The notes beneath the pieces are model-generated. The model made no database searches. It was not told where the DNA came from and worked only from the letters and a program-made list of their open reading frames with translations. A program made the translations under genes and the position numbers. Of a stretch of DNA of 64,000 nt, positions 1-64,000 are shown in pieces (position 1 is the first letter of the stretch; each line of letters begins with the position of its first letter). This DNA is from Asterochloris sp. CNOR1 (taxonomy: Eukaryota; Chlorophyta; Trebouxiophyceae; Trebouxiales; Trebouxiaceae), in contig OZ017758.1 in assembly GCA_963969365.1 (NCBI GenBank), positions 1-64,000 of the forward strand. The letters are read 5' to 3'.

Positions 1-541
1 CCCTAAACCCTAAACCCTAAACCCTAAACCCTAAACCCTAAACCCTAAACCCTAAACCCTAAACCCTAAACCCTAAACCCTAAACCTACCCTAAACCCTA
101 AACCCTAAACCCTAAACCCTAAACCCTAAACCCTAAACCCTAAACCCTAAACCCTAAACCCTAAACCCTAAACCCTAAACCCTAAACCCTAAACCCTAAA
201 CCCTAAACCCTAAACCCTAAACCCTAAACCCTAAACCCTAAACCCTAAACCCTAAACCCTAAACCCTAAACCCTAAACCCTAAACCCTAAACCCTAAACC
301 CTAAACCCTAAACCCTAAACCCTAAACCCTAAACCCTAAACCCTAAACCCTAAACCCTAAACCCTAAACCCTAAACCCTAAACCCTAAACCCTAAACCCT
401 AAACCCTAAACCCTAAACCCTAAACCCTAAACCCTAAACCCTAAACCCTGAACCCTGAACCCTGAACCCTGAACCCTAAACCCTAATCCCTAGACATTAG
501 GGCCTGAAACCCTAAACCCTAAACCCTAAACCCTAAACCCT
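1..541. repeat. Telomere, CCCTAAA repeat array
   Basis: The array reads CCCTAAA on the + strand, so TTTAGGG runs toward the chromosome end; this is the plant and green-algal telomere type. It is nearly perfect to about 445, with one slip near 85-92 (a shortened unit followed by CCCTAAA). The inner edge is degenerate: four CCCTGAA units at about 446-473, a scrambled stretch at 481-508, then four more good units before unique sequence starts near 542. This places the window at a chromosome end and makes the following ~30 kb subtelomeric. Confidence 0.98.
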
Positions 542-1864
542 GTCCGGAAGCAGAGGAGCGGGCTCTGAGAAGGCAGCCTGTCAGGTCACAGTGTGGCTGG
601 CCGGCACCTGGGGCAGCACCAGACTTGGCAGGAGGCGGGGATGGCCCTCGAATCACACCCCAGGCCCTGTCTGGCAGCCTGCAGGAGCTGGGGCAGGCTG
701 GATGTGCAGGCCCAGTGGTGTGCAGGTCAGGCATCACCCTGGCCTGCAGGCACCAGCGTGCTGTGCAGCAGGGGGGGATGGCCCCCAATGCAGGCCACGA
801 GCCCCTGCCTGGCAGCCTGGAGGCCAGCACCCCCCACAGGAGCAGGGGCAGGCTGTGGCAGGCAGCTGCAGGCAGGGGCCCAAGTGCACTGAGGAGCATG
901 TCAGGCTGCTCCCCAGCCTGGCACTGCTGTGTCCGCCTTGGCCAGGGCCACGTCGTGAGACAAGAACTTTTCTTTGGGCAGTGCCCAGGCTTGTCTGCAG
1001 CCCCACACCAGGGATGGCAGGGGCAGTTCTGGGCCTTGTCACTGCCCCAGACTTGACACCAAGGTGCCTCCAGGTGTCTCAGGGCCCGTGGGCACCTGTC
1101 GGGCCAGAGCGCCGCAGGCGCCGACCCACGTCGGCACCATGCAGCAGATGCAGCAGCAGCCACAGGCAGTGACCTCCTGTGGCTGCCCCCAGTGCCAGGG
1201 AGGTGCCACCAGTGGCAGGGAAGCAGTCCACAGGCTGCCACCAGGTCACAGCAGAGGTTTCACTTGTCGCCGGACGTCAGTGGCAAGGCGTCCTGAAAGT
1301 GAGCAGGCCTGAGATGTGCACAACTCCATGCATCTGCACCATGCTGCCCCCAGCCTGCCTCAAGCCTGCCATGGCACAGTGTACATGCCTGCAGTGCATG
1401 CCTACCTGCTCTGCATGGCTGCCTGTGACAAGCAGGTGGGCCAAGCGCAAGCGCCAACTGTGGGAGGCCCCTCTTCTGGAGAGCCAGTGCAGCATGGCTC
1501 AGACTGTGTCAGCAGGCTTGGCGAGCTCACAGCACCATACTACCTGTTTCTGTTTCACATCTGGCCAGAGGGTGCTGACACGCAATGGAGTGCTTTAAGT
1601 AACATGGCTGCGTCCTTTCACTCAACACAGTGAAGGGTTTGCCTTGGTCTTGGAGTATCGCCACTGGAGGTTTGTCCTGATGCTTGTCATTACTGCAAGC
1701 TAAGTTGTAAATTGTGTCTCGCAGATTGCAAGGTTATACAAACTTGCACATGAAGTACATACTTGCACGACTCTTCAGAATACCACCTAGAGATATGGTG
1801 TGATGTCTGTTGCAACTGTCATTTTGCTTATTTCAGACAAGTCATTACTGAGTACTGAGTAGGG
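542..1864. other. Subtelomeric sequence, no supported gene
   Basis: Overlapping ORFs exist on both strands, but none has a recognisable domain, a consistent exon structure or a believable start, and one of them reads directly into telomere repeats. The first ~500 bases are G+C rich with recurring CTGCAGGC and GGCAGGCTG words. From about 1600 to 1860 the sequence is more A+T rich and looks like 3' flank of the minus-strand gene that ends at 1865. Confidence 0.5.
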
Positions 1865-2753
1865 TTAGGACCTGGTGGTGCCATGCTCAGCCTCCCAGGC
1901 ATCCAACGCCTTGCAGTCTTCCAGATCAGATGCCAGGGTCCAGGCGTTGGGGTCCAGCTCAAATCCCTGCAGTGTATGCCAGCTCCGGGGGTGTGTTCCT
2001 GAGTCCAGGCCACCTCAACTTGCTACATGGTAAGCACCTTGTGTCTGCTCTGAGCTGCCACTGTCACAATGTAAGGTCCCCATCTTGCATTTCAAAGAGA
2101 GGGTGGCCCCTGAAGCATTCTGCAGCCCATGGCCACAGTGTGCACAGCCAACAGCCACCGTAAAAGCAACAGCTGACTCACCATCTACTTCACCAGGAGT
2201 CTGACATGGACAGGTCAGTCCAAGACTTGCGCCTATTGTAGCAAGCATCGTTTTCAAAGCGCCACAGCACAGGGCTCTTTCCCAGCTGCCTGTTCTGAAG
2301 TGCCCAACTTTGTTAGGCTGCTGCCCACCACACCTTTGACCAGAAGATGGTGGCGCCATTCCCATCCAGTAGCAATTATGTCAACTTGCAACAGGTACAG
2401 CAAAGACAGTATTGTCACCTGTCACCTCATCGCATGGACCCCCACGCTAATCAAGATTGCCGTACCTTTTGCCAGACGGGTCCAGTAGCACCTGCAACTT
2501 GGCTACAGTTACAGCAGGCACACCGCCAAGAGCTTTCCAGCACCTGAGAGAATCTTCTCTCACTAGCTGGGTTTCTCTAAAGCTATGCTATATTGTCGGG
2601 CTCCTGCCCACCTTCCACTTGACCAAGAAAATGACATCACCAGAGAGGTCAGTGGCCTCAGCCACAATGGCCTGCACCTCCCACTGCTCATCCTCCCGAT
2701 ATCGGGTGACCTTTTGTTGGGCCAGGGACACATCGCCGGGCAGCCGGACCAGC
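1865..2753 (-). CDS. Chromodomain protein, last two exons
   Basis: Two minus-strand exons, 2753-2612 and 1966-1865, splice in phase 0 with GT-AG borders. The joined product reads QWEVQAIVAEATD at the start of the fold, then FLVKWK at the end of the first exon, then GFELDPNAWT and LEDCKALDAWE in the second. That is a complete chromodomain: aromatic cage strand, LVKWKG core, W in the DPNAW turn, and C-terminal helix. The frame then stops at TAA (1867-1865), so the chromodomain is C-terminal. The intron between them is long (~645 nt). Chromodomains bind methylated histone tails; they also end the integrases of chromovirus retrotransposons, but I see no integrase or reverse transcriptase upstream. 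Minus-strand exons up to 7469 may belong to the same gene; that is inference. Confidence 0.6.
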
Positions 2754-3721
2754 CTGCAGCAGTGGACTCAATTTGTGAGCATGCATATTCAAAAGCTCTT
2801 ATTACTTATTAGCCTGCAAGAAATTGCAGCATGTTCACCAGTATGCATGCCATGCGGGAGCTTTGGTGCTGGGCCAGAGACATGTATCTTGAGTGGCCTG
2901 CAGCGTCACAGCTGTGTGCCCTCTGCCCACCAAATGGGTGAGGCGGGCAGACAAGGTGACAATAGGCCAGGGATGCAGCGCTGGACATGAGGACCAGTGT
3001 GCAGCAGTGCAGTAGGCTTCATCAAAAAGGACGCCCTGAGGTGTGCCACGTACTCCCATGGTGCAGTGCAGCAGGATCAGCATGCCAGGCAACAGCCGCT
3101 GAAACTTGCGATATGTATGCACACAAGAAAGCTGTGTCAGTGGATGCGCATGGTCTAGCAAGGGCGTGCAAGAAGGCCAAGGTTGCACTAGGCATGGAGG
3201 AGCCACAACCAGCAGACGCTGGCTGCTGTGCTGGCCACGATGATGTGAAAGCACGCTGCTGGCAGCGTTTTTCAGCACAAATTACTGTAGCACACCTCGG
3301 ACAGCAGGCGCTGCATGCAGCTCTTGAGCCCCAAGCAGGGAGGCCCTCTGTGTGTGTGGCAGTCATCAGCTTACAGATGCCGTGCAGAAGATTTTGGCAA
3401 CCCTGAAGTCTGCAGGTCAGTCCTTTGTGGCATTGCCCCATACTTGGTTGGCGTCCTGTGGACCACACTGACAAGCAGCAGGACACGATGCCAGCCCTCA
3501 CCTTCGAGCCACCTTCTGTCCCTTGCCAACACTGACAAGTTGATCCAGCTCTGACACCTGCACATTCATTGAGACTGAGCTTGATCTAGACTAAGATGTT
3601 ACCAGCGACGGATAGAAAGTCACGTCAAGCAGTTGCTTGACACTGAGGCAAGTTGCGGCTCTGCAGTGCAACATCTGGAAACAGAACTGGGGCCACAGGG
3701 GTGGAAGGCTTGACTCTGCAC

Positions 3722-3903
3722 CTTGCGTTTCTGGCGACATGTCTTGCCCACACGCGATGATCGTGCATGGACTGCTGCAGCATGGGGCGTGGTGGGCGCT
3801 ACAGGTGGAGCTGTTGTAGTCTGCCTGGACTTGGCTTGGGCAGCCTTGAACTTCTTTGTGGGATTTGCTGGGAGCTCGAGTGCCCTCTCCGTTGATCGTA
3901 GCC
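3722..3903 (-). CDS. Candidate basic exon of unknown gene
   Basis: A minus-strand open stretch with a CAG acceptor at its upper edge and a GTGCAG donor at its lower edge. It encodes a Lys/Arg- and Pro/Thr-rich segment (containing NPTKKFKAAQAKSRQ and later KTCRQKRK), compatible with a disordered nuclear region. No domain is recognised. It lies between the chromodomain exons and the exon at 4633-4789 on the same strand, so it may be an internal exon of that transcription unit. Splice borders are plausible but unverified. Confidence 0.3.
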
Positions 3904-4379
3904 CTGCACCAGCAATGACTGGTGGCAAACAACTTGACATTGTACACATCAAGTCATCCAACCCCTGCGGCTGCCTGCGGTGGGCCTGTGGTCAGTGAGC
4001 ATGCAAACAGAAGAATGCTCAGACAAATTAATTTCGTTTCACTTGTGGCTGGCACAATCACAGGATGCAGCTCGGTACAGCACAGTAAGGGCAGCCACAG
4101 CAAAGCCTGCATGTCTGCTTGCAGACGACTCTGCAAGACCCGCCAACAAGCACTGCTGACATCTTCTGCAATGTGGCAGAACATGGTTTCCAAACGCCAG
4201 CCTTTACATGTAGCTGCTGCACAACTTTATGTGCACGCCTGTTGGCCTGCTGGTAGCTGTTTCATGGTGCAACAGACATCAAGCCCTAGGTGGAAGCCCC
4301 GACCCGCCAGCTGCGCATCACTTGAGCTTCCTCGCTTCGCCCCACAGTGGCACAGGCAACAGGCAAGTGAACTTGCAGC

Positions 4380-4640
4380 TCTCGAACCTCAGCAGTAGAT
4401 CGCACGCCTGCCTGCCTGCTTTTCAGCACCAGCAACAGACTCACATTCTGCTGCAGGCGCAGCAAAGATGCGGCTGCCAGCCGTCAGCGTTTGAGTGCAT
4501 GCATGCCTGCCTGTCGTTCAGCACCAGCTTTAGAGTTACATTTTGCTGCAGGCGCAGTGTAGCTGCAGCTGCCAGACTTAGCATTTGAGCGCAAGCATGC
4601 CCGCCTGCTGTAAACACCGGCACCAAACTCACGTTTTGCT
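4380..4640. repeat. Three-copy ~94-bp tandem repeat carrying splice signals
   Basis: Degenerate units start near 4440, 4535 and 4628 (spacing 95 and 93 bp), each containing a TCACATTCTGCTGCAGGCGCAG-like core preceded by a run rich in GCATGCCTGCCTG. Read on the minus strand, each core has a CTGCAG acceptor, six bases (CAAAAC or similar) and a GTGAGT-like donor. The outermost copy supplies the donor of the exon at 4633-4789, so the array looks like repeated copies of that exon's 3' edge. Confidence 0.7.
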
Positions 4641-4789
4641 GTAGGCACAGGCACAGATGCCGCCAAGGGAGACGCCTCAGACAGGTCCAGCCACCCTGCC
4701 TGACCAGGCCCTGTCCTTGGGCCCAGCAGCATCTCATGCAAGTCGGGGCTCCCGTTTCTGGCCGCCTGCTGTGCCATCTGCTCCACTCC
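4633..4789 (-). CDS. Candidate exon, unknown minus-strand gene
   Basis: The exon runs from a CTGATGCAG acceptor (or an ATG at 4795) to a strong GTGAGT donor at 4632. It encodes a soluble, Ala/Gln/Pro-rich segment with MAQQAARNGSPDLHEMLLG near its start. No domain is recognised. The intron below it is filled with repeat copies of its own 3' edge. It may belong to the same unit as the exons at 5755-7469 above and the chromodomain exons below. Confidence 0.4.
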
Positions 4790-5754
4790 CTGCATCAGAC
4801 AGCCTACATCATCTCATCCACCCTGCAGACTGAGCACTGAAGAGCCATCACAACCACTGGAAGTTCCAGCCTAGGCTGTGCCAATGAGGCAGTCCTGCAA
4901 CACAATAGAGGTCAGGTCGACCAAGCAGACCACAAGTCCGCCTGCAGTGCCGTGGGCTGCTGTGGCGACTCTGCTGGCGCCCATGCATTCACTGCAGGCA
5001 TCCTGCCCAAGAGGGCCACAGCTGGGCAGTAAGTGCTTGTGAGCAGCAGGGTGCTCTCAGCTCATGTTGTTGACATGGACCTATCCTGCACCAGTGAGTG
5101 TCAGGCCACACTGAGCCCAACGCTCTAGCCAAGGCATGGCCGGCAGCCAGAGCCTGTTCTGGTCAGCCCATGCAACCATGCAGTTCTGGAAACACCTTCT
5201 TCAGAGACCCCTCAAAGAGTGCATGAGTTTTGACATGCAGCTCTGAGAGGCAGCATCAGACCTCAACCCATCTGCCGTCAGAGAGATGGAGTGCACAGTC
5301 ACAGTGGGAGAAGGTGGCAATCCTGGCGCCTCAGCACCCCTCTGTCCCCAGGCCATGCTGTGCTGGCTGAGGCAGCTGTGCACACACTACCCCATGCCCA
5401 AGCCAGAAGTGCAGCCCAACAGCAGAGAGAAATGGAGGACTAAAGTGACCGCAGTGCGCATCCGCAGCCTGTGCCATCCAATCCTCAACACTGTGCGTGC
5501 CTGCAAGGTGCACCCCAAGCCATGCAGTGTGGGCAGCCTGTGCTGCAGTCCCACACACCACCTTTGTACATGGCCAGCAGCACGTCCATACTCCACCTTG
5601 TGCACTGCCCCTGACAGCCCCCACCCTGGCGCTGATCCACAGCATGGGGCAGGTCAACCCCTCTGTGCTACAACTGCCTGTGGGGCCAGCACCACAGACT
5701 ATACACCCACCAGCTTCAGTGCAAAGCCAGCGCCAAATCCAGCTTTGGCCTCAC

Positions 5755-7469
5755 CTCTCCTCTGAGCTGTAGCTCTCCTGCTACACTGATTACTCTGCTC
5801 ACGCGCCGCGGCAGGAACCGCAGCATCATTCTTGCCCCCATGTCCCGTTCAAGGGTCAGACTTGAGCTGGGCAGTGCAGGGCCAAGCCGACAAGACGTGA
5901 CTGCCAAGCCAACCTGCGGCACCGGGCAGACCGCGCCCGGCCCCTTCAAACCCACCTCTGTGCTGTTGCTCTCTTGGGGCGCCTCCTGGCCCCCACACGC
6001 ACCCGCAGCAGGCTTGTTGGCCACATGGGCCGCCTTGCAGGCGGCCTGAGGCCGCAGCATGGAGCGCGAAGCCACCATCGTGTCTTTTTCCTCAACGAGA
6101 AGGGGCCACTGGGGTGCCTGGGCTGCTGCAGACTTGTCCCGCGCTGCCTGCAAGCTGGCCTCCTCATGGGTGGGCATGCGGCGTGCCAGCTGGCGTTGAA
6201 AAGCAGCCAGCAGCACCTGCAGGGGGCAGGCAGTCATCAAGGTAAGCAGGCAGGTTTGTGCTGCCATCACCTTGGGTGCTTTACTACCAGGCAAGAGACT
6301 TGGGCCCTGGCGCTACGAGGCAGCCAGCACCCCCTGCATGGGGGCAGGCAGTCAGGAAGGTAAGCAAGCAGGCAGTGGGTTGCTAAGGTCTCATGCCATG
6401 CTGAGTTGCATGACAGCAGCAGCCTTGACGCCCACCTGGGAGGCTGGGTCCATCCGAGTCTGCACCTGGGGAGCAGCCTCTGTGACCTTGGTCAGGTTGC
6501 ACAGGCGAACCCGGTGCCCCTTGGCAATGGGCAGCCCATCCGAGCCCAGGAACTGATGGCGCTCCACCAGGTGCAAGCCGTCAGCTGTGGCGTCCAGGGC
6601 GGCCTCTGCACAGTGGATGGCATCCAGGGACAGGGTGGCCTCTGCCACTGCTGTTGCTTCAGTTGCGGCCGCTCCTGCAGGCAGCTCAAGACTGGCCCCT
6701 GCCACAGCAGGCAGCGATGATGTGCCTGCACCTGAGCAGGCCGCTGCAGCGGTGTCAGCGTCAATGGCTGCGGCTGGCTTGTGGCCCCGCTCATCCAGGG
6801 CTTGCTCATCGGATGTGGGGTGCAGCTCAGCTCCCCCTTCACGATCCTCCTGCTGCAGGGGCCCCTCCATCTGCACAGCACATGGCAGCCCAGCACTGCC
6901 TGCTGTGGCAGCAGCTGCATCTGCAGCGGCAATCTCTGCTCTGGTGGGCCTGCTCTGAGTGGGCGCTGCATGGCCCTGCTCAATGCTGCCTGCAGGCAGC
7001 AGCATTTGATCAGTCTGCTGTTGAATTTGTCAAATCTGCTGTTGGGCGCAGCCAGCTTGTGGGTTTGCCAGGCGAGGTACAAGCCCAGCACTGGTTCCAT
7101 TCATGAGCGCAGCAAGTGGGCAACTTATTTGCTTATGGGTGGTAGGATGTCAGGTCAGGGCCACAGGAAAACCTCACTTCTTACACACTACCTCAGCTGG
7201 GAGGCTCGATGGGCCACATGGCTTGCTGAGCGGAGTGCACAACGCCCACGCTGACAGGTGTGAGGCCCACTGTCAGCCTTCATGCAATGCTGAAGTCTTC
7301 TATATCTGCAACGGCATTAGGGCAGATCATACTGATGAATGAGGGCAGCCATGTCATCTGCAAGCTCACCTGCACTGTCCTCCTCAAGACCTGGCTCTTG
7401 CTGCTCTGGCTCCTCACCAGCCCCCTCCTGCTCCTGTTCCAAGGGCCCAGCTGCTGTAGCGTCGACCAC
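5755..7469 (-). CDS. Unknown acidic, Ala-rich protein (partial)
   Basis: Three minus-strand exons are supported by open frames and GT-AG borders: 7469-7370 (very acidic, EQEQEGAGEEPEQQEPGLEED), 6954-6436 (173 codons, Ala/Glu rich, ending near LVERHQFLGSDGLPIAKG and VRLCNLTKVTEAA) and 6216-5755 (154 codons, with VLLAAFQRQLARRMPTHEE at its start). The last two join in phase 0. The amino-acid composition is regular and opposite-strand frames are poorer, so I take these as coding. No domain is recognised. The 5' start and the 3' continuation below 5755 are not resolved; the chromodomain exons are possible 3' parts. Confidence 0.4.
6217..6435. repeat. Intron with an echo of the flanking exon edge
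   Basis: The acceptor edge at 6200-6245 (AGCAGCCAGCAGCACCTGC, then a GGGGGCAGGCAGTCA tail and GGTAAGCAGGCAGG) recurs with mismatches at about 6318-6372. The copy sits inside the intron, about 120 bp from the genuine edge. Confidence 0.65.
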
Positions 7470-8073
7470 CTGCAGGTCAGAGAAAGCCCTCATGTTTGCT
7501 GATCATGCCAGCGGTAGATCTGCCTCCACTTTAGAGTGCAAACATGCAGCTCATACTCAAGGTCTTCATTGCCATAAAACCTTTGCAGGCACTGCAGCAT
7601 CAGCAGCTTCAGGAGGTGTAGCAGCCAGATGTGCAGCTGGGCAGGGGAATCTGCCACAAAGATTGCAGGCACATTGGACAGGAGACTTCACAGCTGTCAG
7701 TGGGCGGGAAGGCAGGACCTTTCCATCCCACAAGACCATCATGCTCAGGGCAAGAGCTGACAGCCTGCCTCATCCATTGTGATGACGACATGAGCAGCTT
7801 TGTGGCCCCATCCAGCAGCAGTGCTTGCGTGCCACTGAGGCAGGTCCCCATCAGGGACAGAGGGGCATCATGCAGACAGCCATAAGCAGCAGCACCAAGC
7901 AGGGCCCTGTCCTGGCAGCCCACACAGCTCGTGATTTTTTAGGGCAACACAAGTGCACTTGCGCAAGCATGCTTGCTTTTTGTGTGGTCCTGTGCTTTGT
8001 GTGACCCTGTAGTGCAGTGCGCGGTGCGAGCAAGGCATATCATACCACAGTGCAGCATGCACAAGACAAAGGC

Positions 8074-11000
8074 CTAGCGTACGGCACGCCCTGCCTCCAG
8101 AGGCAGCGTATGAGGTGCCCACATCTGAGAGTTGCCCTCATCTTGTGCTGCCTGTACCTGGCCATTCTGCTGGAGGGCAGGGGCAGCTGTCCTGCGTCTC
8201 TTGGCCTCAGGCTGGGCCTCCATGCCGGTGCAGCCGCCACTCTGGGCTGCTGATCGACCTTCAGAGCGTGCCCTCTGCTGCTTGGCAGGCCTCTCAGCCG
8301 CAGGGTGGCACCCTGTGCTTGTGCGACCAGTGCTCTTGGCTCCTGAGCAAACCGCAGACTGCGCTGCCTGCTGCCGGGCAGGCTTGTCAGTGGCAGGCTG
8401 GGTCCCTGTGCTGGCGCGACCACTGCTCCTGGCTCCCGACCGGCCCGCTGACCACGCTGTCTGCTGCTCGGGCAGCGCCCCGCCAGCCTGTCGGCTTCCT
8501 GTGCTTTTGGACCCCGAGCGGCCCTCAGACCGCGTTGCCTGCTGCCTGGACGGCGCCTCAGCTGCCTGCTGCTGCCCAGGGCGCTTCTCAGCAGCCTGCT
8601 GCTGCCTGGGGCGTCCCCTGAGCCCCTGCTGAGGCTGCAGCCGGGGCGCCTGCTGCTTTGTACCTCTTGACTCCTGCGCCTGCAGGTCAATTTCCTGCTG
8701 CTCAGGCTGGGCCGTCTGACGCCTGATCGCCTCCTGCCCCTGCAGCTCAGCCTCCTGCTGCTCAGCCTCAGCCTCCTGCTGCTCAGCCTCAGCCTGCTGC
8801 TGCAGAGCCTGGTGTTGGCTCCTTGTACGCAACTGGGCCCAGGCCCTGCTGGCCTGCAGCTTCGCGCATGCAGCACCCCGCTTGCGCTGCTGCAACTTGG
8901 CAGCCACTGCCTCCCCAAACCCTGGCAGGGCAGCCACTGCTGCCTCAAACCCTGCACAGTGGACAGGAGAGCAACGACTTAATGTAGCGGCTGGCGCAAG
9001 GAAAGGGACAGCCTTTGTCTGCACAGGCAATTTTGTCGCTGGCAGCCTCTTCTCATGCAAAGGCTGGTAAGAAAATCCTTGCCTCCCAATGTTCTGCACA
9101 GGGGCAAGGAAGGGAGTCGTTGCTGTTGGCAGGCACATGTTCACACACGGGCAGTGCAGCCATAGCCCGCCTAGATGCCACTCAGGAGGTGCAAGGAGGC
9201 AGAGCGCTTTGAAAGGCCTCAAGAGGTGCCAACTGTTTCAAAGGGTTGGACAGAGGGCTGCCCTAGCTGCACTGCCGCCCTCTGTCCCTTTACCCTCTCT
9301 TCTGCTGTTCATGCGGCAGTCTCACCTGCCAGGGCCTTCAGGTCGCTCATAGTAAGGTCCACAGCCCCCTCTGGTGTCACAAATGTGATGGCTGCCTCCT
9401 GCCCAGCCTGCTGTGCCCAGGACGGGCCAGGCCGGCCACCCGACTCCCTGCCTGCCATGCCGCTGGCAACAGCAGCAGCTGCCTTGAGGCGGGGACGCCG
9501 GTCGGCCCTCTGCTCAGGCGTCTTCAGTGAAGTGCAGTTGCCGCCTGAGTCTCCCGATGTGGACCCTGCGGGCAGAGCTCAGTCAGGGCATATGCTGGGC
9601 CCCTAATGATTGTGGAGCCTACAGGCAGAGCAGAGGCAGGGCACATGCAGGGCCCACTGCAATGTGCAGCCTGCAGGCAGAGCAGAGGCAGGGCACAGGC
9701 AGGGTAGCGCTGCACAGCCTTGGTGTCCTTCTGAGGCAGAGCTGAGGGCTTTGTAGACAGCCAGGTCAATGCAGGCACGCCTGCACACCCACCAGACAGT
9801 CAACAAGGCCACCCCACACCCTCACTCAGTCTGTCACCTGAGGGCTCCAACAACAACAGGGCAGCCAACTTGCTCTGGGCATGCCCTTCATTCCAGCCTT
9901 GCGGCAGCCAGAAGGTGACATACACGGTGCTGGTGATAGCACCGAGTATGGTGGTGCCTGAAATGGTATGCCCTACACACACCCTGCCCCCCCCACCTCA
10001 CCTGAGGGGTCCTGCGCTGGGTAGTCAGCCAGGTTTGCGCGGACAGACCGACATTCGCGGCTGCTCCTGCGCGTGGGCTTGGGCCGTGCAAACATGGCAG
10101 GATGGACGCCGTCCCTCCTGTGCTCCTCTTCCAGGAGCTGCTGTCCTCTCTCAGTCTCAAGAACGGCCATGTCCATGTCGCACTGCACAGGCGCCAGTTG
10201 AGATCAGCTAGACCCACTACAATAAAGCTGTGTGGCAGGTGCTTCCTTGTACCTGAGCTACAGATGCTGCTGGCCCCTCTCGGCCGCAAGCTAGTCGCCT
10301 CATGTCAGCCTGCACCAGGCGGGAGCCTGGAGAGCTCACAGACCAAGAACAGGCAGCAGAGCCCATGTTTGGGCGAACAGCCTCCATCTGTCTCCAGATT
10401 AGTGTCCTCCACATTGCCCTGCACTGGACCAAAGCCACAGTGAGGAGCTCTTAGTTGCAGCAGCCATTGCACGCTGAGGTCTCTATGAGAGGTGTCCTCC
10501 ACCTTGGACTGCACCAGACACCAGTGACATTGAGCAACCTGTCTGTTGCAACTCCAGGCACCAGCAAACGTGAGCTGACTCTTCGAGCAGCCCATACGCT
10601 CTGGGAAGTCTTAATGCTTGGTGTCCTCCACCATCCCTCTTGCAACCCTCAGTGCAGCAGGGACCAGTGAAAGGGAGCCACCTGTCTGTTGCAGCAGCCA
10701 TTGTTGCTTGGAGAGGTCTCCATGGTCTTGTCCTCACAGTGCATTTGGCACCAGGCAGCTGTCTGTTGCGGCAGCAATGGCATCCTGAGAGGTCAAGATT
10801 CTGATGCTGTCCAGATCACATGGCACCAGCAACAGACACCTGTCTATCGCAGCAGACACTGCGCTCTGAGGGGTCTCGAGGTGTGCCTACGCCACAGGCC
10901 CCAACAGTGATGGCTGGCTGCACAGGCAGACCCTCTCATGATGAGGAGCTCATGCCGGCACACCCACCATCACACAAATCAAGGCTGCAGATCAAGAGAA

Positions 11001-11354
11001 TTTGGACACCCACGCCGCCATTTCTGCCGCGACTGCACAAAGCACACTTTCAGCCAAGCATCCCCAGCCAGAGGGCCCCACCATTCTGTGGCCAGCCTCC
11101 TCTGCTGCCCTCGCCATGGCACGCACTTCTGGGAGAAGGGCTGGGGACAATGCGATGTTCCCGGTGTCCACTGCTGCTACCTCCTTGGTTGTCAGCACCA
11201 CGTCATCTTCAGAGGAGTGCCACTTCACTCTCCAGCTGAACTCGCGCTCCATCTGGCCATTGGGGGCCTCTCTATTCCACGAGCTGAAGACGTTCCTACA
11301 CACTCCTGGGCCCTTGCTCTCATCATAGAGGACTCTGCCTATATAGTCTTGCAT
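8074..11354 (-). CDS. Unknown multi-exon protein with Gln/Ala/Ser-rich tail
   Basis: Minus-strand exons with good borders: ~11354-11082 (start MQDYIGRVLYDESKG, ending near LPEVRAMARAAEEAGHRM), 10182-10002 (LETERGQQLLEEEHRRDG), 9957-9838 (TSTVYVTFWLPQGWNEG), 9565-9326 (ending MSDLKALAG) and 8951-8074, which ends at TAG. The last exon, about 290 codons, starts with FEAAVAALPGFGEAVAAKL and becomes a Gln/Glu heptad-like tract and then degenerate ~30-residue repeats of the type RQQAT-SEGRSG-KSTG. It is probably a coiled coil followed by a disordered basic tail. No enzyme domain is recognised. The first exon may not be the true 5' end, and the link across the ~900-nt intron (10183-11081) is inferred. 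Confidence 0.45.
9566..9705. repeat. ~55-bp tandem echoes of a splice acceptor edge
   Basis: Three in-register copies of a GTGGACCCTGCGGGCAGAGC-like block (near 9558, 9612 and 9667), each followed by a CAGGGCACATGC-like tail. The first copy spans the genuine acceptor of the exon ending at 9565; the other two lie in the intron. Confidence 0.7.
10390..10870. repeat. Degenerate ~100-bp repeats in a long intron
   Basis: The word GTGTCCTCCAC recurs at about 10403, 10492 and 10621, with a weaker copy (TTGTCCTCACAG) near 10730. The copies are accompanied by a CTGTCTGTTGCAGCAGCCATT-like word and by TGAGAGGTC. The copies are poor and spacing varies (about 90-130 bp). They lie in the ~900-nt gap between two exons of the 8074-11354 gene. 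No coding signal is seen inside. Confidence 0.5.
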
Positions 11355-11669
11355 GAGGCGTCCTCATGGAATCCAGAGGCCTTGGCTGATACCTCTTGGG
11401 CAAGCTACAGGAGACGAAACGAAGCCTGATGCGCTGCCAGTGTTATGTAGCATTTGATGGGTCCGCAAGCCGTGCTCAATTGGGAGAGTTAGAGGCTGAA
11501 AGCCATGACAGGTCTGAGCTTAGGTCACTATATCACAAGCCATGTGACACCCTGCAACTCGACCTTGACAGGTTGCTGCCAGCTCTGTTCCATCTTGTGT
11601 CTTAGTTACACGCCTTGTCAGCGACAGATACACTCCATTGAACCAGTACTAGCCTTTACATTGACAGCC

Positions 11670-12100
11670 ATTACTCTTCTGGCTTGCGCAGCAGCAGGAG
11701 CTCCTTCTCACGCAGCTGCTTCTTCGCCTAACACAGGCAAATAGACTCCTGCCAGGGTTTTGGCTTGGCGCTGCGCAGGTTGTTGAAATTTTTACCATCT
11801 TCATTGATCTTCTTTGCCATGTTCCTCAGCTGCTGCCCCAAAGTGGAGGACTGTGAGGAGCATGAGGTGGGCTGGATGCTGCCTGCAGCAGTCGGCATAC
11901 ACATTGGCAGCGAATCAACAATGCAGAAAGCCATTGAGCTGCTGGTCGGCCTTCAAGCACGCCTGCTACCACCATAGACAGTGGCACCCTACCTGAGCAC
12001 TTGTTAGGAGCGTGCCTCTGACAGTGGCGCATATTCAGTAAATGAGCCTTGGCCTGTCGAACTAGATTTTTGGCCGCTATCAAAGCCTGTTCTCCCACTT
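11670..12100 (-). pseudogene. Decayed 3' fragment of the neighbouring ATPase gene
   Basis: Read on the minus strand, this stretch repeats the last two exons and the intron before them from the ATPase gene at 12518-15013. It has the segment after GGTGGTAGCAGG...GTGCTTGAAGGCC, the CTGCTGCAG acceptor with GCAGC-TCCAGCCCACC, a Gln-rich block, and then the LRE-type coiled-coil end (TTGCGCAGCAGCAGGAGCTC and TCACGCAGCTGCTTCTTC on the + strand). Frames are broken and no complete ORF remains. It lies directly downstream of the intact gene in the same orientation, as expected for a partial tandem duplication. Confidence 0.7.
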
Positions 12101-12517
12101 GGCATGCTGCAGAATGTTCAGGTGTTCTGAGGAAGAAGTGCAGCCACCATATGTTGCTAGAGCCTTATTGAGGGCGGTATCTGCTGAATTTGCAGTGAGG
12201 TTCACCTCTGGAGAGTCTAGGCAACCCAAAAGAGGTGATGGAGGGCCTGCTGTGCTGCTATAGCTTGAATCGATGCTGTCCTCTGTAAGTAATTGTCAGA
12301 ACTGGGACTGAAAGGCAGACCAGCGCAATCAGCCCTGTGGTAAACTCGAAAACTCCAATGCTGCAGCATGGTAAACCGTGGAGATTGCACCGTGCACAGC
12401 AACCAAGGAGCAACAGGTCTACAGGCACTCACAGCCCGCGCCACTTGTTACTTGTGAGGCGACAGGACTTACACACAGAATGAACCACTCATTGTTGAAT
12501 TAGCACACTGATAGTGC

Positions 12518-15013
12518 TCAAGTGTCTGACTTGCGCAGCAGCAGGATCTTCTCCTCACGCAGCTGCTTTTCCTTTTCACGCAGCTGCTTCTTCTCCTCAC
12601 GCAGGTACGCACGCTCCTGCTGCCAGCCGTCTGGCTTGGTGCTGAGCAGCTTCTCCTCTTCAGTTTCTAGCATGCTGATCTTGCCCTCCATGTTTTTTAT
12701 CTGCTGATCCAGCGGGGAGGGCTCTGGAGCAGCAGTTTGCGTAATGGATGCTGCCTGCAACAGAGCACAGCCACCATCAGCAGCACTCTGAAACTTTAGT
12801 GACTGAGTGAGGAGTCTCAGAAAAGTCAGCGGCCTCACATGATACTAGGACTAGCTTTTCACCTCAGTGCCTGAGTTAGTCTTCTTCACTCCATCCTTCA
12901 GCTGCTGCTGCAGTGTTGAGGACTCTGATGCAGCGGGAGGTGGGCTGAAGGCTGCCTGCAGCAGATCGCACATACCATCGGCTGCGGTCCAACAGTGCAG
13001 CATGCCATTCAGCAGGGTCAATTGGCCTTCAAGCATGCCTTCACCACCCACTACCATCACTGGCATTCACCTCAGCAGTTGAGTTGAGGGCACCCCGCCT
13101 CTGAAGGCGGCGCATGCAGTACAGGTACGCGGCTGAGGGCGCTGTCACTACAGCCACCCGGTCTGGGCCGAAGGCCTCCTTTGGTATGTCCTGTGCCCAG
13201 CCTGTAAGGCCATCGCTTCAGGCTTTCTGGGACAGGCAGGGTTTGAGAGAAGCTCTGCAAATCCGTGCAGGTTATACGCACCTGATGGTGGCCTGTAGCT
13301 GAGCAGGTTGGCCTGCACCATGGCCTGCACAGCCATCTCAGCAGCTCTTTTGTCAGGAGGCAGCTGTGTAAACAGCGTGTCTGCATCAATTGCACCATAA
13401 GGGGTCTGAACCAGACGCTGCAGTACAGTAGTATACTGAGCTGCGCTCCAGCCGGGGCGCCCCCGCAGCCCCGCCTTGACATCCTCCATGGGGTTATGCC
13501 AGACCTCCTGTAAAGCTGTAGCATGGAAAGGCGTGCTCACAAGACATGCACATGACAGCTTGGCTCAATGACTGTCAGGCCATGGTCACTTAGCACACAA
13601 AGCCCACCTTGTGTCCAGTCCTTGAGGTCTCTGAAGTGCCCTGAGGCCCTTCGCAGATTTCCTGCGTTGCCTCCACACACCTACATATGACCAAACAGTG
13701 AGGCAGCACGCGGCAGCCGTCTGGCCATCCCTCCATTGCATTTGGCAACAAACAGGCCACAGAGCAGGGAATGACTGCTTGATATATGCATGGACACACA
13801 CCTCAAAGATCTCAGCCCACTCAGCGTCTGTGACGCTGGCCCCCAAGACATGCTCAAGAAACAGGCGTGCCTCTGGCTCTGGGAAGTCCCCGACCACCTG
13901 GGTCTCAAAGAACGGCCCATCAAGCTCTGCAGTGGCACCTAGGAAATGAGCATGCGCAACAATGCAGGCGTCAGCGATGTAAAGCAAAGATACCCACTCT
14001 CAGTCAGCCAGGTGACGAAGCTGTACTCTGAAGTGGCAAGTATGACATGAGCCCGATGGGTCTGCTTGCTCACCTGCAAAGCAACAGTGCACATATGGCA
14101 CTCACTGACAGACACACCTGAGGAACAACAGTAAAGAGGCACTCTCACCTTCACAAGAAAGCGGAGCAGGGCATCCAGGTCATCCTCCATGGCTGCACCG
14201 CCCTTATACCACCCCATGAGGACATTAGCCTCATCGATGCAGATGACAGGCAAGGGGCTGCTTGTCGAAACTCTTGTGCTGCTGAGTCTGAGCAGGCTGT
14301 CATAGGCTTTGATGACATCATTCAAGCTGGATGGGGTGGGTTCCTCAAAAGTCTTCAGCACCGAGCCCGGCAGCAGCGCCAGGGACTTGATGTCAAAATT
14401 TGACTTGATCATGCGGGGAATTTCAGTTTTAGCAACGGCTTCTGCTACTTTTCCTGTGGTCTGAATGAACTGCTCCAGCATGCGGCGCACCTCGGGGAGC
14501 TGCTGTCTCCCCTGCTCTTTGAGTGCCTCTGCCATGATGCCACCATTGGTCAGCTTCTGATCCCTTCCATCCACAAATGCCAACAGGGCCTTGTGCTTCT
14601 TCTTACCCACCAGCACCTCCTCCAGCAGTCGCGACTTGCCACTGCTGCGAGGACCCACAATCACCAACACACCTTCAGGGGGCCGCTTGAGCTGAGCCAG
14701 CAGGAGAGACTGCTCCCGTTCCCTGTCAAAGAAGTCAAAGCTGGAGAGGGCCTGCAACAATTTAAGCCGTCAGCAGAGTACAAGAGAGGTGGTTAGCGAC
14801 TGCACATACCTTAGCCTGCACATTGATTTTCACTGAACAAGATCTGGACCTGCAAGACATGAGGCAGGCGTTTACTGCAGGCCAGGAAGTGCCTTCAGCT
14901 CTCTGAGGCATGTACCTGAGTGCTGGGCAGCCGCGGTGAGCGTGCAGCCTGGGATAGGCACACATCTGCCCGCCACGAGGAAGCTGCAGAGGGAGCCTGC
15001 CATAGGAGGCCAT
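12518..15013 (-). CDS. Archaeal-ATPase/STAND-like P-loop ATPase, coiled-coil tail
   Basis: Ten exons on the minus strand (15013-14916, 14849-14810, 14751-14149, 14073-13998, 13938-13802, 13680-13608, 13515-13282, 13201-13071, 12955-12863, 12754-12518) keep phase throughout and give 573 aa. The N-terminus (MASYGRLPLQLPRGGQ, then Arg-rich) resembles an organelle transit peptide. After FDFFDREREQ come Walker A (GPRSSGKS), Walker B (LPVICIDEANVL), a sensor-1-like strand (AHVILATSEYSF), GDFPEPEARLFLE, and VCGGNAGNLRRA. This order is that of the archaeal-type ATPase group related to STAND NTPases. The C-terminal 80 residues form a charged coiled coil (LREKEKQLREE). Substrate and partner are unknown. 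The gene is intact, unlike its fragment at 11.7-12.1 kb, and shares a short upstream region with the Ndc10-like gene. Confidence 0.8.
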
Positions 15014-15158
15014 GCCGAGCAAACAAGCGGATTGGCGCAAGCGGTGAAACTGTTTGTCAGCAGCGCAATTTGCGAAGTCAAGGGGTGGCCTCCCGACCTA
15101 ATTGCTAGGTCATATAACCCTAGCGCGCCAAACCAGATCGACCCACCACCACCCACCC
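15014..15158. promoter_or_regulatory. Divergent upstream region, ATPase / Ndc10-like gene
   Basis: Only 145 bp separate the ATG of the minus-strand ATPase gene (15013) from the ATG of the plus-strand Ndc10-like gene (15159). It contains CATATAACCC at about 15110-15119, which could act as a TATA-like element for the + strand. A shared bidirectional promoter is inferred from spacing only. Confidence 0.4.
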
Positions 15159-18100
15159 ATGCAGCACTACCAGGTGCCATCTGCTGAGTACAGCAGCTAC
15201 ATCAACCATGTCATCAGTCTGGGGCTGGCTGAGGACTACACAGCACAACTGCGTGCCAGCTGCTCCCCAAACAGCCCCCCTTCCCTCAGAGCGGCCATTG
15301 ATCAAGCCTGCAGACACCTGTCAGGAGTGGTGGATGATCTCCAGCCAGTGCCGGCCTCTGCCCCTGGTGTGCACAGTTTAGAGACTTTGGGCCAGCAGAA
15401 TGGAGCACCAGTCCCAGAGGCAGCATCTGGCTTGGCAGCAGCCATGCCCAACACTCCTCAGGAGGCAGCTCGAATCCTGCTGTCCACCCAGAGAATCAAT
15501 GTCCGTCATGCTGCAGCTAAGCCACAGAACACAGTCCAGGCTGAAAGGTCTGCTGCCAAGCTCTTGAAGGTAGGCGCCACATGGCCTCTGATCCCGTTCT
15601 TCATGGCACCCTTGACGCTTCCAAGGCACACGTCACTCACACCCACCCGATCCTGCAGAGATACTGTGAGCAGATGGCATTCCCTGATGGCGACCTCATG
15701 TCTTAGGCCAAGACTCTTGAGTTCTCGGAGTGGCTTGTGGATGAGGCAGTGCAGCAGAATGGTGCTCGCTACTCGTTCAGCAGTGTAGGGTGAGAGGTCC
15801 CTCCACTGCTGTGTCTGAGCTGCGCTCATGTCCTGCCCTCCCCGACCTTTGGCCTGGTGCATGCAGTGACTATCTATGCCACCTCAAGGAAGTCCGCAGA
15901 CAGCAGTACTCTCAGGTCCGCATCACCTCAGGTGTACCTGCACCCCTGGAGATTCAGGCAGTGAGGGACTTAGTCCGTGCACGTGGCAAGGAGATGCAGG
16001 CTGAGAACCTCAATGCGCAAGTGGCAGCTCAGGTGTGCATGGGTTCCCCTGTTTTGAGATCGCTGTCGGTGGCCTGTGGTGGGCTAGCAGCGGCCTGGAT
16101 CAATGCAGCTGGCTTCTTTGTCCTGACCATGGCTTCCAAGCTGCCATCGGCCAAGAAGTATCAGCGCTGGGTGTTCTCAGAGTTGGCTGAACAGATGACT
16201 GACATGCATCCTAGCTCTGCTTTGTTCATCCACTTCTCTCTACCAGATTCTGTGTCTGTCTTGAAATATAACATCAGCTCAGCGGGCACAAGTCTAGCTA
16301 CTTGTGACTTCCACGCGTCAAGTTGCTGCTCTGCAGGTGGATGCTGCACTGAGCGCAGGGCAGCTTCGCCAGTCCCTGCAAACAGCTTTCCAGCAGAAGA
16401 AGTGGCAGTGGGCTTTTCTGCTGAGGATGGCAATGACGTTCATGCCAGCCACACTGGGCCGCTCTGATGACCTGCGCAAGCTTCCCTGGAGCTGCCTGGC
16501 ACTGAGGACGCAGAATCATGTGGGCCCAGTCCCCGCTGTGGCAATCCTCTTTGCTAGCATGCAGGGGAAGACTGTGAAGCCTGGGCAGTTGATATTCCTG
16601 GTGTCGTCAGGTATGCGCAGTCATGCTGTCAGACGCAGTTGGGCAGTGTGTTGCAGTGTGTTCTCACTTATTATGCCTCCTCTGCCACAGGTACCGAGAC
16701 CATGGCATCTGTCCTCAGGCAGCGCCTGCCGACCTGGCTGTCGCCACCTTCCACAGGGGCATCAAACTTGAGGATCTGGCCAAGTACATTGTTGCAGCAC
16801 CTAGTATGCAGGGGAACCAGCCCATGGGCGGGGAGACCCTCAACGTTCACCTTCGGCAGGCTTTTGAACTTGCTGGTGAGCCAGTGCGTTAATGCTGCAG
16901 TTTTTGGATCATGGCTGTCGGTGACATCTGTGGCTTGTTACACCGCAGGCGTGCCCTGTGGCAGGCTTGATGGGCACTCAGCTAAAGGAGAGGTCAGCCA
17001 TAAATTCAAGAAGCATGGTGTCGAGGCGGCTAAAAGCGTGGACATCAACAAAGCGGAGATCAAGATGGCGGCGAGGTGGGCAACTCAGGACATGCTGTGC
17101 ACTCCGAACAAGATTGTCCCCGGCTGACCAGTGTTTTGCCTTGCAGGCATGAGTCTGACACCACAGACGTGTACTGCATCTTTGACCCGGACACAGCCCA
17201 CAGGCTGGCTGGTTGGGGACGGGACTGGCACGAGAATCATCGTTTGGGCCAGGCTGATTGTGAGGTAAGGTCATTGCAGTGGCAGTGCTTCTTATGCAAA
17301 TCACCAAAACCACTAAAACTGGGGGAGGAGGGATCGATCTGATTGTCTTCTGCAGGCTGAGGAGGATGTGCTGGACTGCATCATCCCAGGCTTGATGGTG
17401 CCCCTGCGCCAAGCTGGCATGCAATGCCACCCTGCACATCCTTTGCTGGCGCCCTCAAGGGCCATCGACCACCTGCGGCAAGTGTTTGTGCAGAATGCCA
17501 GCTTGAGAATTGATTCATATGGGGACCAGTGGCTTTGCAACATCCCGCCAGCAGCCAATCGTCTTCTGCTGCGGAGCGCTGTAGGCAAGCAGCTGCGGCA
17601 GGAGACGTGGGACAAACACGTTGCTGCTGAGGCGGTTCTCAGCGACGGGAGTTTGTTGTTCACCAACCCAACGGTGAGAGCTGCGGCCCTAGGTGTTGTA
17701 GTCAGACATGCATTGCTCTGAACCTTTGCCCTTCCATGTCGCAGGCTTTCTTCGTCAAGACGCTGGGTGGAAAGGAGGCCACGCCTCTAGCCCCGGTGGC
17801 GATGCTGCCTCATGTGCCTCTTTCCGGTGTCCAGCCCCCAGCATCAGCCAAACCCATCCCATGGGTGCCTCTGGCTTCACAGGCCAGCTATGGCGTTACT
17901 CTGCCGCCTCAGTCCCTCAGTGCGCTGAGCACCTCGCATGAGAGCGACTCCTCTTTGTTTGAGAAGGTGCAGGTGAGTCCAAATCAATTGCCTTTCAGCT
18001 TGAGCGGCTGTGTACTGGTCTGACTGTACCTCCCCTTGTGAGCTGCAGGTCTGGAAGCTCTCAGACTTAAAAAAGTCCCAGAAGCATTTGAGGCATTCTC

Positions 18101-18380
18101 CAAGATCTCAGCGGTGCCTTCAGACTTCCGCAGGTGGCATGGCAGCAAGAAGGAAGCAAGGGCCAGCAGCACGGCCTTTTCAAGGTTCAAGAATGGCCTT
18201 GCTGCTGAGGTCAGATAGCGCATGGCTGACTTGGGAAGCACCATGGCTGCTGTTGTCGGGGCTTTAGAGATGGAACGTGAGCGCACCCCCCCCACCAGGA
18301 CAGTCAGCTCACTGCAACAGCTATGCAGCAAGTACAGCAGTGAGTCCAAGCTGCTTGGCAAGCGTAAGCAGAGCGGCTGA
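15159..18380 (+). pseudogene. Ndc10/Crypton-like tyrosine-recombinase-fold gene, broken
   Basis: Exons: 15159-15569, 15659-15789, 15867-16032, 16337-16610, ~16657 or 16691-16875, 16949-17075, 17147-17264, 17356-17673, 17745-17972, 18050-18380. Exon 4 has GRSDDLRKLPWSCLA (box-I Arg) and MQGKTV (possible catalytic Lys); then comes YRDHGICPQAAPADLAVATF; exon 6 has LDGHSAKGEVSHKFKKHGV (box-II His region); exons 6/7 join as MAARHESDTTDVYC, supplying Arg-His and a candidate nucleophile Tyr. This order matches CBF3/Ndc10 domain-2 proteins and Crypton recombinases. Three lesions are visible: an in-frame TAG at 15704-15706, a second at 18216-18218, and a lost base in the A6 run at 18069-18074. The exon 4/5 junction is also off phase unless the 16657 acceptor is used. 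Both TAGs sit where CAG (Gln) would be natural. Family assignment is from motifs only. Confidence 0.6.
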
Positions 18381-19146
18381 GCAAGCCTTTGATTGTTTGC
18401 TGATCTGCATGGACAACTCCTACCGCCATTTTCCTCACAAGTCACATTTCTCTGCTGAAAGTCATATCTTACTGAACAGTGTAACATATCGCTCAGAAAG
18501 TCAAATTTCAGTCCACAAAATCACATCTCACGCTAGGAGGCAAGCCTTTAAAGGCTTGCCCTCGACAGGTTACATTTGAAACACTTGAAACACTTAGTCT
18601 ACATGAATCGAAGATCTGCATTCTCGCGTAACCCTTTCTGTGGGCCAGCTGACCATTTCACTAGCCATACAACCAAGTTCAGTCACACTTGAACACTTGA
18701 ATATATATCAACCTGAGGGAGCTGGCCTGACCAACACATCTGGTGGCTTTTGGGACCTGGCATCGGTTATGCTTGAATCCTGGTGGCAAAGGAGGACCTC
18801 CTGGGCGCTTGAAAAGGGTTGCAATCTATGCATCTGTTACAAAGTCATACAATGTGGGTACGTGGATGCGCATTCCACACCTGTGCTGTGGCATGTCAGT
18901 ACACATGTTCACAGTCTCAACTCTCTGAGACAAGCTTGCTTCATGAGTGATCATCAGGCCTTCATCACATCGTTAATGACAGCTGGTGGCAGTTTGCATC
19001 TGACTTGTGCGTGTGCCGGCGCGCGACCAGCTAACCATGCATCAGGTGGGTGGATCCTAATCAGATCGATGAATGCCTCCTGATAGTGCTGCTTCAGCTT
19101 GGCAAGGGAAAGCTTGCCAGGTCCAGATTGTAACTTCCTGACAGGC
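18381..19146. other. Non-coding, AT-richer stretch
   Basis: I see no supportable gene. The 18410-18520 part has several CACAAGTCACATTTC / GTCATATCTTACTG-like words spaced ~35 bp, possibly degenerate short repeats. A perfect 22-bp palindrome lies at 18539-18560. The rest is flank of the HUH-like ORF that ends at 19147. Confidence 0.5.
18539..18560. repeat. Perfect 22-bp palindrome
   Basis: The sequence GGCAAGCCTTTAAAGGCTTGCC has no spacer. It lies about 590 bp beyond the 3' end of the HUH-like ORF, on the side away from the 76-bp palindrome. It could be a terminator-like hairpin or an element end; nothing more can be said. Confidence 0.7.
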
Positions 19147-20163
19147 TCAAGGACCCTTCATGAATCGATAAAAGTCAGGAGGGTGCCCCTCCTCAAACTT
19201 GTGGGGGACCACCAGCTCCTGTTGCAGGCTCTGCCCGTCTGGCCCCTGCAGATACTTCATGCGGCGCTGCCGCTTGCTGGTTTGCTCTTGTTTGGGTAGG
19301 GCCTTGAACTCCTCCTCATCATAGTCAGGGTTGGGGACAAACTTTCCCTCCACGCGCTTGGGCACTTTACCAAGATAACCTGCTATTTTCGGCAAGGCGC
19401 TCTTCGTGCAACCCACACTCTTTGCAGCGGCGTCCAGCAGAAGCTCAAACTCCTCATACGTCTTGCATTGTAGCTCTGGAGTTCCTGCCTTGATAGCTGC
19501 TGTTGCAACCTGAATTGGGCCTTGCCGGCCAGCGCCTTGCCGGCCAGCACCTCTTCTTGCACCTCCATGTGAGATTTCCCAATCTCCACCGCACATGAAC
19601 TCCACTGTCCTGTGCTCAGGATCCTTGGATTGGTGATTCGGATGGTCGTTGTTGTTCACGTACATCGACCTGTAGTCGCCAAGCCCCTTCAAGCCATGAG
19701 CCGGTCCAGCATCTGTTTTCAACTCATTGAACATCTTGACTTCCACCAATCCAGTCTGCGTGCCAAAGATGGGTGCCATGCTGGTAGCAATACCGGCTTT
19801 GACAGCGCTCTCGGTCTTGGGAGCCTCAGACATCACAAGGATATGTACATGGTCATTGTCCGGCTTGTGGTGAAGGGTGCCAGAGTACTTCTTCATGTTG
19901 TGTCCAAAAACACCCTTCAGAGCCGCCACGCTCTGCCGTGAGACCTGAGGCAGCCGGTCTTCATTGATGTTGATGTGGTTGACAACAATCTCAAAGTTGC
20001 GCTCTAGCCTCTTGCCGCTCCCTTGCTTGGACTTCATCACAGCCTGCTTTCCTATGGAGTGAGATTGAAAAGCTCTAAGTAAGAGCTCAGCCCATGACGA
20101 CAATCTTGCATGACGACAATTGCAATCGACCCTCTCGCTGCTGCCTTGCTGAAAGTTCATCAT
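19147..20163 (-). CDS. HUH-endonuclease (Rep)-like protein, candidate transposon gene
   Basis: A single uninterrupted ORF of 338 codons on the minus strand, intronless in an intron-rich setting. Residues 56-64 (NFEIVVNHI) look like the first Rep strand; residues 104-110 (DHVHILV) carry the His-hydrophobic-His metal motif; residues 160-170 (GLGDYRSMYVN) offer Tyr164 and Tyr168 as candidate nucleophiles. The middle has a Gly-Arg repeat (RRGAGRQGAGRQG), and the C-terminus is charged. HUH enzymes nick single-stranded DNA and start rolling-circle replication or transposition. Eukaryotic elements coding only an HUH protein (Replitrons) are known from green algae, and this could be one. No helicase domain is present, so it is not a complete Helitron. 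Nineteen bases upstream of the ATG is a perfect 76-bp palindrome. The assignment rests on the HUH signature, not on overall similarity. Confidence 0.45.
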   Translation of the reverse strand: MMNFQQGSSERVDCNCRHARLSSWAELLLRAFQSHSIGKQAVMKSKQGSGKRLERNFEIVVNHININEDRLPQVSRQSVAALKGVFGHNMKKYSGTLHHKPDNDHVHILVMSEAPKTESAVKAGIATSMAPIFGTQTGLVEVKMFNELKTDAGPAHGLKGLGDYRSMYVNNNDHPNHQSKDPEHRTVEFMCGGDWEISHGGARRGAGRQGAGRQGPIQVATAAIKAGTPELQCKTYEEFELLLDAAAKSVGCTKSALPKIAGYLGKVPKRVEGKFVPNPDYDEEEFKALPKQEQTSKRQRRMKYLQGPDGQSLQQELVVPHKFEEGHPPDFYRFMKGP

Positions 20164-20181
20164 GGGCTGCTTTTATGAAGC

Positions 20182-20257
20182 AGCCAGCTCTGTTTGCCTG
20201 AGCAGAGACTGATGCTGAGCTCAGCATCAGTCTCTGCTCAGGCAAACAGAGCTGGCT
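20182..20257. repeat. Perfect 76-bp palindrome (38-bp arms, no spacer)
   Basis: Arms 20182-20219 and 20220-20257 are exact reverse complements, centred on GAG|CTC. The arm begins AGCCAGCTCTGTTTGCCTGA. It lies immediately 5' of the HUH-like ORF. The arm is also related (about 30 of 35 positions) to a repeat unit at 22691-22725, so it may be a head-to-head copy of that repeat's end. Confidence 0.95.
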
Positions 20258-20822
20258 CGAGCTGGCTATCAGGGCAACCTGGTAAAAAAAACACGCAAGA
20301 GTAACAAGTCTCCATGGCTGCAGGATACTGAGCATGACACAGCCCTGGAGTTGGCAAAGAAGCAGGCTGCTATCCTAGCTGGAATTCAAAAGGCACCCAA
20401 GCGCACCAAGAAGCGGCAGCCTGAGGGCAAGCTGACACAAGCACCTGGCAAGAGAAAGACGGTAAGGTGTTTGGCAAGTTGTGTCTCTGCGCAGAGACAC
20501 AAGAGCATGCTAGGGCTGCTAGCTTGGCGACGCAGGTGCCTCACTGCCACGCAAGGTGCCGAGCCATGTTGCCAGGGCTGCAGCCATGGAAGTAATGACG
20601 CTAATGCTCTCAACTGTGCTGACAGGTGACAGCTGGTCGAGGAGGAAAAGGGGCGTCGAAGAGGGGTGGCAAGCAAGGGAAGGGCGGGAAAGCTGGTGAC
20701 GGACGTGGGTGCGAAGGTACAGGGTCCCAGAGGGTGGCAGCTGTCTCTGCCCATGACATTGAGAGCAGCCCTGACGATTTGCAGGAGGAAACAGCCTCTG
20801 AATTAAACACATGGGCACCAGC
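20258..20822 (+). CDS. Lys/Gly-rich basic protein fragment, unknown
   Basis: Two exons: one open from within the palindrome to 20461 (containing TALELAKKQAAILAGIQ and APKRTKKRQPEGK), with a GTAAGG donor, and one from 20625 (VTAGRGGKGASKRGGKQGKG), which stays open into the tandem repeats. The splice is in phase 0. No start codon is found in frame before the palindrome, so this may be the 3' part of a gene cut by the palindrome. The basic composition suggests nucleic-acid binding. No family is recognised. Confidence 0.35.
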
Positions 20823-20849
20823 ATGGCATGCATCCAGCATGCATCAGGC

Positions 20850-21300
20850 ACACAGTAAGGCACGCATCCAGCATGCATGTGGCATGCCATACTTGTACTT
20901 TACTTGCTATTTACAGCATGAATTAAGCAATGCTTTTTACATAAAGCATGTAAATGAGGTGTAAATACAGCACTACTACATCAGTTCTAGTCTTCTTGCT
21001 GAATTCAACCTGTTACCATGCTGGAAAAGAGCATATGTACAGCATGTATCTAGGGCCTATCCAGCAAGTATGTGGCATGCAGTATTGCCAACTTTACTTG
21101 TGCTTACGTGCTCATTACAGCATGAATCCAGCAATGCTGTTTACATCTAGCATGTAAATGGGGTGTGGGTACAGCATTTCTGAATCAGTGTAGAACCTTG
21201 CTGGGTGTTCTTGCTGGATTCGACCTGCAAGCATGCTAGATACGTGGAAAAGGGCATGTGTCCAGGGCCTTTACAGCATACATCCAGCACGTGTCCTTTA
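20850..21300. repeat. ~193-bp tandem repeat, two-plus copies
   Basis: One unit begins with GTGGCATGCCATAC at 20879 and a second with GTGGCATGCAGTAT at 21072. Both run through TTTACTTG, TTACAGCATGAAT, AGCAATGCT, CATGTAAATG, GTACAGCA, TTCTTGCTGGATTCAACCTG and a GGAAAAGGGCATGTG-like end, at perhaps 75-80% identity by eye. A partial third copy follows (AGGGCCTTTACAGCATACATCCAGCA). Repeated CAGCATG words dominate. It is A+T richer than the flanks. Confidence 0.75.
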
Positions 21301-22880
21301 GGCATAGTGGAGCTGAAAGCATTGGCACACGCCTGCGAGCCCCTTCCCCCTTGCGTTTTGGTGAATTTGGTGGTGCTCACCCGCCCAGACAAGCTGCATT
21401 TGCCAGGCAGATACGTAGCACAGCCTTGTGTCGAGCAGAGATGGACATAAGCACATGACAGGGGCATATGGGCCCCTTCCCTCCTGACTTTTAGTGCATA
21501 TGGTGGTGCTTGCATAGTTCAGCTCTGTCCGTCTGCTTCAGCACAGACTGAAGTCAATCTGGAAGGATTGGCAAGCCCGCATGAGCCTTCCTCCTCTGAT
21601 TCTTGGGGTTCACGGTGACGATTACCTGCTAGCAAATGCTGTTGAGCAAAAGGGATGGACATGAGCCCCCCCTCCCCTGGGTTTTGGTCATTTTGGTGAT
21701 GCTCAGACACTAATTCACATTCATTCAATGATTCCATGGAATCAAACAGTGGCCGTTGTTTCTCAAACCATTAACGTGGAGGGGGGGTGGGGCAACTCTT
21801 GTAAAGCTATGCTTGCAACTGCATGCAGGAGTTCCAGATCTGTTTCTTGAGAACAAGCGTTTGGTCTTGGCCCTCGAGGCTAGGCATCTCAGAGTCAAAT
21901 CACTGAAATCACTAAATATTTAGTGATTAATGTTGAGGGAGGAGGGTGACGACAATGCAAGGATGTCACTTTGGTGTGTTGGCTCTGCAGGTGCATCTAG
22001 GAGTTCCAGATCTGACTCTTGAGCCCACGTGTCTGGTCCTCCCATCGAGAAATTGCAGTGACATTGTGCTTGGTGAAAAGCTGGGCACCACGGTTATGCT
22101 GAGCTGCACGCTGTTCCAGCAGCTTTCTGATTTTCTTGTGCTTGGCCGAAAGGGGCCCAGCCTCTTCGAGCTCGTCAATCTCGCCCTCCACCCACTGACA
22201 GAAGGTCAGTAGCACTCTGTCGCACTCCTGTTGAAGGTGCGCCGCAAGCTCTGCCCACCTCATGAACTCAGGCGCTCCTGCGGTCATCAAGACTGGCTGG
22301 GGCAAGCTGACACAGTATGCAGTGATTCGTTTGTGCAATGCTGGCAAGCCTGCAATCCTCACCTGGCACAGTGAGGACCAATGCGCCTGGTTCCTTCACT
22401 ACTTTGCAATACACTGAGGCCAAGTGAGGCTGCTTGGGGTTGCACCACACAAGCTTGGCAAAAGCCTTGCCCAGCAAGACAGGATTCTGGTTTTGCAGCA
22501 GCTCCTGGGCATGTAACTTCCAATCAGACAGAGGAAGTCGTACTCTTTATCGCTGCCGCAGATCTGCATGGCAACAACACACAGTCACATGAAGCAGACA
22601 TGTGACATGCGAAGATGAGGCCCACCCCTCCCAACATGGGCTCCCCCTCCCCTGCTTTTTGGTGATTATGGTGATGCTCAGACACACCAGCTCTGTTTGC
22701 ATTAGCACAGATTGATGTTGAGCAAAAGAGACTTGAGCACATGACCCCCCCCTCCCCTGGATTTTGGTGATTTTGGTGATGCTCAGACACTGAAGCTTCA
22801 CCCTCTTCAGCACAGACTGTGTTGAGCAGTATAATCACTTGAAGACATGAGCCCCTCCTCCCCTGGCTTTTGGTGGGTTT
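21300..22880. repeat. Dispersed/tandem ~105-bp subtelomeric repeat family
   Basis: Units of the form GACATGAGCCCCTCCTCCCCTGG, TTTTGGTGATTTTGGTGATG, CTCAGACAC, an AGCTCTGTTTGC-like word, AGCACAGATTGATGTTGAGC. Good copies lie at about 21655-21730, 22635-22735 and 22740-22840 (the last two ~105 bp apart), with decayed copies near 21330-21400, 21460-21560 and 22840-22890. The 76-bp palindrome's arm is a member of this family. Part of the array sits inside an intron of the zinc-finger gene. Confidence 0.7.
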
Positions 22881-23265
22881 TGAGAACTCACCTGCCCAGG
22901 TGACAAATCACATCCTCTGCTCACCTCAATGTCCTTGAAGCAAATGCATGATGGATGTGACAAAGCTGCTGCCTGAGCACTTGGCTTGGCCTCAACCTCC
23001 TCCTCCCGCTTCCTCTGCAGGGCAGTGAGAGAGCGAGGGCCAAGGCCGCCTGTGAGCGGGAATGCCACTCACACACCTTCTGCGCCTTTGCTGCAGCCAG
23101 TGCCTCCTCATGATCTTGCTGCGTGATGCGGTTGCTGTCTGGGTCTTTGTCAGCGTCTGTCAGGAGGTCCCACCCCTTGCAGTTGAATTTGCGCGGCTTC
23201 ACGTGCGCCTCGAAGTGTCCCAGCTGGTCACTGAAGTGGTGGCAGGCAGGACAGCGAAATGGCAT
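21997..23265 (-). CDS. Zinc-finger protein, probably frameshifted
   Basis: Exon 1 (ATG at 23265) encodes MPFRCPACHHF, SDQLGHFEAHVKPRKFNC, a CxxC...HxxxH finger with shorter than usual spacing (8 instead of 12 residues), ending AAAKAQK at a GTGTGT donor. Exon 2 (~23020-22925, RKREEEVEAKPSAQAAAL) joins in phase 0. After an intron holding two ~105-bp repeats comes ICGSDKEYDFLCLIGSYM, which must change frame near 22510 to continue as AQELLQNQNPVLLGKAF and LVWCNPKQPHLASVYCKVV. The last exon ends at 21997 (ECDRVLLTFCQWVEGEIDELEEA). No transposase core is recognised; the finger plus the setting suggest a mobile-element or DNA-binding protein. The frame change may be real decay or a sequence error. 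Confidence 0.45.
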
Positions 23266-23548
23266 GGTGGCCAGCGAAAAACGGGCGGCCGGTCAGGAGG
23301 GCAGGTCATTTGACTTTTTCAGGAATACTTCATATCTTATCATCACTCAAGAAGTCCAGGTGGGGCAGGAGCACCATGACTGAGCTCTGCCGCGGAGCAG
23401 GCCTTTAAGTTTCACGGCTTGTCGCAGGGTGTTACATAGCCTACTATAGGTCACAGATCTTCTCATTCTTTTGTTGGTCTTCTCAAGCTTTCCGGAATAG
23501 AAACGACTGACACCCTTAGTTCCTTGTTGCTGGCTTAGGGATCACAGA

Positions 23549-24450
23549 ATGGATTCATGGAGTTCAGAGGAGGAGGAGGGAGTGCTGGGTTTGGCAGTTG
23601 CATGTGTAGCCTTGTTAATGGCTCAAGGATGGGACGCCAATGTCCTTCATGAGTGCTCTGGCAGGTGCTTGACAGCTGCCAGAGCTGGGGATCTGCAGTT
23701 CCTGCAGTCAAGAGCTTACCACCTTGATTGGTTCCTGCGTGAGCAGATCAGCGTCTGCGCAGCCAGGGGAGGCCACCTGGAAGTGCTGCAGTGGTTGACC
23801 TGCAGGACACTGCTGCAACCCGACAGACATGCAGAGAGGCAGCAGCAGGAGGCCACTTGGATGTGCTCCAGTGGGCATGGGAGCAGGGCTGCCACTTGGA
23901 TGCAGATACTTGTGCAGCCGCCGCACGCAATGGACACGTGGCGGTACTGACTTGGGCGCGGCAACGTGGCTGTCCCTGGAGCGCAAGCGCGTGCGAGTGG
24001 GCAGCCGCTGGGGGCCACCTGGCAGTGCTGCAGTTTGCCCACCAGAACGGCTGCACATGGGCTCCAAGGGTCTGCAGTGCAGCCGCTGAACATGGGCACC
24101 TCAGCATTCTGAAGTGGCTGCGCCAACATGATTGCCTATGGGACTGCTGGACAAATGCTGAGGCGGCTATCAATGGCCACCTTCAAGTCTTGAGGTGGGC
24201 TCGTCAACAGCAACCTCCATGCCCTTGGTGGTCCCACAGACACACACAGACGATGGAGGGGCGCATCATCCGCCCCAGTGTGCTTGTGTTCCTTCAGCAG
24301 CAGCAAGCACCCTTGAGTGCCTGCCACCTTGCTCGGGCTCGTGCTGCTGCAACAAAGATGACCTATGTAGTTCTCTCACTTAGAGCAGCTCTACCTGACA
24401 GGATTCCCCTTGAAGTTGTGCTAAAAATTGTGACTTTGGCCTTTTCCTAG
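23549..24450 (+). pseudogene. Ankyrin-type repeat protein with one frameshift
   Basis: The ATG at 23549 opens an acidic start, then repeats of the type AARGGHLEVLQWL. Near 23790 the frame shifts (one base missing or two extra), and the same repeat pattern continues: EAAAGGHLDVLQWAWEQGC, AAARNGHVAVLTWARQRGC, WAAAGGHLAVLQFAHQNGC, AAAEHGHLSILKWLRQHDC, EAAINGHLQVLRWA. The frame ends at TAG (24450). These ~27-residue units, with GHL, VL-WA and GC-W, are the degenerate ankyrin class expanded in protists and large DNA viruses. The hydrophobic end (LPDRIPLEVVLKIVTLAF) resembles a short box motif. It has no introns. The frameshift means it is a pseudogene, or the reference has an indel error there. 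Confidence 0.65.
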
Positions 24451-24637
24451 AGCTGCTGTGCATGAGTAGACTTCAAGGACTTCAGCAGATCATTTTTGGC
24501 ATCGTTTACAGGAGTAAAGGATACCGTACAAGATGCATAGTACTGAATGGAAGCCCTTGATGACTGCTCCAAGGAGACAACTTGAGGCCCAGAAGTGTCT
24601 AGGGATTTGGGCAGCAAAGTGAGGCGTTTGGTGCTAA

Positions 24638-24698
24638 ATGGGCAAGTCTGGCAACTTAATCAGCAAGCCTTGCTGATTAAGTTGCCAGACTCGCCCAT
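24638..24698. repeat. Near-perfect palindrome, 30-bp arms
   Basis: Arms 24638-24667 and 24669-24698 are reverse complements with one mismatch and a single-base spacer. The centre reads AATCAGCAAGCCTTGCTGATT. It lies about 190 bp after the ankyrin-type ORF. No gene is adjacent on the right, so it may mark an element boundary or a replication hairpin. Confidence 0.9.
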
Positions 24699-26559
24699 GT
24701 TGTGACGAGAAAGCCCACTGCAGTGGCTGAGTATGGGCTGGTGTCCTCAAAGTGTTCCCCTGTGATGCTCTGCAAGGGTTGCTGCCTCGCTTGCTACATC
24801 AAGGCAGGCTACAAGACAGACGGCAGTGCGTCATCAGCTTCAGGGTCACCGCCGGCTTCTGAAGCCTCATCATCCAGAGTGATGGGGAAGCTGACGAGCT
24901 CCCGCAGCAGGGGCAAGCGCTGTTGGACAACTGAAGCAAGGAGGAACTAGCCTGAGGCAGCCCCTGCCAATGCCGCACAGCATCGACACAAATATTGAGG
25001 ACGAGGGGGTGCTGCTTTTGACCTGTATGCATATAGCGTGTGTGTGCAAGTCTGCAGGCGCCCTCATCAAGGCAAGGCCTGGGGATCAGGCAAAGGCTCT
25101 GCCGGCCTGACCTGTACTGAACTACAGGTGCTGGACGTGGGGCAGAGCCAGAGGCAGGTTAGCACCATGGCAAGTGCATCTGAATGCTGCCAGATGGCAC
25201 TTGTGCAATGTCCAGAGAATCGCTCCAAGACAGGTCCAGCACGCTGTCGGGTGGACTGGCCCAGCACGGCAGGCGGGCAGCCGCGCAAGGCGTGTGCAAT
25301 GAGCCTTTTCACCAGGCAGGCAGCAGAAGGTGCATGTGCAGGGGCAGGCAGCATCGTGCACGGCTGGCACTGCCGGCATCCACTCCGTGCACGAGTGGGG
25401 CGCCAGGGAGTGGGGTTCACGCACCTGCGCTGCCGTCGCGTGCGCCATACTATCCACCTCCTCAGCGCCCGACTGGCACAGGAAGTCCTGAGCAGGCACT
25501 CGGGTTGGCAGCGCACCACCCTGCCGTCGCTGGTCGGGAGTTTTCCTGTGGCAGTGCAGCACAGGCAGAATTGGCCACTTGAAATGCCTTGAGATGACTG
25601 TGTTGCAGGAAGTTGCTGTGTAACCAGGGACTTGAACGGCATGTAGACTGCAATGTGGACTGCACCTGTCCCCCGGAACACTTGACTGCTTTGGCACAGG
25701 CATGACCCAAGGCCTGCCTTCGTGGGCGCAGGTCTGTCAACCGTCTCAGCTGGGGCTGCCTGGCTACGCTGTGAGCATGCTTGGCACTGAGTGCCGGAAG
25801 GCTGAAGGTGCTCATTGGGGCATTCGAAAGTGGCTCAGCAGACTTTGCCGTCTAGAAGCAGTAATTGGAGTACTAGCTGTTGTTTCGGCGTGCTTAAGCA
25901 CAGACATCGGCATTCACATTTCCTTGCTGATCAAGGAGAAACATCTGGAGCCATAAGGCGCTCAGTGTTATTGCAGCATAGAGATCAATGTGATTGCTTA
26001 GCCCGGATGTAACATGTGGCCTTCTTTTTCACAACCACCAAAGCGCTACTCCGAGAACTAAGAGAAAAGTGCATCAACGCTTTCACTTGCACTTGAGGTC
26101 TTGCAGTTGAGAGAAGAGATGAGCCGTTGTTGCGTTCCAAATGCAATATGATACATGTCAGCATTCATCAGTATGTTCATGGTCAGTCGATTGAGGCTGG
26201 GCCTCTGGGCTCTGCATGGGACAATCTAGCACATTGCTGCCACCTGCTTGTTTTGACGAGCAGGCCTCAGAGAGAACGGTGATCCATCTGTCAGCAACTG
26301 TGTAGCAGCTATGGCGGGCATGCAGTGTTGTGAGGGTCACTGCAGCAGCCCAGACAGCAGCCCTGGTAGTCTTCAGTCCCAGCTGCATGGCACACAACAA
26401 AGCTCAGAAGTGACAGCTTATAGATAGAGCAATCCCAGGCACCATGCCCTTGGTGATGTGCAGAGCAAGCCCAAGCACTGTGCCTTGCACCTGCCCTTGG
26501 GGTGCCATGCTCAAGTGCAGCGCACAATCACCTGTAGAAACGGCCACTGTTGTGCCCAC
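24699..26559. other. No supported gene
   Basis: Several mid-sized ORFs overlap on both strands (mainly 25.1-25.7 kb), but none shows a domain or convincing exon borders. A minus-strand segment near 25.4-25.5 kb has Cys/His spacing vaguely like the tail of a non-LTR reverse transcriptase, but too weakly to call. 25.85-26.40 kb is A+T richer and looks non-coding. I cannot place the 3' end of the next minus-strand gene more exactly than 26404-26560. Confidence 0.4.
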
Positions 26560-29500
26560 CTGAACTGGCGCAGTGGCATGTCGCAGCTGCTGGGGCAACA
26601 GGCGGATGCCTCTGTCATGGATTTGCCACAATGACTCCACCAGCCCCAGAAACAGCACCGCTCCAAGCACAGTGCGGCTGCTGGTGGGCCTCAGGGGCAG
26701 GGCGCAGGCCTGCCCCTGCTGGAGCAGCAGCATGCCCTGCCCATCAGAGCATGGCAGAGCAGTGAGCTGAGTCACCGGCAACAGATCGCCTAACAGGATT
26801 TTGCGGGACAAAAACATTGCCGCCACATCAGCCTTGCTGAGCAGGTGCTGTGCGTAGCCGCCAAATGTGGCCAGCAGCCACCGCAGCTGGCGCCAGAGCA
26901 CGTGGGACCAGCTGCCAGTGAAACGATGCCCGCCAGAGATCGCCAGCACATCAGTCATAGCCCTGAGGGTGGCTCGGATCTCCTGCAAAGGCAGAATGGG
27001 CTGCTGATGTATTGCTTGATGTCAGTGTAGGTACAGCCTGCACTGTGCTGGTGATGGCTTGCGGAACTCACCCTGACTTCGCAACCATGTGCAACGTGCA
27101 TGCACGTGTAGGGATCCATGCACATAACAGGGATGCCATCTACACCTGAGACTGGGGACCACTTTCTGCGTCAGTCAGCCGCTCCTCAACCTGCAAGAGC
27201 ATGCATCATCTGGTCAGAAAACAGATGCCATCCATGTTGGGGACCGTGCTCAGCACAGAAGGCACATGGGCCAACATCATCTCCACCTGCTTTGCCTGAG
27301 GGAGCTCCGTTCGCAACTGCAACCACCTCAGCATGCATGGGGCAGGTCGAGTTGTGGCAAACGATGTGCGAGCATGAACAGCATGTCCAGACAGCTGTTC
27401 TCAGCTGCCAACCAAAAAAGCTTTGCAGCAGCTGTGGCTCAGCTGTAGCGCAAGCTGGTTGTGGACTGCTTGCTTAGAGTGCATGCACAGCTGTCACAAC
27501 AGAGTCCCACACAGACTTGATGTGGCTCTCACCTGGGGGATGCGCATGTGCTCAAGCCCGTCCAGCCGTGCAGAGGTCGCCTGCAGGCTGGCGGCCACCT
27601 CAACTACTGCTGTCTGGACCTGTAGGCAGCACAGGGTCAACCTGACGGGCTGATGCATGTATGAGGTCACGTCATGCATAGCTGCGCCGGTCCACGCAAA
27701 CCTAGGTGCATCAAGTGCATGCCACAGGGCAGTATGCCTGACGCAGGCACGGGATGCACCAGGGGGACATCACATTCCGGCAGCAGAGAGACAGGTGGCA
27801 CGCTCGGGCACAGCCAACATGCAGACAGCGTACATCAATGTTGAGCCACGCCAAGCACATTGGAGAGTGGGGGAGTATGCAAAAGGTGTGCTGTTGAGTG
27901 ACTCTTTTGTCCGCATTAGGGCAAGAAGGCAAAGGACTGAAGGGCAGCCACCACTACCAGAAGGCGGAGATTAAGCGCATCATACTCAGCAACGCAGTTG
28001 GCAGCGTTCTGTGGTGCACAAAATCAAAGCAGAAAGTTGTGACAGCTGCCACAGGCAGGCAGGGGTCCAGGCAGAGGGCCGCCACAAGAACCATTTAAAA
28101 CAGAGAGCCGTGACAGCTGCCACAGGTGGGCAGGCGTCCTACACAGGGCCGCTCCTGGAGCTGTCGCAGAGAGCTGTCCCCTCAGCAGCAGTGCCCCACC
28201 TTGCGGACGTCGCATGCTTCCTGATCCATGCGCCCGGTGATCTGGTGGACTGCGTGGTACAGGGACCCAATGGCCTGCTGGGAGGGCAGCGTCTCACGAA
28301 AGGCGCGCAGCAGGGCCGAGCGCTCGCCAGCAATGAAAGAAGAGGAGTCCTGCAAAGAGCAAGGGTGACTGGCAAAAGCTCTGGCAGGTGCAATACAGCT
28401 TTCTTTACTGGCTGACTTCTAGGTGGCATTGCAGGAGGCGCTTGCCAGCAATTTATGAGGAGTTCTGCAAGAAGGAGGGGTGATGCCAGTCACCCCGTGC
28501 AGGTGCCACGCCGCAGCAGTGTATAGCGCTTTTCTGGCGTGAGCATGAGGTGAGACAACCTGAAGGCAGCAGGGCCAGCAATGTTGACAACTGAATGCAG
28601 CTCTGCTTGGTGGCAGGGAAGGAGGAGCAGGCCAGTCAAGAGAGGCAGGGGAGCAGCATCAGCACATTGCGTGAGTAAAAGCGCAACAAGGTGGCAGTAG
28701 CAGGTGCAGGGTACGGCACGGGGCTGACTCAACGCCTGGAGGTCGTAAGCGCTGACTATGGCAGAACTGGAAGGAAAGAGGGCCAGCTTTATGCATGGCA
28801 GGCACAAGGACGTGTCAACACCACTTGTGTGAAGGCTATACTTGATTTGGAAAGAGTGCATGTAAGGTGTTGGGCGTTGCACAAAAAGGGTCTTTCGTAC
28901 TCTTTACCTTGGGGAAATAACAAGGGGCAAAGTGATTTGCACGAATTGAAACCATCAAGGCAGAATGCTTGCCTTGGAAGTCGCCTTGTGCACTGTTGTG
29001 CGGTGGTCTGTGAGCAGCCGCCCCTGATCCAATACCTGAATAGAGACAGCCCTTCCTACTGGCTCAGCACCAGGCAGCTGCCACCTGCTGCCCCAAGTTT
29101 CGAGCAACGTCCACAGCAAGAGCGAATTCAGGCAGCTGCAAGTTGAATAATCAATGGGCTTGAACTGCTCCAACTCTCTGCGTGGCAGCAGCTAGTATGC
29201 CAGGTGCACATGTCCGGCATGTACATGCATGGCTACTGCCTACATGAGCATGTGCACAGCCGCAGCCCACCTCGTCCGGCAGAGCTCTGCTCACAGCACC
29301 ACTTAGCCGCCACCGGCCCAGGCATCTGAACAGCAGGCACTCACCTGCTGTCGGCATACAGCAAGCTGCGTGCCGCGGACTGCTGTAACACCCTCTATGT
29401 CTGCACTGCTGGGTGGAGCAGACATGCCCCCAGACGCCAGGCAGCTGCCAGCGGCCCTTATGCCCCAAACATCAGTCCCTGACCCTGGCAGCTCACGGAA

Positions 29501-30197
29501 CCATCCAATCTGGCCATCCGACAGGCATGGAGACCTTTTGCTCTGTTTCTGCTCACCAGGCCGGGTGGAATGAAGCGTCCCAGCTGGTCCGGCGGGGGCT
29601 GCCAGTCGCGGCCACTGCCCAGGGTGGGCAATCCGCTGGACACCATAGCCTGCGAGGCTGTGGCCTGAGGCTGCGATGCCTGAAAGTGCAGGGAGCTGAA
29701 GGCCTGGGAAGGCCAGGAAGCTCTGACATCAGGGATGCGGCCATCTGTGCCTGCCCCGCCCATGCCCGCAAAGCTTTCGTGTGCGGCGCCAGCCCCGGGA
29801 AAGCTCTCGTGCGTGCCTGCTGTGTCTGCAGGGGAGCTGGCATCTGCATGCAGCACCGAGTGGTCTGCAGTGAGCTGCAACAGAGGAGGGTGTGCCCTAA
29901 CGCCATCAGTGTGCACGCTGCTTGCTGCCAGATGGCCAGGAGATGCCTGAGCGCCTCGGTCAAGTGGGGTCTGGGACCGCTGCTCATCAACGATGCATAT
30001 CAGTGCAGATTACCTGGAGGCTGCAGCTTGGAGGTGGCAGAGCTGTCAGCTGCTGAAAGCCCTGGTGCACTAAGATGCAAGGAGGGGGATGACATGCTGG
30101 GCATCTGGTGCCTGGGAGGTGAGTGCATCATGTGCTGAAGCCTGGGAGAGCCCACAAGGGGCCTCTCATCTGAGCTTTCGTGGGATGAATTGCTCAT
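26560..30197 (-). CDS. Unknown multi-exon protein, disordered N-terminus
   Basis: Supported minus-strand exons: 30197-30014 (MSNSSHESSDERPLVGSPR, Ser/Pro/Met-rich), 29864-29557 (ADTAGTHESFPGAGAAHESF, ending DQLGRFIPPG), 28349-28200 (50 codons: GERSALLRAFRETLPSQQA, VHQITGRMDQEACDVRK), 27619-27533 (29 codons: VVEVAASLQATSARLDGLE) and 26982-26560 (141 codons: EIRATLRAMTDVLAISGG; a hydrophobic TVLGAVLFLGLVESLW stretch). The last three all have lengths divisible by three. Additional exons must lie at 28.4-29.5 kb. Pattern: disordered N-terminus, helical middle, possibly one membrane segment near the C-terminus. The last exon may continue to a stop at 26404. I do not recognise the family. Confidence 0.5.
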
Positions 30198-30372
30198 GCC
30201 ATGTGGGCCTGAACGCGAGGGAGGGATATTAAGTGCATGCAAGCAATTGCATTGGCAATAAAGACGGACCAGAGCATGAAGCCAGTTCCCTTTTCTGCTT
30301 TTCTGAGTCATTTTTATCCCTCGTTATCTGCGCCATCTTTCACTTTAGATAGCGTTTCACCAGGCTGCTGAC
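30198..30372. promoter_or_regulatory. Divergent promoter region, unknown gene / FDH
   Basis: 175 bp separate the start codons of the minus-strand unknown gene (30197) and FDH (30373). The segment holds AAGCAATTGCATTGG, an inverted CCAAT-like element with GCAATAAAG, and is A+T richer than both genes. A bidirectional promoter is inferred from spacing. Confidence 0.45.
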
Positions 30373-33300
30373 ATGTTGGCTGCTACTCTGCGCAACGCTG
30401 GCAAGAGATCTGGCCTACTCGCCTCCCTTGCTCACCGGGAGTTTGCAGCACAGGCTGGTGAATCCAAGACGGTTTTGGCGGTGCTGTACAAGGCAGGGGA
30501 TGCCGCCAAGGAGAAGAGGTTGCTTGGTGAGGCTGACATGGAGAGGGAGACGTTGCCCTCATGTGCATACGGCAAGCATATCATCATATGCATGTGCGGG
30601 TGCAGAGCTGGGTAACCTGCCTGCAGCCAGGTTGCCTGCGGATCTCAAGCAGCCGTATCACATGCATTAGGCTCAATAAGCAAGTCAGATCATGGCCTGG
30701 CCCTGCAGGCTGCGTTGAGAACGAGCTGGGCCTCCGGGAGTGGCTGGAAAGCAAGGGCCACAAGTTCATTGTGACTGGTGAGAAGTCTGCAGTTCCAAGC
30801 TGCAGTTTGACATTGTGTCCCACATGGGGCATACCCCACCCAGCGGGGCAGTGCCAGGACACTGGGTGCTTGTGCTGCTGCGACATGCCTGCCTGCTGTG
30901 CAACTGCAGGATGCCCAGGCCCTGCCTGAGCCAGACCCCCAGATCATACAGATTTGTCGCGACCTCGTCAGTTGTGTCTGCAGACGACAAGGAGGGCGAG
31001 AATTGCGAGTTCGAGAAGCACCTGCCTGAGGCCAACGTTGTTATCACCACCCCCTTCTGGTAAGCTGCACCCATGTTCGGCTAGGACCTTATGCCACAGT
31101 TGGGCCATGCAACCTTTGTAAGCAGTGACCTGCATCTGCCAGGCAGCTGCCCTAGTTCTGCTTTGCTCGTGCAGCATCTCACCTGGGGGGCCCTTGGTTG
31201 CGTCCCACATGATGGCAGGCAGCAGCCATGGCTGCACACCAATCTTCCCCTGTGCTGTCCTAGCCTGTGCAGCCTGTCCGTATCACAATTTAGCTGCTGC
31301 AGCACAGCTGAGTTGGCACGTTAGCTGACCAAGTGCTGACCTGCCTGGGATTTAGCTCTGAGCACAGCCAAGCTCCATGTACCTCAGATATGAGAACGGC
31401 TTGTTTGTTTCTCCTCTGAGCCCACGCAGCGAAGACTCATGCGCTCTTGACCCTGTGCAGGCCTGGCTATGTCACCCCTGAGCGCATCGCCAAGGCCAAG
31501 AAGCTGGAGCTGGCCCTGACTGCTGGCATTGGCTCCGACCACGTCGACCTGCCAGCCGCCAGCAAGGCTGGCATCACCGTGGCTGAGATCACAGGTGGGC
31601 AGAAGCCTCTTGCTTCTCCCTGATGTCCTCCTGTTGCTCTGTCAGACACACTGCGCCTGCAGTATGGCTCCATTTCTGAGGCTGAAACGCGCTTGTTCGG
31701 CTGGCCTGGGTTTTGTTGCGCACACCAAAGCCAAGCGTGCTGTCACAGGAGCTGTGCAGTGAGTTGCCTTCAAAAATTCCAACCGCATCTTGCAGGCTCA
31801 AATGTTGTCAGTGTGGCGGAGCATGTGGTCATGATGATCCTCTCACTGGTGAGCTTAAATGCTGAACCGCCAGGAGCATCCCGCCTTGGCCAGTTGCGCT
31901 GATTGTCTCTTAACGCCTGGGTTGCATCTGCACAGCAGCACTCCGTTTCTGCTGCTGTCCCTTGCCTGCGCTGACCCTGCCTTCCAGCAGCGCTGGAAGG
32001 CAGGACTGGTACTGCCTTCTTGCAATGGCTGGATCAAGTGTAGCTGCACGGTGCTGTACGGTTGCAGTTAGTGAGTTGCTGTGGAAGGTGTACATGGGAT
32101 GCTGCCGTCTCACATTGCTGTGCTGCACTGCAGGTGCGCAACTACATGACTGGCTACCACCAAGTGATCAACGGCGAGTGGAACATTGGCGGCATTGCCA
32201 AGGAGTGAGTGCGATTGTCAGCAGCAGCACTTCAGTGCCATGGTGTCTGCATGCGGGTGGACATGGGAAGGGTGCTGTCTAGCTGCGGGATGCTTGGGTC
32301 CTGGCTGAATGGTTCGCTCATTGCTCTGCTTGCGAGCTGCCTGATGACCCTCTATATAGAGCCCCTTTCTGACGCTGTCCATGCTGCTGTCTGCAGCGCC
32401 TTTGACCTGGAGGGCAAGGTGGTGGGCACTGTGGGAGCTGGGCGCATCGGCCAGCGTGTGCTCAAGAGGCTGCACGTGAGCATCCTGCACAATCCAGGGT
32501 TTGGGGCGGCCTGCGTCCAGGTTGCCCATCGCCTGCCTGCAGTGCCAGTTGTGGCTGAAATGCAGTCAGATCAGCAGTTGCATGCTGTGAGTAGTCAGCC
32601 TGCACTCCGGAATAGTGGCCGCCTGCTGCTGCACTCTGTTGCAAGTTGGCGCTGCCCCGGACTCTTGCAAGTCTTGACCTGGTGCTTCACTGGCCTGTGC
32701 AGGGCTTTGACTGTGAGGAGCTTCTGTACACCGACTTCAAGCAGCTGCCCCCCAACGTGGAGGGGCCCCTCAAGGCGCGCTACGTGGAGGACGTGAAGGA
32801 CCTGGTGTCCCAGTGCGATGTGGTCACCATTAACTGCCCGCTGCACGAGGTGGGCTGTGCACCAGAGCAGCTACTCGGCTATGAGCTGTCCTTCAGCCTG
32901 CAGATGTGTCTTGTGTCAGTGCTGCATGCAGTCTCCTTCATCTTCTTCTTGAGTAGCAGCTGCCAATGGCAGAGGCGTTGAACCTGTCGAGGCGCTGGAA
33001 ACCTCCAAGCCTGACCGCCGCTTGGAGTCACTCACTGGGAGGCCAGTGCCTGAAGGTTTTGAACATTTTAAGTCATTTTGCTGTGCGAGGACACCGTGAG
33101 CTCAGTCTGTGGCGGCCTGCTGCTTCCTGCCCTCAAGCCTTAGTTACACACAGCAGACAGAGATGCAATCCGCTGCTGTGCCTCCCAAGCAGCTGCGCTG
33201 ACAGCATCAGCACACATGGCATGGGAGACACACCATCTCAAGAATATCTCCCCCTCATGCAGGGCACCAGGGGCCTGTTCGACAAGGAGATGATCGGCCG

Positions 33301-34551
33301 CATGAAGAAGGGCAGCTACCTGGTCAACACGGCCCGCGGCGCCATCTGCGACACCCAGGCAGTCAAGGAGGCTCTGGAGAGCGGCCACCTGCGTGGCTGT
33401 GAGCGTCCCTGCCTGTGACCTGGCCCAGGCTGGCCTGGGAGACAGTGCATTGCAAACCTGCAGCTTGGAGGAGGCCTGTGCTGTACTGCTCATGCGCAAG
33501 CAGCTCGGTACAATGCCTGCATGCGAGGACTCTGTGGCCTCATGGATTCAAGATGGTGGCTGTGTTCTTCTTAACAGGGAGCAGCTGCAGGGAGCAACGT
33601 CCTGCATAGACAGAGCATCAGTGTGCAATATTGTGTAACCAGAGTGCTGCCGGCTGCCACCTCAGCCTGAACTGAGGGCTTCTGGGGTGCCCTGCAGACG
33701 CTGGTGACGTCTGGTTCCCACAGCCTGCCCCCAAGGACCACCCCTGGCGCACAATGTGAGCATCTGCTGTTTCCCCTCATGAGTTACTTCTGTGGACTAT
33801 TGTCATCACTGTTGACTCTTACCTGTTGTTCTCTCTCGTTCCAGTTTGGACCACTCAGCAGTGGCTATATCACCCAGGCCCGCATCCTGATCTGCAGGCC
33901 AAACCATGCCATGACCCCTCACTACTCTGGCACCACCCTGGACGCTCAGGTGCAACCTCTTGCTGTTCATTGTCATTTGCCTTGCCTGTAGTGAGTGGCA
34001 GCTCTAGCGCGCTGTGCTCCTCTACTTTGCCACAGTAAATTCCCATGCTTTCAGCTAGGCGTCTAGCTAGACAGCGATGGACATGGGAATCCCCATAGAA
34101 CTCACGCTGAGCTTGTTCCCCTGGTTTCTTGGCACACCAGCTGAGTTGAGAACCCCACCTGCTGCAGGCCCGCTACACTGCTGGCACCAAGGACGTGCTG
34201 CAGCGCTTCTTTGACGGCACGCCCCTGAAGAAGGATGATGTCATTGTGGAGGTCAGTGCAACTGCACCTTAAAGCGCAGTGCGCATCTGTAGCTGGCCTG
34301 CCTGTCTAGGTGTCGATGTCTTGTCAAAGTTTTCAGCTGCTTGGCTAAGGCTCAACTCACTGAGCGGTTGACTATGTGCAGGGTGGCAAGATGGCTGCTC
34401 AGTACGACCAGAGCGCTAAGGAGCGCAACCTGGACTTTGAAAAGGTATGCCCCCAGACTGAGCGCCGCCTGTTGCCTCAGCGTCAGCCATTGCTTGGTAT
34501 GGATGCTTCAGCTCAGCAACATCTTCACTGTTGCAGGGGTGGGAGAAGTAG
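30373..34551 (+). CDS. FDH: NAD-dependent formate dehydrogenase, mitochondrial
   Basis: Fourteen exons keep phase throughout and give 396 aa: 30373-30526, 30709-30777, 30984-31059, 31461-31594, 31796-31848, 32134-32204, 32397-32475, 32703-32849, 33263-33398, 33698-33755, 33898-33949, 34168-34251, 34382-34444, 34537-34551. The product oxidises formate to CO2 with NAD+. The first ~28 residues ([19 protein letters not shown]) look like a mitochondrial presequence. Visible family marks: [30 protein letters not shown], the Rossmann motif [24 protein letters not shown] with the catalytic Arg, and [18 protein letters not shown] with the catalytic His. Length matches plant FDH (~380 aa). The final exon codes only GWEK and a TAG, a 15-nt coding exon. 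All introns are GT-AG. It diverges from the gene on its left and is followed closely by UBC12. Confidence 0.97.
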
Positions 34552-34937
34552 ATAGCAGGGACAAGGTAGAACTCTAGCGACCAGCCTCACAAAGAGATAT
34601 CGCCAACCCAGTCCATGAATTGCAGCCCGCTCAGCCAGCTCCCCAGTTTTGCTAACCTGGTTCTGAGCTGATCCATAACAGCTTGCCAGTCCTCCCAAGT
34701 TTTGCTTATGATTGCTCACCTGTGATACATGCACGTCATGTCTGTGATACAACAGCTCAGTAGTGCAGGGAGGTTGTTTCCAGAATGCGAGTGGAATAGA
34801 CCAAACTCAGCCTAGCGCAACCTGAGACCTGGCAGTAGTCAGCAGCCCGTCACTGGTGCTTGTGGTCTTCCTGAAGCCAGCCCCGAGGGTGCCGCTTGAG
34901 GCCCCTCGCACGCCTGGCATAGCATAACAGAGGCACG

Positions 34938-36639
34938 ATGATCAAGCTCTTCTCTGTCAAGGTGAACATCCGGCTGGCAGGGAGGTGCTGGCATGCCTTG
35001 CCTGGGCAAGGGCGCATTCCATGCCCAGTCTGCGCCTCCTGCAGGAAAAGCAGAAGAAGGATGCAGCAGCAAATGCAGGCAAGGGCGTAAAGCAGAGCGC
35101 TGGTGAGCTCAGGCTGCAGAAAGGTAAGACCTGTGCCCTGTGCGATAAGCACCATGCCCGCCTGTCTCTTAACAAGCTGCAGCTACCATGAGCTGCTGTG
35201 GTGGCATCATCATGCATGAGCATTGTTGCCTGCAGACATCTCAGAGCTCAACCTCACCAAGGGGACCAGCATTGTGTTTCCAGAGGGCAAGGACAACCTC
35301 ATGCATTTCCAAATCACTATCAAGCCAGAAGATGGTTTGTACAGGCAAGTTGTCCTGGCTGCAGCTGCTGTTGGCTTGCTGAGCCTGTACACCAGCCAGT
35401 TCTGCCCGGGCCGATTGCCGCCCAGCACTTGCCAGCAACTTCTTTTCTGGCCAGGTTGCTCCATTCTGCTGCCCAGTGGCGTCTGGCTGCTTGAGGCAGT
35501 GTCCCAGCATTGCAAAGGCTGTTGCCAGCCAGCCCAACAACGGCCTGTGGGCTCAACGTCGCGTATGCTGCTGCAGAGCGGGCAACTTTGTGTTTGACTT
35601 TGTCATCTCCACGTCGTACCCCCACGACGCGCCCAAAGTCAAATGCAAGACAAAGGTGACTCCTCCTATATGCCCTTCCTGGTGGCCTGCTGCATGTTTA
35701 AGGGAGTGGCAAGTGCACATCGTCTTTATGGCGCTCAGCCTTGAGCAGGACAGCTTCAGCATATGCTTTACTCTGTACTTGGCCAAGGAGCAGTGGTGGT
35801 CAGTGCAGCTGCAAAGTGATGCATTGAAATAGTCCCACCAATTGCTGCATTGTGGCACACAGCCAGCTCCCACAGGTCCCAACTGCGCAGATTGACAGCA
35901 CCGTCAAGAAATGTCACTGAGCTGTGGACTGCTACCTTGCCGAGAGGACGGCATGGGGGCCTGCTGGGCGCTCCACCTGCAACTGCGTTCAGTCAGCTTG
36001 AGGCTGTTCAGCTGCAACTCTTGCTGTGCAGCTGCTCATGCCCCAATTGCTGTGCAGGTGTATCACCCAAACATTGACCTAGAGGGCAACGTGTGCCTAA
36101 ACATCCTGCGAGAGGACTGGAAGCCTGTGCTTAGCATCAACTCAGTCATCTACGGCTTGCAGTACCTGTTCCTGGTGGGGGTGCCCTGCCGTGCCTCTGT
36201 GCATGCATGGAGAGCCATGCTGAAACACTGCTGAAATATGGGCAGAGCATTGCTGCATATTATATGGTGGCCAGGGTGGGTCATGCAATTCTTCAGGCTG
36301 GGGTGCCTGCATGTGCTAGTGCCAGCTGCTGCAAGCCACAGGGGATGGCAACTGCAATGGGCCTGCGATGACGTGACATGCCTGTTCTTGGTCAGGATGC
36401 CTGCATCTGCCAGAGCAGGCCATAGCAATGCCAGACAGGGCGGCTGTGATGGACGATGCTGCCCAGACAGGCCCAGCTGCAGTGCTGTGTGGCTGCAGGA
36501 TCCCAATCCAGATGACCCTCTGAACAAGGACGCGGCCCAGATGATGCAGGAGAGCCCCAGGCAGTTTGAGACGTATGTAACTTCCTCCTTGACGCGCGGC
36601 TGCAGCATTCAAGGGTCCTACTTCCCGCCCTGTAAATGA
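34938..36639 (+). CDS. UBC12: NEDD8-conjugating enzyme E2 (UBC12)
   Basis: Exons 34938-34961, 35045-35123, 35236-35344, 35577-35655, 36058-36174 and 36499-36639 give 182 aa in phase, the usual UBC12 length. The enzyme carries NEDD8/RUB1 as a thioester and passes it to cullins. The N-terminus MIKLFSVK is the E1-docking extension. Then come [23 protein letters not shown], the active-site segment [18 protein letters not shown] (catalytic Cys), [18 protein letters not shown] and [11 protein letters not shown]. The last exon reads through YVTSSLTRG to SYFPPCK and TGA, matching the family C-terminus position by position. A possible 33-nt 'intron' there is not needed. Intron 3 starts with GC (AG|GCAAGT), a GC-AG intron. 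Cytosol/nucleus is expected. Confidence 0.96.
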
Positions 36640-36900
36640 GCAGTGCTGTCCAGCTGTACCTTGATCCACCTCCCTGCTATATACGCTCTGCCTCAGGCAT
36701 GTACTAAATACGCAATCGCTGGCAGCATGCAGCGTCAGCAATGCCTGCCGTGGATCTCTGGGTATGTAGCAAACATCATGACAAGCAGCACCCCTAGAGG
36801 AGCCTCCCTGGACAGGGTCAATCAAGGCCAGCCTCAGGGCTCAGCTAGAGAACAGCATTCATGACCTACATTTGTGCTTCTTGTCCCAATTGTCGACCAC

Positions 36901-38344
36901 ATGCAGCCGCAGCAGCAGGACTTGCTGCAGGCTGATGACCTGCATGGTATGCTGCATGTCAGGGACAGCCTGGGTGCCGAGTCAGGCTTCCTGCAGCTGA
37001 CACTCATCAAGCAGGCGCTGCAGCTCCATCACAGGGTGAGCTCCTGTGCCTGTGCGGGCGCTGATCAGAGCTGCTGGTTGATCAATGGCCCACGTGCTGC
37101 AGGTTATCCTCCTTCTCGTCCAAGAAACGCTGCCTCACTACCACCAGGCCATACGCAAGCTGGTAGGCCTCCGCTGCCCAGCTACAGGACATGACCCTGA
37201 TGTATGTTCACCACCAAAGAAGGGACCCTCTCCCTGTAGGGCGTCAATCTGGCTTTGGCCAGCCAGCAAGGCCACCTTGTAGCTGTGGACCTGGGCCACT
37301 CGCTGGTAGCCAGCGGTGGCAGTCCAGAGGCTGGTGAGCAGTGGCGGCTGGTAGTCCCTGCCTCTGCATGCCGGTCGAGCTCAGCCGACCTCTGCCCTGC
37401 AGAGCTTGATGTGCAAGACGTGGTCAGCCAGCTGGAGCTGCACTGTGAGGAGGCTGCAGAGCAGACTCAGCAAGTCTGCATAGTGATAGAATCTGTCAGC
37501 GTGAGTGCCGTCATCCAGCACCAACAGCCTGCATGCGGCAACAGAAGACCCCATTGGCATGGCTGCTGCAGGCCATCAGCCAACTGTGCCCCAGTATCCA
37601 ATCCCTCCAATCTTTTTTGCACTCTGTGGATGTCCTCACACATCAGGTAGGCACCCCCCAGCTGTGGCTTACATGCCAGCAAGCTGCTGAGCCGGACTTG
37701 TGCCGCTGCTGGCAACCTGGTGGGCCAATGTTGCACTTGTGCCGGCATGCTGCTGCTTCGACATTTTGCTGTGCCATCAAGGCAATGTGCCACCCTCATT
37801 CTTACGCCAACAGACCATTGTGCCAACATTGTGCTGCTGCTGCAGAGAGGCGCACACGCCTTCTTATTTGATCACAGGGACATAGAGCAGGACACTGTAT
37901 GGCAGGCCTTCCTTGACTTCCGCTGCAGCGTGAGTGTGCCGCCATTGTGCATGAAGGCAGGGCAGAAGCAGAGCTGTCAAGGACTGTGTGCACCCGGACA
38001 GAACTAGAGCTGTCTTGTATGTGAATGTGTTGCTCTCAGCCAGGGCAGTGCCAGAGCTCCCTTCAAATTTGTGACCTGCAGGCCCTGATTGAGGTGTTGC
38101 CTCTAGACTCTGGAGCTTCAGCTGAGGTTCATGGTCAGGTGTGGTGCTGTAGAACTGCAGCCAACACCCTGTCATATTGGTAGATGTGCCCGGCCTTCAG
38201 ATCTATCCTTCTTTGCAGATCCAGCTTCTTCGGCGCAGAGCCCCACTGCATGCTGCTCATAGTCACATCCCGCCCTTTCAATGCTACTTCTACAAGCTCA
38301 GCCCCACTGGCCTGCATCTTACCCTGCAGCCTGCTGTCGAGTGA
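36901..38344 (+). CDS. ELP6: Elongator complex protein 6
   Basis: Exons: 36901-37035, 37103-37162, 37240-37333, 37403-37500, ~37545 or 37572-37646, ~37814-37929, 38082-38138, 38219-38344. ELP6 is one of the three RecA-fold, non-catalytic subunits (ELP4-6) of Elongator, which modifies wobble uridines of tRNA. Family pattern in order: GAESGFLQLTLIKQALQ, VILLLVQETLPHYHQAIRKL, GVNLALASQQGHLVAVDL, VCIVIESVS, ANIVLLLQRGAHAF, LIEVLPLDSGASAEVHGQ, IQLLRRRAPLH, FQCYFYKLSPTGLHL. No Walker A is present, as expected. The join between exons 5 and 6 is off by one base with any GT-AG pair I can find, so that border is unresolved or carries an indel. The start ATG at 36901 is the first in frame. Confidence 0.88.
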
Positions 38345-38458
38345 CCCTGGAGACGCAGAGCTTAAGCTGCAGCGACACTTAAAGAGCAACACTGATGGTC
38401 AATGAAAGGCTCGCAGAACCAGGTACATAAGCGCTGTACGGGAGGCTGACGGAGAAGT

Positions 38459-39989
38459 CTAGTCGAACAGGGAGAAACCCATGTCCTGCACAAGCAACGA
38501 CGCCATGTCAGGTGCGGTCATGTCGTCAGCTCACACAATCAAAATCAGCAGCTTCGATGGCAGGCGGCACAGGGCACAGCACATGCTACAGCAAAGCTGC
38601 GCAGCAACAGCAGTCATCAAAGCAACACAAACGATGCGCCTGGCCGGGGGAGGCCAGGCCTAGCGTTCGATGGCCAAGCTCACCTCGTCCTCCTCCTCTT
38701 CCTCCTCCTCCTTCTTCTCCTCCTTCTTCTCCTCGGCTGCACAACACAGCGCTGCTTCAGTCAACAAAAAGCATGAGGTGGCAGGAGAGTGCTGTACTGT
38801 CGTTAACAATCCTGAAGTCCGCCCTGCACACTTCTCACAGAACACAGCTGCCTGTTAAGCATTGCCCTGTGCACCCAAGCAGGACCACTCAACGCTGAGG
38901 TAGCGGAGCCCAGCTACATGTGCCAGCATGTGTACAAAGTGCAGCGCAATCGTGGCGGTGCCCACCTGCCCAGGCAACACAACACCCCTAGGTGATTCAG
39001 CAGGCAGCCACTGCCCACAACCAGCACTGCAGCCCAAACCCCGGTATAGCTTTACCAGCTGGCCACTGCCCCCCCAGCAATACAGCCCACATTCCAGTGT
39101 GGGTTCACCGGCCGGGAGCAGCACCGCAGCCAGCGGTGCAGCGTAGAGCCCAATGTGTGATCGATGGCTAAACACTGCCCGCCAGTTCAGCTTCAATCCA
39201 GTGTGGGATCAACAGCCTCCCACTGTACCAAAGCCAGCAGTGCAGGACAGACAGAGCCCAGTGTGGGCGCAACTGCTGTCCAGTGCCCACCGTCAGCAGT
39301 GCAGCCCAAACCCCGGTGCGTATCCAATGGTCGGCCACTGCGCTAAGGCCAGCAGTGCAGCCAAGAGCCCCACCTGCGCCGCCGCCGCCGCCTCCAGCAG
39401 CTACGCCACCGCCGCCGCCACCGCCTCCGCCACCTGCAGGCACGCTGGCCAGCTTGCCCAGGCCCTGGCTGATGACATCCTCGATGTCCTTGCCCTCCAT
39501 CTCGCTGATCAGCTTGTCCACGCGGTCGCTGTCAGCCTCAATTCCCACTGCAGGGCAGGCAGGGAGCGATGGTCGGTGGGCGGGAAACAGCTGGCAGCGT
39601 CATAATGTTGATCCCCAGTGTATGCCTGGGCCCTGTAGCAGCTGCAGCCTCCTACTGACAGTGACACTCTGGGGGCAGCACGATGAATGGCCATAATGCA
39701 GAACGCAGGCTGTGTTGGGGCAGTCAACTCCAGCAAGCTGGTCTGGCTCAGGAGAGGAAAGGCATGCTGACGGTTGCAGCTCATGCAGCCAACCACCGGG
39801 CACCGCCCCTCACCAGAGCTCAGAATTTTGTTGATTTCATCTGCTGAGGGTGAGCGGTTGCCCCCCAGAGCAGCCTGCAGGGTGGCACTCAGCCTGTCAG
39901 GTCCTCTCCCCCAGATCACAGACTTGGCAGCTGTGCAGGTCAAGCATGAGAGAGGGCCTCACCAGCAGATAAGCGGAGATCACACGCAT
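38459..39989 (-). CDS. RPP2: Large-subunit acidic ribosomal protein P2
   Basis: Five exons (39989-39963, 39874-39814, 39547-39374, 38736-38684, 38485-38459) give 113 aa in phase. The N-terminus [19 protein letters not shown], then [20 protein letters not shown] and [13 protein letters not shown], are the P2 dimerisation fold. A long Gly run follows, then a Lys/Glu run ([17 protein letters not shown]), and the last nine-codon exon reads DMGFSLFD and TAG, the conserved stalk tail that recruits elongation-factor GTPases. P2 pairs with P1 on the P0 stalk. The Gly run is coded by GGC/GGT-rich triplets, likely to vary in length. The 27-nt first and last exons are easily missed by gene finders. Confidence 0.95.
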
Positions 39990-40290
39990 GGTGGAGCGTG
40001 TGTCTGTATTTAACCGCTGCGCTGAGCTGAGAGAAATAGGCAGATGGCTGCTAGGGCTTGTGAAACCCCTGCCCTACTTCGTCAAGCCACGATCCCCTGG
40101 TTCACCTGGCCAGGCGCTCACCATTATGCTTGCTTTGACCCCAGACGGGTCCATAGTAGTGTCTGAAGCAAGTTCACTTTCTGGTCAAGACCAGCATTCA
40201 GCCATCGTGGCCATGGCGCTTAAAGCTGTGAAAAATGTGCAGCCAAAGGGGCAAGCTCGCTCGCAGTGAGACGTACATTGTCTGGCCTCC
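39990..40290. promoter_or_regulatory. Divergent promoter region, RPP2 / ADIP-like gene
   Basis: 301 bp lie between the ATG of RPP2 on the minus strand and the ATG of the ADIP-like gene. GTATTTAACC (about 40007) and several A+T-rich words are present. No motif can be assigned with confidence. The divergent layout is the evidence. Confidence 0.4.
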
Positions 40291-43200
40291 ATGGAGGATA
40301 ATGAGTTCAAGAGAGCCCTCTTCGCCACTCGCACCAGCCTGGACAGCGAGGATGAGCTGGACAAGGAACTGCAGGTCAGTCTTTAGGCCGCAAAGACGCC
40401 AGGCTTAAACAGGCATGTGATTTGTGCATCTGCAGGGCGCAGCACGCCATTTTCAGGCCTCTGTAATCTCCAGCAGAGTGTCATGTTGCAGAATTATGCT
40501 GTGCGGCCATGCTCACATGAGGGAGAGGGCTCTCAAGCGGCACTTTCATCGAGTGCTCACTTTCTTGACGCAAGCATGTGCACTCCTGCTGCCTGCACCA
40601 CTTGCCCCTTGCCTCCAGCGGTGTGCTTGAGCCTCATGTGGTGCACAGTTGAGTCACCCTAGCTCCGCATCGAGCCATCCTGGCCAGCTGCTTTGGCAGA
40701 AAGCTGATTCCAGCTGACCCTGCTGTGCTGCTCCCGGTGCTGTAGCGGGTGGTTGAGGAGATGGAGGGGCCTGCCAGCCACAGCCTGAACGGCGATTTTG
40801 CGCCCTCACCCAGCGAGGGGGAGGTATTTGCCGCTCCCGACAACCTGCACACCGCCATCCCCCACCTGCAGTCCACCCTGGCAGGTGAGGCGGGCGTCAT
40901 TCACTTGTCATGTGCTTGCTCAGGGAGCGTCCGCATGAGTCATAAACCATCTTGGGGCAGATGCGGTGCGTCATCCCCCAAGTCAGGGTGGCCGTGTCAG
41001 GGTGCAGCTGTGCCGGTGGCCTGCACCTTTGCTGGCATAGGTGATTCCTGCACAGGGCCTGCACTCATGCCTGTGACACCCGTACACCTACTTTAGCAGT
41101 CCCCACCCACTGATTGCATGCGTCCCTGCCCGGTGCAGCATTTGGGTTTCTCATGCTGCATCATGCCAGAGCTGCGCAGGGCCTGCATTCCTGTATGTGT
41201 CAGTCACAGACCCACTCTTGCCGCCTGTTGCAGCCAGCTGTACTCACTGACTGCACACGACCCTGCAACATGCAGCTTTTGGCTTCCCCTCGACTCTCAA
41301 CTTGCTGACGGGCGCGCCCGTGGACGCAGCTGCGGTCTGCAACCTGGTGCACGGCATGTTGCAGCAGCGTCAGCGCGCACTGGAGCAGCGTGCGCAGCTG
41401 GACGACCACGTGCAGCGCATGCGCAGCGAGGTGGCGCAGTGCGAGCAGACGCGAGACCGCCTGCAGGCACAGCTGCACGGGCGCGAGCGAGAGCTGGGGG
41501 CGCTGCAGAACAAGGTACGGGGGGCGGGGGAGGTGGGGCCAGGGTCTGGCCATCAAAGGTGGCTGTGAGGAAGCATGGTCTGCTCCGATCACGCTCCTGC
41601 AGAGTCAGGTGGGAGGAGGCTCCATGATGCAGCAGGCACGTCCTGGAAGGGGCAGCTGGGGGCTCGGCAGAACAAGGTGGGACGGAATTGACCAGCAGAA
41701 TGGGCTGTGAGAAGACTTGCTCTTGTCTGTACCTGCTCCTGCAGATTCTGGTGGGAGAGTGCTGCATGCAGAAAGGTGGACAGGCTGCGCAATGAGAGTG
41801 GCAGCAGCAGGCATGTGCACATCAGCTGTGGCACATCAAGTCCTGGGATGGAAGAGCCTGCTTTGCGGCTCTGGGTGGAGACACGTTTGTGAGAGGGGGC
41901 TGCGTGGAGCAGCAGGGGTGGCTGACTGCAGCTCTGCCGCGGCACTGGCTCATGCAGGAGCTGGGGCTGCTGCAGAACAGAGATTTGCCGTGGGCTCGCA
42001 GCAGTGAGAGCTGCAGATGAAGGCATGTGCACACTGGCTCAACATTCTCTGAGCAGGCCTGCTCTGGGCCACTGGGCACTGCAGGGTTTCTATAGTGGGG
42101 CCACAGGACGCAACTGTGTCGCATGGTGCAGCGTTCAGGGCTGCCAGCAATGCAGGCAGCTGCATGGGCGGAAGTTGGGAGCGCTGCGGCTTACTGCTGC
42201 GGGCAGGGATGTTGCTTGAGACATGGAAGGAGAGCAGGAGTCCGGTGCTGGGCAGTGCTGCTGCTGCTGAACGCTTGAGAGCGCTGGAGCGCAGAGGTCT
42301 GGCTGAGGGTGTGTCTTCCATGTCCATGCACTGCTGACCCAACCCCCGCATGGAGCCTGGGGTGGTCTGTCGGCAGCCTCATCGTGTGCCTGTCTGCAGG
42401 ACGCAGACTTGGAGCACTCTGGGGTAACTTCTTTTGGCATCCTCACATGATGTGTCTGTCTGCAGAGCGCCCACCTGGAGCGACTGGGGTGGCTCGTCAT
42501 AATCACTATCTTGTGCCTATCTGCAGAGTGTCCACCTGGAGTACTATGGGGGAACTTGTCAGCATCCTCGTCGTGTGCCTGTCTGCAGAGCGCCAGTCTG
42601 GAGCGAAGGGTGGCAGGGGAGGTGGGCCAGCTCACCCGCGAGCGCGATGACCTGCAGCGGCAGTGTGCGGACCTGCAGCGGCGCCAGACGCAGTTCCAGC
42701 ACGAGATCAGGCGCAAGGTGGGGTTTTACATATAGGGTTTCCTGTACAGCCGCTGCCGGCACACAGGGTGCCCACCAGCTGTGCAGTAGAGTAGGCAAGG
42801 GCCTGAAGCTTGCAGGCACTGGCTGCAGCAGCGGCCCATCTCCTGGAAGGCAAGCAGAATGCATGCGCCTTACGTCTGAGCACTTCTGTAGCCAGTTGGG
42901 AAGGAAGTCAGGGGAAAATGAAGTTAGCACTTCTGGCCAACCCTTGCATCTTGCTCTGTGGCCCACTGAACTGGGTCCAGTGGGCTCTTGCATCTAGGAA
43001 GCAGCGTCGCAGGGCATGATGCCGCGTTGCAGAGCACCATATTTCCATCAGAATGGCTCAGCACGCCAAGCTCTCTGGTCTTGCCGTTCTCACCCCTTAC
43101 ATGCAGCCACCTTTAGATGAAGTATGCCGGCGGACAACCTGCTTAAGCTGCACAAAGTGGTGACCTGCACCTGCCGGGGCTGCGTCAGAGGCAAGCTGCA

Positions 43201-46200
43201 CGCATGGTCTGAAGGGCCATCGACCTGCTCCCTGTAGCTGTGCTGCTGCCTGCAAACAGATTGCACCCTGCTCGCGTCTCAAGTGACCCGAAAGCCTGTG
43301 CTGTCCAGGTCAAGGGCAGGGATGCAGATGGCTGCAAGGCTTTCTCAACCCCCCCCCCCCCCCCCCCCCCCCAAAAAGAACTGGAAATGCTCTCTGAATC
43401 AAAAGGACCAGCAGGCTGGCCATAGTGGACCTTCCTGTAGTGAGGGTGGCTGCACCAGCAGTGCATGCTGAGGTTGAGTAAATCTTCATGGCTTGTGTAC
43501 CTGCTTGGCCTCACTGTTGTTGCATGAGGGGCTACAGGGCAAAGCTTGGAGGCCAGCAGATGGTGCGTGACCTCGTTGCAGTACACCCTCCTGGCTGCAG
43601 ATCATGGAACATGCAAAGGCTCATGTCGAGTTTGCTGGCTTGTTACTGCTCTTAACTGACGTGCTGGGCCTGCAGGAGCTGGAGCACTGACGGATATGTC
43701 ACAGACGCTGCGGAGGGCCTCACAATTGTCTGCTACGCCTGCAGGAGCTGGAGCACGAGAAGCTGCAGGTGAAGCTCCGAAACCAGCTGATGGAGCGCAA
43801 GAGGGAGGCCAAGAAGGCCTTTGATCTGGCCGGGCAGATCCAGAAGCGGGTTCAGCAGCAGGCTGGGGCAGGGGGCGGAGAGGGGCGGCGCCCTTCCGCG
43901 AGGGCAGATGAGGAAACCTACAGGGTAAGTTGGTGGTGGCCTGCAGAGCAGAGGCAGTGCATGCAGCGTGTCTCTGCTGCATGCCCATGCAGCACCTCCT
44001 CTGCCTCACCAGGCCAGGCGCTCAATGAAGGTTGTGCCCTCAGCACTGTTTGTGTGCATTCAGCTGGCTGCTTGCTGCGCAACAAAGTTGGAAGGAAGTG
44101 TTGGAAGATGAGTTGCCTGCCAGAAGGGACATCTGCAGCTGTTTACATCTGCTAAGGTTCCACTAGCTGCTCACATGCATTGCACCACATGCAGCGCTGC
44201 ATTTATTGTAGGTGCCTATGAGACCCACCTTCACATGCGTTGCTCAGATACCACTCTGCACCTGCAGATGATTGTGGGTGCCTATGAGACCCGGCTTCAA
44301 GATGCTGCTGCCGAGGCTGCCGATTTGCGGCAGGCCCTGACCAGTCTGCAGCAGGAGCACCGCACGCTGGAGAACCGGCAGGCCGCCCAGATGCAGCGCA
44401 TCGCGGCCGCCAGCAACCTGGTGAGTCTGAGTAAGCAGATTACCATGACGCAGCACTGCGCCTATGAGACCTGCCTTCACGATGCGGTGCAACGCGGCTG
44501 CTTGGGAAGGTGGCAATAGCGGGGCAGCTGCCCAAAGGGAGCTCTGCACCGCAGCTGCCAGAAACCTCACCAGCTGTGCCTGACAGTCGCTGGGTTGCTG
44601 AAGGCTTCATGAGAGCGTGAAGTGTCTGTGCCCGACAGTGGCTGGAGTGCTTGAGGCTGCATGAGAGGGCCCTCTGGAGGGTGCACCACCTGTGGCTGAC
44701 CAGACCTACTGTGCTTGACTGTCATAGAAAGCCTCGCCTCCCTCACCAGCAGCAGCTGTGTGGAGCACCTGGTCATCGTGTCAAGTGCATCACTCTCATT
44801 GGTCCTGCCTCCAGAGCTTGTTTGTGTGTCGAGGGTGACTGATCGCACCTGCATGCCTGCCTAGCAGGAGTGAGCTGCATGAAGGCCTCTCAAGGGGCCA
44901 TGAGGCAGAGATTACAGCCCATCTCTGGAGGCTGTGTGACAAAGTGTTGGTCTCTTGTGGAAGCTGTGGCAAGCTTGCTGCCGGTCTGTAGGTGTAGCAG
45001 CAGATGTTTCCTGTAAGCAGTGCTGCATTCTGCAGACCAGATCCAGATGTGGGGGGCCTTGTCTCACCTGGAGGTGGAGGATGCCAAGGTGGACCCTGAC
45101 TGGTGCCGCACTTTATGACCCAGCAGCCTCTTGGGCTGCAGCAAGGCTGGGCTGCATTGGAACCCTTGCAGACATAGGCGCCATGCGCGCTCAGCTGAGG
45201 CCAGCACGCTGCCAGCTGGCACCTGGAGGGTGCCCTGCTCCACAGCGCTGCAGGAGCCAGCGAGGGGCACCCTGCCCAACCAGCTGATGACAGCACTCCA
45301 CCAGCTGGCATCTGGTGTGTACCCTCCTCCACAACTTTGCAGGAGGAGACGGGGCGGCGCACCTGCTCGCCCGCCTGATGGCTGCACTCCACCAGGTGCC
45401 AGTCTGAGGTGTGCCGCGCCTCTGCAGGTGGAGGACGACTTTGTGGACTCCCTGGAGGGCCGCCAGCCGGGCGAGCTGCAGGCCGAGCTGGACGGCAAGC
45501 TCGCGGCGCTCCGGCGGCGAGCGGGGGCCCTGGCCGCAGAGGACGGCCCCACGCGTCAGGTGAGGCAGGCAGCAGCGCTGTATCACCAGGCGTGTGCCCC
45601 TCCCCCCCACCCTCTCTCCGGGGATGGTTGCTGCAGACCAGGCGCTGTTGACGCAAAGGCACCACAGGTGCCGATTGAGCCTGTTTGATGGCGGCTGTTC
45701 TTTGCCTGCAAGTGCCCAGGGTCCAGCGGTGCTCTCCTTGGTAGCTGCAAGCAAAGCAGTCTGAGGACACTTGGCCCCACGAGCTTGGTTGCTGCAGACC
45801 AATTTACACTGTGGACAGTGCTGCGCTGAACCTTGGCTGGTGCCCCTTGCAGGAGCTGGCCAGTCCAGGGGAGCAGCGTCTGCATGACGAGCTCATGGCA
45901 GCCCGCAAAGTCATTCAGGACCAGGTCAGCTGCCAGGAAACACTGCAGCACATGGCAGATCAGTCACACATTCCGATGGGGTTACCGCATGGGTGGAGTT
46001 GGTGCTTTTGCCAGCAGCCCGCTTGTCATGCTCATGGTTGCCAGACTGAAGATTGCCAGCTCACTGCATCCTTTCACAGAGACTGAGAATTGGCAGGATG
46101 CCTGCCAGCCAGTCACGACCTGGTAGGCAGACGTTGCCTCTGGATCCAAGCAACTCTGGAGCACTCATTCATCAAAGGGAATCGCATTGCTGCACCTTTC

Positions 46201-48408
46201 GCCTGGTGCTTGTGACCCATCGCAGCCCTGTGTGCCGCACATGTTGTGTCGCCGCATGACGTGGCGCTTGCACTCCCGTTCCGACCCTGTCCAGACCCTG
46301 TGCAGGAAATGCTCGTGTCAGCAACAATGGCAGCCCTTCGCAAAGCGCAGAGCCCCCAGTCGTCCCCGGTCAGAGTGCAGCAGCAACAAGCGTCCCAGTT
46401 GCACGCACTGAAGCAGCAGTATCAGGGCAGGCTCGATCAGCAGCAGCAGCAGCTGGAAGCTGTCTCTGCCCAGCTGCAACAGGTGAGACAGCTGGAGTAG
46501 ATGTGGGGTGTCGCATTGTCCCTGCCTAAAGGCCTCACTCTGATGGGCATGCTTCTATGCACATCAGCCAGCTGGCAGGTGGGCACAAAGGTTTTATTTC
46601 TCCAAAAAGTCTTGCAATAAGGCTTCACAGCACTGTTTGTGGATAATGCAGAGTTCAGGCAGGTTCAGATGTGTGGATTGCTCAGGCCGGCATTCTGAGC
46701 TATCAACCATTGCTGGGTTGCCTTCCTGTCGAGGCATCTCTTTCAGGTGCCTGGCTTGATACATTTCTGCAGCAAGGGTCCCGTCAAAGCTGCAGCCATG
46801 ATGAGCTCGTGTCTGCAGGAACGGCAGACAGCAGTTCAGCAGGTGCACAAAGCTGCACAGGAGAGGCAGGAGGCCCTGCAGGACCAGGAGGCCAGTCTAT
46901 ACAGCGAGGTAAACAATAGAATAACCAGGACACTGTAGCAGGAATATTCAAACTTCTGCAGCCTCCTGTCCGGCGGCTTGTGAGGCATCATGTCGTAGTT
47001 GGCTGTTGGTCGTGACAGCCTGGAGCATTGCCTCTCTGCTGGGGGTGATCCTCTCTCTGCATGCTTGGGCGGCTGGTGGGGTCTGTTTAAGTGCACTGTG
47101 TTAGCTTACTGGGCCTGCTGAGGCCTGTATTTGGACCCAGGTGTTGAGCTTCTGCATTGGGATTGTTGGGATTCAGAGTTGGGATGCTGGTGTGGCAGGG
47201 CAGACTGCGCACCTGCAGAGCTTTGTGTGGCTTGGAGGTTCTGCTCACAGAGGTCCACTTTGGCTGCCTGCAGATGGAGCAGACCAAGGCAGACCTTCTG
47301 GCAGAGCAGCAGCGCCTGCTGACATCCCTGCGTTCCGAGCAGCAGCACCTCCAACAGAAGGTAGGGCGGCCGCATGATTGACACCAGGAAGTATATTCAT
47401 GACTCGCATACATAGGCCACCCTTTGTGGGGGTTTCTAGCCACTGTGGAATGCCCATCATCAGGGGTGTCATTGGCATCATGCTCATTGGCTTTTGGCAG
47501 GGGATTGATCTAATTCCAGCCTTGGTACTACTTGTAGCCAGTGGCCGCTGTTTAGCAATATGACATTATGCAAAGTGTCACTACACGGCTGCTGTTGTTT
47601 TGCGTGCGTGCTGCAGGTTTTTGAAATGGGCTACACTGACGTCGACTGGTGGCAGAAAGCACCTCTGCATGTCTGCCCCGCTGCATGGCTGCCTTGTCGC
47701 ATGCTGCTGAGTGCGGCAAGCTTGGTGCCTGCCGACATGACAGCCCTGCCCCCTCAGGCAGGCCAACAACATAGCAGCAGCCCCATCCGAGCTGCAAAGG
47801 GCGACTGCTGCAGCTGCTGTCCACCGCAGGCTGTGGAGCTGGAGTCTGCCCGCTCGCACTTTGAGGACAATCAGAGGGCATACTACGGCATCATCCGCAG
47901 ATTTGCGCCAGGGTTTGGCGCCGGCAGGTTCCTGGCAGCAGCAGTAGAGCGCATGGCTCAGAAGGTGGGCCATCAGGTCAAGCCTGCCAGCCATGACTTA
48001 TGCAGCAGGGGGGGGGTGGGCAGCACTCAGCCTTCAGGCCTGCCCCCTCTGGGAGACACAAGTCTAGTTCTGGTTTGCACGAAGAAGGAGCTCCATGAAG
48101 AAGGAGCTCCACAAGAAGCTAACTGATCCTTGTTTGTCTTTGCACTCATGCAAGCCCAAGTTGCGCTGCGTTTCAGTCCGCTCAGTCAGTGCATACGCAT
48201 GCAGAATGCCCAGGAGAACATGTTGGAGACAGACGGTTCCCTTTCCCAGATCAGCTCCCCAGCCAAGTCAAGTACGTCTAGCGGCAGAGGTAGCCTTGCA
48301 GACGACCGCCCTGTTCAGTCACATATCAAGTCCCCGCCTCCTGCGCACTATTCTGGGGTTCAGTCCCCGGCTCGAGCCTTCCAGCCTCACAATGGCCGAA
48401 ATGCATGA
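40291..48408 (+). CDS. ADIP/SSX2IP (Msd1)-like coiled-coil protein
   Basis: Thirteen exons keep phase and give 606 aa: 40291-40374, 40746-40884, 41276-41514, 42589-42717, 43745-43924, 44268-44420, 45428-45559, 45853-45924, 46306-46482, 46819-46908, 47274-47360, 47830-47964, 48205-48408. The marks of the afadin/alpha-actinin-binding family are in order: FGFPSTLNLL with VCNLVHGMLQQRQR, then RERELGALQNK, LTRERDDLQRQ, QTQFQHEIRRKELEHEKLQ, and MIVGAYETRLQDA. Animal and fungal members anchor microtubules at centrosomes or spindle poles; a basal-body role here is inference. Almost the whole protein is coiled coil, ending in a Ser/Pro/Gln tail. Introns 3-7 are large and packed with copies of the flanking exon edges, so decoy splice sites are abundant. 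Confidence 0.85.
41515..42588. repeat. Intron 3 of the ADIP-like gene: echoes of both exon edges
   Basis: The left part repeats the end of exon 3 (CTGGGGGCGCTGCAGAACAA, then GGT) at about 41650-41676 and 41950-41980, and a CTCCTGCAGA-TC-GGTGGGAG block at about 41596 and 41738. The right part has three tandem decoys of the exon 4 acceptor: CTGTCTGCAG, then GACGCAGACTTGGAG or AGCGCCCACCTGGAG. Their AG ends are at 42399, 42464 and 42526, before the genuine one at 42588 (spacing 65, 62, 62). Confidence 0.85.
43349..43372 (+). repeat. C24 homopolymer
   Basis: Twenty-four consecutive C residues followed by AAAAAG, in intron 4 of the ADIP-like gene. The length is probably unstable and may be a sequencing estimate. 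Confidence 0.9.
43660..43760. repeat. Echo of the exon 5 acceptor edge
   Basis: GGGCCTGCAGGAGCTGGAGC at 43667-43686 duplicates the genuine acceptor edge (CGCCTGCAGGAGCTGGAGC) at 43738 onward, 69-70 bp apart. The decoy runs into a TGA. Confidence 0.8.
44195..44490. repeat. Echoes of exon 6 on both sides
   Basis: The exon 6 start (ATTGTGGGTGCCTATGAGAC, then CCGGCTTCA) is echoed upstream at about 44205-44237 (ATTGTAGGTGCCTATGAGAC, CCACCTTCA) and downstream at about 44458-44482 (GCGCCTATGAGACCTGCCTT). The true exon (44268-44420) lies between. Confidence 0.85.
45060..45427. repeat. Echoes before exon 7
   Basis: CACCTGGAGGTGGAGGATGC at about 45067 resembles the exon 7 start (CAGGTGGAGGACGACTTTGT, 45425). 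Between them a block of the form CCAGCTGGCA-CTGG, CC-CTCCTCCACA, TTGCAGGAG occurs at about 45208, 45300 and (partly) 45394. Confidence 0.6.
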
Positions 48409-48592
48409 GCATCTCAGCCACTGTAGCAGCCCTGCTTTGTTCTAGTATCTATGTTTTGTCAATGTTTGGTGCTCTGCTTGACAGGCAACAGTTGATGCCC
48501 CATCTGTTCCGCGTGCTTGCTTTCAGAAACACATGACGATCCTGGCATATACCTTCCTCTGCCTCAATTTTGTCTGCCGTCCCCCTGTAACT

Positions 48593-51500
48593 ATGCACAG
48601 CATTCAGCTGTGGCCACGTGACGGATCGGAAGACATCAAATCCTTATTTGAACACTATGAGGGGCTTCAGGTTTCCTTCTTCACGCTCCTGTCGGGGCAA
48701 GACACCGAAACAGGCAGAATTCTTCAGGCGGCATGGCTGACTCCAGCCAGATCGTGGGGCTGCACAGGCAGCCAAGCAACGGACAGCACCAAAGCTTAGC
48801 GGCAAGCTTCACATGCCCACAGTCCTTAGTGCAGCCTTTGTGTGGTACTGACTATGCCCACTATGCCTGTCCTGCAGGATATCTATGAGAAGCAGAGCAA
48901 TTTGTATCGCAACACACTATCCTCAAAGCAGCGCTTTGCAACCCTTCAAGAGAATGAGGAGACCTTCATCCCACCACAGGACCTCAAGGTCATCCGGACT
49001 CTGGGGGAAGGCAGCTTTGCTTCAGGTCAGCGTCAGGCTATGGGCGCTTTCAAAGGGCACCTTTTCCCATGTGGCATACATACAGCCGGCGCCCCATTGC
49101 TCGACAGGAGTGCTGCAGCTGCAGCCTGGCATACCTGCAAGCCTCGTCTGCAGCAGACAGGCAGGTGTCTGTGTGTTGTGCTGCCGCTGGGCTCCCGTAC
49201 TGCGCTGGGTGCCATCACAGGGCTGCACCTGCCTCAGGCCGCTTGTCTGGCCTGGCTGGTGCTCATTTCTTCCTGTGTGACCACTGCCTGCCATCAACAG
49301 GAGGGGACATATGCTGTGGGCGAGTGCAGTGCCTGCTTTCATGCTGATTCCCTGAACGCTGGTCGCCTTCTGCCATCATTTGCACCAAGCAGTGTACATG
49401 CTCCAGCAGGACAGCTGCACCTCTAGAGCCTGCAGAGGCTAGCACCTGGCACCCCGCAAGGACATGGGATGGCTGGGCTGCACAGGGCAGCCTGCTCTTG
49501 CCAAGGTGTACAGAGCTTGCCTGCAGTTCTGCGGGTGCAGCACCAACAGCTGCCGGCCTCGCCAGAGGCTGATGTATGTCAAAGCTCCTCACCAGACTGC
49601 TCACTTGTAGTGACTGCAAGGCAGCAGCATGGCGGTCTGTGAGTATGCGTAGACTGTCAAGCTGTCAACAAGCTCACAAGCAGCCCCTCCTCCTGTGACC
49701 TGCAGTACAGGTGTGCGAGTGGAAGACAGGGAACCCACCAGGGCTGGTGGCAGTCAAGCGCTTGAAGCCCAGCCAGGGGCCCAACAGCCAACAGGAGGTC
49801 ACCAGCTTTGTCAAAGAGTGCGGCATCCTGAGGAAGCTGAGCCACAGGTGGGCTTACATCTTCAGCAGGCAGAGGTCACTAGTGTTGTCAAGGAGTGTGG
49901 CATTCTGACGAAGCTGAACCACATGTGGGCAGGAGTGTTGCAGCAGATAGGGGGCGTGAGATTTGGCAGCAGATGGAAGTCAGACTCGCGTCGGCAAAGA
50001 GTGCGGCATATTGAGAAGGCTGGACCATAGAGGGGCAGGGGCATTGCAGTGGATGGAGGTCGCGAGCTTTGGCAGCGGATAGAGGTCATGGGTGTTGTCA
50101 AGGAGTGTGGCATTCTGGGGAGGATGCTCTGCCGGCACTTAGTCATGAGGTTGCACGCCTCACCCCCCCTGCATGTGTGCTGTGTCTGCAGGCACATTGT
50201 GAAGTACCTGGGGTTTGGCCACGATGAGCCCGTGCCCACCGACAGCGAGACCCAGGTCCCAGCCCCCAGCTGCACCTACCTTGTGCAGGAGTACCTGGAG
50301 TCCGGGACTCTCAAGTCCCTGGTGTTAAAACAGGTGCGTGGGTCCCATCAGCTCTCCAACCGTGGGAGCAGCTTGCGGCTCCTTGCCCCTTGACTGGCGC
50401 GGCAAGGAACCCCCTTCGGGGGCTGAGCCAGCGGCTTTTGTCGCATACTGATCTTGCCTCAGGTTCACCAGCAGCACCCAAGTCCACGCCAGAAAGGGTG
50501 CCAATGACTTGAGGCCAATTGGCTGATTGACAGCAGGTCAGCAAATGGATCAACATTGCGGACAATTGCTTGTACTTGGAGTCAAGGCTGCTCAACTCCC
50601 TGATGCTCAAAGGAGTCTGGGGTGCTAAGTACTGGTTCTGGTGCTGAGATGGGTGCATGGGTTGATTGGCTGCTTGGCTCAATCTCTAGTGCTCAATCAT
50701 GGGCATGCGCTGGTTGACGGCAGGCCCTGCACGGCATCAAAGCTGCTGTGGAGAGTGCTTGGGTGCCTGTCGGGCCCTCAAGGCTCTGCAAATGTCTGCC
50801 AGCATGGCAGCCATCATATGTATGCAGTCTGCGCCCACATGTTGAAGTGCAGTGCTGAATGAGGTGCTGCTGCATGCTGCAGATGGTCAACCCCTTTGCC
50901 CACTCCTATACCTCAGGGCAGGTGCGTCGCAGCAGTCTGTGCAGGCACTTCAGCCAGCCTTGGTCTTGTGCTAGCTGCTAATCACCTGGCTGCAACAGTT
51001 TCAGTCAAGAGCAGCCTCAGGTGACCGGCTGCCATGCTGGTGCATGGTGTCAGGCTGCACCTGATGGGTTTATTTGCTGTTGCAGGCCTTTGAGTGGATG
51101 ATGCAGATAGCAGACGCTCTCACGTATTTGCACCATCTCGATCCCACAGTGAGGGCATCACACTGGCAGCTGCGCTGAAGATCTATCTTGGGAGCGTTGT
51201 GCCCTCCCTCACCTCACAAGCGCATCTGACCCTGCCACTGCTCTGTAGGTCATTCACCGGGACCTGAAGCTGGAGAACATCCTACTGAGTGAGTGCGCTT
51301 CAGATCAGCTCGCACCTGCATGTGCTGGGGCAGCCCAGTTGCCAGTCCTTGCACGGCAGAGCAAGCCAGTATCTGGGATGGGCTCAGAAGCTGTCTTGGC
51401 CCACATGTTGCTGGGATCATGCAGCCTATCATGCATGACGTTCACCCACACGCACAGCAGTGACGCACCCTAAAGCTGCTTTGGCTGCCACATAGCGGTA

Positions 51501-54500
51501 GGTTCCACACGCTCAGCATCAACTGGATCACCTGGCATGCCCTTTGCACTAACCCCGAAAACCCCTGACTCCAACCTGCAGGGCCAGCTGGGGGCAAATC
51601 GTCCAAAGGTCGGGATGCTGTGCTGACAGATTTCGGCCTACATACCACAACAGCCGTCACAATGCAGCATGCCGGCTCCCACGCAGCATTGTGAGTGTGG
51701 CAGCGCTGCCCGGAACGCCACATGCCATCATGCCACTGCTGTCACAGTGTGGTACGGCGACTCCTGCACAGCGCTGTCAGTGCAGCCCCTCCTGCTGTCC
51801 TGCATGCCACATGTGTTCCTGCCAGCGTCCAGTCTGCTGTTCGTGGCAGAGATTGAGAGGGAAAGCACACAAGCCCCTTCCCCTGTTTGCTGCACATCTG
51901 CTGTGGCACATTGCAGAGCTGGTTCCCAGTGCACAGCACTGAAACAATTGCTAGATTCTGAAGGTTGATATGCTGCGTGCAGGCAAGACATTGCCGCAGG
52001 ACGTCCAATAAAAGGTCAGCACACCACTTTCAGTGAGACACCTGCAACCAAGTTGGCTGCTTCCTGTTCTGCCCCAAAGCCCAAGATGGCGGCCTGTGCT
52101 TGAGCTGGCGACTTGTGCCAGACCGTTGGCATGCCTTTAGGGCTACTGCGTCCAGGTCGTGCATTGATAGCATGCTGCTGCTCACTGCACTCGTGTGAGC
52201 AGGATGGGCCCTTGCCTGTAGCGTGCGCCTGCCCAGACAGACTCCATTCAGCCAGCCAGCTGTGGCTGCTGGTAAAAGACTCTGTTGTACCCTGCCAGAG
52301 AGGCCGCTTCCCCTCCAGATGTCTGTCTGCCAAGTGCCCTACCCGCAGAGCGGCCCCTCACGAGTCACCTAGCTGTGGTTGAGCGCCCACAGCTGGCTGG
52401 TTGGGCCATTCAAATCGTCCCCTAGGGCTTGCCATGCCCTCTGCTGTGGGCAACCCCACTCCCAAGACAGCCTTGAGCCAGCAGCCTTGTGTATATGCAG
52501 CACAGAACATGCCTAAGAGCAACAGCCTGCTGCATGCCCTGCCTGCAGACAAAGCATTTGTGCCGCAGCCTGGAGCTGCCTTCAGAACAGGACATCGCAA
52601 ATGATGGCCAGCAGTCTGCTTTTTACTCATGCCTGCCCACTCACAGCCGTCTCCAAAATGTGCAGTAGACCTGCTCTTTTTTCTGTCTGCAGTCAAGGAC
52701 ATCCTGGACAACATCTAGCGCCTGCATGGGTGCCCCCATGACAAAACGCTTGCGTGAATACAGCAGATGTGCTGCCTTCAGACTAGGACATCCTGGACAG
52801 GAGTCTCACCATATGAACCTTGTGAACACAGCAGATGTGCCACCTGCAGACAAGGACATCCTGGACAAGAGCCAGCGCCTGGACCGCGCTCTGTCCAGAT
52901 CGCCTGGCAGCAGCATGCACGGCGCCCTCAACTTCATGGACCACCTGAACCGCAGCCGCCGCGCGGGACAGGCCAGTTCGAGGCAGCAGCAGGACCAGAG
53001 CACCAGCTTTGACCTGACAGGGCGTACAGGCAGCTACATGTACATGGCACCCGAGGTGCTCATGGGGCAGCCCTACAACGAAAAGGTGGGCTCCCCCTCA
53101 GGGATCATGCTGAAGCGGGGGCAGCTAAATGTACATTGCACCTTGCCCAAGGGGCAGCCTTGTAATGGAAAGGGATCATGCCGAAGCAGGACCTGTCTGA
53201 ACTGCAATTTCCTCATGTATCCTGCGGCTGCTTTCTCCTTCTGACCTGTCAGGAGCCTCCTCCTCGTGGCAGCTGCACTGCAAGTGGTTCAAGTCTGGAG
53301 AGGGCCATGACCTGTTTGAGGACCCATGTCCTCTGATCTGCATCAACAAGCCGTGGGCGGTGATGACGGTCCTGCAAGCGCTTTTGCTTTGCAGCCATTG
53401 AGGAGCAACAAAACCCATGCTTGTTGTTGCAACCCTTCAGGCAATGCCAGGGCTTGACCTGCTGGGCCCAGACTGGACTGCCAGCAACAGTCCTGTGCGT
53501 AATCTGCTTGCAGGGTCACATGTCAGCAGCACACGCATGCCGTGCTTTCATCTGGGCACCAGGCTGCAGATCTTGCCCATGACTTGTAGCAGCTGCACCA
53601 GCGGCAGAACCTGAGCATAGCATGCTGACGGGGCCAGAAGTGCATATATGTTTGGGTGACATCGCTTCAGCTCCCTCTTGGCCTGCTGCTGCTGATGCCG
53701 CCGCACACGAAGGGCCAGTGGTGCTGCCATTGGCCTGCACGTGGATGTTTCGCCCCACAGGGTGGTGCTGTACGAGCTGATGATGCGGCGCTTCAGCTCT
53801 TCGCCTGTGGCCTGCTGCTGCTGCTGCTGCATGCACAGGGCCCATACCTCAGGGCCCCTACTTCTGCCCTACTGGCCTGCAGGTGGACGTGTTCTCCTTT
53901 GGGGTGGTGCTGTATGAGCTGATGATGCGGGAGGTCACCTCTGCAGTGGTGATTCAGTCTGGGGACCCGCAGATGCCGGAGCTGTACGCCTTCAAGGTGA
54001 TGCAGCACTGCCTGTGATGCCTGCTACGGCCTGTCTGCAACCCATGCAAGCAGCCAGGCTGCTGCCATGAGCCAAGAGGTGGCTGCAGTGCTTGGTGATG
54101 CCTGCAACTCAGAGTGATGGCAATGAACACCCCTGCAGGAGCTGCCGTCCCGTGCCCATCTTGCCATGGAAACAAGCCAGGTGCCTGCAGGAGCTGCTGC
54201 TCCGATCTCAATAGTGAGGGGCCACTTGTGCTGCACATGCGGCTGGGCGTGTACAGGAGGTTTCAAACCCTCAATCCTCAACTGGGAGGGCTGCTGAGCC
54301 AGGAGTGCAGGGAGGTCCTAATGCATCTGAGCGGCCGGCGGGTACAGGAGGCCCTGAACTTGGACCCCTGCCGAGTACAGGAGGCCGCGGAGCCATGAGT
54401 GCAGGAGGTGCCGGTCTGCCTGCATCTGATCAGTCCCCTCCATGCTGCAGGTGGCTGGCGGGTACAGGCGGCCGCTGAGCAAGGACTGGCCAGAGGCGCT

Positions 54501-54660
54501 GCAGATGCTGGTGCGGGACTGCTGGCAGCAGTCGCCCGACAAGCGGCCGCCCATGGCAGAGGTGCATGCCCGCATGGATGAGATGCAGCGCTCAGGCACC
54601 ATCGAGAAACTGGACGGGGGCATGACCAAGGCGGCCAAGCAGTGCTGCAGCGTCATGTAG
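48593..54660 (+). CDS. TKL/Raf-like protein kinase with C-terminal CaaX-like box
   Basis: Exons: 48593-48670, 48878-49025, 49706-49847, 50192-50333, 50883-50921, 51086-51148, 51249-51288, 51582-51690, ~52850-53085, 53883-53996, 54451-54660. After ~60 N-terminal residues the kinase core shows GEGSFASV, VAVKRL (ATP Lys), YLVQEYLESGTL, VIHRDLKLENILL, LTDFGLHTTT, YMAPEVLMG, VDVFSFGVVLYELMMR and CWQQSPDKRPPM, so all catalytic residues are present. The segment between DFG and APE is long (over 90 residues; RALSRSPGSSMHG, then SSRQQQDQSTSFDLTG). The protein ends KQCCSVM and TAG: a Cys-Ser-Val-Met CaaX box with a Cys before it, suggesting lipid anchoring. The join from exon 8 (phase 2) to the 52850 exon (phase 1) does not close, so an exon or border is missing there. 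Substrate unknown. Confidence 0.85.
49848..50191. repeat. Kinase intron 3: three echoes of the exon 3 end
   Basis: The exon 3 end (GAGGTCACCAGCTTTGTCAA, then AGAGTGCGGCATCCTGAGG, AAGCTGAGCCACAGGTGGG; from 49795) is copied at 49872-49930 with few changes, at about 49978-50035 and at about 50083-50130. Together these fill most of the 344-nt intron. Confidence 0.9.
52680..52849. repeat. Echoes of the kinase exon 9 acceptor edge
   Basis: The edge CTGCAGACAAGGACATCCTG, then GACAAGAGCCAGCGCCTG (52844 on), is preceded by copies at about 52688-52722 (CTGCAGTCAAGGACATCCTG) and 52780-52808 (TTCAGACTAGGACATCCTGG). The block before it (ACAGCAGATGTGC) is also repeated. Confidence 0.85.
53665..53882. repeat. 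Echo of kinase exon 10, about 142 bp upstream
   Basis: 53731-53795 repeats the start of exon 10 (TGGCCTGCA-GTGGA-GT-TTC, then GGTGGTGCTGTA-GAGCTGAT). The coding sense VVLYELMMR is preserved in the copy, but its acceptor AG is lost (CACG instead of CAGG). A CTTCAGCTC-CTGCTGCTG block is also doubled. Confidence 0.85.
54310..54450. repeat. Echoes of the kinase exon 11 start
   Basis: GGCCGGCGGGTACAGGAGGC (about 54332) and CCGAGTACAGGAGGCCGCGG (about 54370) copy the exon 11 start GTGGCTGGCGGGTACAGGCG at 54451. A GTGCAGGAGGTGCCGG block follows. Confidence 0.8.
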
Positions 54661-55278
54661 CCGCAGAGCGGCAGCAGAGCGTTCCTGCTGTGAGTCAATC
54701 CGTTGTGTCCACGAGAGTTGCTGTCCTCAGTGCTGTAGCGTTTTAAGCGCTGCTGCTCGTCATGGTGAGGGGTTCGAGCCCCCGCCGTGAACTGTCATGC
54801 CTTGTCACCCTGAAGTGCCGTTCCCTGCCCATCAGTCTGAAGTTGTGCAGTCTGAGCCCCCATGTGGCTCAGGCCTGACTCCCATTTGTCCTTGATAGGC
54901 AGGCTGGTCAGCACCATTGAGATGTCTTACGCTTGACATACTTGCGAGGTTTTGATGCTAGTGAGTTCTTCCAGCATCCCAGTGGCAGCCCAAGAGCTAT
55001 GGCTGCAATTCCCACATTCGATTGAAACCATCAGGCCCCCCCCTGGCCCCATGCCCTGACCTGCTGATGCCAATTGCATGTTCTGAGGACCCGGACTCTT
55101 TTTCATGGGCAGCCTCCCTTTCAGCAATTCAATGCTTTTGGTTCTGTCCATGATCTTGAAGGCATTTTGGCAAGTCTGCCAGTGGTGTTCAACTGATAAC
55201 TTCTGCTCACAGCCAGATCCTGCCAAGCTACTAGATGCAGAGTGTCCCCCGTGCTTTATCAAAAACAAAATGCCAGCC
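54661..55278. other. Convergent intergenic region, kinase / DXR
   Basis: 618 bp between the two stop codons. It holds no supportable gene. GGGGTTCGAGCCCCC at 54768-54782 is a tRNA T-arm-like hairpin, but no acceptor stem or anticodon arm can be built around it. Both genes' 3' UTRs must lie here. Confidence 0.6.
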
Positions 55279-58200
55279 TCAGGCCACTGCCAGCGGTTGC
55301 TCTTTGCCTGCCCTCTGGGCCACCCACTGGCGTGCCCATGCATCGTAGTGCACAATCTCGTCCAGACTGGGCGCCATGACGAGTTCCCGTCTGTGAGCAT
55401 CACAACACTGCTCCACAAGCTTTACAATGTCCATGTAGCCAACCTTCTCGTCCAGGAACATCTCCACTGCCTGCAGACGCAGAAAGAAGAGTGTGTATGC
55501 ATTCAAGGAAGGCGACCTTTGAGCAGACACAGTGTCCTGGTCTGCAAACAGAAGGAGCAGCTGCCCGGCCATTGGCCATGCAATCCCCCACGCTCACATT
55601 GGCTGCGCACAAATTCTTGCTTGAGGCCTCTCGACCCACACAGCTCACAGAAGCAAGATGTCCCGAGCCGCAATTTCTGCGGCTACCAACAACCCATTCA
55701 AAGCAAGCTGAGGTGTCAAGGTGATCCCAGCAGGCACACCTGCTCGTTGGCAGCGCTGAGGACGCCCGTCATGGTTCCCCCTGCCCTCCCCGCTGCATAT
55801 GCCAGGTTCATGGCGGGGTACTTGGCATCGTCAGGGGCCTTGAAGGTAAGGTCGCCCATCTTGACAAAGTCCAGGCGGGGGCAAAACTGCTCGCTGCAGG
55901 GTAGGCGCTGTGGCCAAGCCATTGTCACCAGGATGGGGATGCGCATAGACGGCCACCCCAGCTGCAGGAACAGGGCAGGGCAAGAGTTGAGCAGGGAAGG
56001 AGTTACAGAGTGCGGAGGCAGCTGTCTGTGCTTGGCTGCACTGCACCCAGGGCTTGGCTTCAGGGTCGCAGGGACGGCCATCCCAGGTGCAGGTACAGGG
56101 AGGGCAAGAATAGAACAGGTCAGGAGGCATCGCACAAACAGGGCAGGGCAAGTGCTGAGTAGAGCAGCATATTCAGAAACAGGGCAGGGCAACAAGTATG
56201 ACACAGAATGTGTAACAGAGCAGAATAGCAGGTGCAGTGTGCATAGGCAGCTATCTGCGTCTGGCTGCAACCATCATTATGGAGTGTTGCAACGACCTAC
56301 AACCGTAACCCTGCACACAGAGGCCATCGTGCCGCACAGGCAGATATATATAGCTTGACACACAGGGGATGGCATGCACCACAGCAGCAGCACTAGCAGC
56401 AGCAGGCTCCAGGCATCTTCAAGCGCTAGGCAACAGTGCATGTACTTGCGTTTGCTACACACAGTTTCTTTTTTTTGGTTGGCACCTGTTTCCTTTTGTG
56501 GGAGCGCACTTGTGCTTCCCAAAGGCACAATCAACCATGAGACTTGCTCACAGCTTGTTTTCCCTCACTGGACATGGACGCAAATGCCTGCTACACTATC
56601 TCTGTGGTGAGCAGAGGCCCATGCCCAGCCCTTACAAGTGCAAAAGCTGACCCTGTTGCCTGATGGCGCAATTGCATGCATCGTCCCTAGTTGAAGCCCT
56701 GAATTTTCCAGCAACAGAAATGTGATGAGTCAAAGCATGAGCCTCACCTGGGCCAGCACAGATGAGTCTGCGGTTTCCACCATGGAGTGGATGATGGACT
56801 GGGGGTGGATCACAATGTCAATGTTGTTGTAGTCCACCCCAAACAGGTAGTGGGCCTCAATGACCTGATTTGCAGGACAGGACAAACTGGTCAGCCTGGC
56901 TTGACGTCACATGAAAAGAGTGCGGCGTCTTTCTTAACCCAAGCTGTGGCAGGGCAGCATTCGTGGTGTGTAGGCATGTTTTGGACGGCAGCCAGCCTTA
57001 GGAGATTGAGACAGGGCGGCACAATGAACAAAGCCTGGCGTGACGGCAGACAAGGGAGTGGGGCACCAAGTCCTTGTGGCAGGCAGCAGTGGTGCGTGTG
57101 CTTCCTGCATTATGCAGCCAACATCAAGGGCGTTCACGCTGAGCCTGATGCAAGTGTGTGTGGCGGCTACATAGCAAAGGATTGCAGCAGCAGGGGTGCC
57201 TGTGCATGTTGCGGTCGGCTGCTTGCACACACACAAGAAGTTCAAACTGAGCCTGGTGCAGGTGACCTGCCACAACTCATGAGGCACAGCTTTCCAGCAC
57301 AGTGCACACTGCGTGCCACTGCTGCGGTGCAGTTGCGTGCCACACCTGCGGTGCAGGCGCTGAGCCCTTGTTTCTGCTGAGACCTGGTGCAGGTGCCAAG
57401 CAGCGGTGAGGCCATACCTGAGACAGCCCCTCAGCCAGCTGGCCAGAGCTGCTGGACACACTGCTGCCTTCTGTGTCACAACAAAATTCCCACACTGGAC
57501 GCCACAAATGATGCTGGCAATACACAAGCATACAAAGACAACAAGCAAATGTTGTTTGCAGAATACAATGATGGAAAGAATCTTATAGTAGCGCAGGTGT
57601 CACCTCCAGGCCCTTGTTCATCAGCGTGGCCGAGTCCACAGTGATCTTGCGCCCCATGCTCCAGTTGGGGTGCTTCAGCGCATCAGCCACCTGCAGCAGG
57701 GAGGGCCAGAGCGGGCCACACTACATCATAGGCGGCGCAGGACTGTGTGCCGGCAACCCGCGGCAGTAGGCTCCCCGGGACATGCCGTGCTCAGCAAGAG
57801 GAAGGACCAGTGAGGAAGCAGCAACAGGGTCGAAGTAGCCGCAGCCCAATTGGCGGTCTGCAAGCCTCATGTGCCTAGTGCCGAGTCAGTCAATGCGACT
57901 GTCTGCCCCGATCTGTGGCAGTTGTGAAGCAGTGGCGCAGCTGCGTGACCAGAGAAGGAGCTGCTGTAGCTGCCACATATGCGACAGCAAATCTAGGCCT
58001 GAATTTCTGACAGACAGCCTAGAGTAGCAGCCCAGGCACAGCGACCCACCTTGGTAAGCTGCGGCTTCTTGATTGGCCAGTCCCTGAGGCAGCCAGATGC
58101 TGTGGTGCAGAGTTCCAAGTGCTCACTTAACCACCCAAAGCAGCACAAGCTCTGCAACCCACCTTGACATGCTGCAGCTTCTCGACTGGCCAGTCCCTGA

Positions 58201-60487
58201 AGGCGCCGCCTGACGCGGTCAGGATAATGCGCCGCAGCCCATTTTCTGGCAGTCCCTGGATGCACTGGAAGATGGCCGAGTGCTCCGAATCTGCAAAACC
58301 CAAGAAAGGCAGGGCAGTTGCTGCTCTGAGGGAACAGGTTACACTGGCTCAGGGTCATGTTAAGGCTGCAGCATTGCCCACACCACTGTTGTTGTAGTCC
58401 CTCAATGCACTGGGAAATGGCCGAGTGCTCCAAATCTGATAACAAAAAAGGTGGCGCAGTGGCTGCTCTGAGGGGATGGGGTTAGGGTGCTCTACGCGAA
58501 CGGCTAGGACTGGCTCAGGTTCAAGGTTGCAACATGCGCCATTCTCGTTCTACGCGACAGTGCTTGCAAGGCGCAGTGGCTGCTCTAAGGTGACCGGTAG
58601 CACTGGCTCAGGGTGATGGCTCAAGGCTGCAGAATGTGCCTGTGGGCCATGCTGCATGCACCAACAATGTGGACCGTGTTGCATGCACAACAGTGTGTGC
58701 AAGCAGTTCTTGCAGGGCGGCGGCTCTGTCCCATATCCTCCCAGCCCTCTCCACAGGGCACCGTCTGGGCTGTGCTCACCTGCTGGCAGGATGTGCACGT
58801 CGTGGCGCTGTGCCAGGGGCAGCACGTAAGGGCCTCCAGCAATGAGGGTCTCCTTGTTGGCCAGGCAGATGTCCTTTCCAGCCTCGATGGCGGCACAGGT
58901 GGGCTGCAGTCCAGCACAGCCAACGATGCCTACAGGGGAACACAGGAAGAAATTGAAGAAGAAGAAAATAGGCACCTGGAGAGTCAGGCTGTCTTACAGG
59001 GCAATCCTGCTCACTTCTATTGACTGCAATCCTCTCTGGATGTGTTGGTGTACACTCTGTCAAGGAATGGTGGATGCCTGACTTCCTTGTAGGCGGAGCA
59101 CCACTGCTTATGACGTGCATATTGCCGCGAGGCTACCGTTTCAGATCCCGCCCAGCACATCGTGCCATATGCCACCATCGGCTCACCTGTGATGACTGCA
59201 TCCACCTCGGGGTGCCGTGCCACCTCGACTGCCCCCTCGTCCCCCACCAGGATCTCCGGCTGCTGGGGCACGTCCTTGATCAGCTCCTTCAGGTCCTTGA
59301 CCCGGCCGGCATCCTTGATGGCCACAAGCTTGGGCTGAAACTGCCTGATCTGCTCTGCCAGCAGGTCAATGTTGGACCCTGCAGAGATGGAACAGGCTGG
59401 CTACTGACATGCTGTGAAGTCAGCAGGTCGACGTCAGACCCTGCAACAATAGAGGGGGGCTACTGGAAGGTCGATGTTGGACCCTGCAGAGTTGAGTCAG
59501 CAGGTCAGTCTTGGACCTTGCAAAGATAGAGGGGTGGCTGCTGAAATGGTTGATGGTGGCCACTGCAGAGGTAAAGGGGGTGGCTACTGAGGAGTTGTGA
59601 AGGCAGCAGGCAAATGGTGGAGTTTGCAGAGATAAAGGGAGTGGCTAATTTAATGTTGATGGCAGACCCTGCAGAGATAGACTGATGAGGTGTGCAGTGA
59701 ACAAGCCAGCCTGCAGAGAAGGACCAGATTGCCACTGAATGTGTCTCGAGTCAGCAGGCCAAGGCTGAAGCCTGCAGAGGTGAACACTGAAGGCGTGCAA
59801 GATGGCAGGCCAATGCTGGAGGTGTGGCGAGATGCTGGTCACTGACTGGATCATGTCGCTGCTGTGGAGTGCCCCTGCCTGAAACTGAAACTCGGTCATG
59901 TTATGCTGGATTTGCTGGCGTGCATGCTTGATGTCAGTCTCATGACAGTGAGGCTTGCGTTTCCATGCATGTACAGCACTGATAGCATTGGCTCAGCTGT
60001 GGCTGTGTATATGGACGCTGAAGGTGACATGTCTGCAGGCCCTTGACCCTGCGTTTGCGCAGCAAGCACCGTGCAGCGCCAGGCACCCAGCAAGCCTTAC
60101 CTGCTGCAAGAGCGACCAGCTCAAACTGCTCTGGGTGCTCCTGAATAATCTCCAGACTCTGGGTGCCAATACTGCCAGTGGAGCCAAGCAATGAGAATTT
60201 CTGCAGAGCAGAAAGTTGTGGCCTGCTACATCATGCATTTAGGGTGAGAAGGTTCACCGCAGCAAGCTTCTATGAAGCAGCAGGGTCACCTTGGGCAGTT
60301 TGAGTTTGCTAGTGTCTTCTTTGATGATGGCGCGCCCAGGCCATGCAGGTGGAGGCCCCTGGGCAGCAGCTCTGACTGCTGATCTCCTCCTGTGACGTCT
60401 CAGAAGGCGATAAGAGCATCCACAGGAGTTCTGTGCTGAGTTCAGCGCCTGCATGCTTCCCTTGCATTGCTGTGCTGTCTGCTGCAT
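55279..60487 (-). CDS. DXR: 1-deoxy-D-xylulose 5-phosphate reductoisomerase, plastid
   Basis: Nine exons (60487-60290, 60200-60101, 59378-59187, 58929-58780, 58290-58163, 57690-57604, 56864-56748, 55961-55740, 55470-55279) give 461 aa in phase. DXR makes 2-C-methyl-D-erythritol 4-phosphate with NADPH, the committed step of the plastid MEP isoprenoid pathway. The Arg-rich N-terminus followed by [10 protein letters not shown] is the plant transit-peptide junction. Further marks: [16 protein letters not shown] (NADPH loop), [24 protein letters not shown] (metal and substrate), [10 protein letters not shown] (flexible loop), [34 protein letters not shown] and [20 protein letters not shown]. It is convergent with the kinase and divergent from the SET gene. 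Introns 2, 4 and 5 contain exon-edge echoes. Confidence 0.97.
58030..58720. repeat. DXR exon 5: echoes of both edges in both introns
   Basis: On the + strand, the lower edge CCACCTTGACATGCTGCAGC, then TTCTCGACTGGCCAGTCCCTG (58159 on), is echoed at about 58048-58110. The upper edge, GCACTGGAAGATGGCCGAGT followed by GCTCCGAATCTG (58262 on) and ~100 bp of intron, is echoed at about 58405-58520, and the intronic part once more at about 58565-58640 (CAGTGGCTGCTCT, CACTGGCTCAGGGT). The unit is about 135 bp. Confidence 0.9.
59379..59840. repeat. DXR intron 2: at least eight ~55-bp echoes of the exon 3 edge
   Basis: The genuine edge on the + strand, CAGGTCAATGTTGGACCCTG then CAGAGATGG (59362-59390), recurs in degraded form near 59423, 59467, 59500, 59550, 59608, 59655, 59706, 59752 and 59806. 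The copies keep a GGTC-ATG-TGGACCCTGCAGAG core and often GGGGTGGCTACTGA between units. In gene sense each copy offers a CTCTGCAG acceptor followed by GGTCCAAC-like exon start. Confidence 0.9.
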
Positions 60488-60727
60488 TGCTGCAGCCAGT
60501 CAGCAGCAGAACACACAAGAAAGCTGCTTGCTGCTCTCGAGAGCAAATTTGACCATCAGATCGGTCAAATCAGATTGCCCCGAAAGCTGCCTGCACACTT
60601 TGGGTCTGCTGACACCAACTGAGCAACAGGGTGATAGTGGATTTCTCCGCAAGGGGGGATTTGGCCATTGCGCCTACACTAGCAACGCAGGCATTTAGCC
60701 TCCGGTGCTCAGTCGGCAACAGAGGGC

Positions 60728-63681
60728 ATGACAGACATGCACCAAAGTGTGCAGCCCTTTGCACACCAACTACATGGCCTTCAGCGTCACCGGGTTGGTG
60801 GGAGCCAATACAGGGCTCCTCACAGGACATGCTGTACAGCCAGCACCGGCGTCAAGCGCAAGAGGGAGCATCAGCAAATCCAGCTGGCTCCCGCCGAAGC
60901 CGAGGAGTTCCTGACATGGGCCACAGAGGCTGGCGCCAAAGCTGACAAGCTGGAGCTTGCCATGTTTGATGGTGAGGCACTGAGAGCAGCTACACCATGT
61001 GGAGGCCCTTGCATCACACACCACGCCTCATGTTCTGCCAAGTTACATGCTGCCCAGCTGCCCTCTGCAGCCTCAGCTGTGCTCGATGTCCACTGCTGGC
61101 AGCCACGGAGGGTGAGGGCAGCAGCATGGCTGTGTGCCAGGGGCATGCAGCCACTCAAGCTGCTGTGAGCACTGAGCCACAACCAGAGTCTAAAGCCACA
61201 GCATAAAAGCAGCAGTGTTGACCTGCAGCCGAGCGCTGGGCAGCTGCTATGCAGGCCTGCGTGGCATGCGGGCACGCCAGAGCATCGCCAGTGGCGAGAC
61301 ACTGGTGTCCATCCCCCGACAGGCCGCCGTCCTGGTGACGCCCGGCATGGCGTGCCCAGCTCAGTTGGCCGGACAGCCGGTGGATGTCGCCTTCTGGAAG
61401 AGCAGCCCCTGGTGAGCCAGCAGGCTGTGGGGCTGCTGCAGACTGGTGCTGGTCCAGGCAAAGGCAGGGCTATCCAATCTACATTGTTTGAGTACCAGGT
61501 GGGATTGCAGCCATCATTCAGCTGGTGTGACATAGGCAGGAGCGACGATGTCAAGATCCACAGATTGCAGGTGCTGCGAGGCCTGGCATGGCAGGCCAGA
61601 GCGGGCAGCATGCATATCCAGCTTGCAAAGGGCCACAGGCCTCCTGTGGCTCACTTGCTGCCATTGTGCTGTGACGGTCACCTGGAGCACACTTGCTTGC
61701 CCACACCACTGGGTGATGATGGCCTCCTACAGCCACTTGCTGCCACTGCATGCCTGACATTGCCCTACAGCATCCTTGCTTACAGCAAAGAACAGGAATT
61801 GCACTTCATGAAGACTCAACTGATGACTGCTGATGTTTGCTTCTGCTTTGGATCCAACAAATCACGCTTTGGTCATGGCTTCTGATGGCGCTACTGGTGC
61901 TGCCAAAGGCTGCGTTGCTCTTCTGCAGCAATCTCGCATGCTCTGACCGCCCAAGACCGACCCCCATGTGGAAATGTTCAACATCAAAACTGCTCTCTGC
62001 TGCGTCCTGCAGGCATGTCAAGATGGCCCTGCTGCTGCTGGAGGAAAGGCGGCAAGGCCGTGACTCCCCGGTGTGGGGCTACGTGGAGCACCTGCCGCGG
62101 CACTTTGACACCCTGCTGCACTGGAGCGAGGCTGAGCTGCATGAGCTCTGCTACCCGGCCCTGCAGCAGTCGGTGAGTGCTCACACTGCCGTGCTCACCC
62201 ACCAGGTCCCTCTGTCGTGAGCTGCTGCACTCAAGGCTGTGGGAGAGTCTGGTCAGACTGGCAACAGTATATCTGGCAGGCAGACCTGTCAATTGCACCA
62301 GCAAGCAGTCTGTTGCGCTCTTTGAGGTATCCATGCAGCAGAGTGCCTGTGTGGGCCATGCTTTGAGGCGTGCTTGGGCCTGGAATGAGGTTCCTCACAC
62401 TGCATCTGCACGGTAACTTTCAGCTTGTTCACAGCTTGGCGGCCTCGATGCAGGTCACCGACCAGCGCAAGGCCTGGAACGGGTACTATCACGATTGGCA
62501 GGACGCCCACCCAGGCACACCAGTTGCGGAGTCAGACTTTGTGTGGGCGCTGGAGTGTGTGAGGAGTCGCGCATTCTCAGGCCCCTGGTCAGGTGCGCCC
62601 CTGCCCTCTGCAGCCTGTTGCAATTCAGCGCTGGGTTTGGTGTTTTGAGATTTATGAGCTGCCACTGTTGTTGGTGGTCGTCTGTCTCAAAATTGAGCTC
62701 TGGCACCAGCACGGCAGAGCACTGCAGGCTGCCACAATCCGGGCTACCTCCACGCACTTGGACCACTTGCAAATCCACTTGCAATGCACATTGCTCGATG
62801 ATTACTTTCATAACCGGCAGGCAGCTTCCAGAGAAGTTGGCTTGCGGTTTGGGCTGGCGGTCACAGAACAGCATCTGGCCCTGACCGGACTTTCACCTCC
62901 AATGTAGGATGCTCACTGGGTTCCTTGATGTTATGCAGGCAGCCCCCTGAGAGATCTGCTTCAGCTCTCCGCTCCAGCAGCAGTGGCTGCCCTGGTTGTA
63001 CCTGGACCTTTGCCTTCAATGCACAAGAAGTAGTGAACTCATCTATGTCCTGCAGGAAGCCCTCTAAGAGATCGGCTGCGGCTAGCTGCTCCTGCAGCAG
63101 TGGCAGGCCTGGTCTATACTCAGGTTGCCCACATCCCCATAGAGCAGATTCTGAATGGCGCCATCGCTGCCGTGCTCTTCAACATCATCTACGACTTGGT
63201 CCTCAGCAGCAAGCTGCGCTGGTATGCGCTGGCCTCAGTCATTGACTCCATCAACCACAGCTCCTTCAGCCAGGTCAGCCTGCCTGACAACCTGCAGGAA
63301 TGAAAGTCTGAGCTGGTCAGAAGCGTGCTGAGTCTGGCAGTCACATGTATGTTGGGCTCAGCCACATCATCGTGCAGGTGCGGCCCTGGATGTATTGAAC
63401 TTTGCGGCTGCTGCTGACGGGCCATCAAGGAATACAGGCATTCAGTCTCCATGTTCTGTATTCAATGGATGTCGTCCCGCTGGCGCCACAGCCTGAGGCA
63501 AACCCTGCTTGGCCAGCAAAGATCTGCCTCCCTTGTGGCAATGGCCTGCAAACAGTTGCTAATGTGCGGAGCGCAAGCGCTGGCCTTAATGACACCTGAC
63601 GGTGACATGCTGCAGAGCGAGGTGGCCTACGAGTACTTCCGCGACCGCTTCAGCGTGACATCCCAGCAGCCCTACTCACAG
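60728..63681 (+). CDS. SET-domain protein methyltransferase, Rubisco-LSMT type (partial)
   Basis: Exons 60728-60971, 61255-61411, 62013-62172, 62454-62592, 63056-63273 and 63616-63681 are in phase (328 codons) and the gene continues past the window. Order: LAPAEAEEFLTWATEAGAK, the SET start GLRGMRARQSIASGETLVSI, PW-HVKMALLLLEERRQG, WGYVEHLPRHFDTLLHWSE, SDFVWALECVRSRAFSGPWS, then VIDSINHSSFSQ (the SET NH motif) and SEVAYEYFRDRFSV. This is the plant Rubisco large-subunit/aldolase lysine methyltransferase and SETD3 pattern; the substrate cannot be told. The last exon ends CAG|GCAAGA, so the next intron would be GC-AG. An N-terminal transit peptide is possible (MTDMHQSVQPFAHQLHGLQR) but unclear. 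It is divergent from DXR, 240 bp apart. Confidence 0.85.
62930..63060. repeat. In-frame echo of SET exon 5
   Basis: 62941-62995 copies the start of exon 5 (63056 on) about 118 bp upstream: GGCAGCCCCCTGAGAGATCT, then CCAGCAGCAGTGGC. It is translatable in the same phase (GSPLRDLLQLSAPAAVAALV against GSPLRDRLRLAAPAAVAGLV), with its own CAG acceptor at 62939. Confidence 0.8.
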
Positions 63682-64000
63682 GCAAGACTAGATGGCATGT
63701 GATGGCATGTGCCAGGAGGGAAGGCCATAAATGCATCACTGGCTGACCTTGGGCAGCCCTACATGCTGCTGATGACCTCCTGTACGGCTTTGATCTCGGC
63801 ACAGCAGGTTGTGGCTGCAGTTGCCTGCGCCAAGGTCTATACAGCCAAACCTAGAAGTGCTGCAGTGCGGGCGCTGCATTGACAGGCATCTTCATGTGCC
63901 AGGAGGGCAGGGGGTGCATCCCGGGGAGGTCCTGCGCAGGCCAGCACAACCCTGCAGATCTGACATGCTGCTGCACTGCAGCAGCTTTTGCTTTCCATCC
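63682..64000. other. Intron of the SET gene to window end
   Basis: No further exon matching a SET C-terminus is seen; the gene must continue beyond 64000. The GC donor at 63682 is followed by T/C-rich stretches with several CTGCAG words, none leading into a SET-like frame. Confidence 0.5.

Follow-up and report, generated by a model that had tools for sequence, protein, structure and literature searches.

Degraded tandem copies of exon edges are frequent in introns of an Asterochloris genome

Tandem duplications of an intron-exon boundary have been described in lancelet genes under the name mirages (PMC3087553, PMC3902484). In the portions of these reports on which we draw, mirages are direct tandem repeats with units of 10-160 bp that include an exon edge and its splice site, at 5' or 3' boundaries. 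Many units keep AG or GT, splicing is reported to be regular, the copies are similar to one another (81-100% in BflGb6), copy number varies between haplotypes, and a handful of genes are concerned. The PGBD5 paper likens imperfect repeats to mirages (PMC3902484), and we therefore do not regard high unit similarity as essential to the class. Two other systems come close. In Chlamydomonas and Volvox, tandem repeats with motifs of 1-50 nt are dense in introns and more numerous close to intron-exon junctions; the relevant part of that report does not state that the unit includes an exon edge (PMC3887541). In the model of intron birth by tandem duplication, as set out in the part of the report used here for ATP2A1 and potato RdRp, splice signals are duplicated and a new intron arises with the protein unchanged (PMC4974935). 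In a limited search of the open-licence PMC literature, no account of junction echoes across an algal genome came up.

An earlier note on the first 64 kb of one contig of Asterochloris sp. CNOR1 (the window, 64,000 nucleotides) had described introns that hold degraded tandem copies of their own exon borders, called them exon-edge echoes and knew of no named class for them. We find that echoes are a real, widespread feature of an already named kind, the lancelet mirages (PMC3087553, PMC3902484), and that what is new is their frequency in this genome. They share with mirages direct tandem units of tens to ~160 bp (here about 120 bp) with the boundary inside the unit in 74 of 83 cases. As in mirages, many copies keep the splice dinucleotide, GT in half of them and AG in 70%. 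Regular splicing is consistent with the continuity of one protein, DXR, and with the gene models. The likeness to the published mirages, as far as the parts cited describe them, ends at several points. Echoes lack highly similar units, having a median identity of 0.76-0.79 with few young arrays. They occur in a plastid-bearing genome, where roughly one in four of the introns tested (150 bp or longer) has them, and are accompanied by duplications of intron interiors, unlike mirages as described. Compared with the ATP2A1 and potato RdRp model, again as the cited part presents it (PMC4974935), echoes lengthen existing introns and the birth signature is absent.

Our sample comprised 294 kb, made up of the window and 23 ten-kb stretches on 18 contigs; the one assembly analysed totals 56.4 Mb in 21 contigs. 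Its DXR gene is a sign of a plastid-bearing organism, and its composition suits a green alga. Gene models came from a purpose-written gene finder trained on the same 294 kb, and all exon edges are those of its models. Initial settings gave 1643 exons, far too many of them tiny, and were replaced. The final output was 48 genes and 519 introns, with consensus sites CAG/GTGAG at donors and CTGCAG/G at acceptors (the slash marks the junction). Requiring both flanking exons to be at least 40 bp left 384 introns, of which 324 were at least 150 bp and 303 at least 200 bp long. To score echoes, we aligned each edge (40 exon and 20 intron nucleotides) to its own intron, with a null of 199 edges taken from other genes with the same splice consensus. 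Pfam searches of spliced products recovered ADIP, kinase and DXR domains, a 2-hydroxyacid dehydrogenase (the FDH of the earlier note) and a ubiquitin-conjugating enzyme. Pfam support is thus limited to the window genes ADIP, kinase, FDH, UBC12 and DXR, and solved-structure support to DXR, whose 395-aa product can be aligned over residues 3-377 with a solved DXR (E=2.6e-102). For the spliced product of the SET-like gene, Pfam gave no match at 1e-3, and the name is that of the earlier note. Ten single long ORFs searched against Pfam returned nothing, as did a megablast search against phages, and the window had no tRNA or Rfam match.

Echoes were present at or near the places named for the ADIP-like, kinase, DXR and SET-like genes. 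Mapped in the window, the features are as follows.

41276-41532, plus strand: ADIP-like exon with the echoed 3' edge (gene model; Pfam ADIP, PF11559)
41630-41678, plus strand: ADIP donor echo 1, 37/47 identical, keeping ..AACAAG/GT (alignment)
41926-41979, plus strand: ADIP donor echo 2, 40/52, site lost (alignment)
42151-42187, plus strand: ADIP donor echo 3, 34/37 aligned bases identical, gapped
42373-42541, plus strand: three echoes of ADIP acceptor 42588/42589, at 42373-42415, 42437-42493 and 42509-42541, tandem unit about 62 bp
42589-42717, plus strand: ADIP-like exon used in the model, the last of four acceptor copies (gene model)
43649-43687, plus strand: echo of ADIP acceptor 43744/43745, 32/38, with a weaker one at 43501-43567
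44184-44238, plus strand: echo of ADIP acceptor 44267/44268, 46/53
44460-44501, plus strand: wrong-side exception, the start of exon 44268-44420 copied in the next intron, 35/40
49706-49847, plus strand: kinase exon with the echoed donor edge (gene model; Pfam Pkinase, PF00069)
49885-50126, plus strand: echoes of kinase donor 49847, at 49885-49953 (53/68), 49975-50036 (45/60) and 50073-50126 (40/54)
52687-52803, plus strand: echoes of kinase acceptor 52849/52850, at 52687-52724 (34/38) and 52754-52803 (44/50)
53724-53800, plus strand: echo of kinase acceptor 53882/53883, 62/76, AG lost
54229-54414, plus strand: two echoes of kinase acceptor 54450/54451, at 54229-54260 and 54321-54414
55279-60200, minus strand: DXR gene, 1-deoxy-D-xylulose 5-phosphate reductoisomerase (gene model, Pfam, solved DXR)
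56067-56109, minus strand: echo of DXR acceptor 55961/55962, 38/43
58027-58103, minus strand: echo of DXR donor 58163/58162, 62/77, keeping AAG/GTGGGT
58369-58460, minus strand: echo of DXR acceptor 58290/58291, 74/92
59405-59786, minus strand: six echoes of DXR acceptor 59378/59379, at 59405-59445, 59468-59494, 59498-59530, 59604-59633, 59665-59681 and 59735-59786
62953-63028, plus strand: echo of SET-like acceptor 63097/63098, 56/71
6290-6354, minus strand: echo of acceptor 6216/6217 in a minus-strand gene, 49/64
9611-9695, minus strand: short echoes of acceptor 9565/9566, at 9611-9643 and 9662-9695 (p=0.026, missing the cut-off)
4360-4663, minus strand: degenerate tandem array, unit about 95 bp, modelled as intron, with no confident exon edge inside

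Three further minus-strand genes had been listed with less assurance; the one at 6.2 kb stands, that at 9.5 kb is weaker, and at 4.6 kb we see an array without a confident exon edge. The ADIP donor is placed at 41515 in the earlier note, the model exon ends at 41532, and the edge examined lies near 41514. Edges 41514, 42589 and 52850 were left out of the count because model exons shorter than 40 bp lie beside them, and the ADIP introns at 41515-42588 were lost to the same filter. In the ADIP intron that carries the copies, the gene finder placed micro-exons, a warning for gene finders more generally. The intron with the kinase echoes at 54229-54414 has its upstream end set by a weak model exon (54139-54180). 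The wrong-side copy at 44460-44501 is perhaps a whole-exon duplication, and the shortest of the six DXR echoes may be a chance match. An ADIP-like intron also contains a 24-base C homopolymer (43349-43372).

Echoes proved common throughout the sample. At p≤0.01 they were found at 38 donors and 45 acceptors out of 324 of each, against about 3 each by chance, and at one edge or the other in 76 of the 324 introns of at least 150 bp (about 2% by chance). Seven introns had echoes at both edges, with 5.3 expected under independence. The window (15 of 64 introns) was no different from the other 23 loci (61 of 260), and three of the 24 sequences (L015, L020 and L024) lacked any echo. Frequency climbed with intron length, from 6/69 at 150-250 bp to 18/35 above 700 bp; echo introns were longer (median 491 versus 347.5 bp, p=3e-6), which agrees with the proposal that the process lengthens introns. 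To speak of introns 'built from' copies is an overstatement, since the local repeats detected by blastn (E≤0.001, no more than 1 kb apart) account for 14,320 of the 209,716 bases predicted to be intronic and 248 of the 324 introns have no significant echo. Demanding a more strongly coding look of both flanking exons did not lower the rate (51/162 at LLR≥10, 31/84 at 15, 11/36 at 20), and echoes are therefore not a product of false exons. Controls stayed low: reverse-complement edges matched in 0.4% and 0% of 271, exon centres in 0/71 and 0/84, and other introns of the same gene in 0.7-1.0% of 289. Introns on the wrong side of the exon matched in 3/209 and 2/209, versus 18/209 at each edge on the correct side. 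FDH and UBC12, said to show no clear echoes, indeed had them in none of 16 introns; acceptor 31461 reached p=0.007 under alternative nulls. Exon-edge echoes are thus confirmed as real, beyond the window as well as in it.

The anatomy of the copies is that of worn tandem duplications. The best copy lay a median of 127 bp from a donor and 117 bp from an acceptor (quartiles 104-210 and 88-151), with offsets mostly between about 65 and 300 bp. Echoes spanning the junction with at least 5 aligned nucleotides on each side made up 74 of 83. Aligned length had a median of 0.56-0.64 of the offset and exceeded it in some, as in worn head-to-tail copies. Local blastn pairs were direct in 116 cases and inverted in 19. 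At a score of at least 15, 41 edges had one copy, 20 had two, 17 had three, three had four, and one each had five and six; copy numbers of one to nine had been given, of which nine was not seen, and weak extra copies at an edge may be chance matches. Where one edge had several copies, 70 pairs favoured the nearer copy, 38 the farther one and 6 were tied (p=0.003), as the earlier note had observed. The site used in the gene models was the outer one (first donor, last acceptor), and junction copies inside the exon body were at background (1/153 at each end). Duplication across a splice junction followed by use of one copy, the process originally suggested, accords with the direct orientation, the crossing of the junction, the correct side and the outer site in the models. 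Different introns of one locus also shared direct over inverted matches (28 plus, 2 minus), and duplications longer than one intron may therefore also occur.

The profile of local copies around junctions indicates that edges are not the only places duplicated. For 40-mers, the local-copy rate was 1.0% at exon position -100, 2.7% at -60 and 7.3% at the donor edge; it was 4.6-8.6% in the intron interior, 10.9% at the acceptor edge, 2.0% at exon +60 and 0.5% at +100. The direct blastn pairs comprised 44 edge-intron, 12 edge-edge, 13 exon-intron, 35 intron-intron, 8 exon-exon, 3 edge-exon and 1 exon-intergenic. In the 303 introns of at least 200 bp, 33-34 copies were counted at acceptor edges, 20-26 at donors and 16-21 in the interior, for edge/interior ratios of 1.76 (acceptor) and 1.21 (donor). 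We simulated random duplications (median 115 bp) in which exons were conserved and those crossing a junction were tolerated with the outer site kept. Edge and interior then came out about equal, and forbidding crossing duplications dropped the edges to 0.5-1.3%. At a constant rate, none of 48 runs attained the acceptor ratio (means 1.01 and 0.87) and 2 of 48 attained the donor ratio (means 0.91 and 0.82), and we rejected a steady-state neutral model as the sole account.

This shortfall at both edges means that a fit needs the added assumption of old age. Stopping duplication 0.12-0.2 substitutions per site ago gave a mean acceptor/interior ratio of 1.58-1.95, which brackets the 1.76 observed; the ageing settings reached that value in 3, 6 and 4 of 10 runs. 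Ageing raises the ratio because intron-intron pairs are lost from view sooner than exon-intron ones. Most of the edge signal is recovered with random placement, provided that the duplications are mostly old. The same model over-predicts donor echoes (25-35, or 37-44 with shorter units, versus 23 seen) and matches 40-80 bp inside exons (11-22 versus 5-7), and shorter duplication sizes (80 or 100 bp) left the misfit at donors and at deep exon positions. Such misfits could mean that donor or exon-rich duplications are less tolerated, or could reflect incorrect distributions of duplication size and age.

By blastn, none of 101 local pairs exceeded 90% identity, a figure that is partly an artefact because blastn joins neighbouring array copies, and we used TRF in its place. 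In the same 303 introns, 1 of 9 TRF arrays with units of at least 40 bp matched at 90% or more, whereas constant-rate simulation put 53% of arrays at that level (20.7 arrays per run). Stopping duplication at 0.06, 0.12 and 0.2 yielded 17.8, 9.0 and 4.5 arrays for each run, of which 7%, 4% and 4% matched at 90% or more; the last setting gives too few arrays (4.5 versus 9 real). Over the 294 kb, 4 of 24 TRF arrays with units of at least 40 bp reached 90%, and the duplication rate has likely fallen since the echoes arose. Two of the four adjoin in L005 (8642-9205; units 130 and 96 bp, match 94% and 91%) and are among the few young ones.

Taken together, we consider it probable that echoes are old local tandem duplications at near-random positions in genes, kept where the outer splice site was unchanged. 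Anatomy shows local tandem duplication of about 120 bp to be the first step, and the copy profile supports near-random placement, with a possible excess at edges. Duplications within exons would be purged, and those crossing a junction would survive, lengthening the intron, because the outer splice site and hence the protein stay unchanged; side-specificity and the lack of junction copies in exon bodies support this step, in which splicing itself is read from the models. Decay of the copies as junk follows, and edges would be conspicuous since conservation of the exon copy keeps the exon-intron pair recognizable longer than an intron-intron pair, a step that the data also support. Most duplications would be old, with a lower rate since. 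The echoes are, on this evidence, well explained by ordinary duplication and conservation, the edge excess and the apparent slowdown apart. A bolder interpretation, which we offer tentatively and hold to be somewhat doubtful, is that a past episode of about 120-bp tandem duplication has largely died down, and that duplicating a junction was nearly cost-free because the spliceosome keeps to the outer copy. About a quarter of introns of at least 150 bp would then preserve, as fossils, a natural experiment on how splice sites are chosen, in which duplications at donors were tolerated somewhat less readily than those at acceptors. In the models, the DXR protein is continuous over residues 3-377 and the outer sites are the ones used.

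The strongest competitor is an edge-directed process, in which duplications start preferentially at junctions, for example at the CTGCAG/G motif or through transcription or splicing intermediates, beyond what random placement gives. Both edges do exceed the steady-state random model, and simulated echoes run deeper into exons than the real ones do. Yet old age with exon conservation yields the acceptor ratio without targeting, donor edges are barely above the intron interior, and CTGCAG is no special edge mark, occurring 382 times in intron bodies against a third-order expectation of 390. We regard edge direction as unlikely. The same count rejects CTGCAG as a mark of fossil acceptors. Of the recurrent process first proposed, tandem duplication holds and edge-specificity is not supported, the interior (4.6-8.6%) being duplicated at rates comparable with the donor edge; interior rates and simulations together weaken an edge-only mechanism.

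Much less credit is due to the idea that the copies are unrecognized alternative or mutually exclusive exons. Some keep both frame and site, such as DXR 58027-58103, in which GT is kept and no gap falls over the last 39 exon bases (by eye). But 58 of 83 copies are disrupted (frame shift in 56, stop in 6; median 44 aligned nucleotides), differences are spread almost evenly over codon positions, and the DXR protein is continuous without the copies. Median copy identity was 0.76 at donors and 0.79 at acceptors. By codon position 1/2/3 it was 0.768/0.754/0.715 at donors and 0.775/0.790/0.729 at acceptors, slightly lower at position 3. The exon side was at 0.746 and 0.765 and the intron side at 0.712 and 0.744 (donor and acceptor); in shorter alignments the intron side, at 0.813, did not fall below the exon side, at 0.781. 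GT was kept in 17 of 34 copies (18 of 34 with other alignments; neighbouring dinucleotides 0.55) and AG in 28 of 40 (neighbours 0.61). Splice-site retention, evenness over codon positions and frame shifts lead us to conclude that the copies have decayed in the manner of non-coding DNA, with no detectable preservation or removal of their splice sites.

An accumulation of decoy sites, in line with the suggestion that echoes create them, is not supported, GT and AG being near the neighbour rate with no significant sense-strand excess in intron bodies. There, splice-like sites showed no significant sense/antisense difference that would signal decoy build-up or avoidance; the extremes were donors at 72 sense versus 97 antisense (p=0.065) and acceptors at 83 versus 64 (p=0.14). 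Differences between exon and copy were a normal mixture of 294 transitions and 347 transversions, and RIP-like hypermutation was rejected for want of a strong C-to-T bias. C>T/G>A changes affected 52 of 243 sites in CpG and 109 of 1378 elsewhere, making CpG about 2.7 times as mutable. Across the 24 sequences, CpG observed/expected was 0.33 in introns and 0.51 in exons; this depletion, together with the higher frequency of C>T at CpG sites of the copies, hints at CpG methylation.

Introners, or introner-like elements, are repeated sequences in introns and in that respect resemble echoes. Cross-locus matches in the 294-kb sample were balanced (59 plus versus 55 minus), giving no dispersed sense-strand family, and an introner family was rejected. 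Still less probable than alternative exons is the Rogers model, in which tandem genomic duplication of exon segments gave rise to the introns and the echoes would be birth marks. The mechanism is published (PMC4974935), and lancelet mirages have been proposed as a route to new introns (PMC3087553), as the parts of those papers used here set out. In our sample, intron starts matched the downstream exon in 1 of 361 cases and intron ends the upstream exon in 0 of 361 (p≤0.01), donor edges matched the downstream exon in 5 of 361, and echoes adjoin their own edge. Nothing found in the 294 kb spoke for a function of the echoes, for an accumulation of decoys, for introners or for the birth of introns. 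Chance matching in low-complexity sequence, scarcely credible even with introns rich in TGC/GCA words (TGCAG 1593 times versus 204 by base composition) and CTG/CAG-rich composition or the splice consensus to draw on, is refuted for the set as a whole by a null of real other-gene edges sharing the consensus and by reverse-complement, wrong-side and same-gene controls near 1% or below, though single weak copies may have arisen in this way.

Read as old duplications filtered by conservation, the echoes provide a quantified account of intron lengthening, in which random local duplication is filtered by protein conservation. They also indicate that junction duplications can be common (76 of 324 introns) and are no oddity of lancelets. 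Since a functional splice site was copied in every event, the set could serve to study why the outer one prevails.

The window also holds features of other kinds. A telomere array, (CCCTAAA)n, occupies positions 1-541, which makes the window a chromosome end. A predicted coding exon on the minus strand (8158-8951) carries tandem repeats with units of 15-93 bp and 75-93% match, and encodes a Gln/Ala/Glu-rich protein stretch. A predicted intron contains a perfect 76-bp palindrome (20182-20257), a young hairpin or foldback that as single-stranded DNA folds at -50 kcal/mol (z -12.4), and a second palindrome of 95% lies at 24638-24698.
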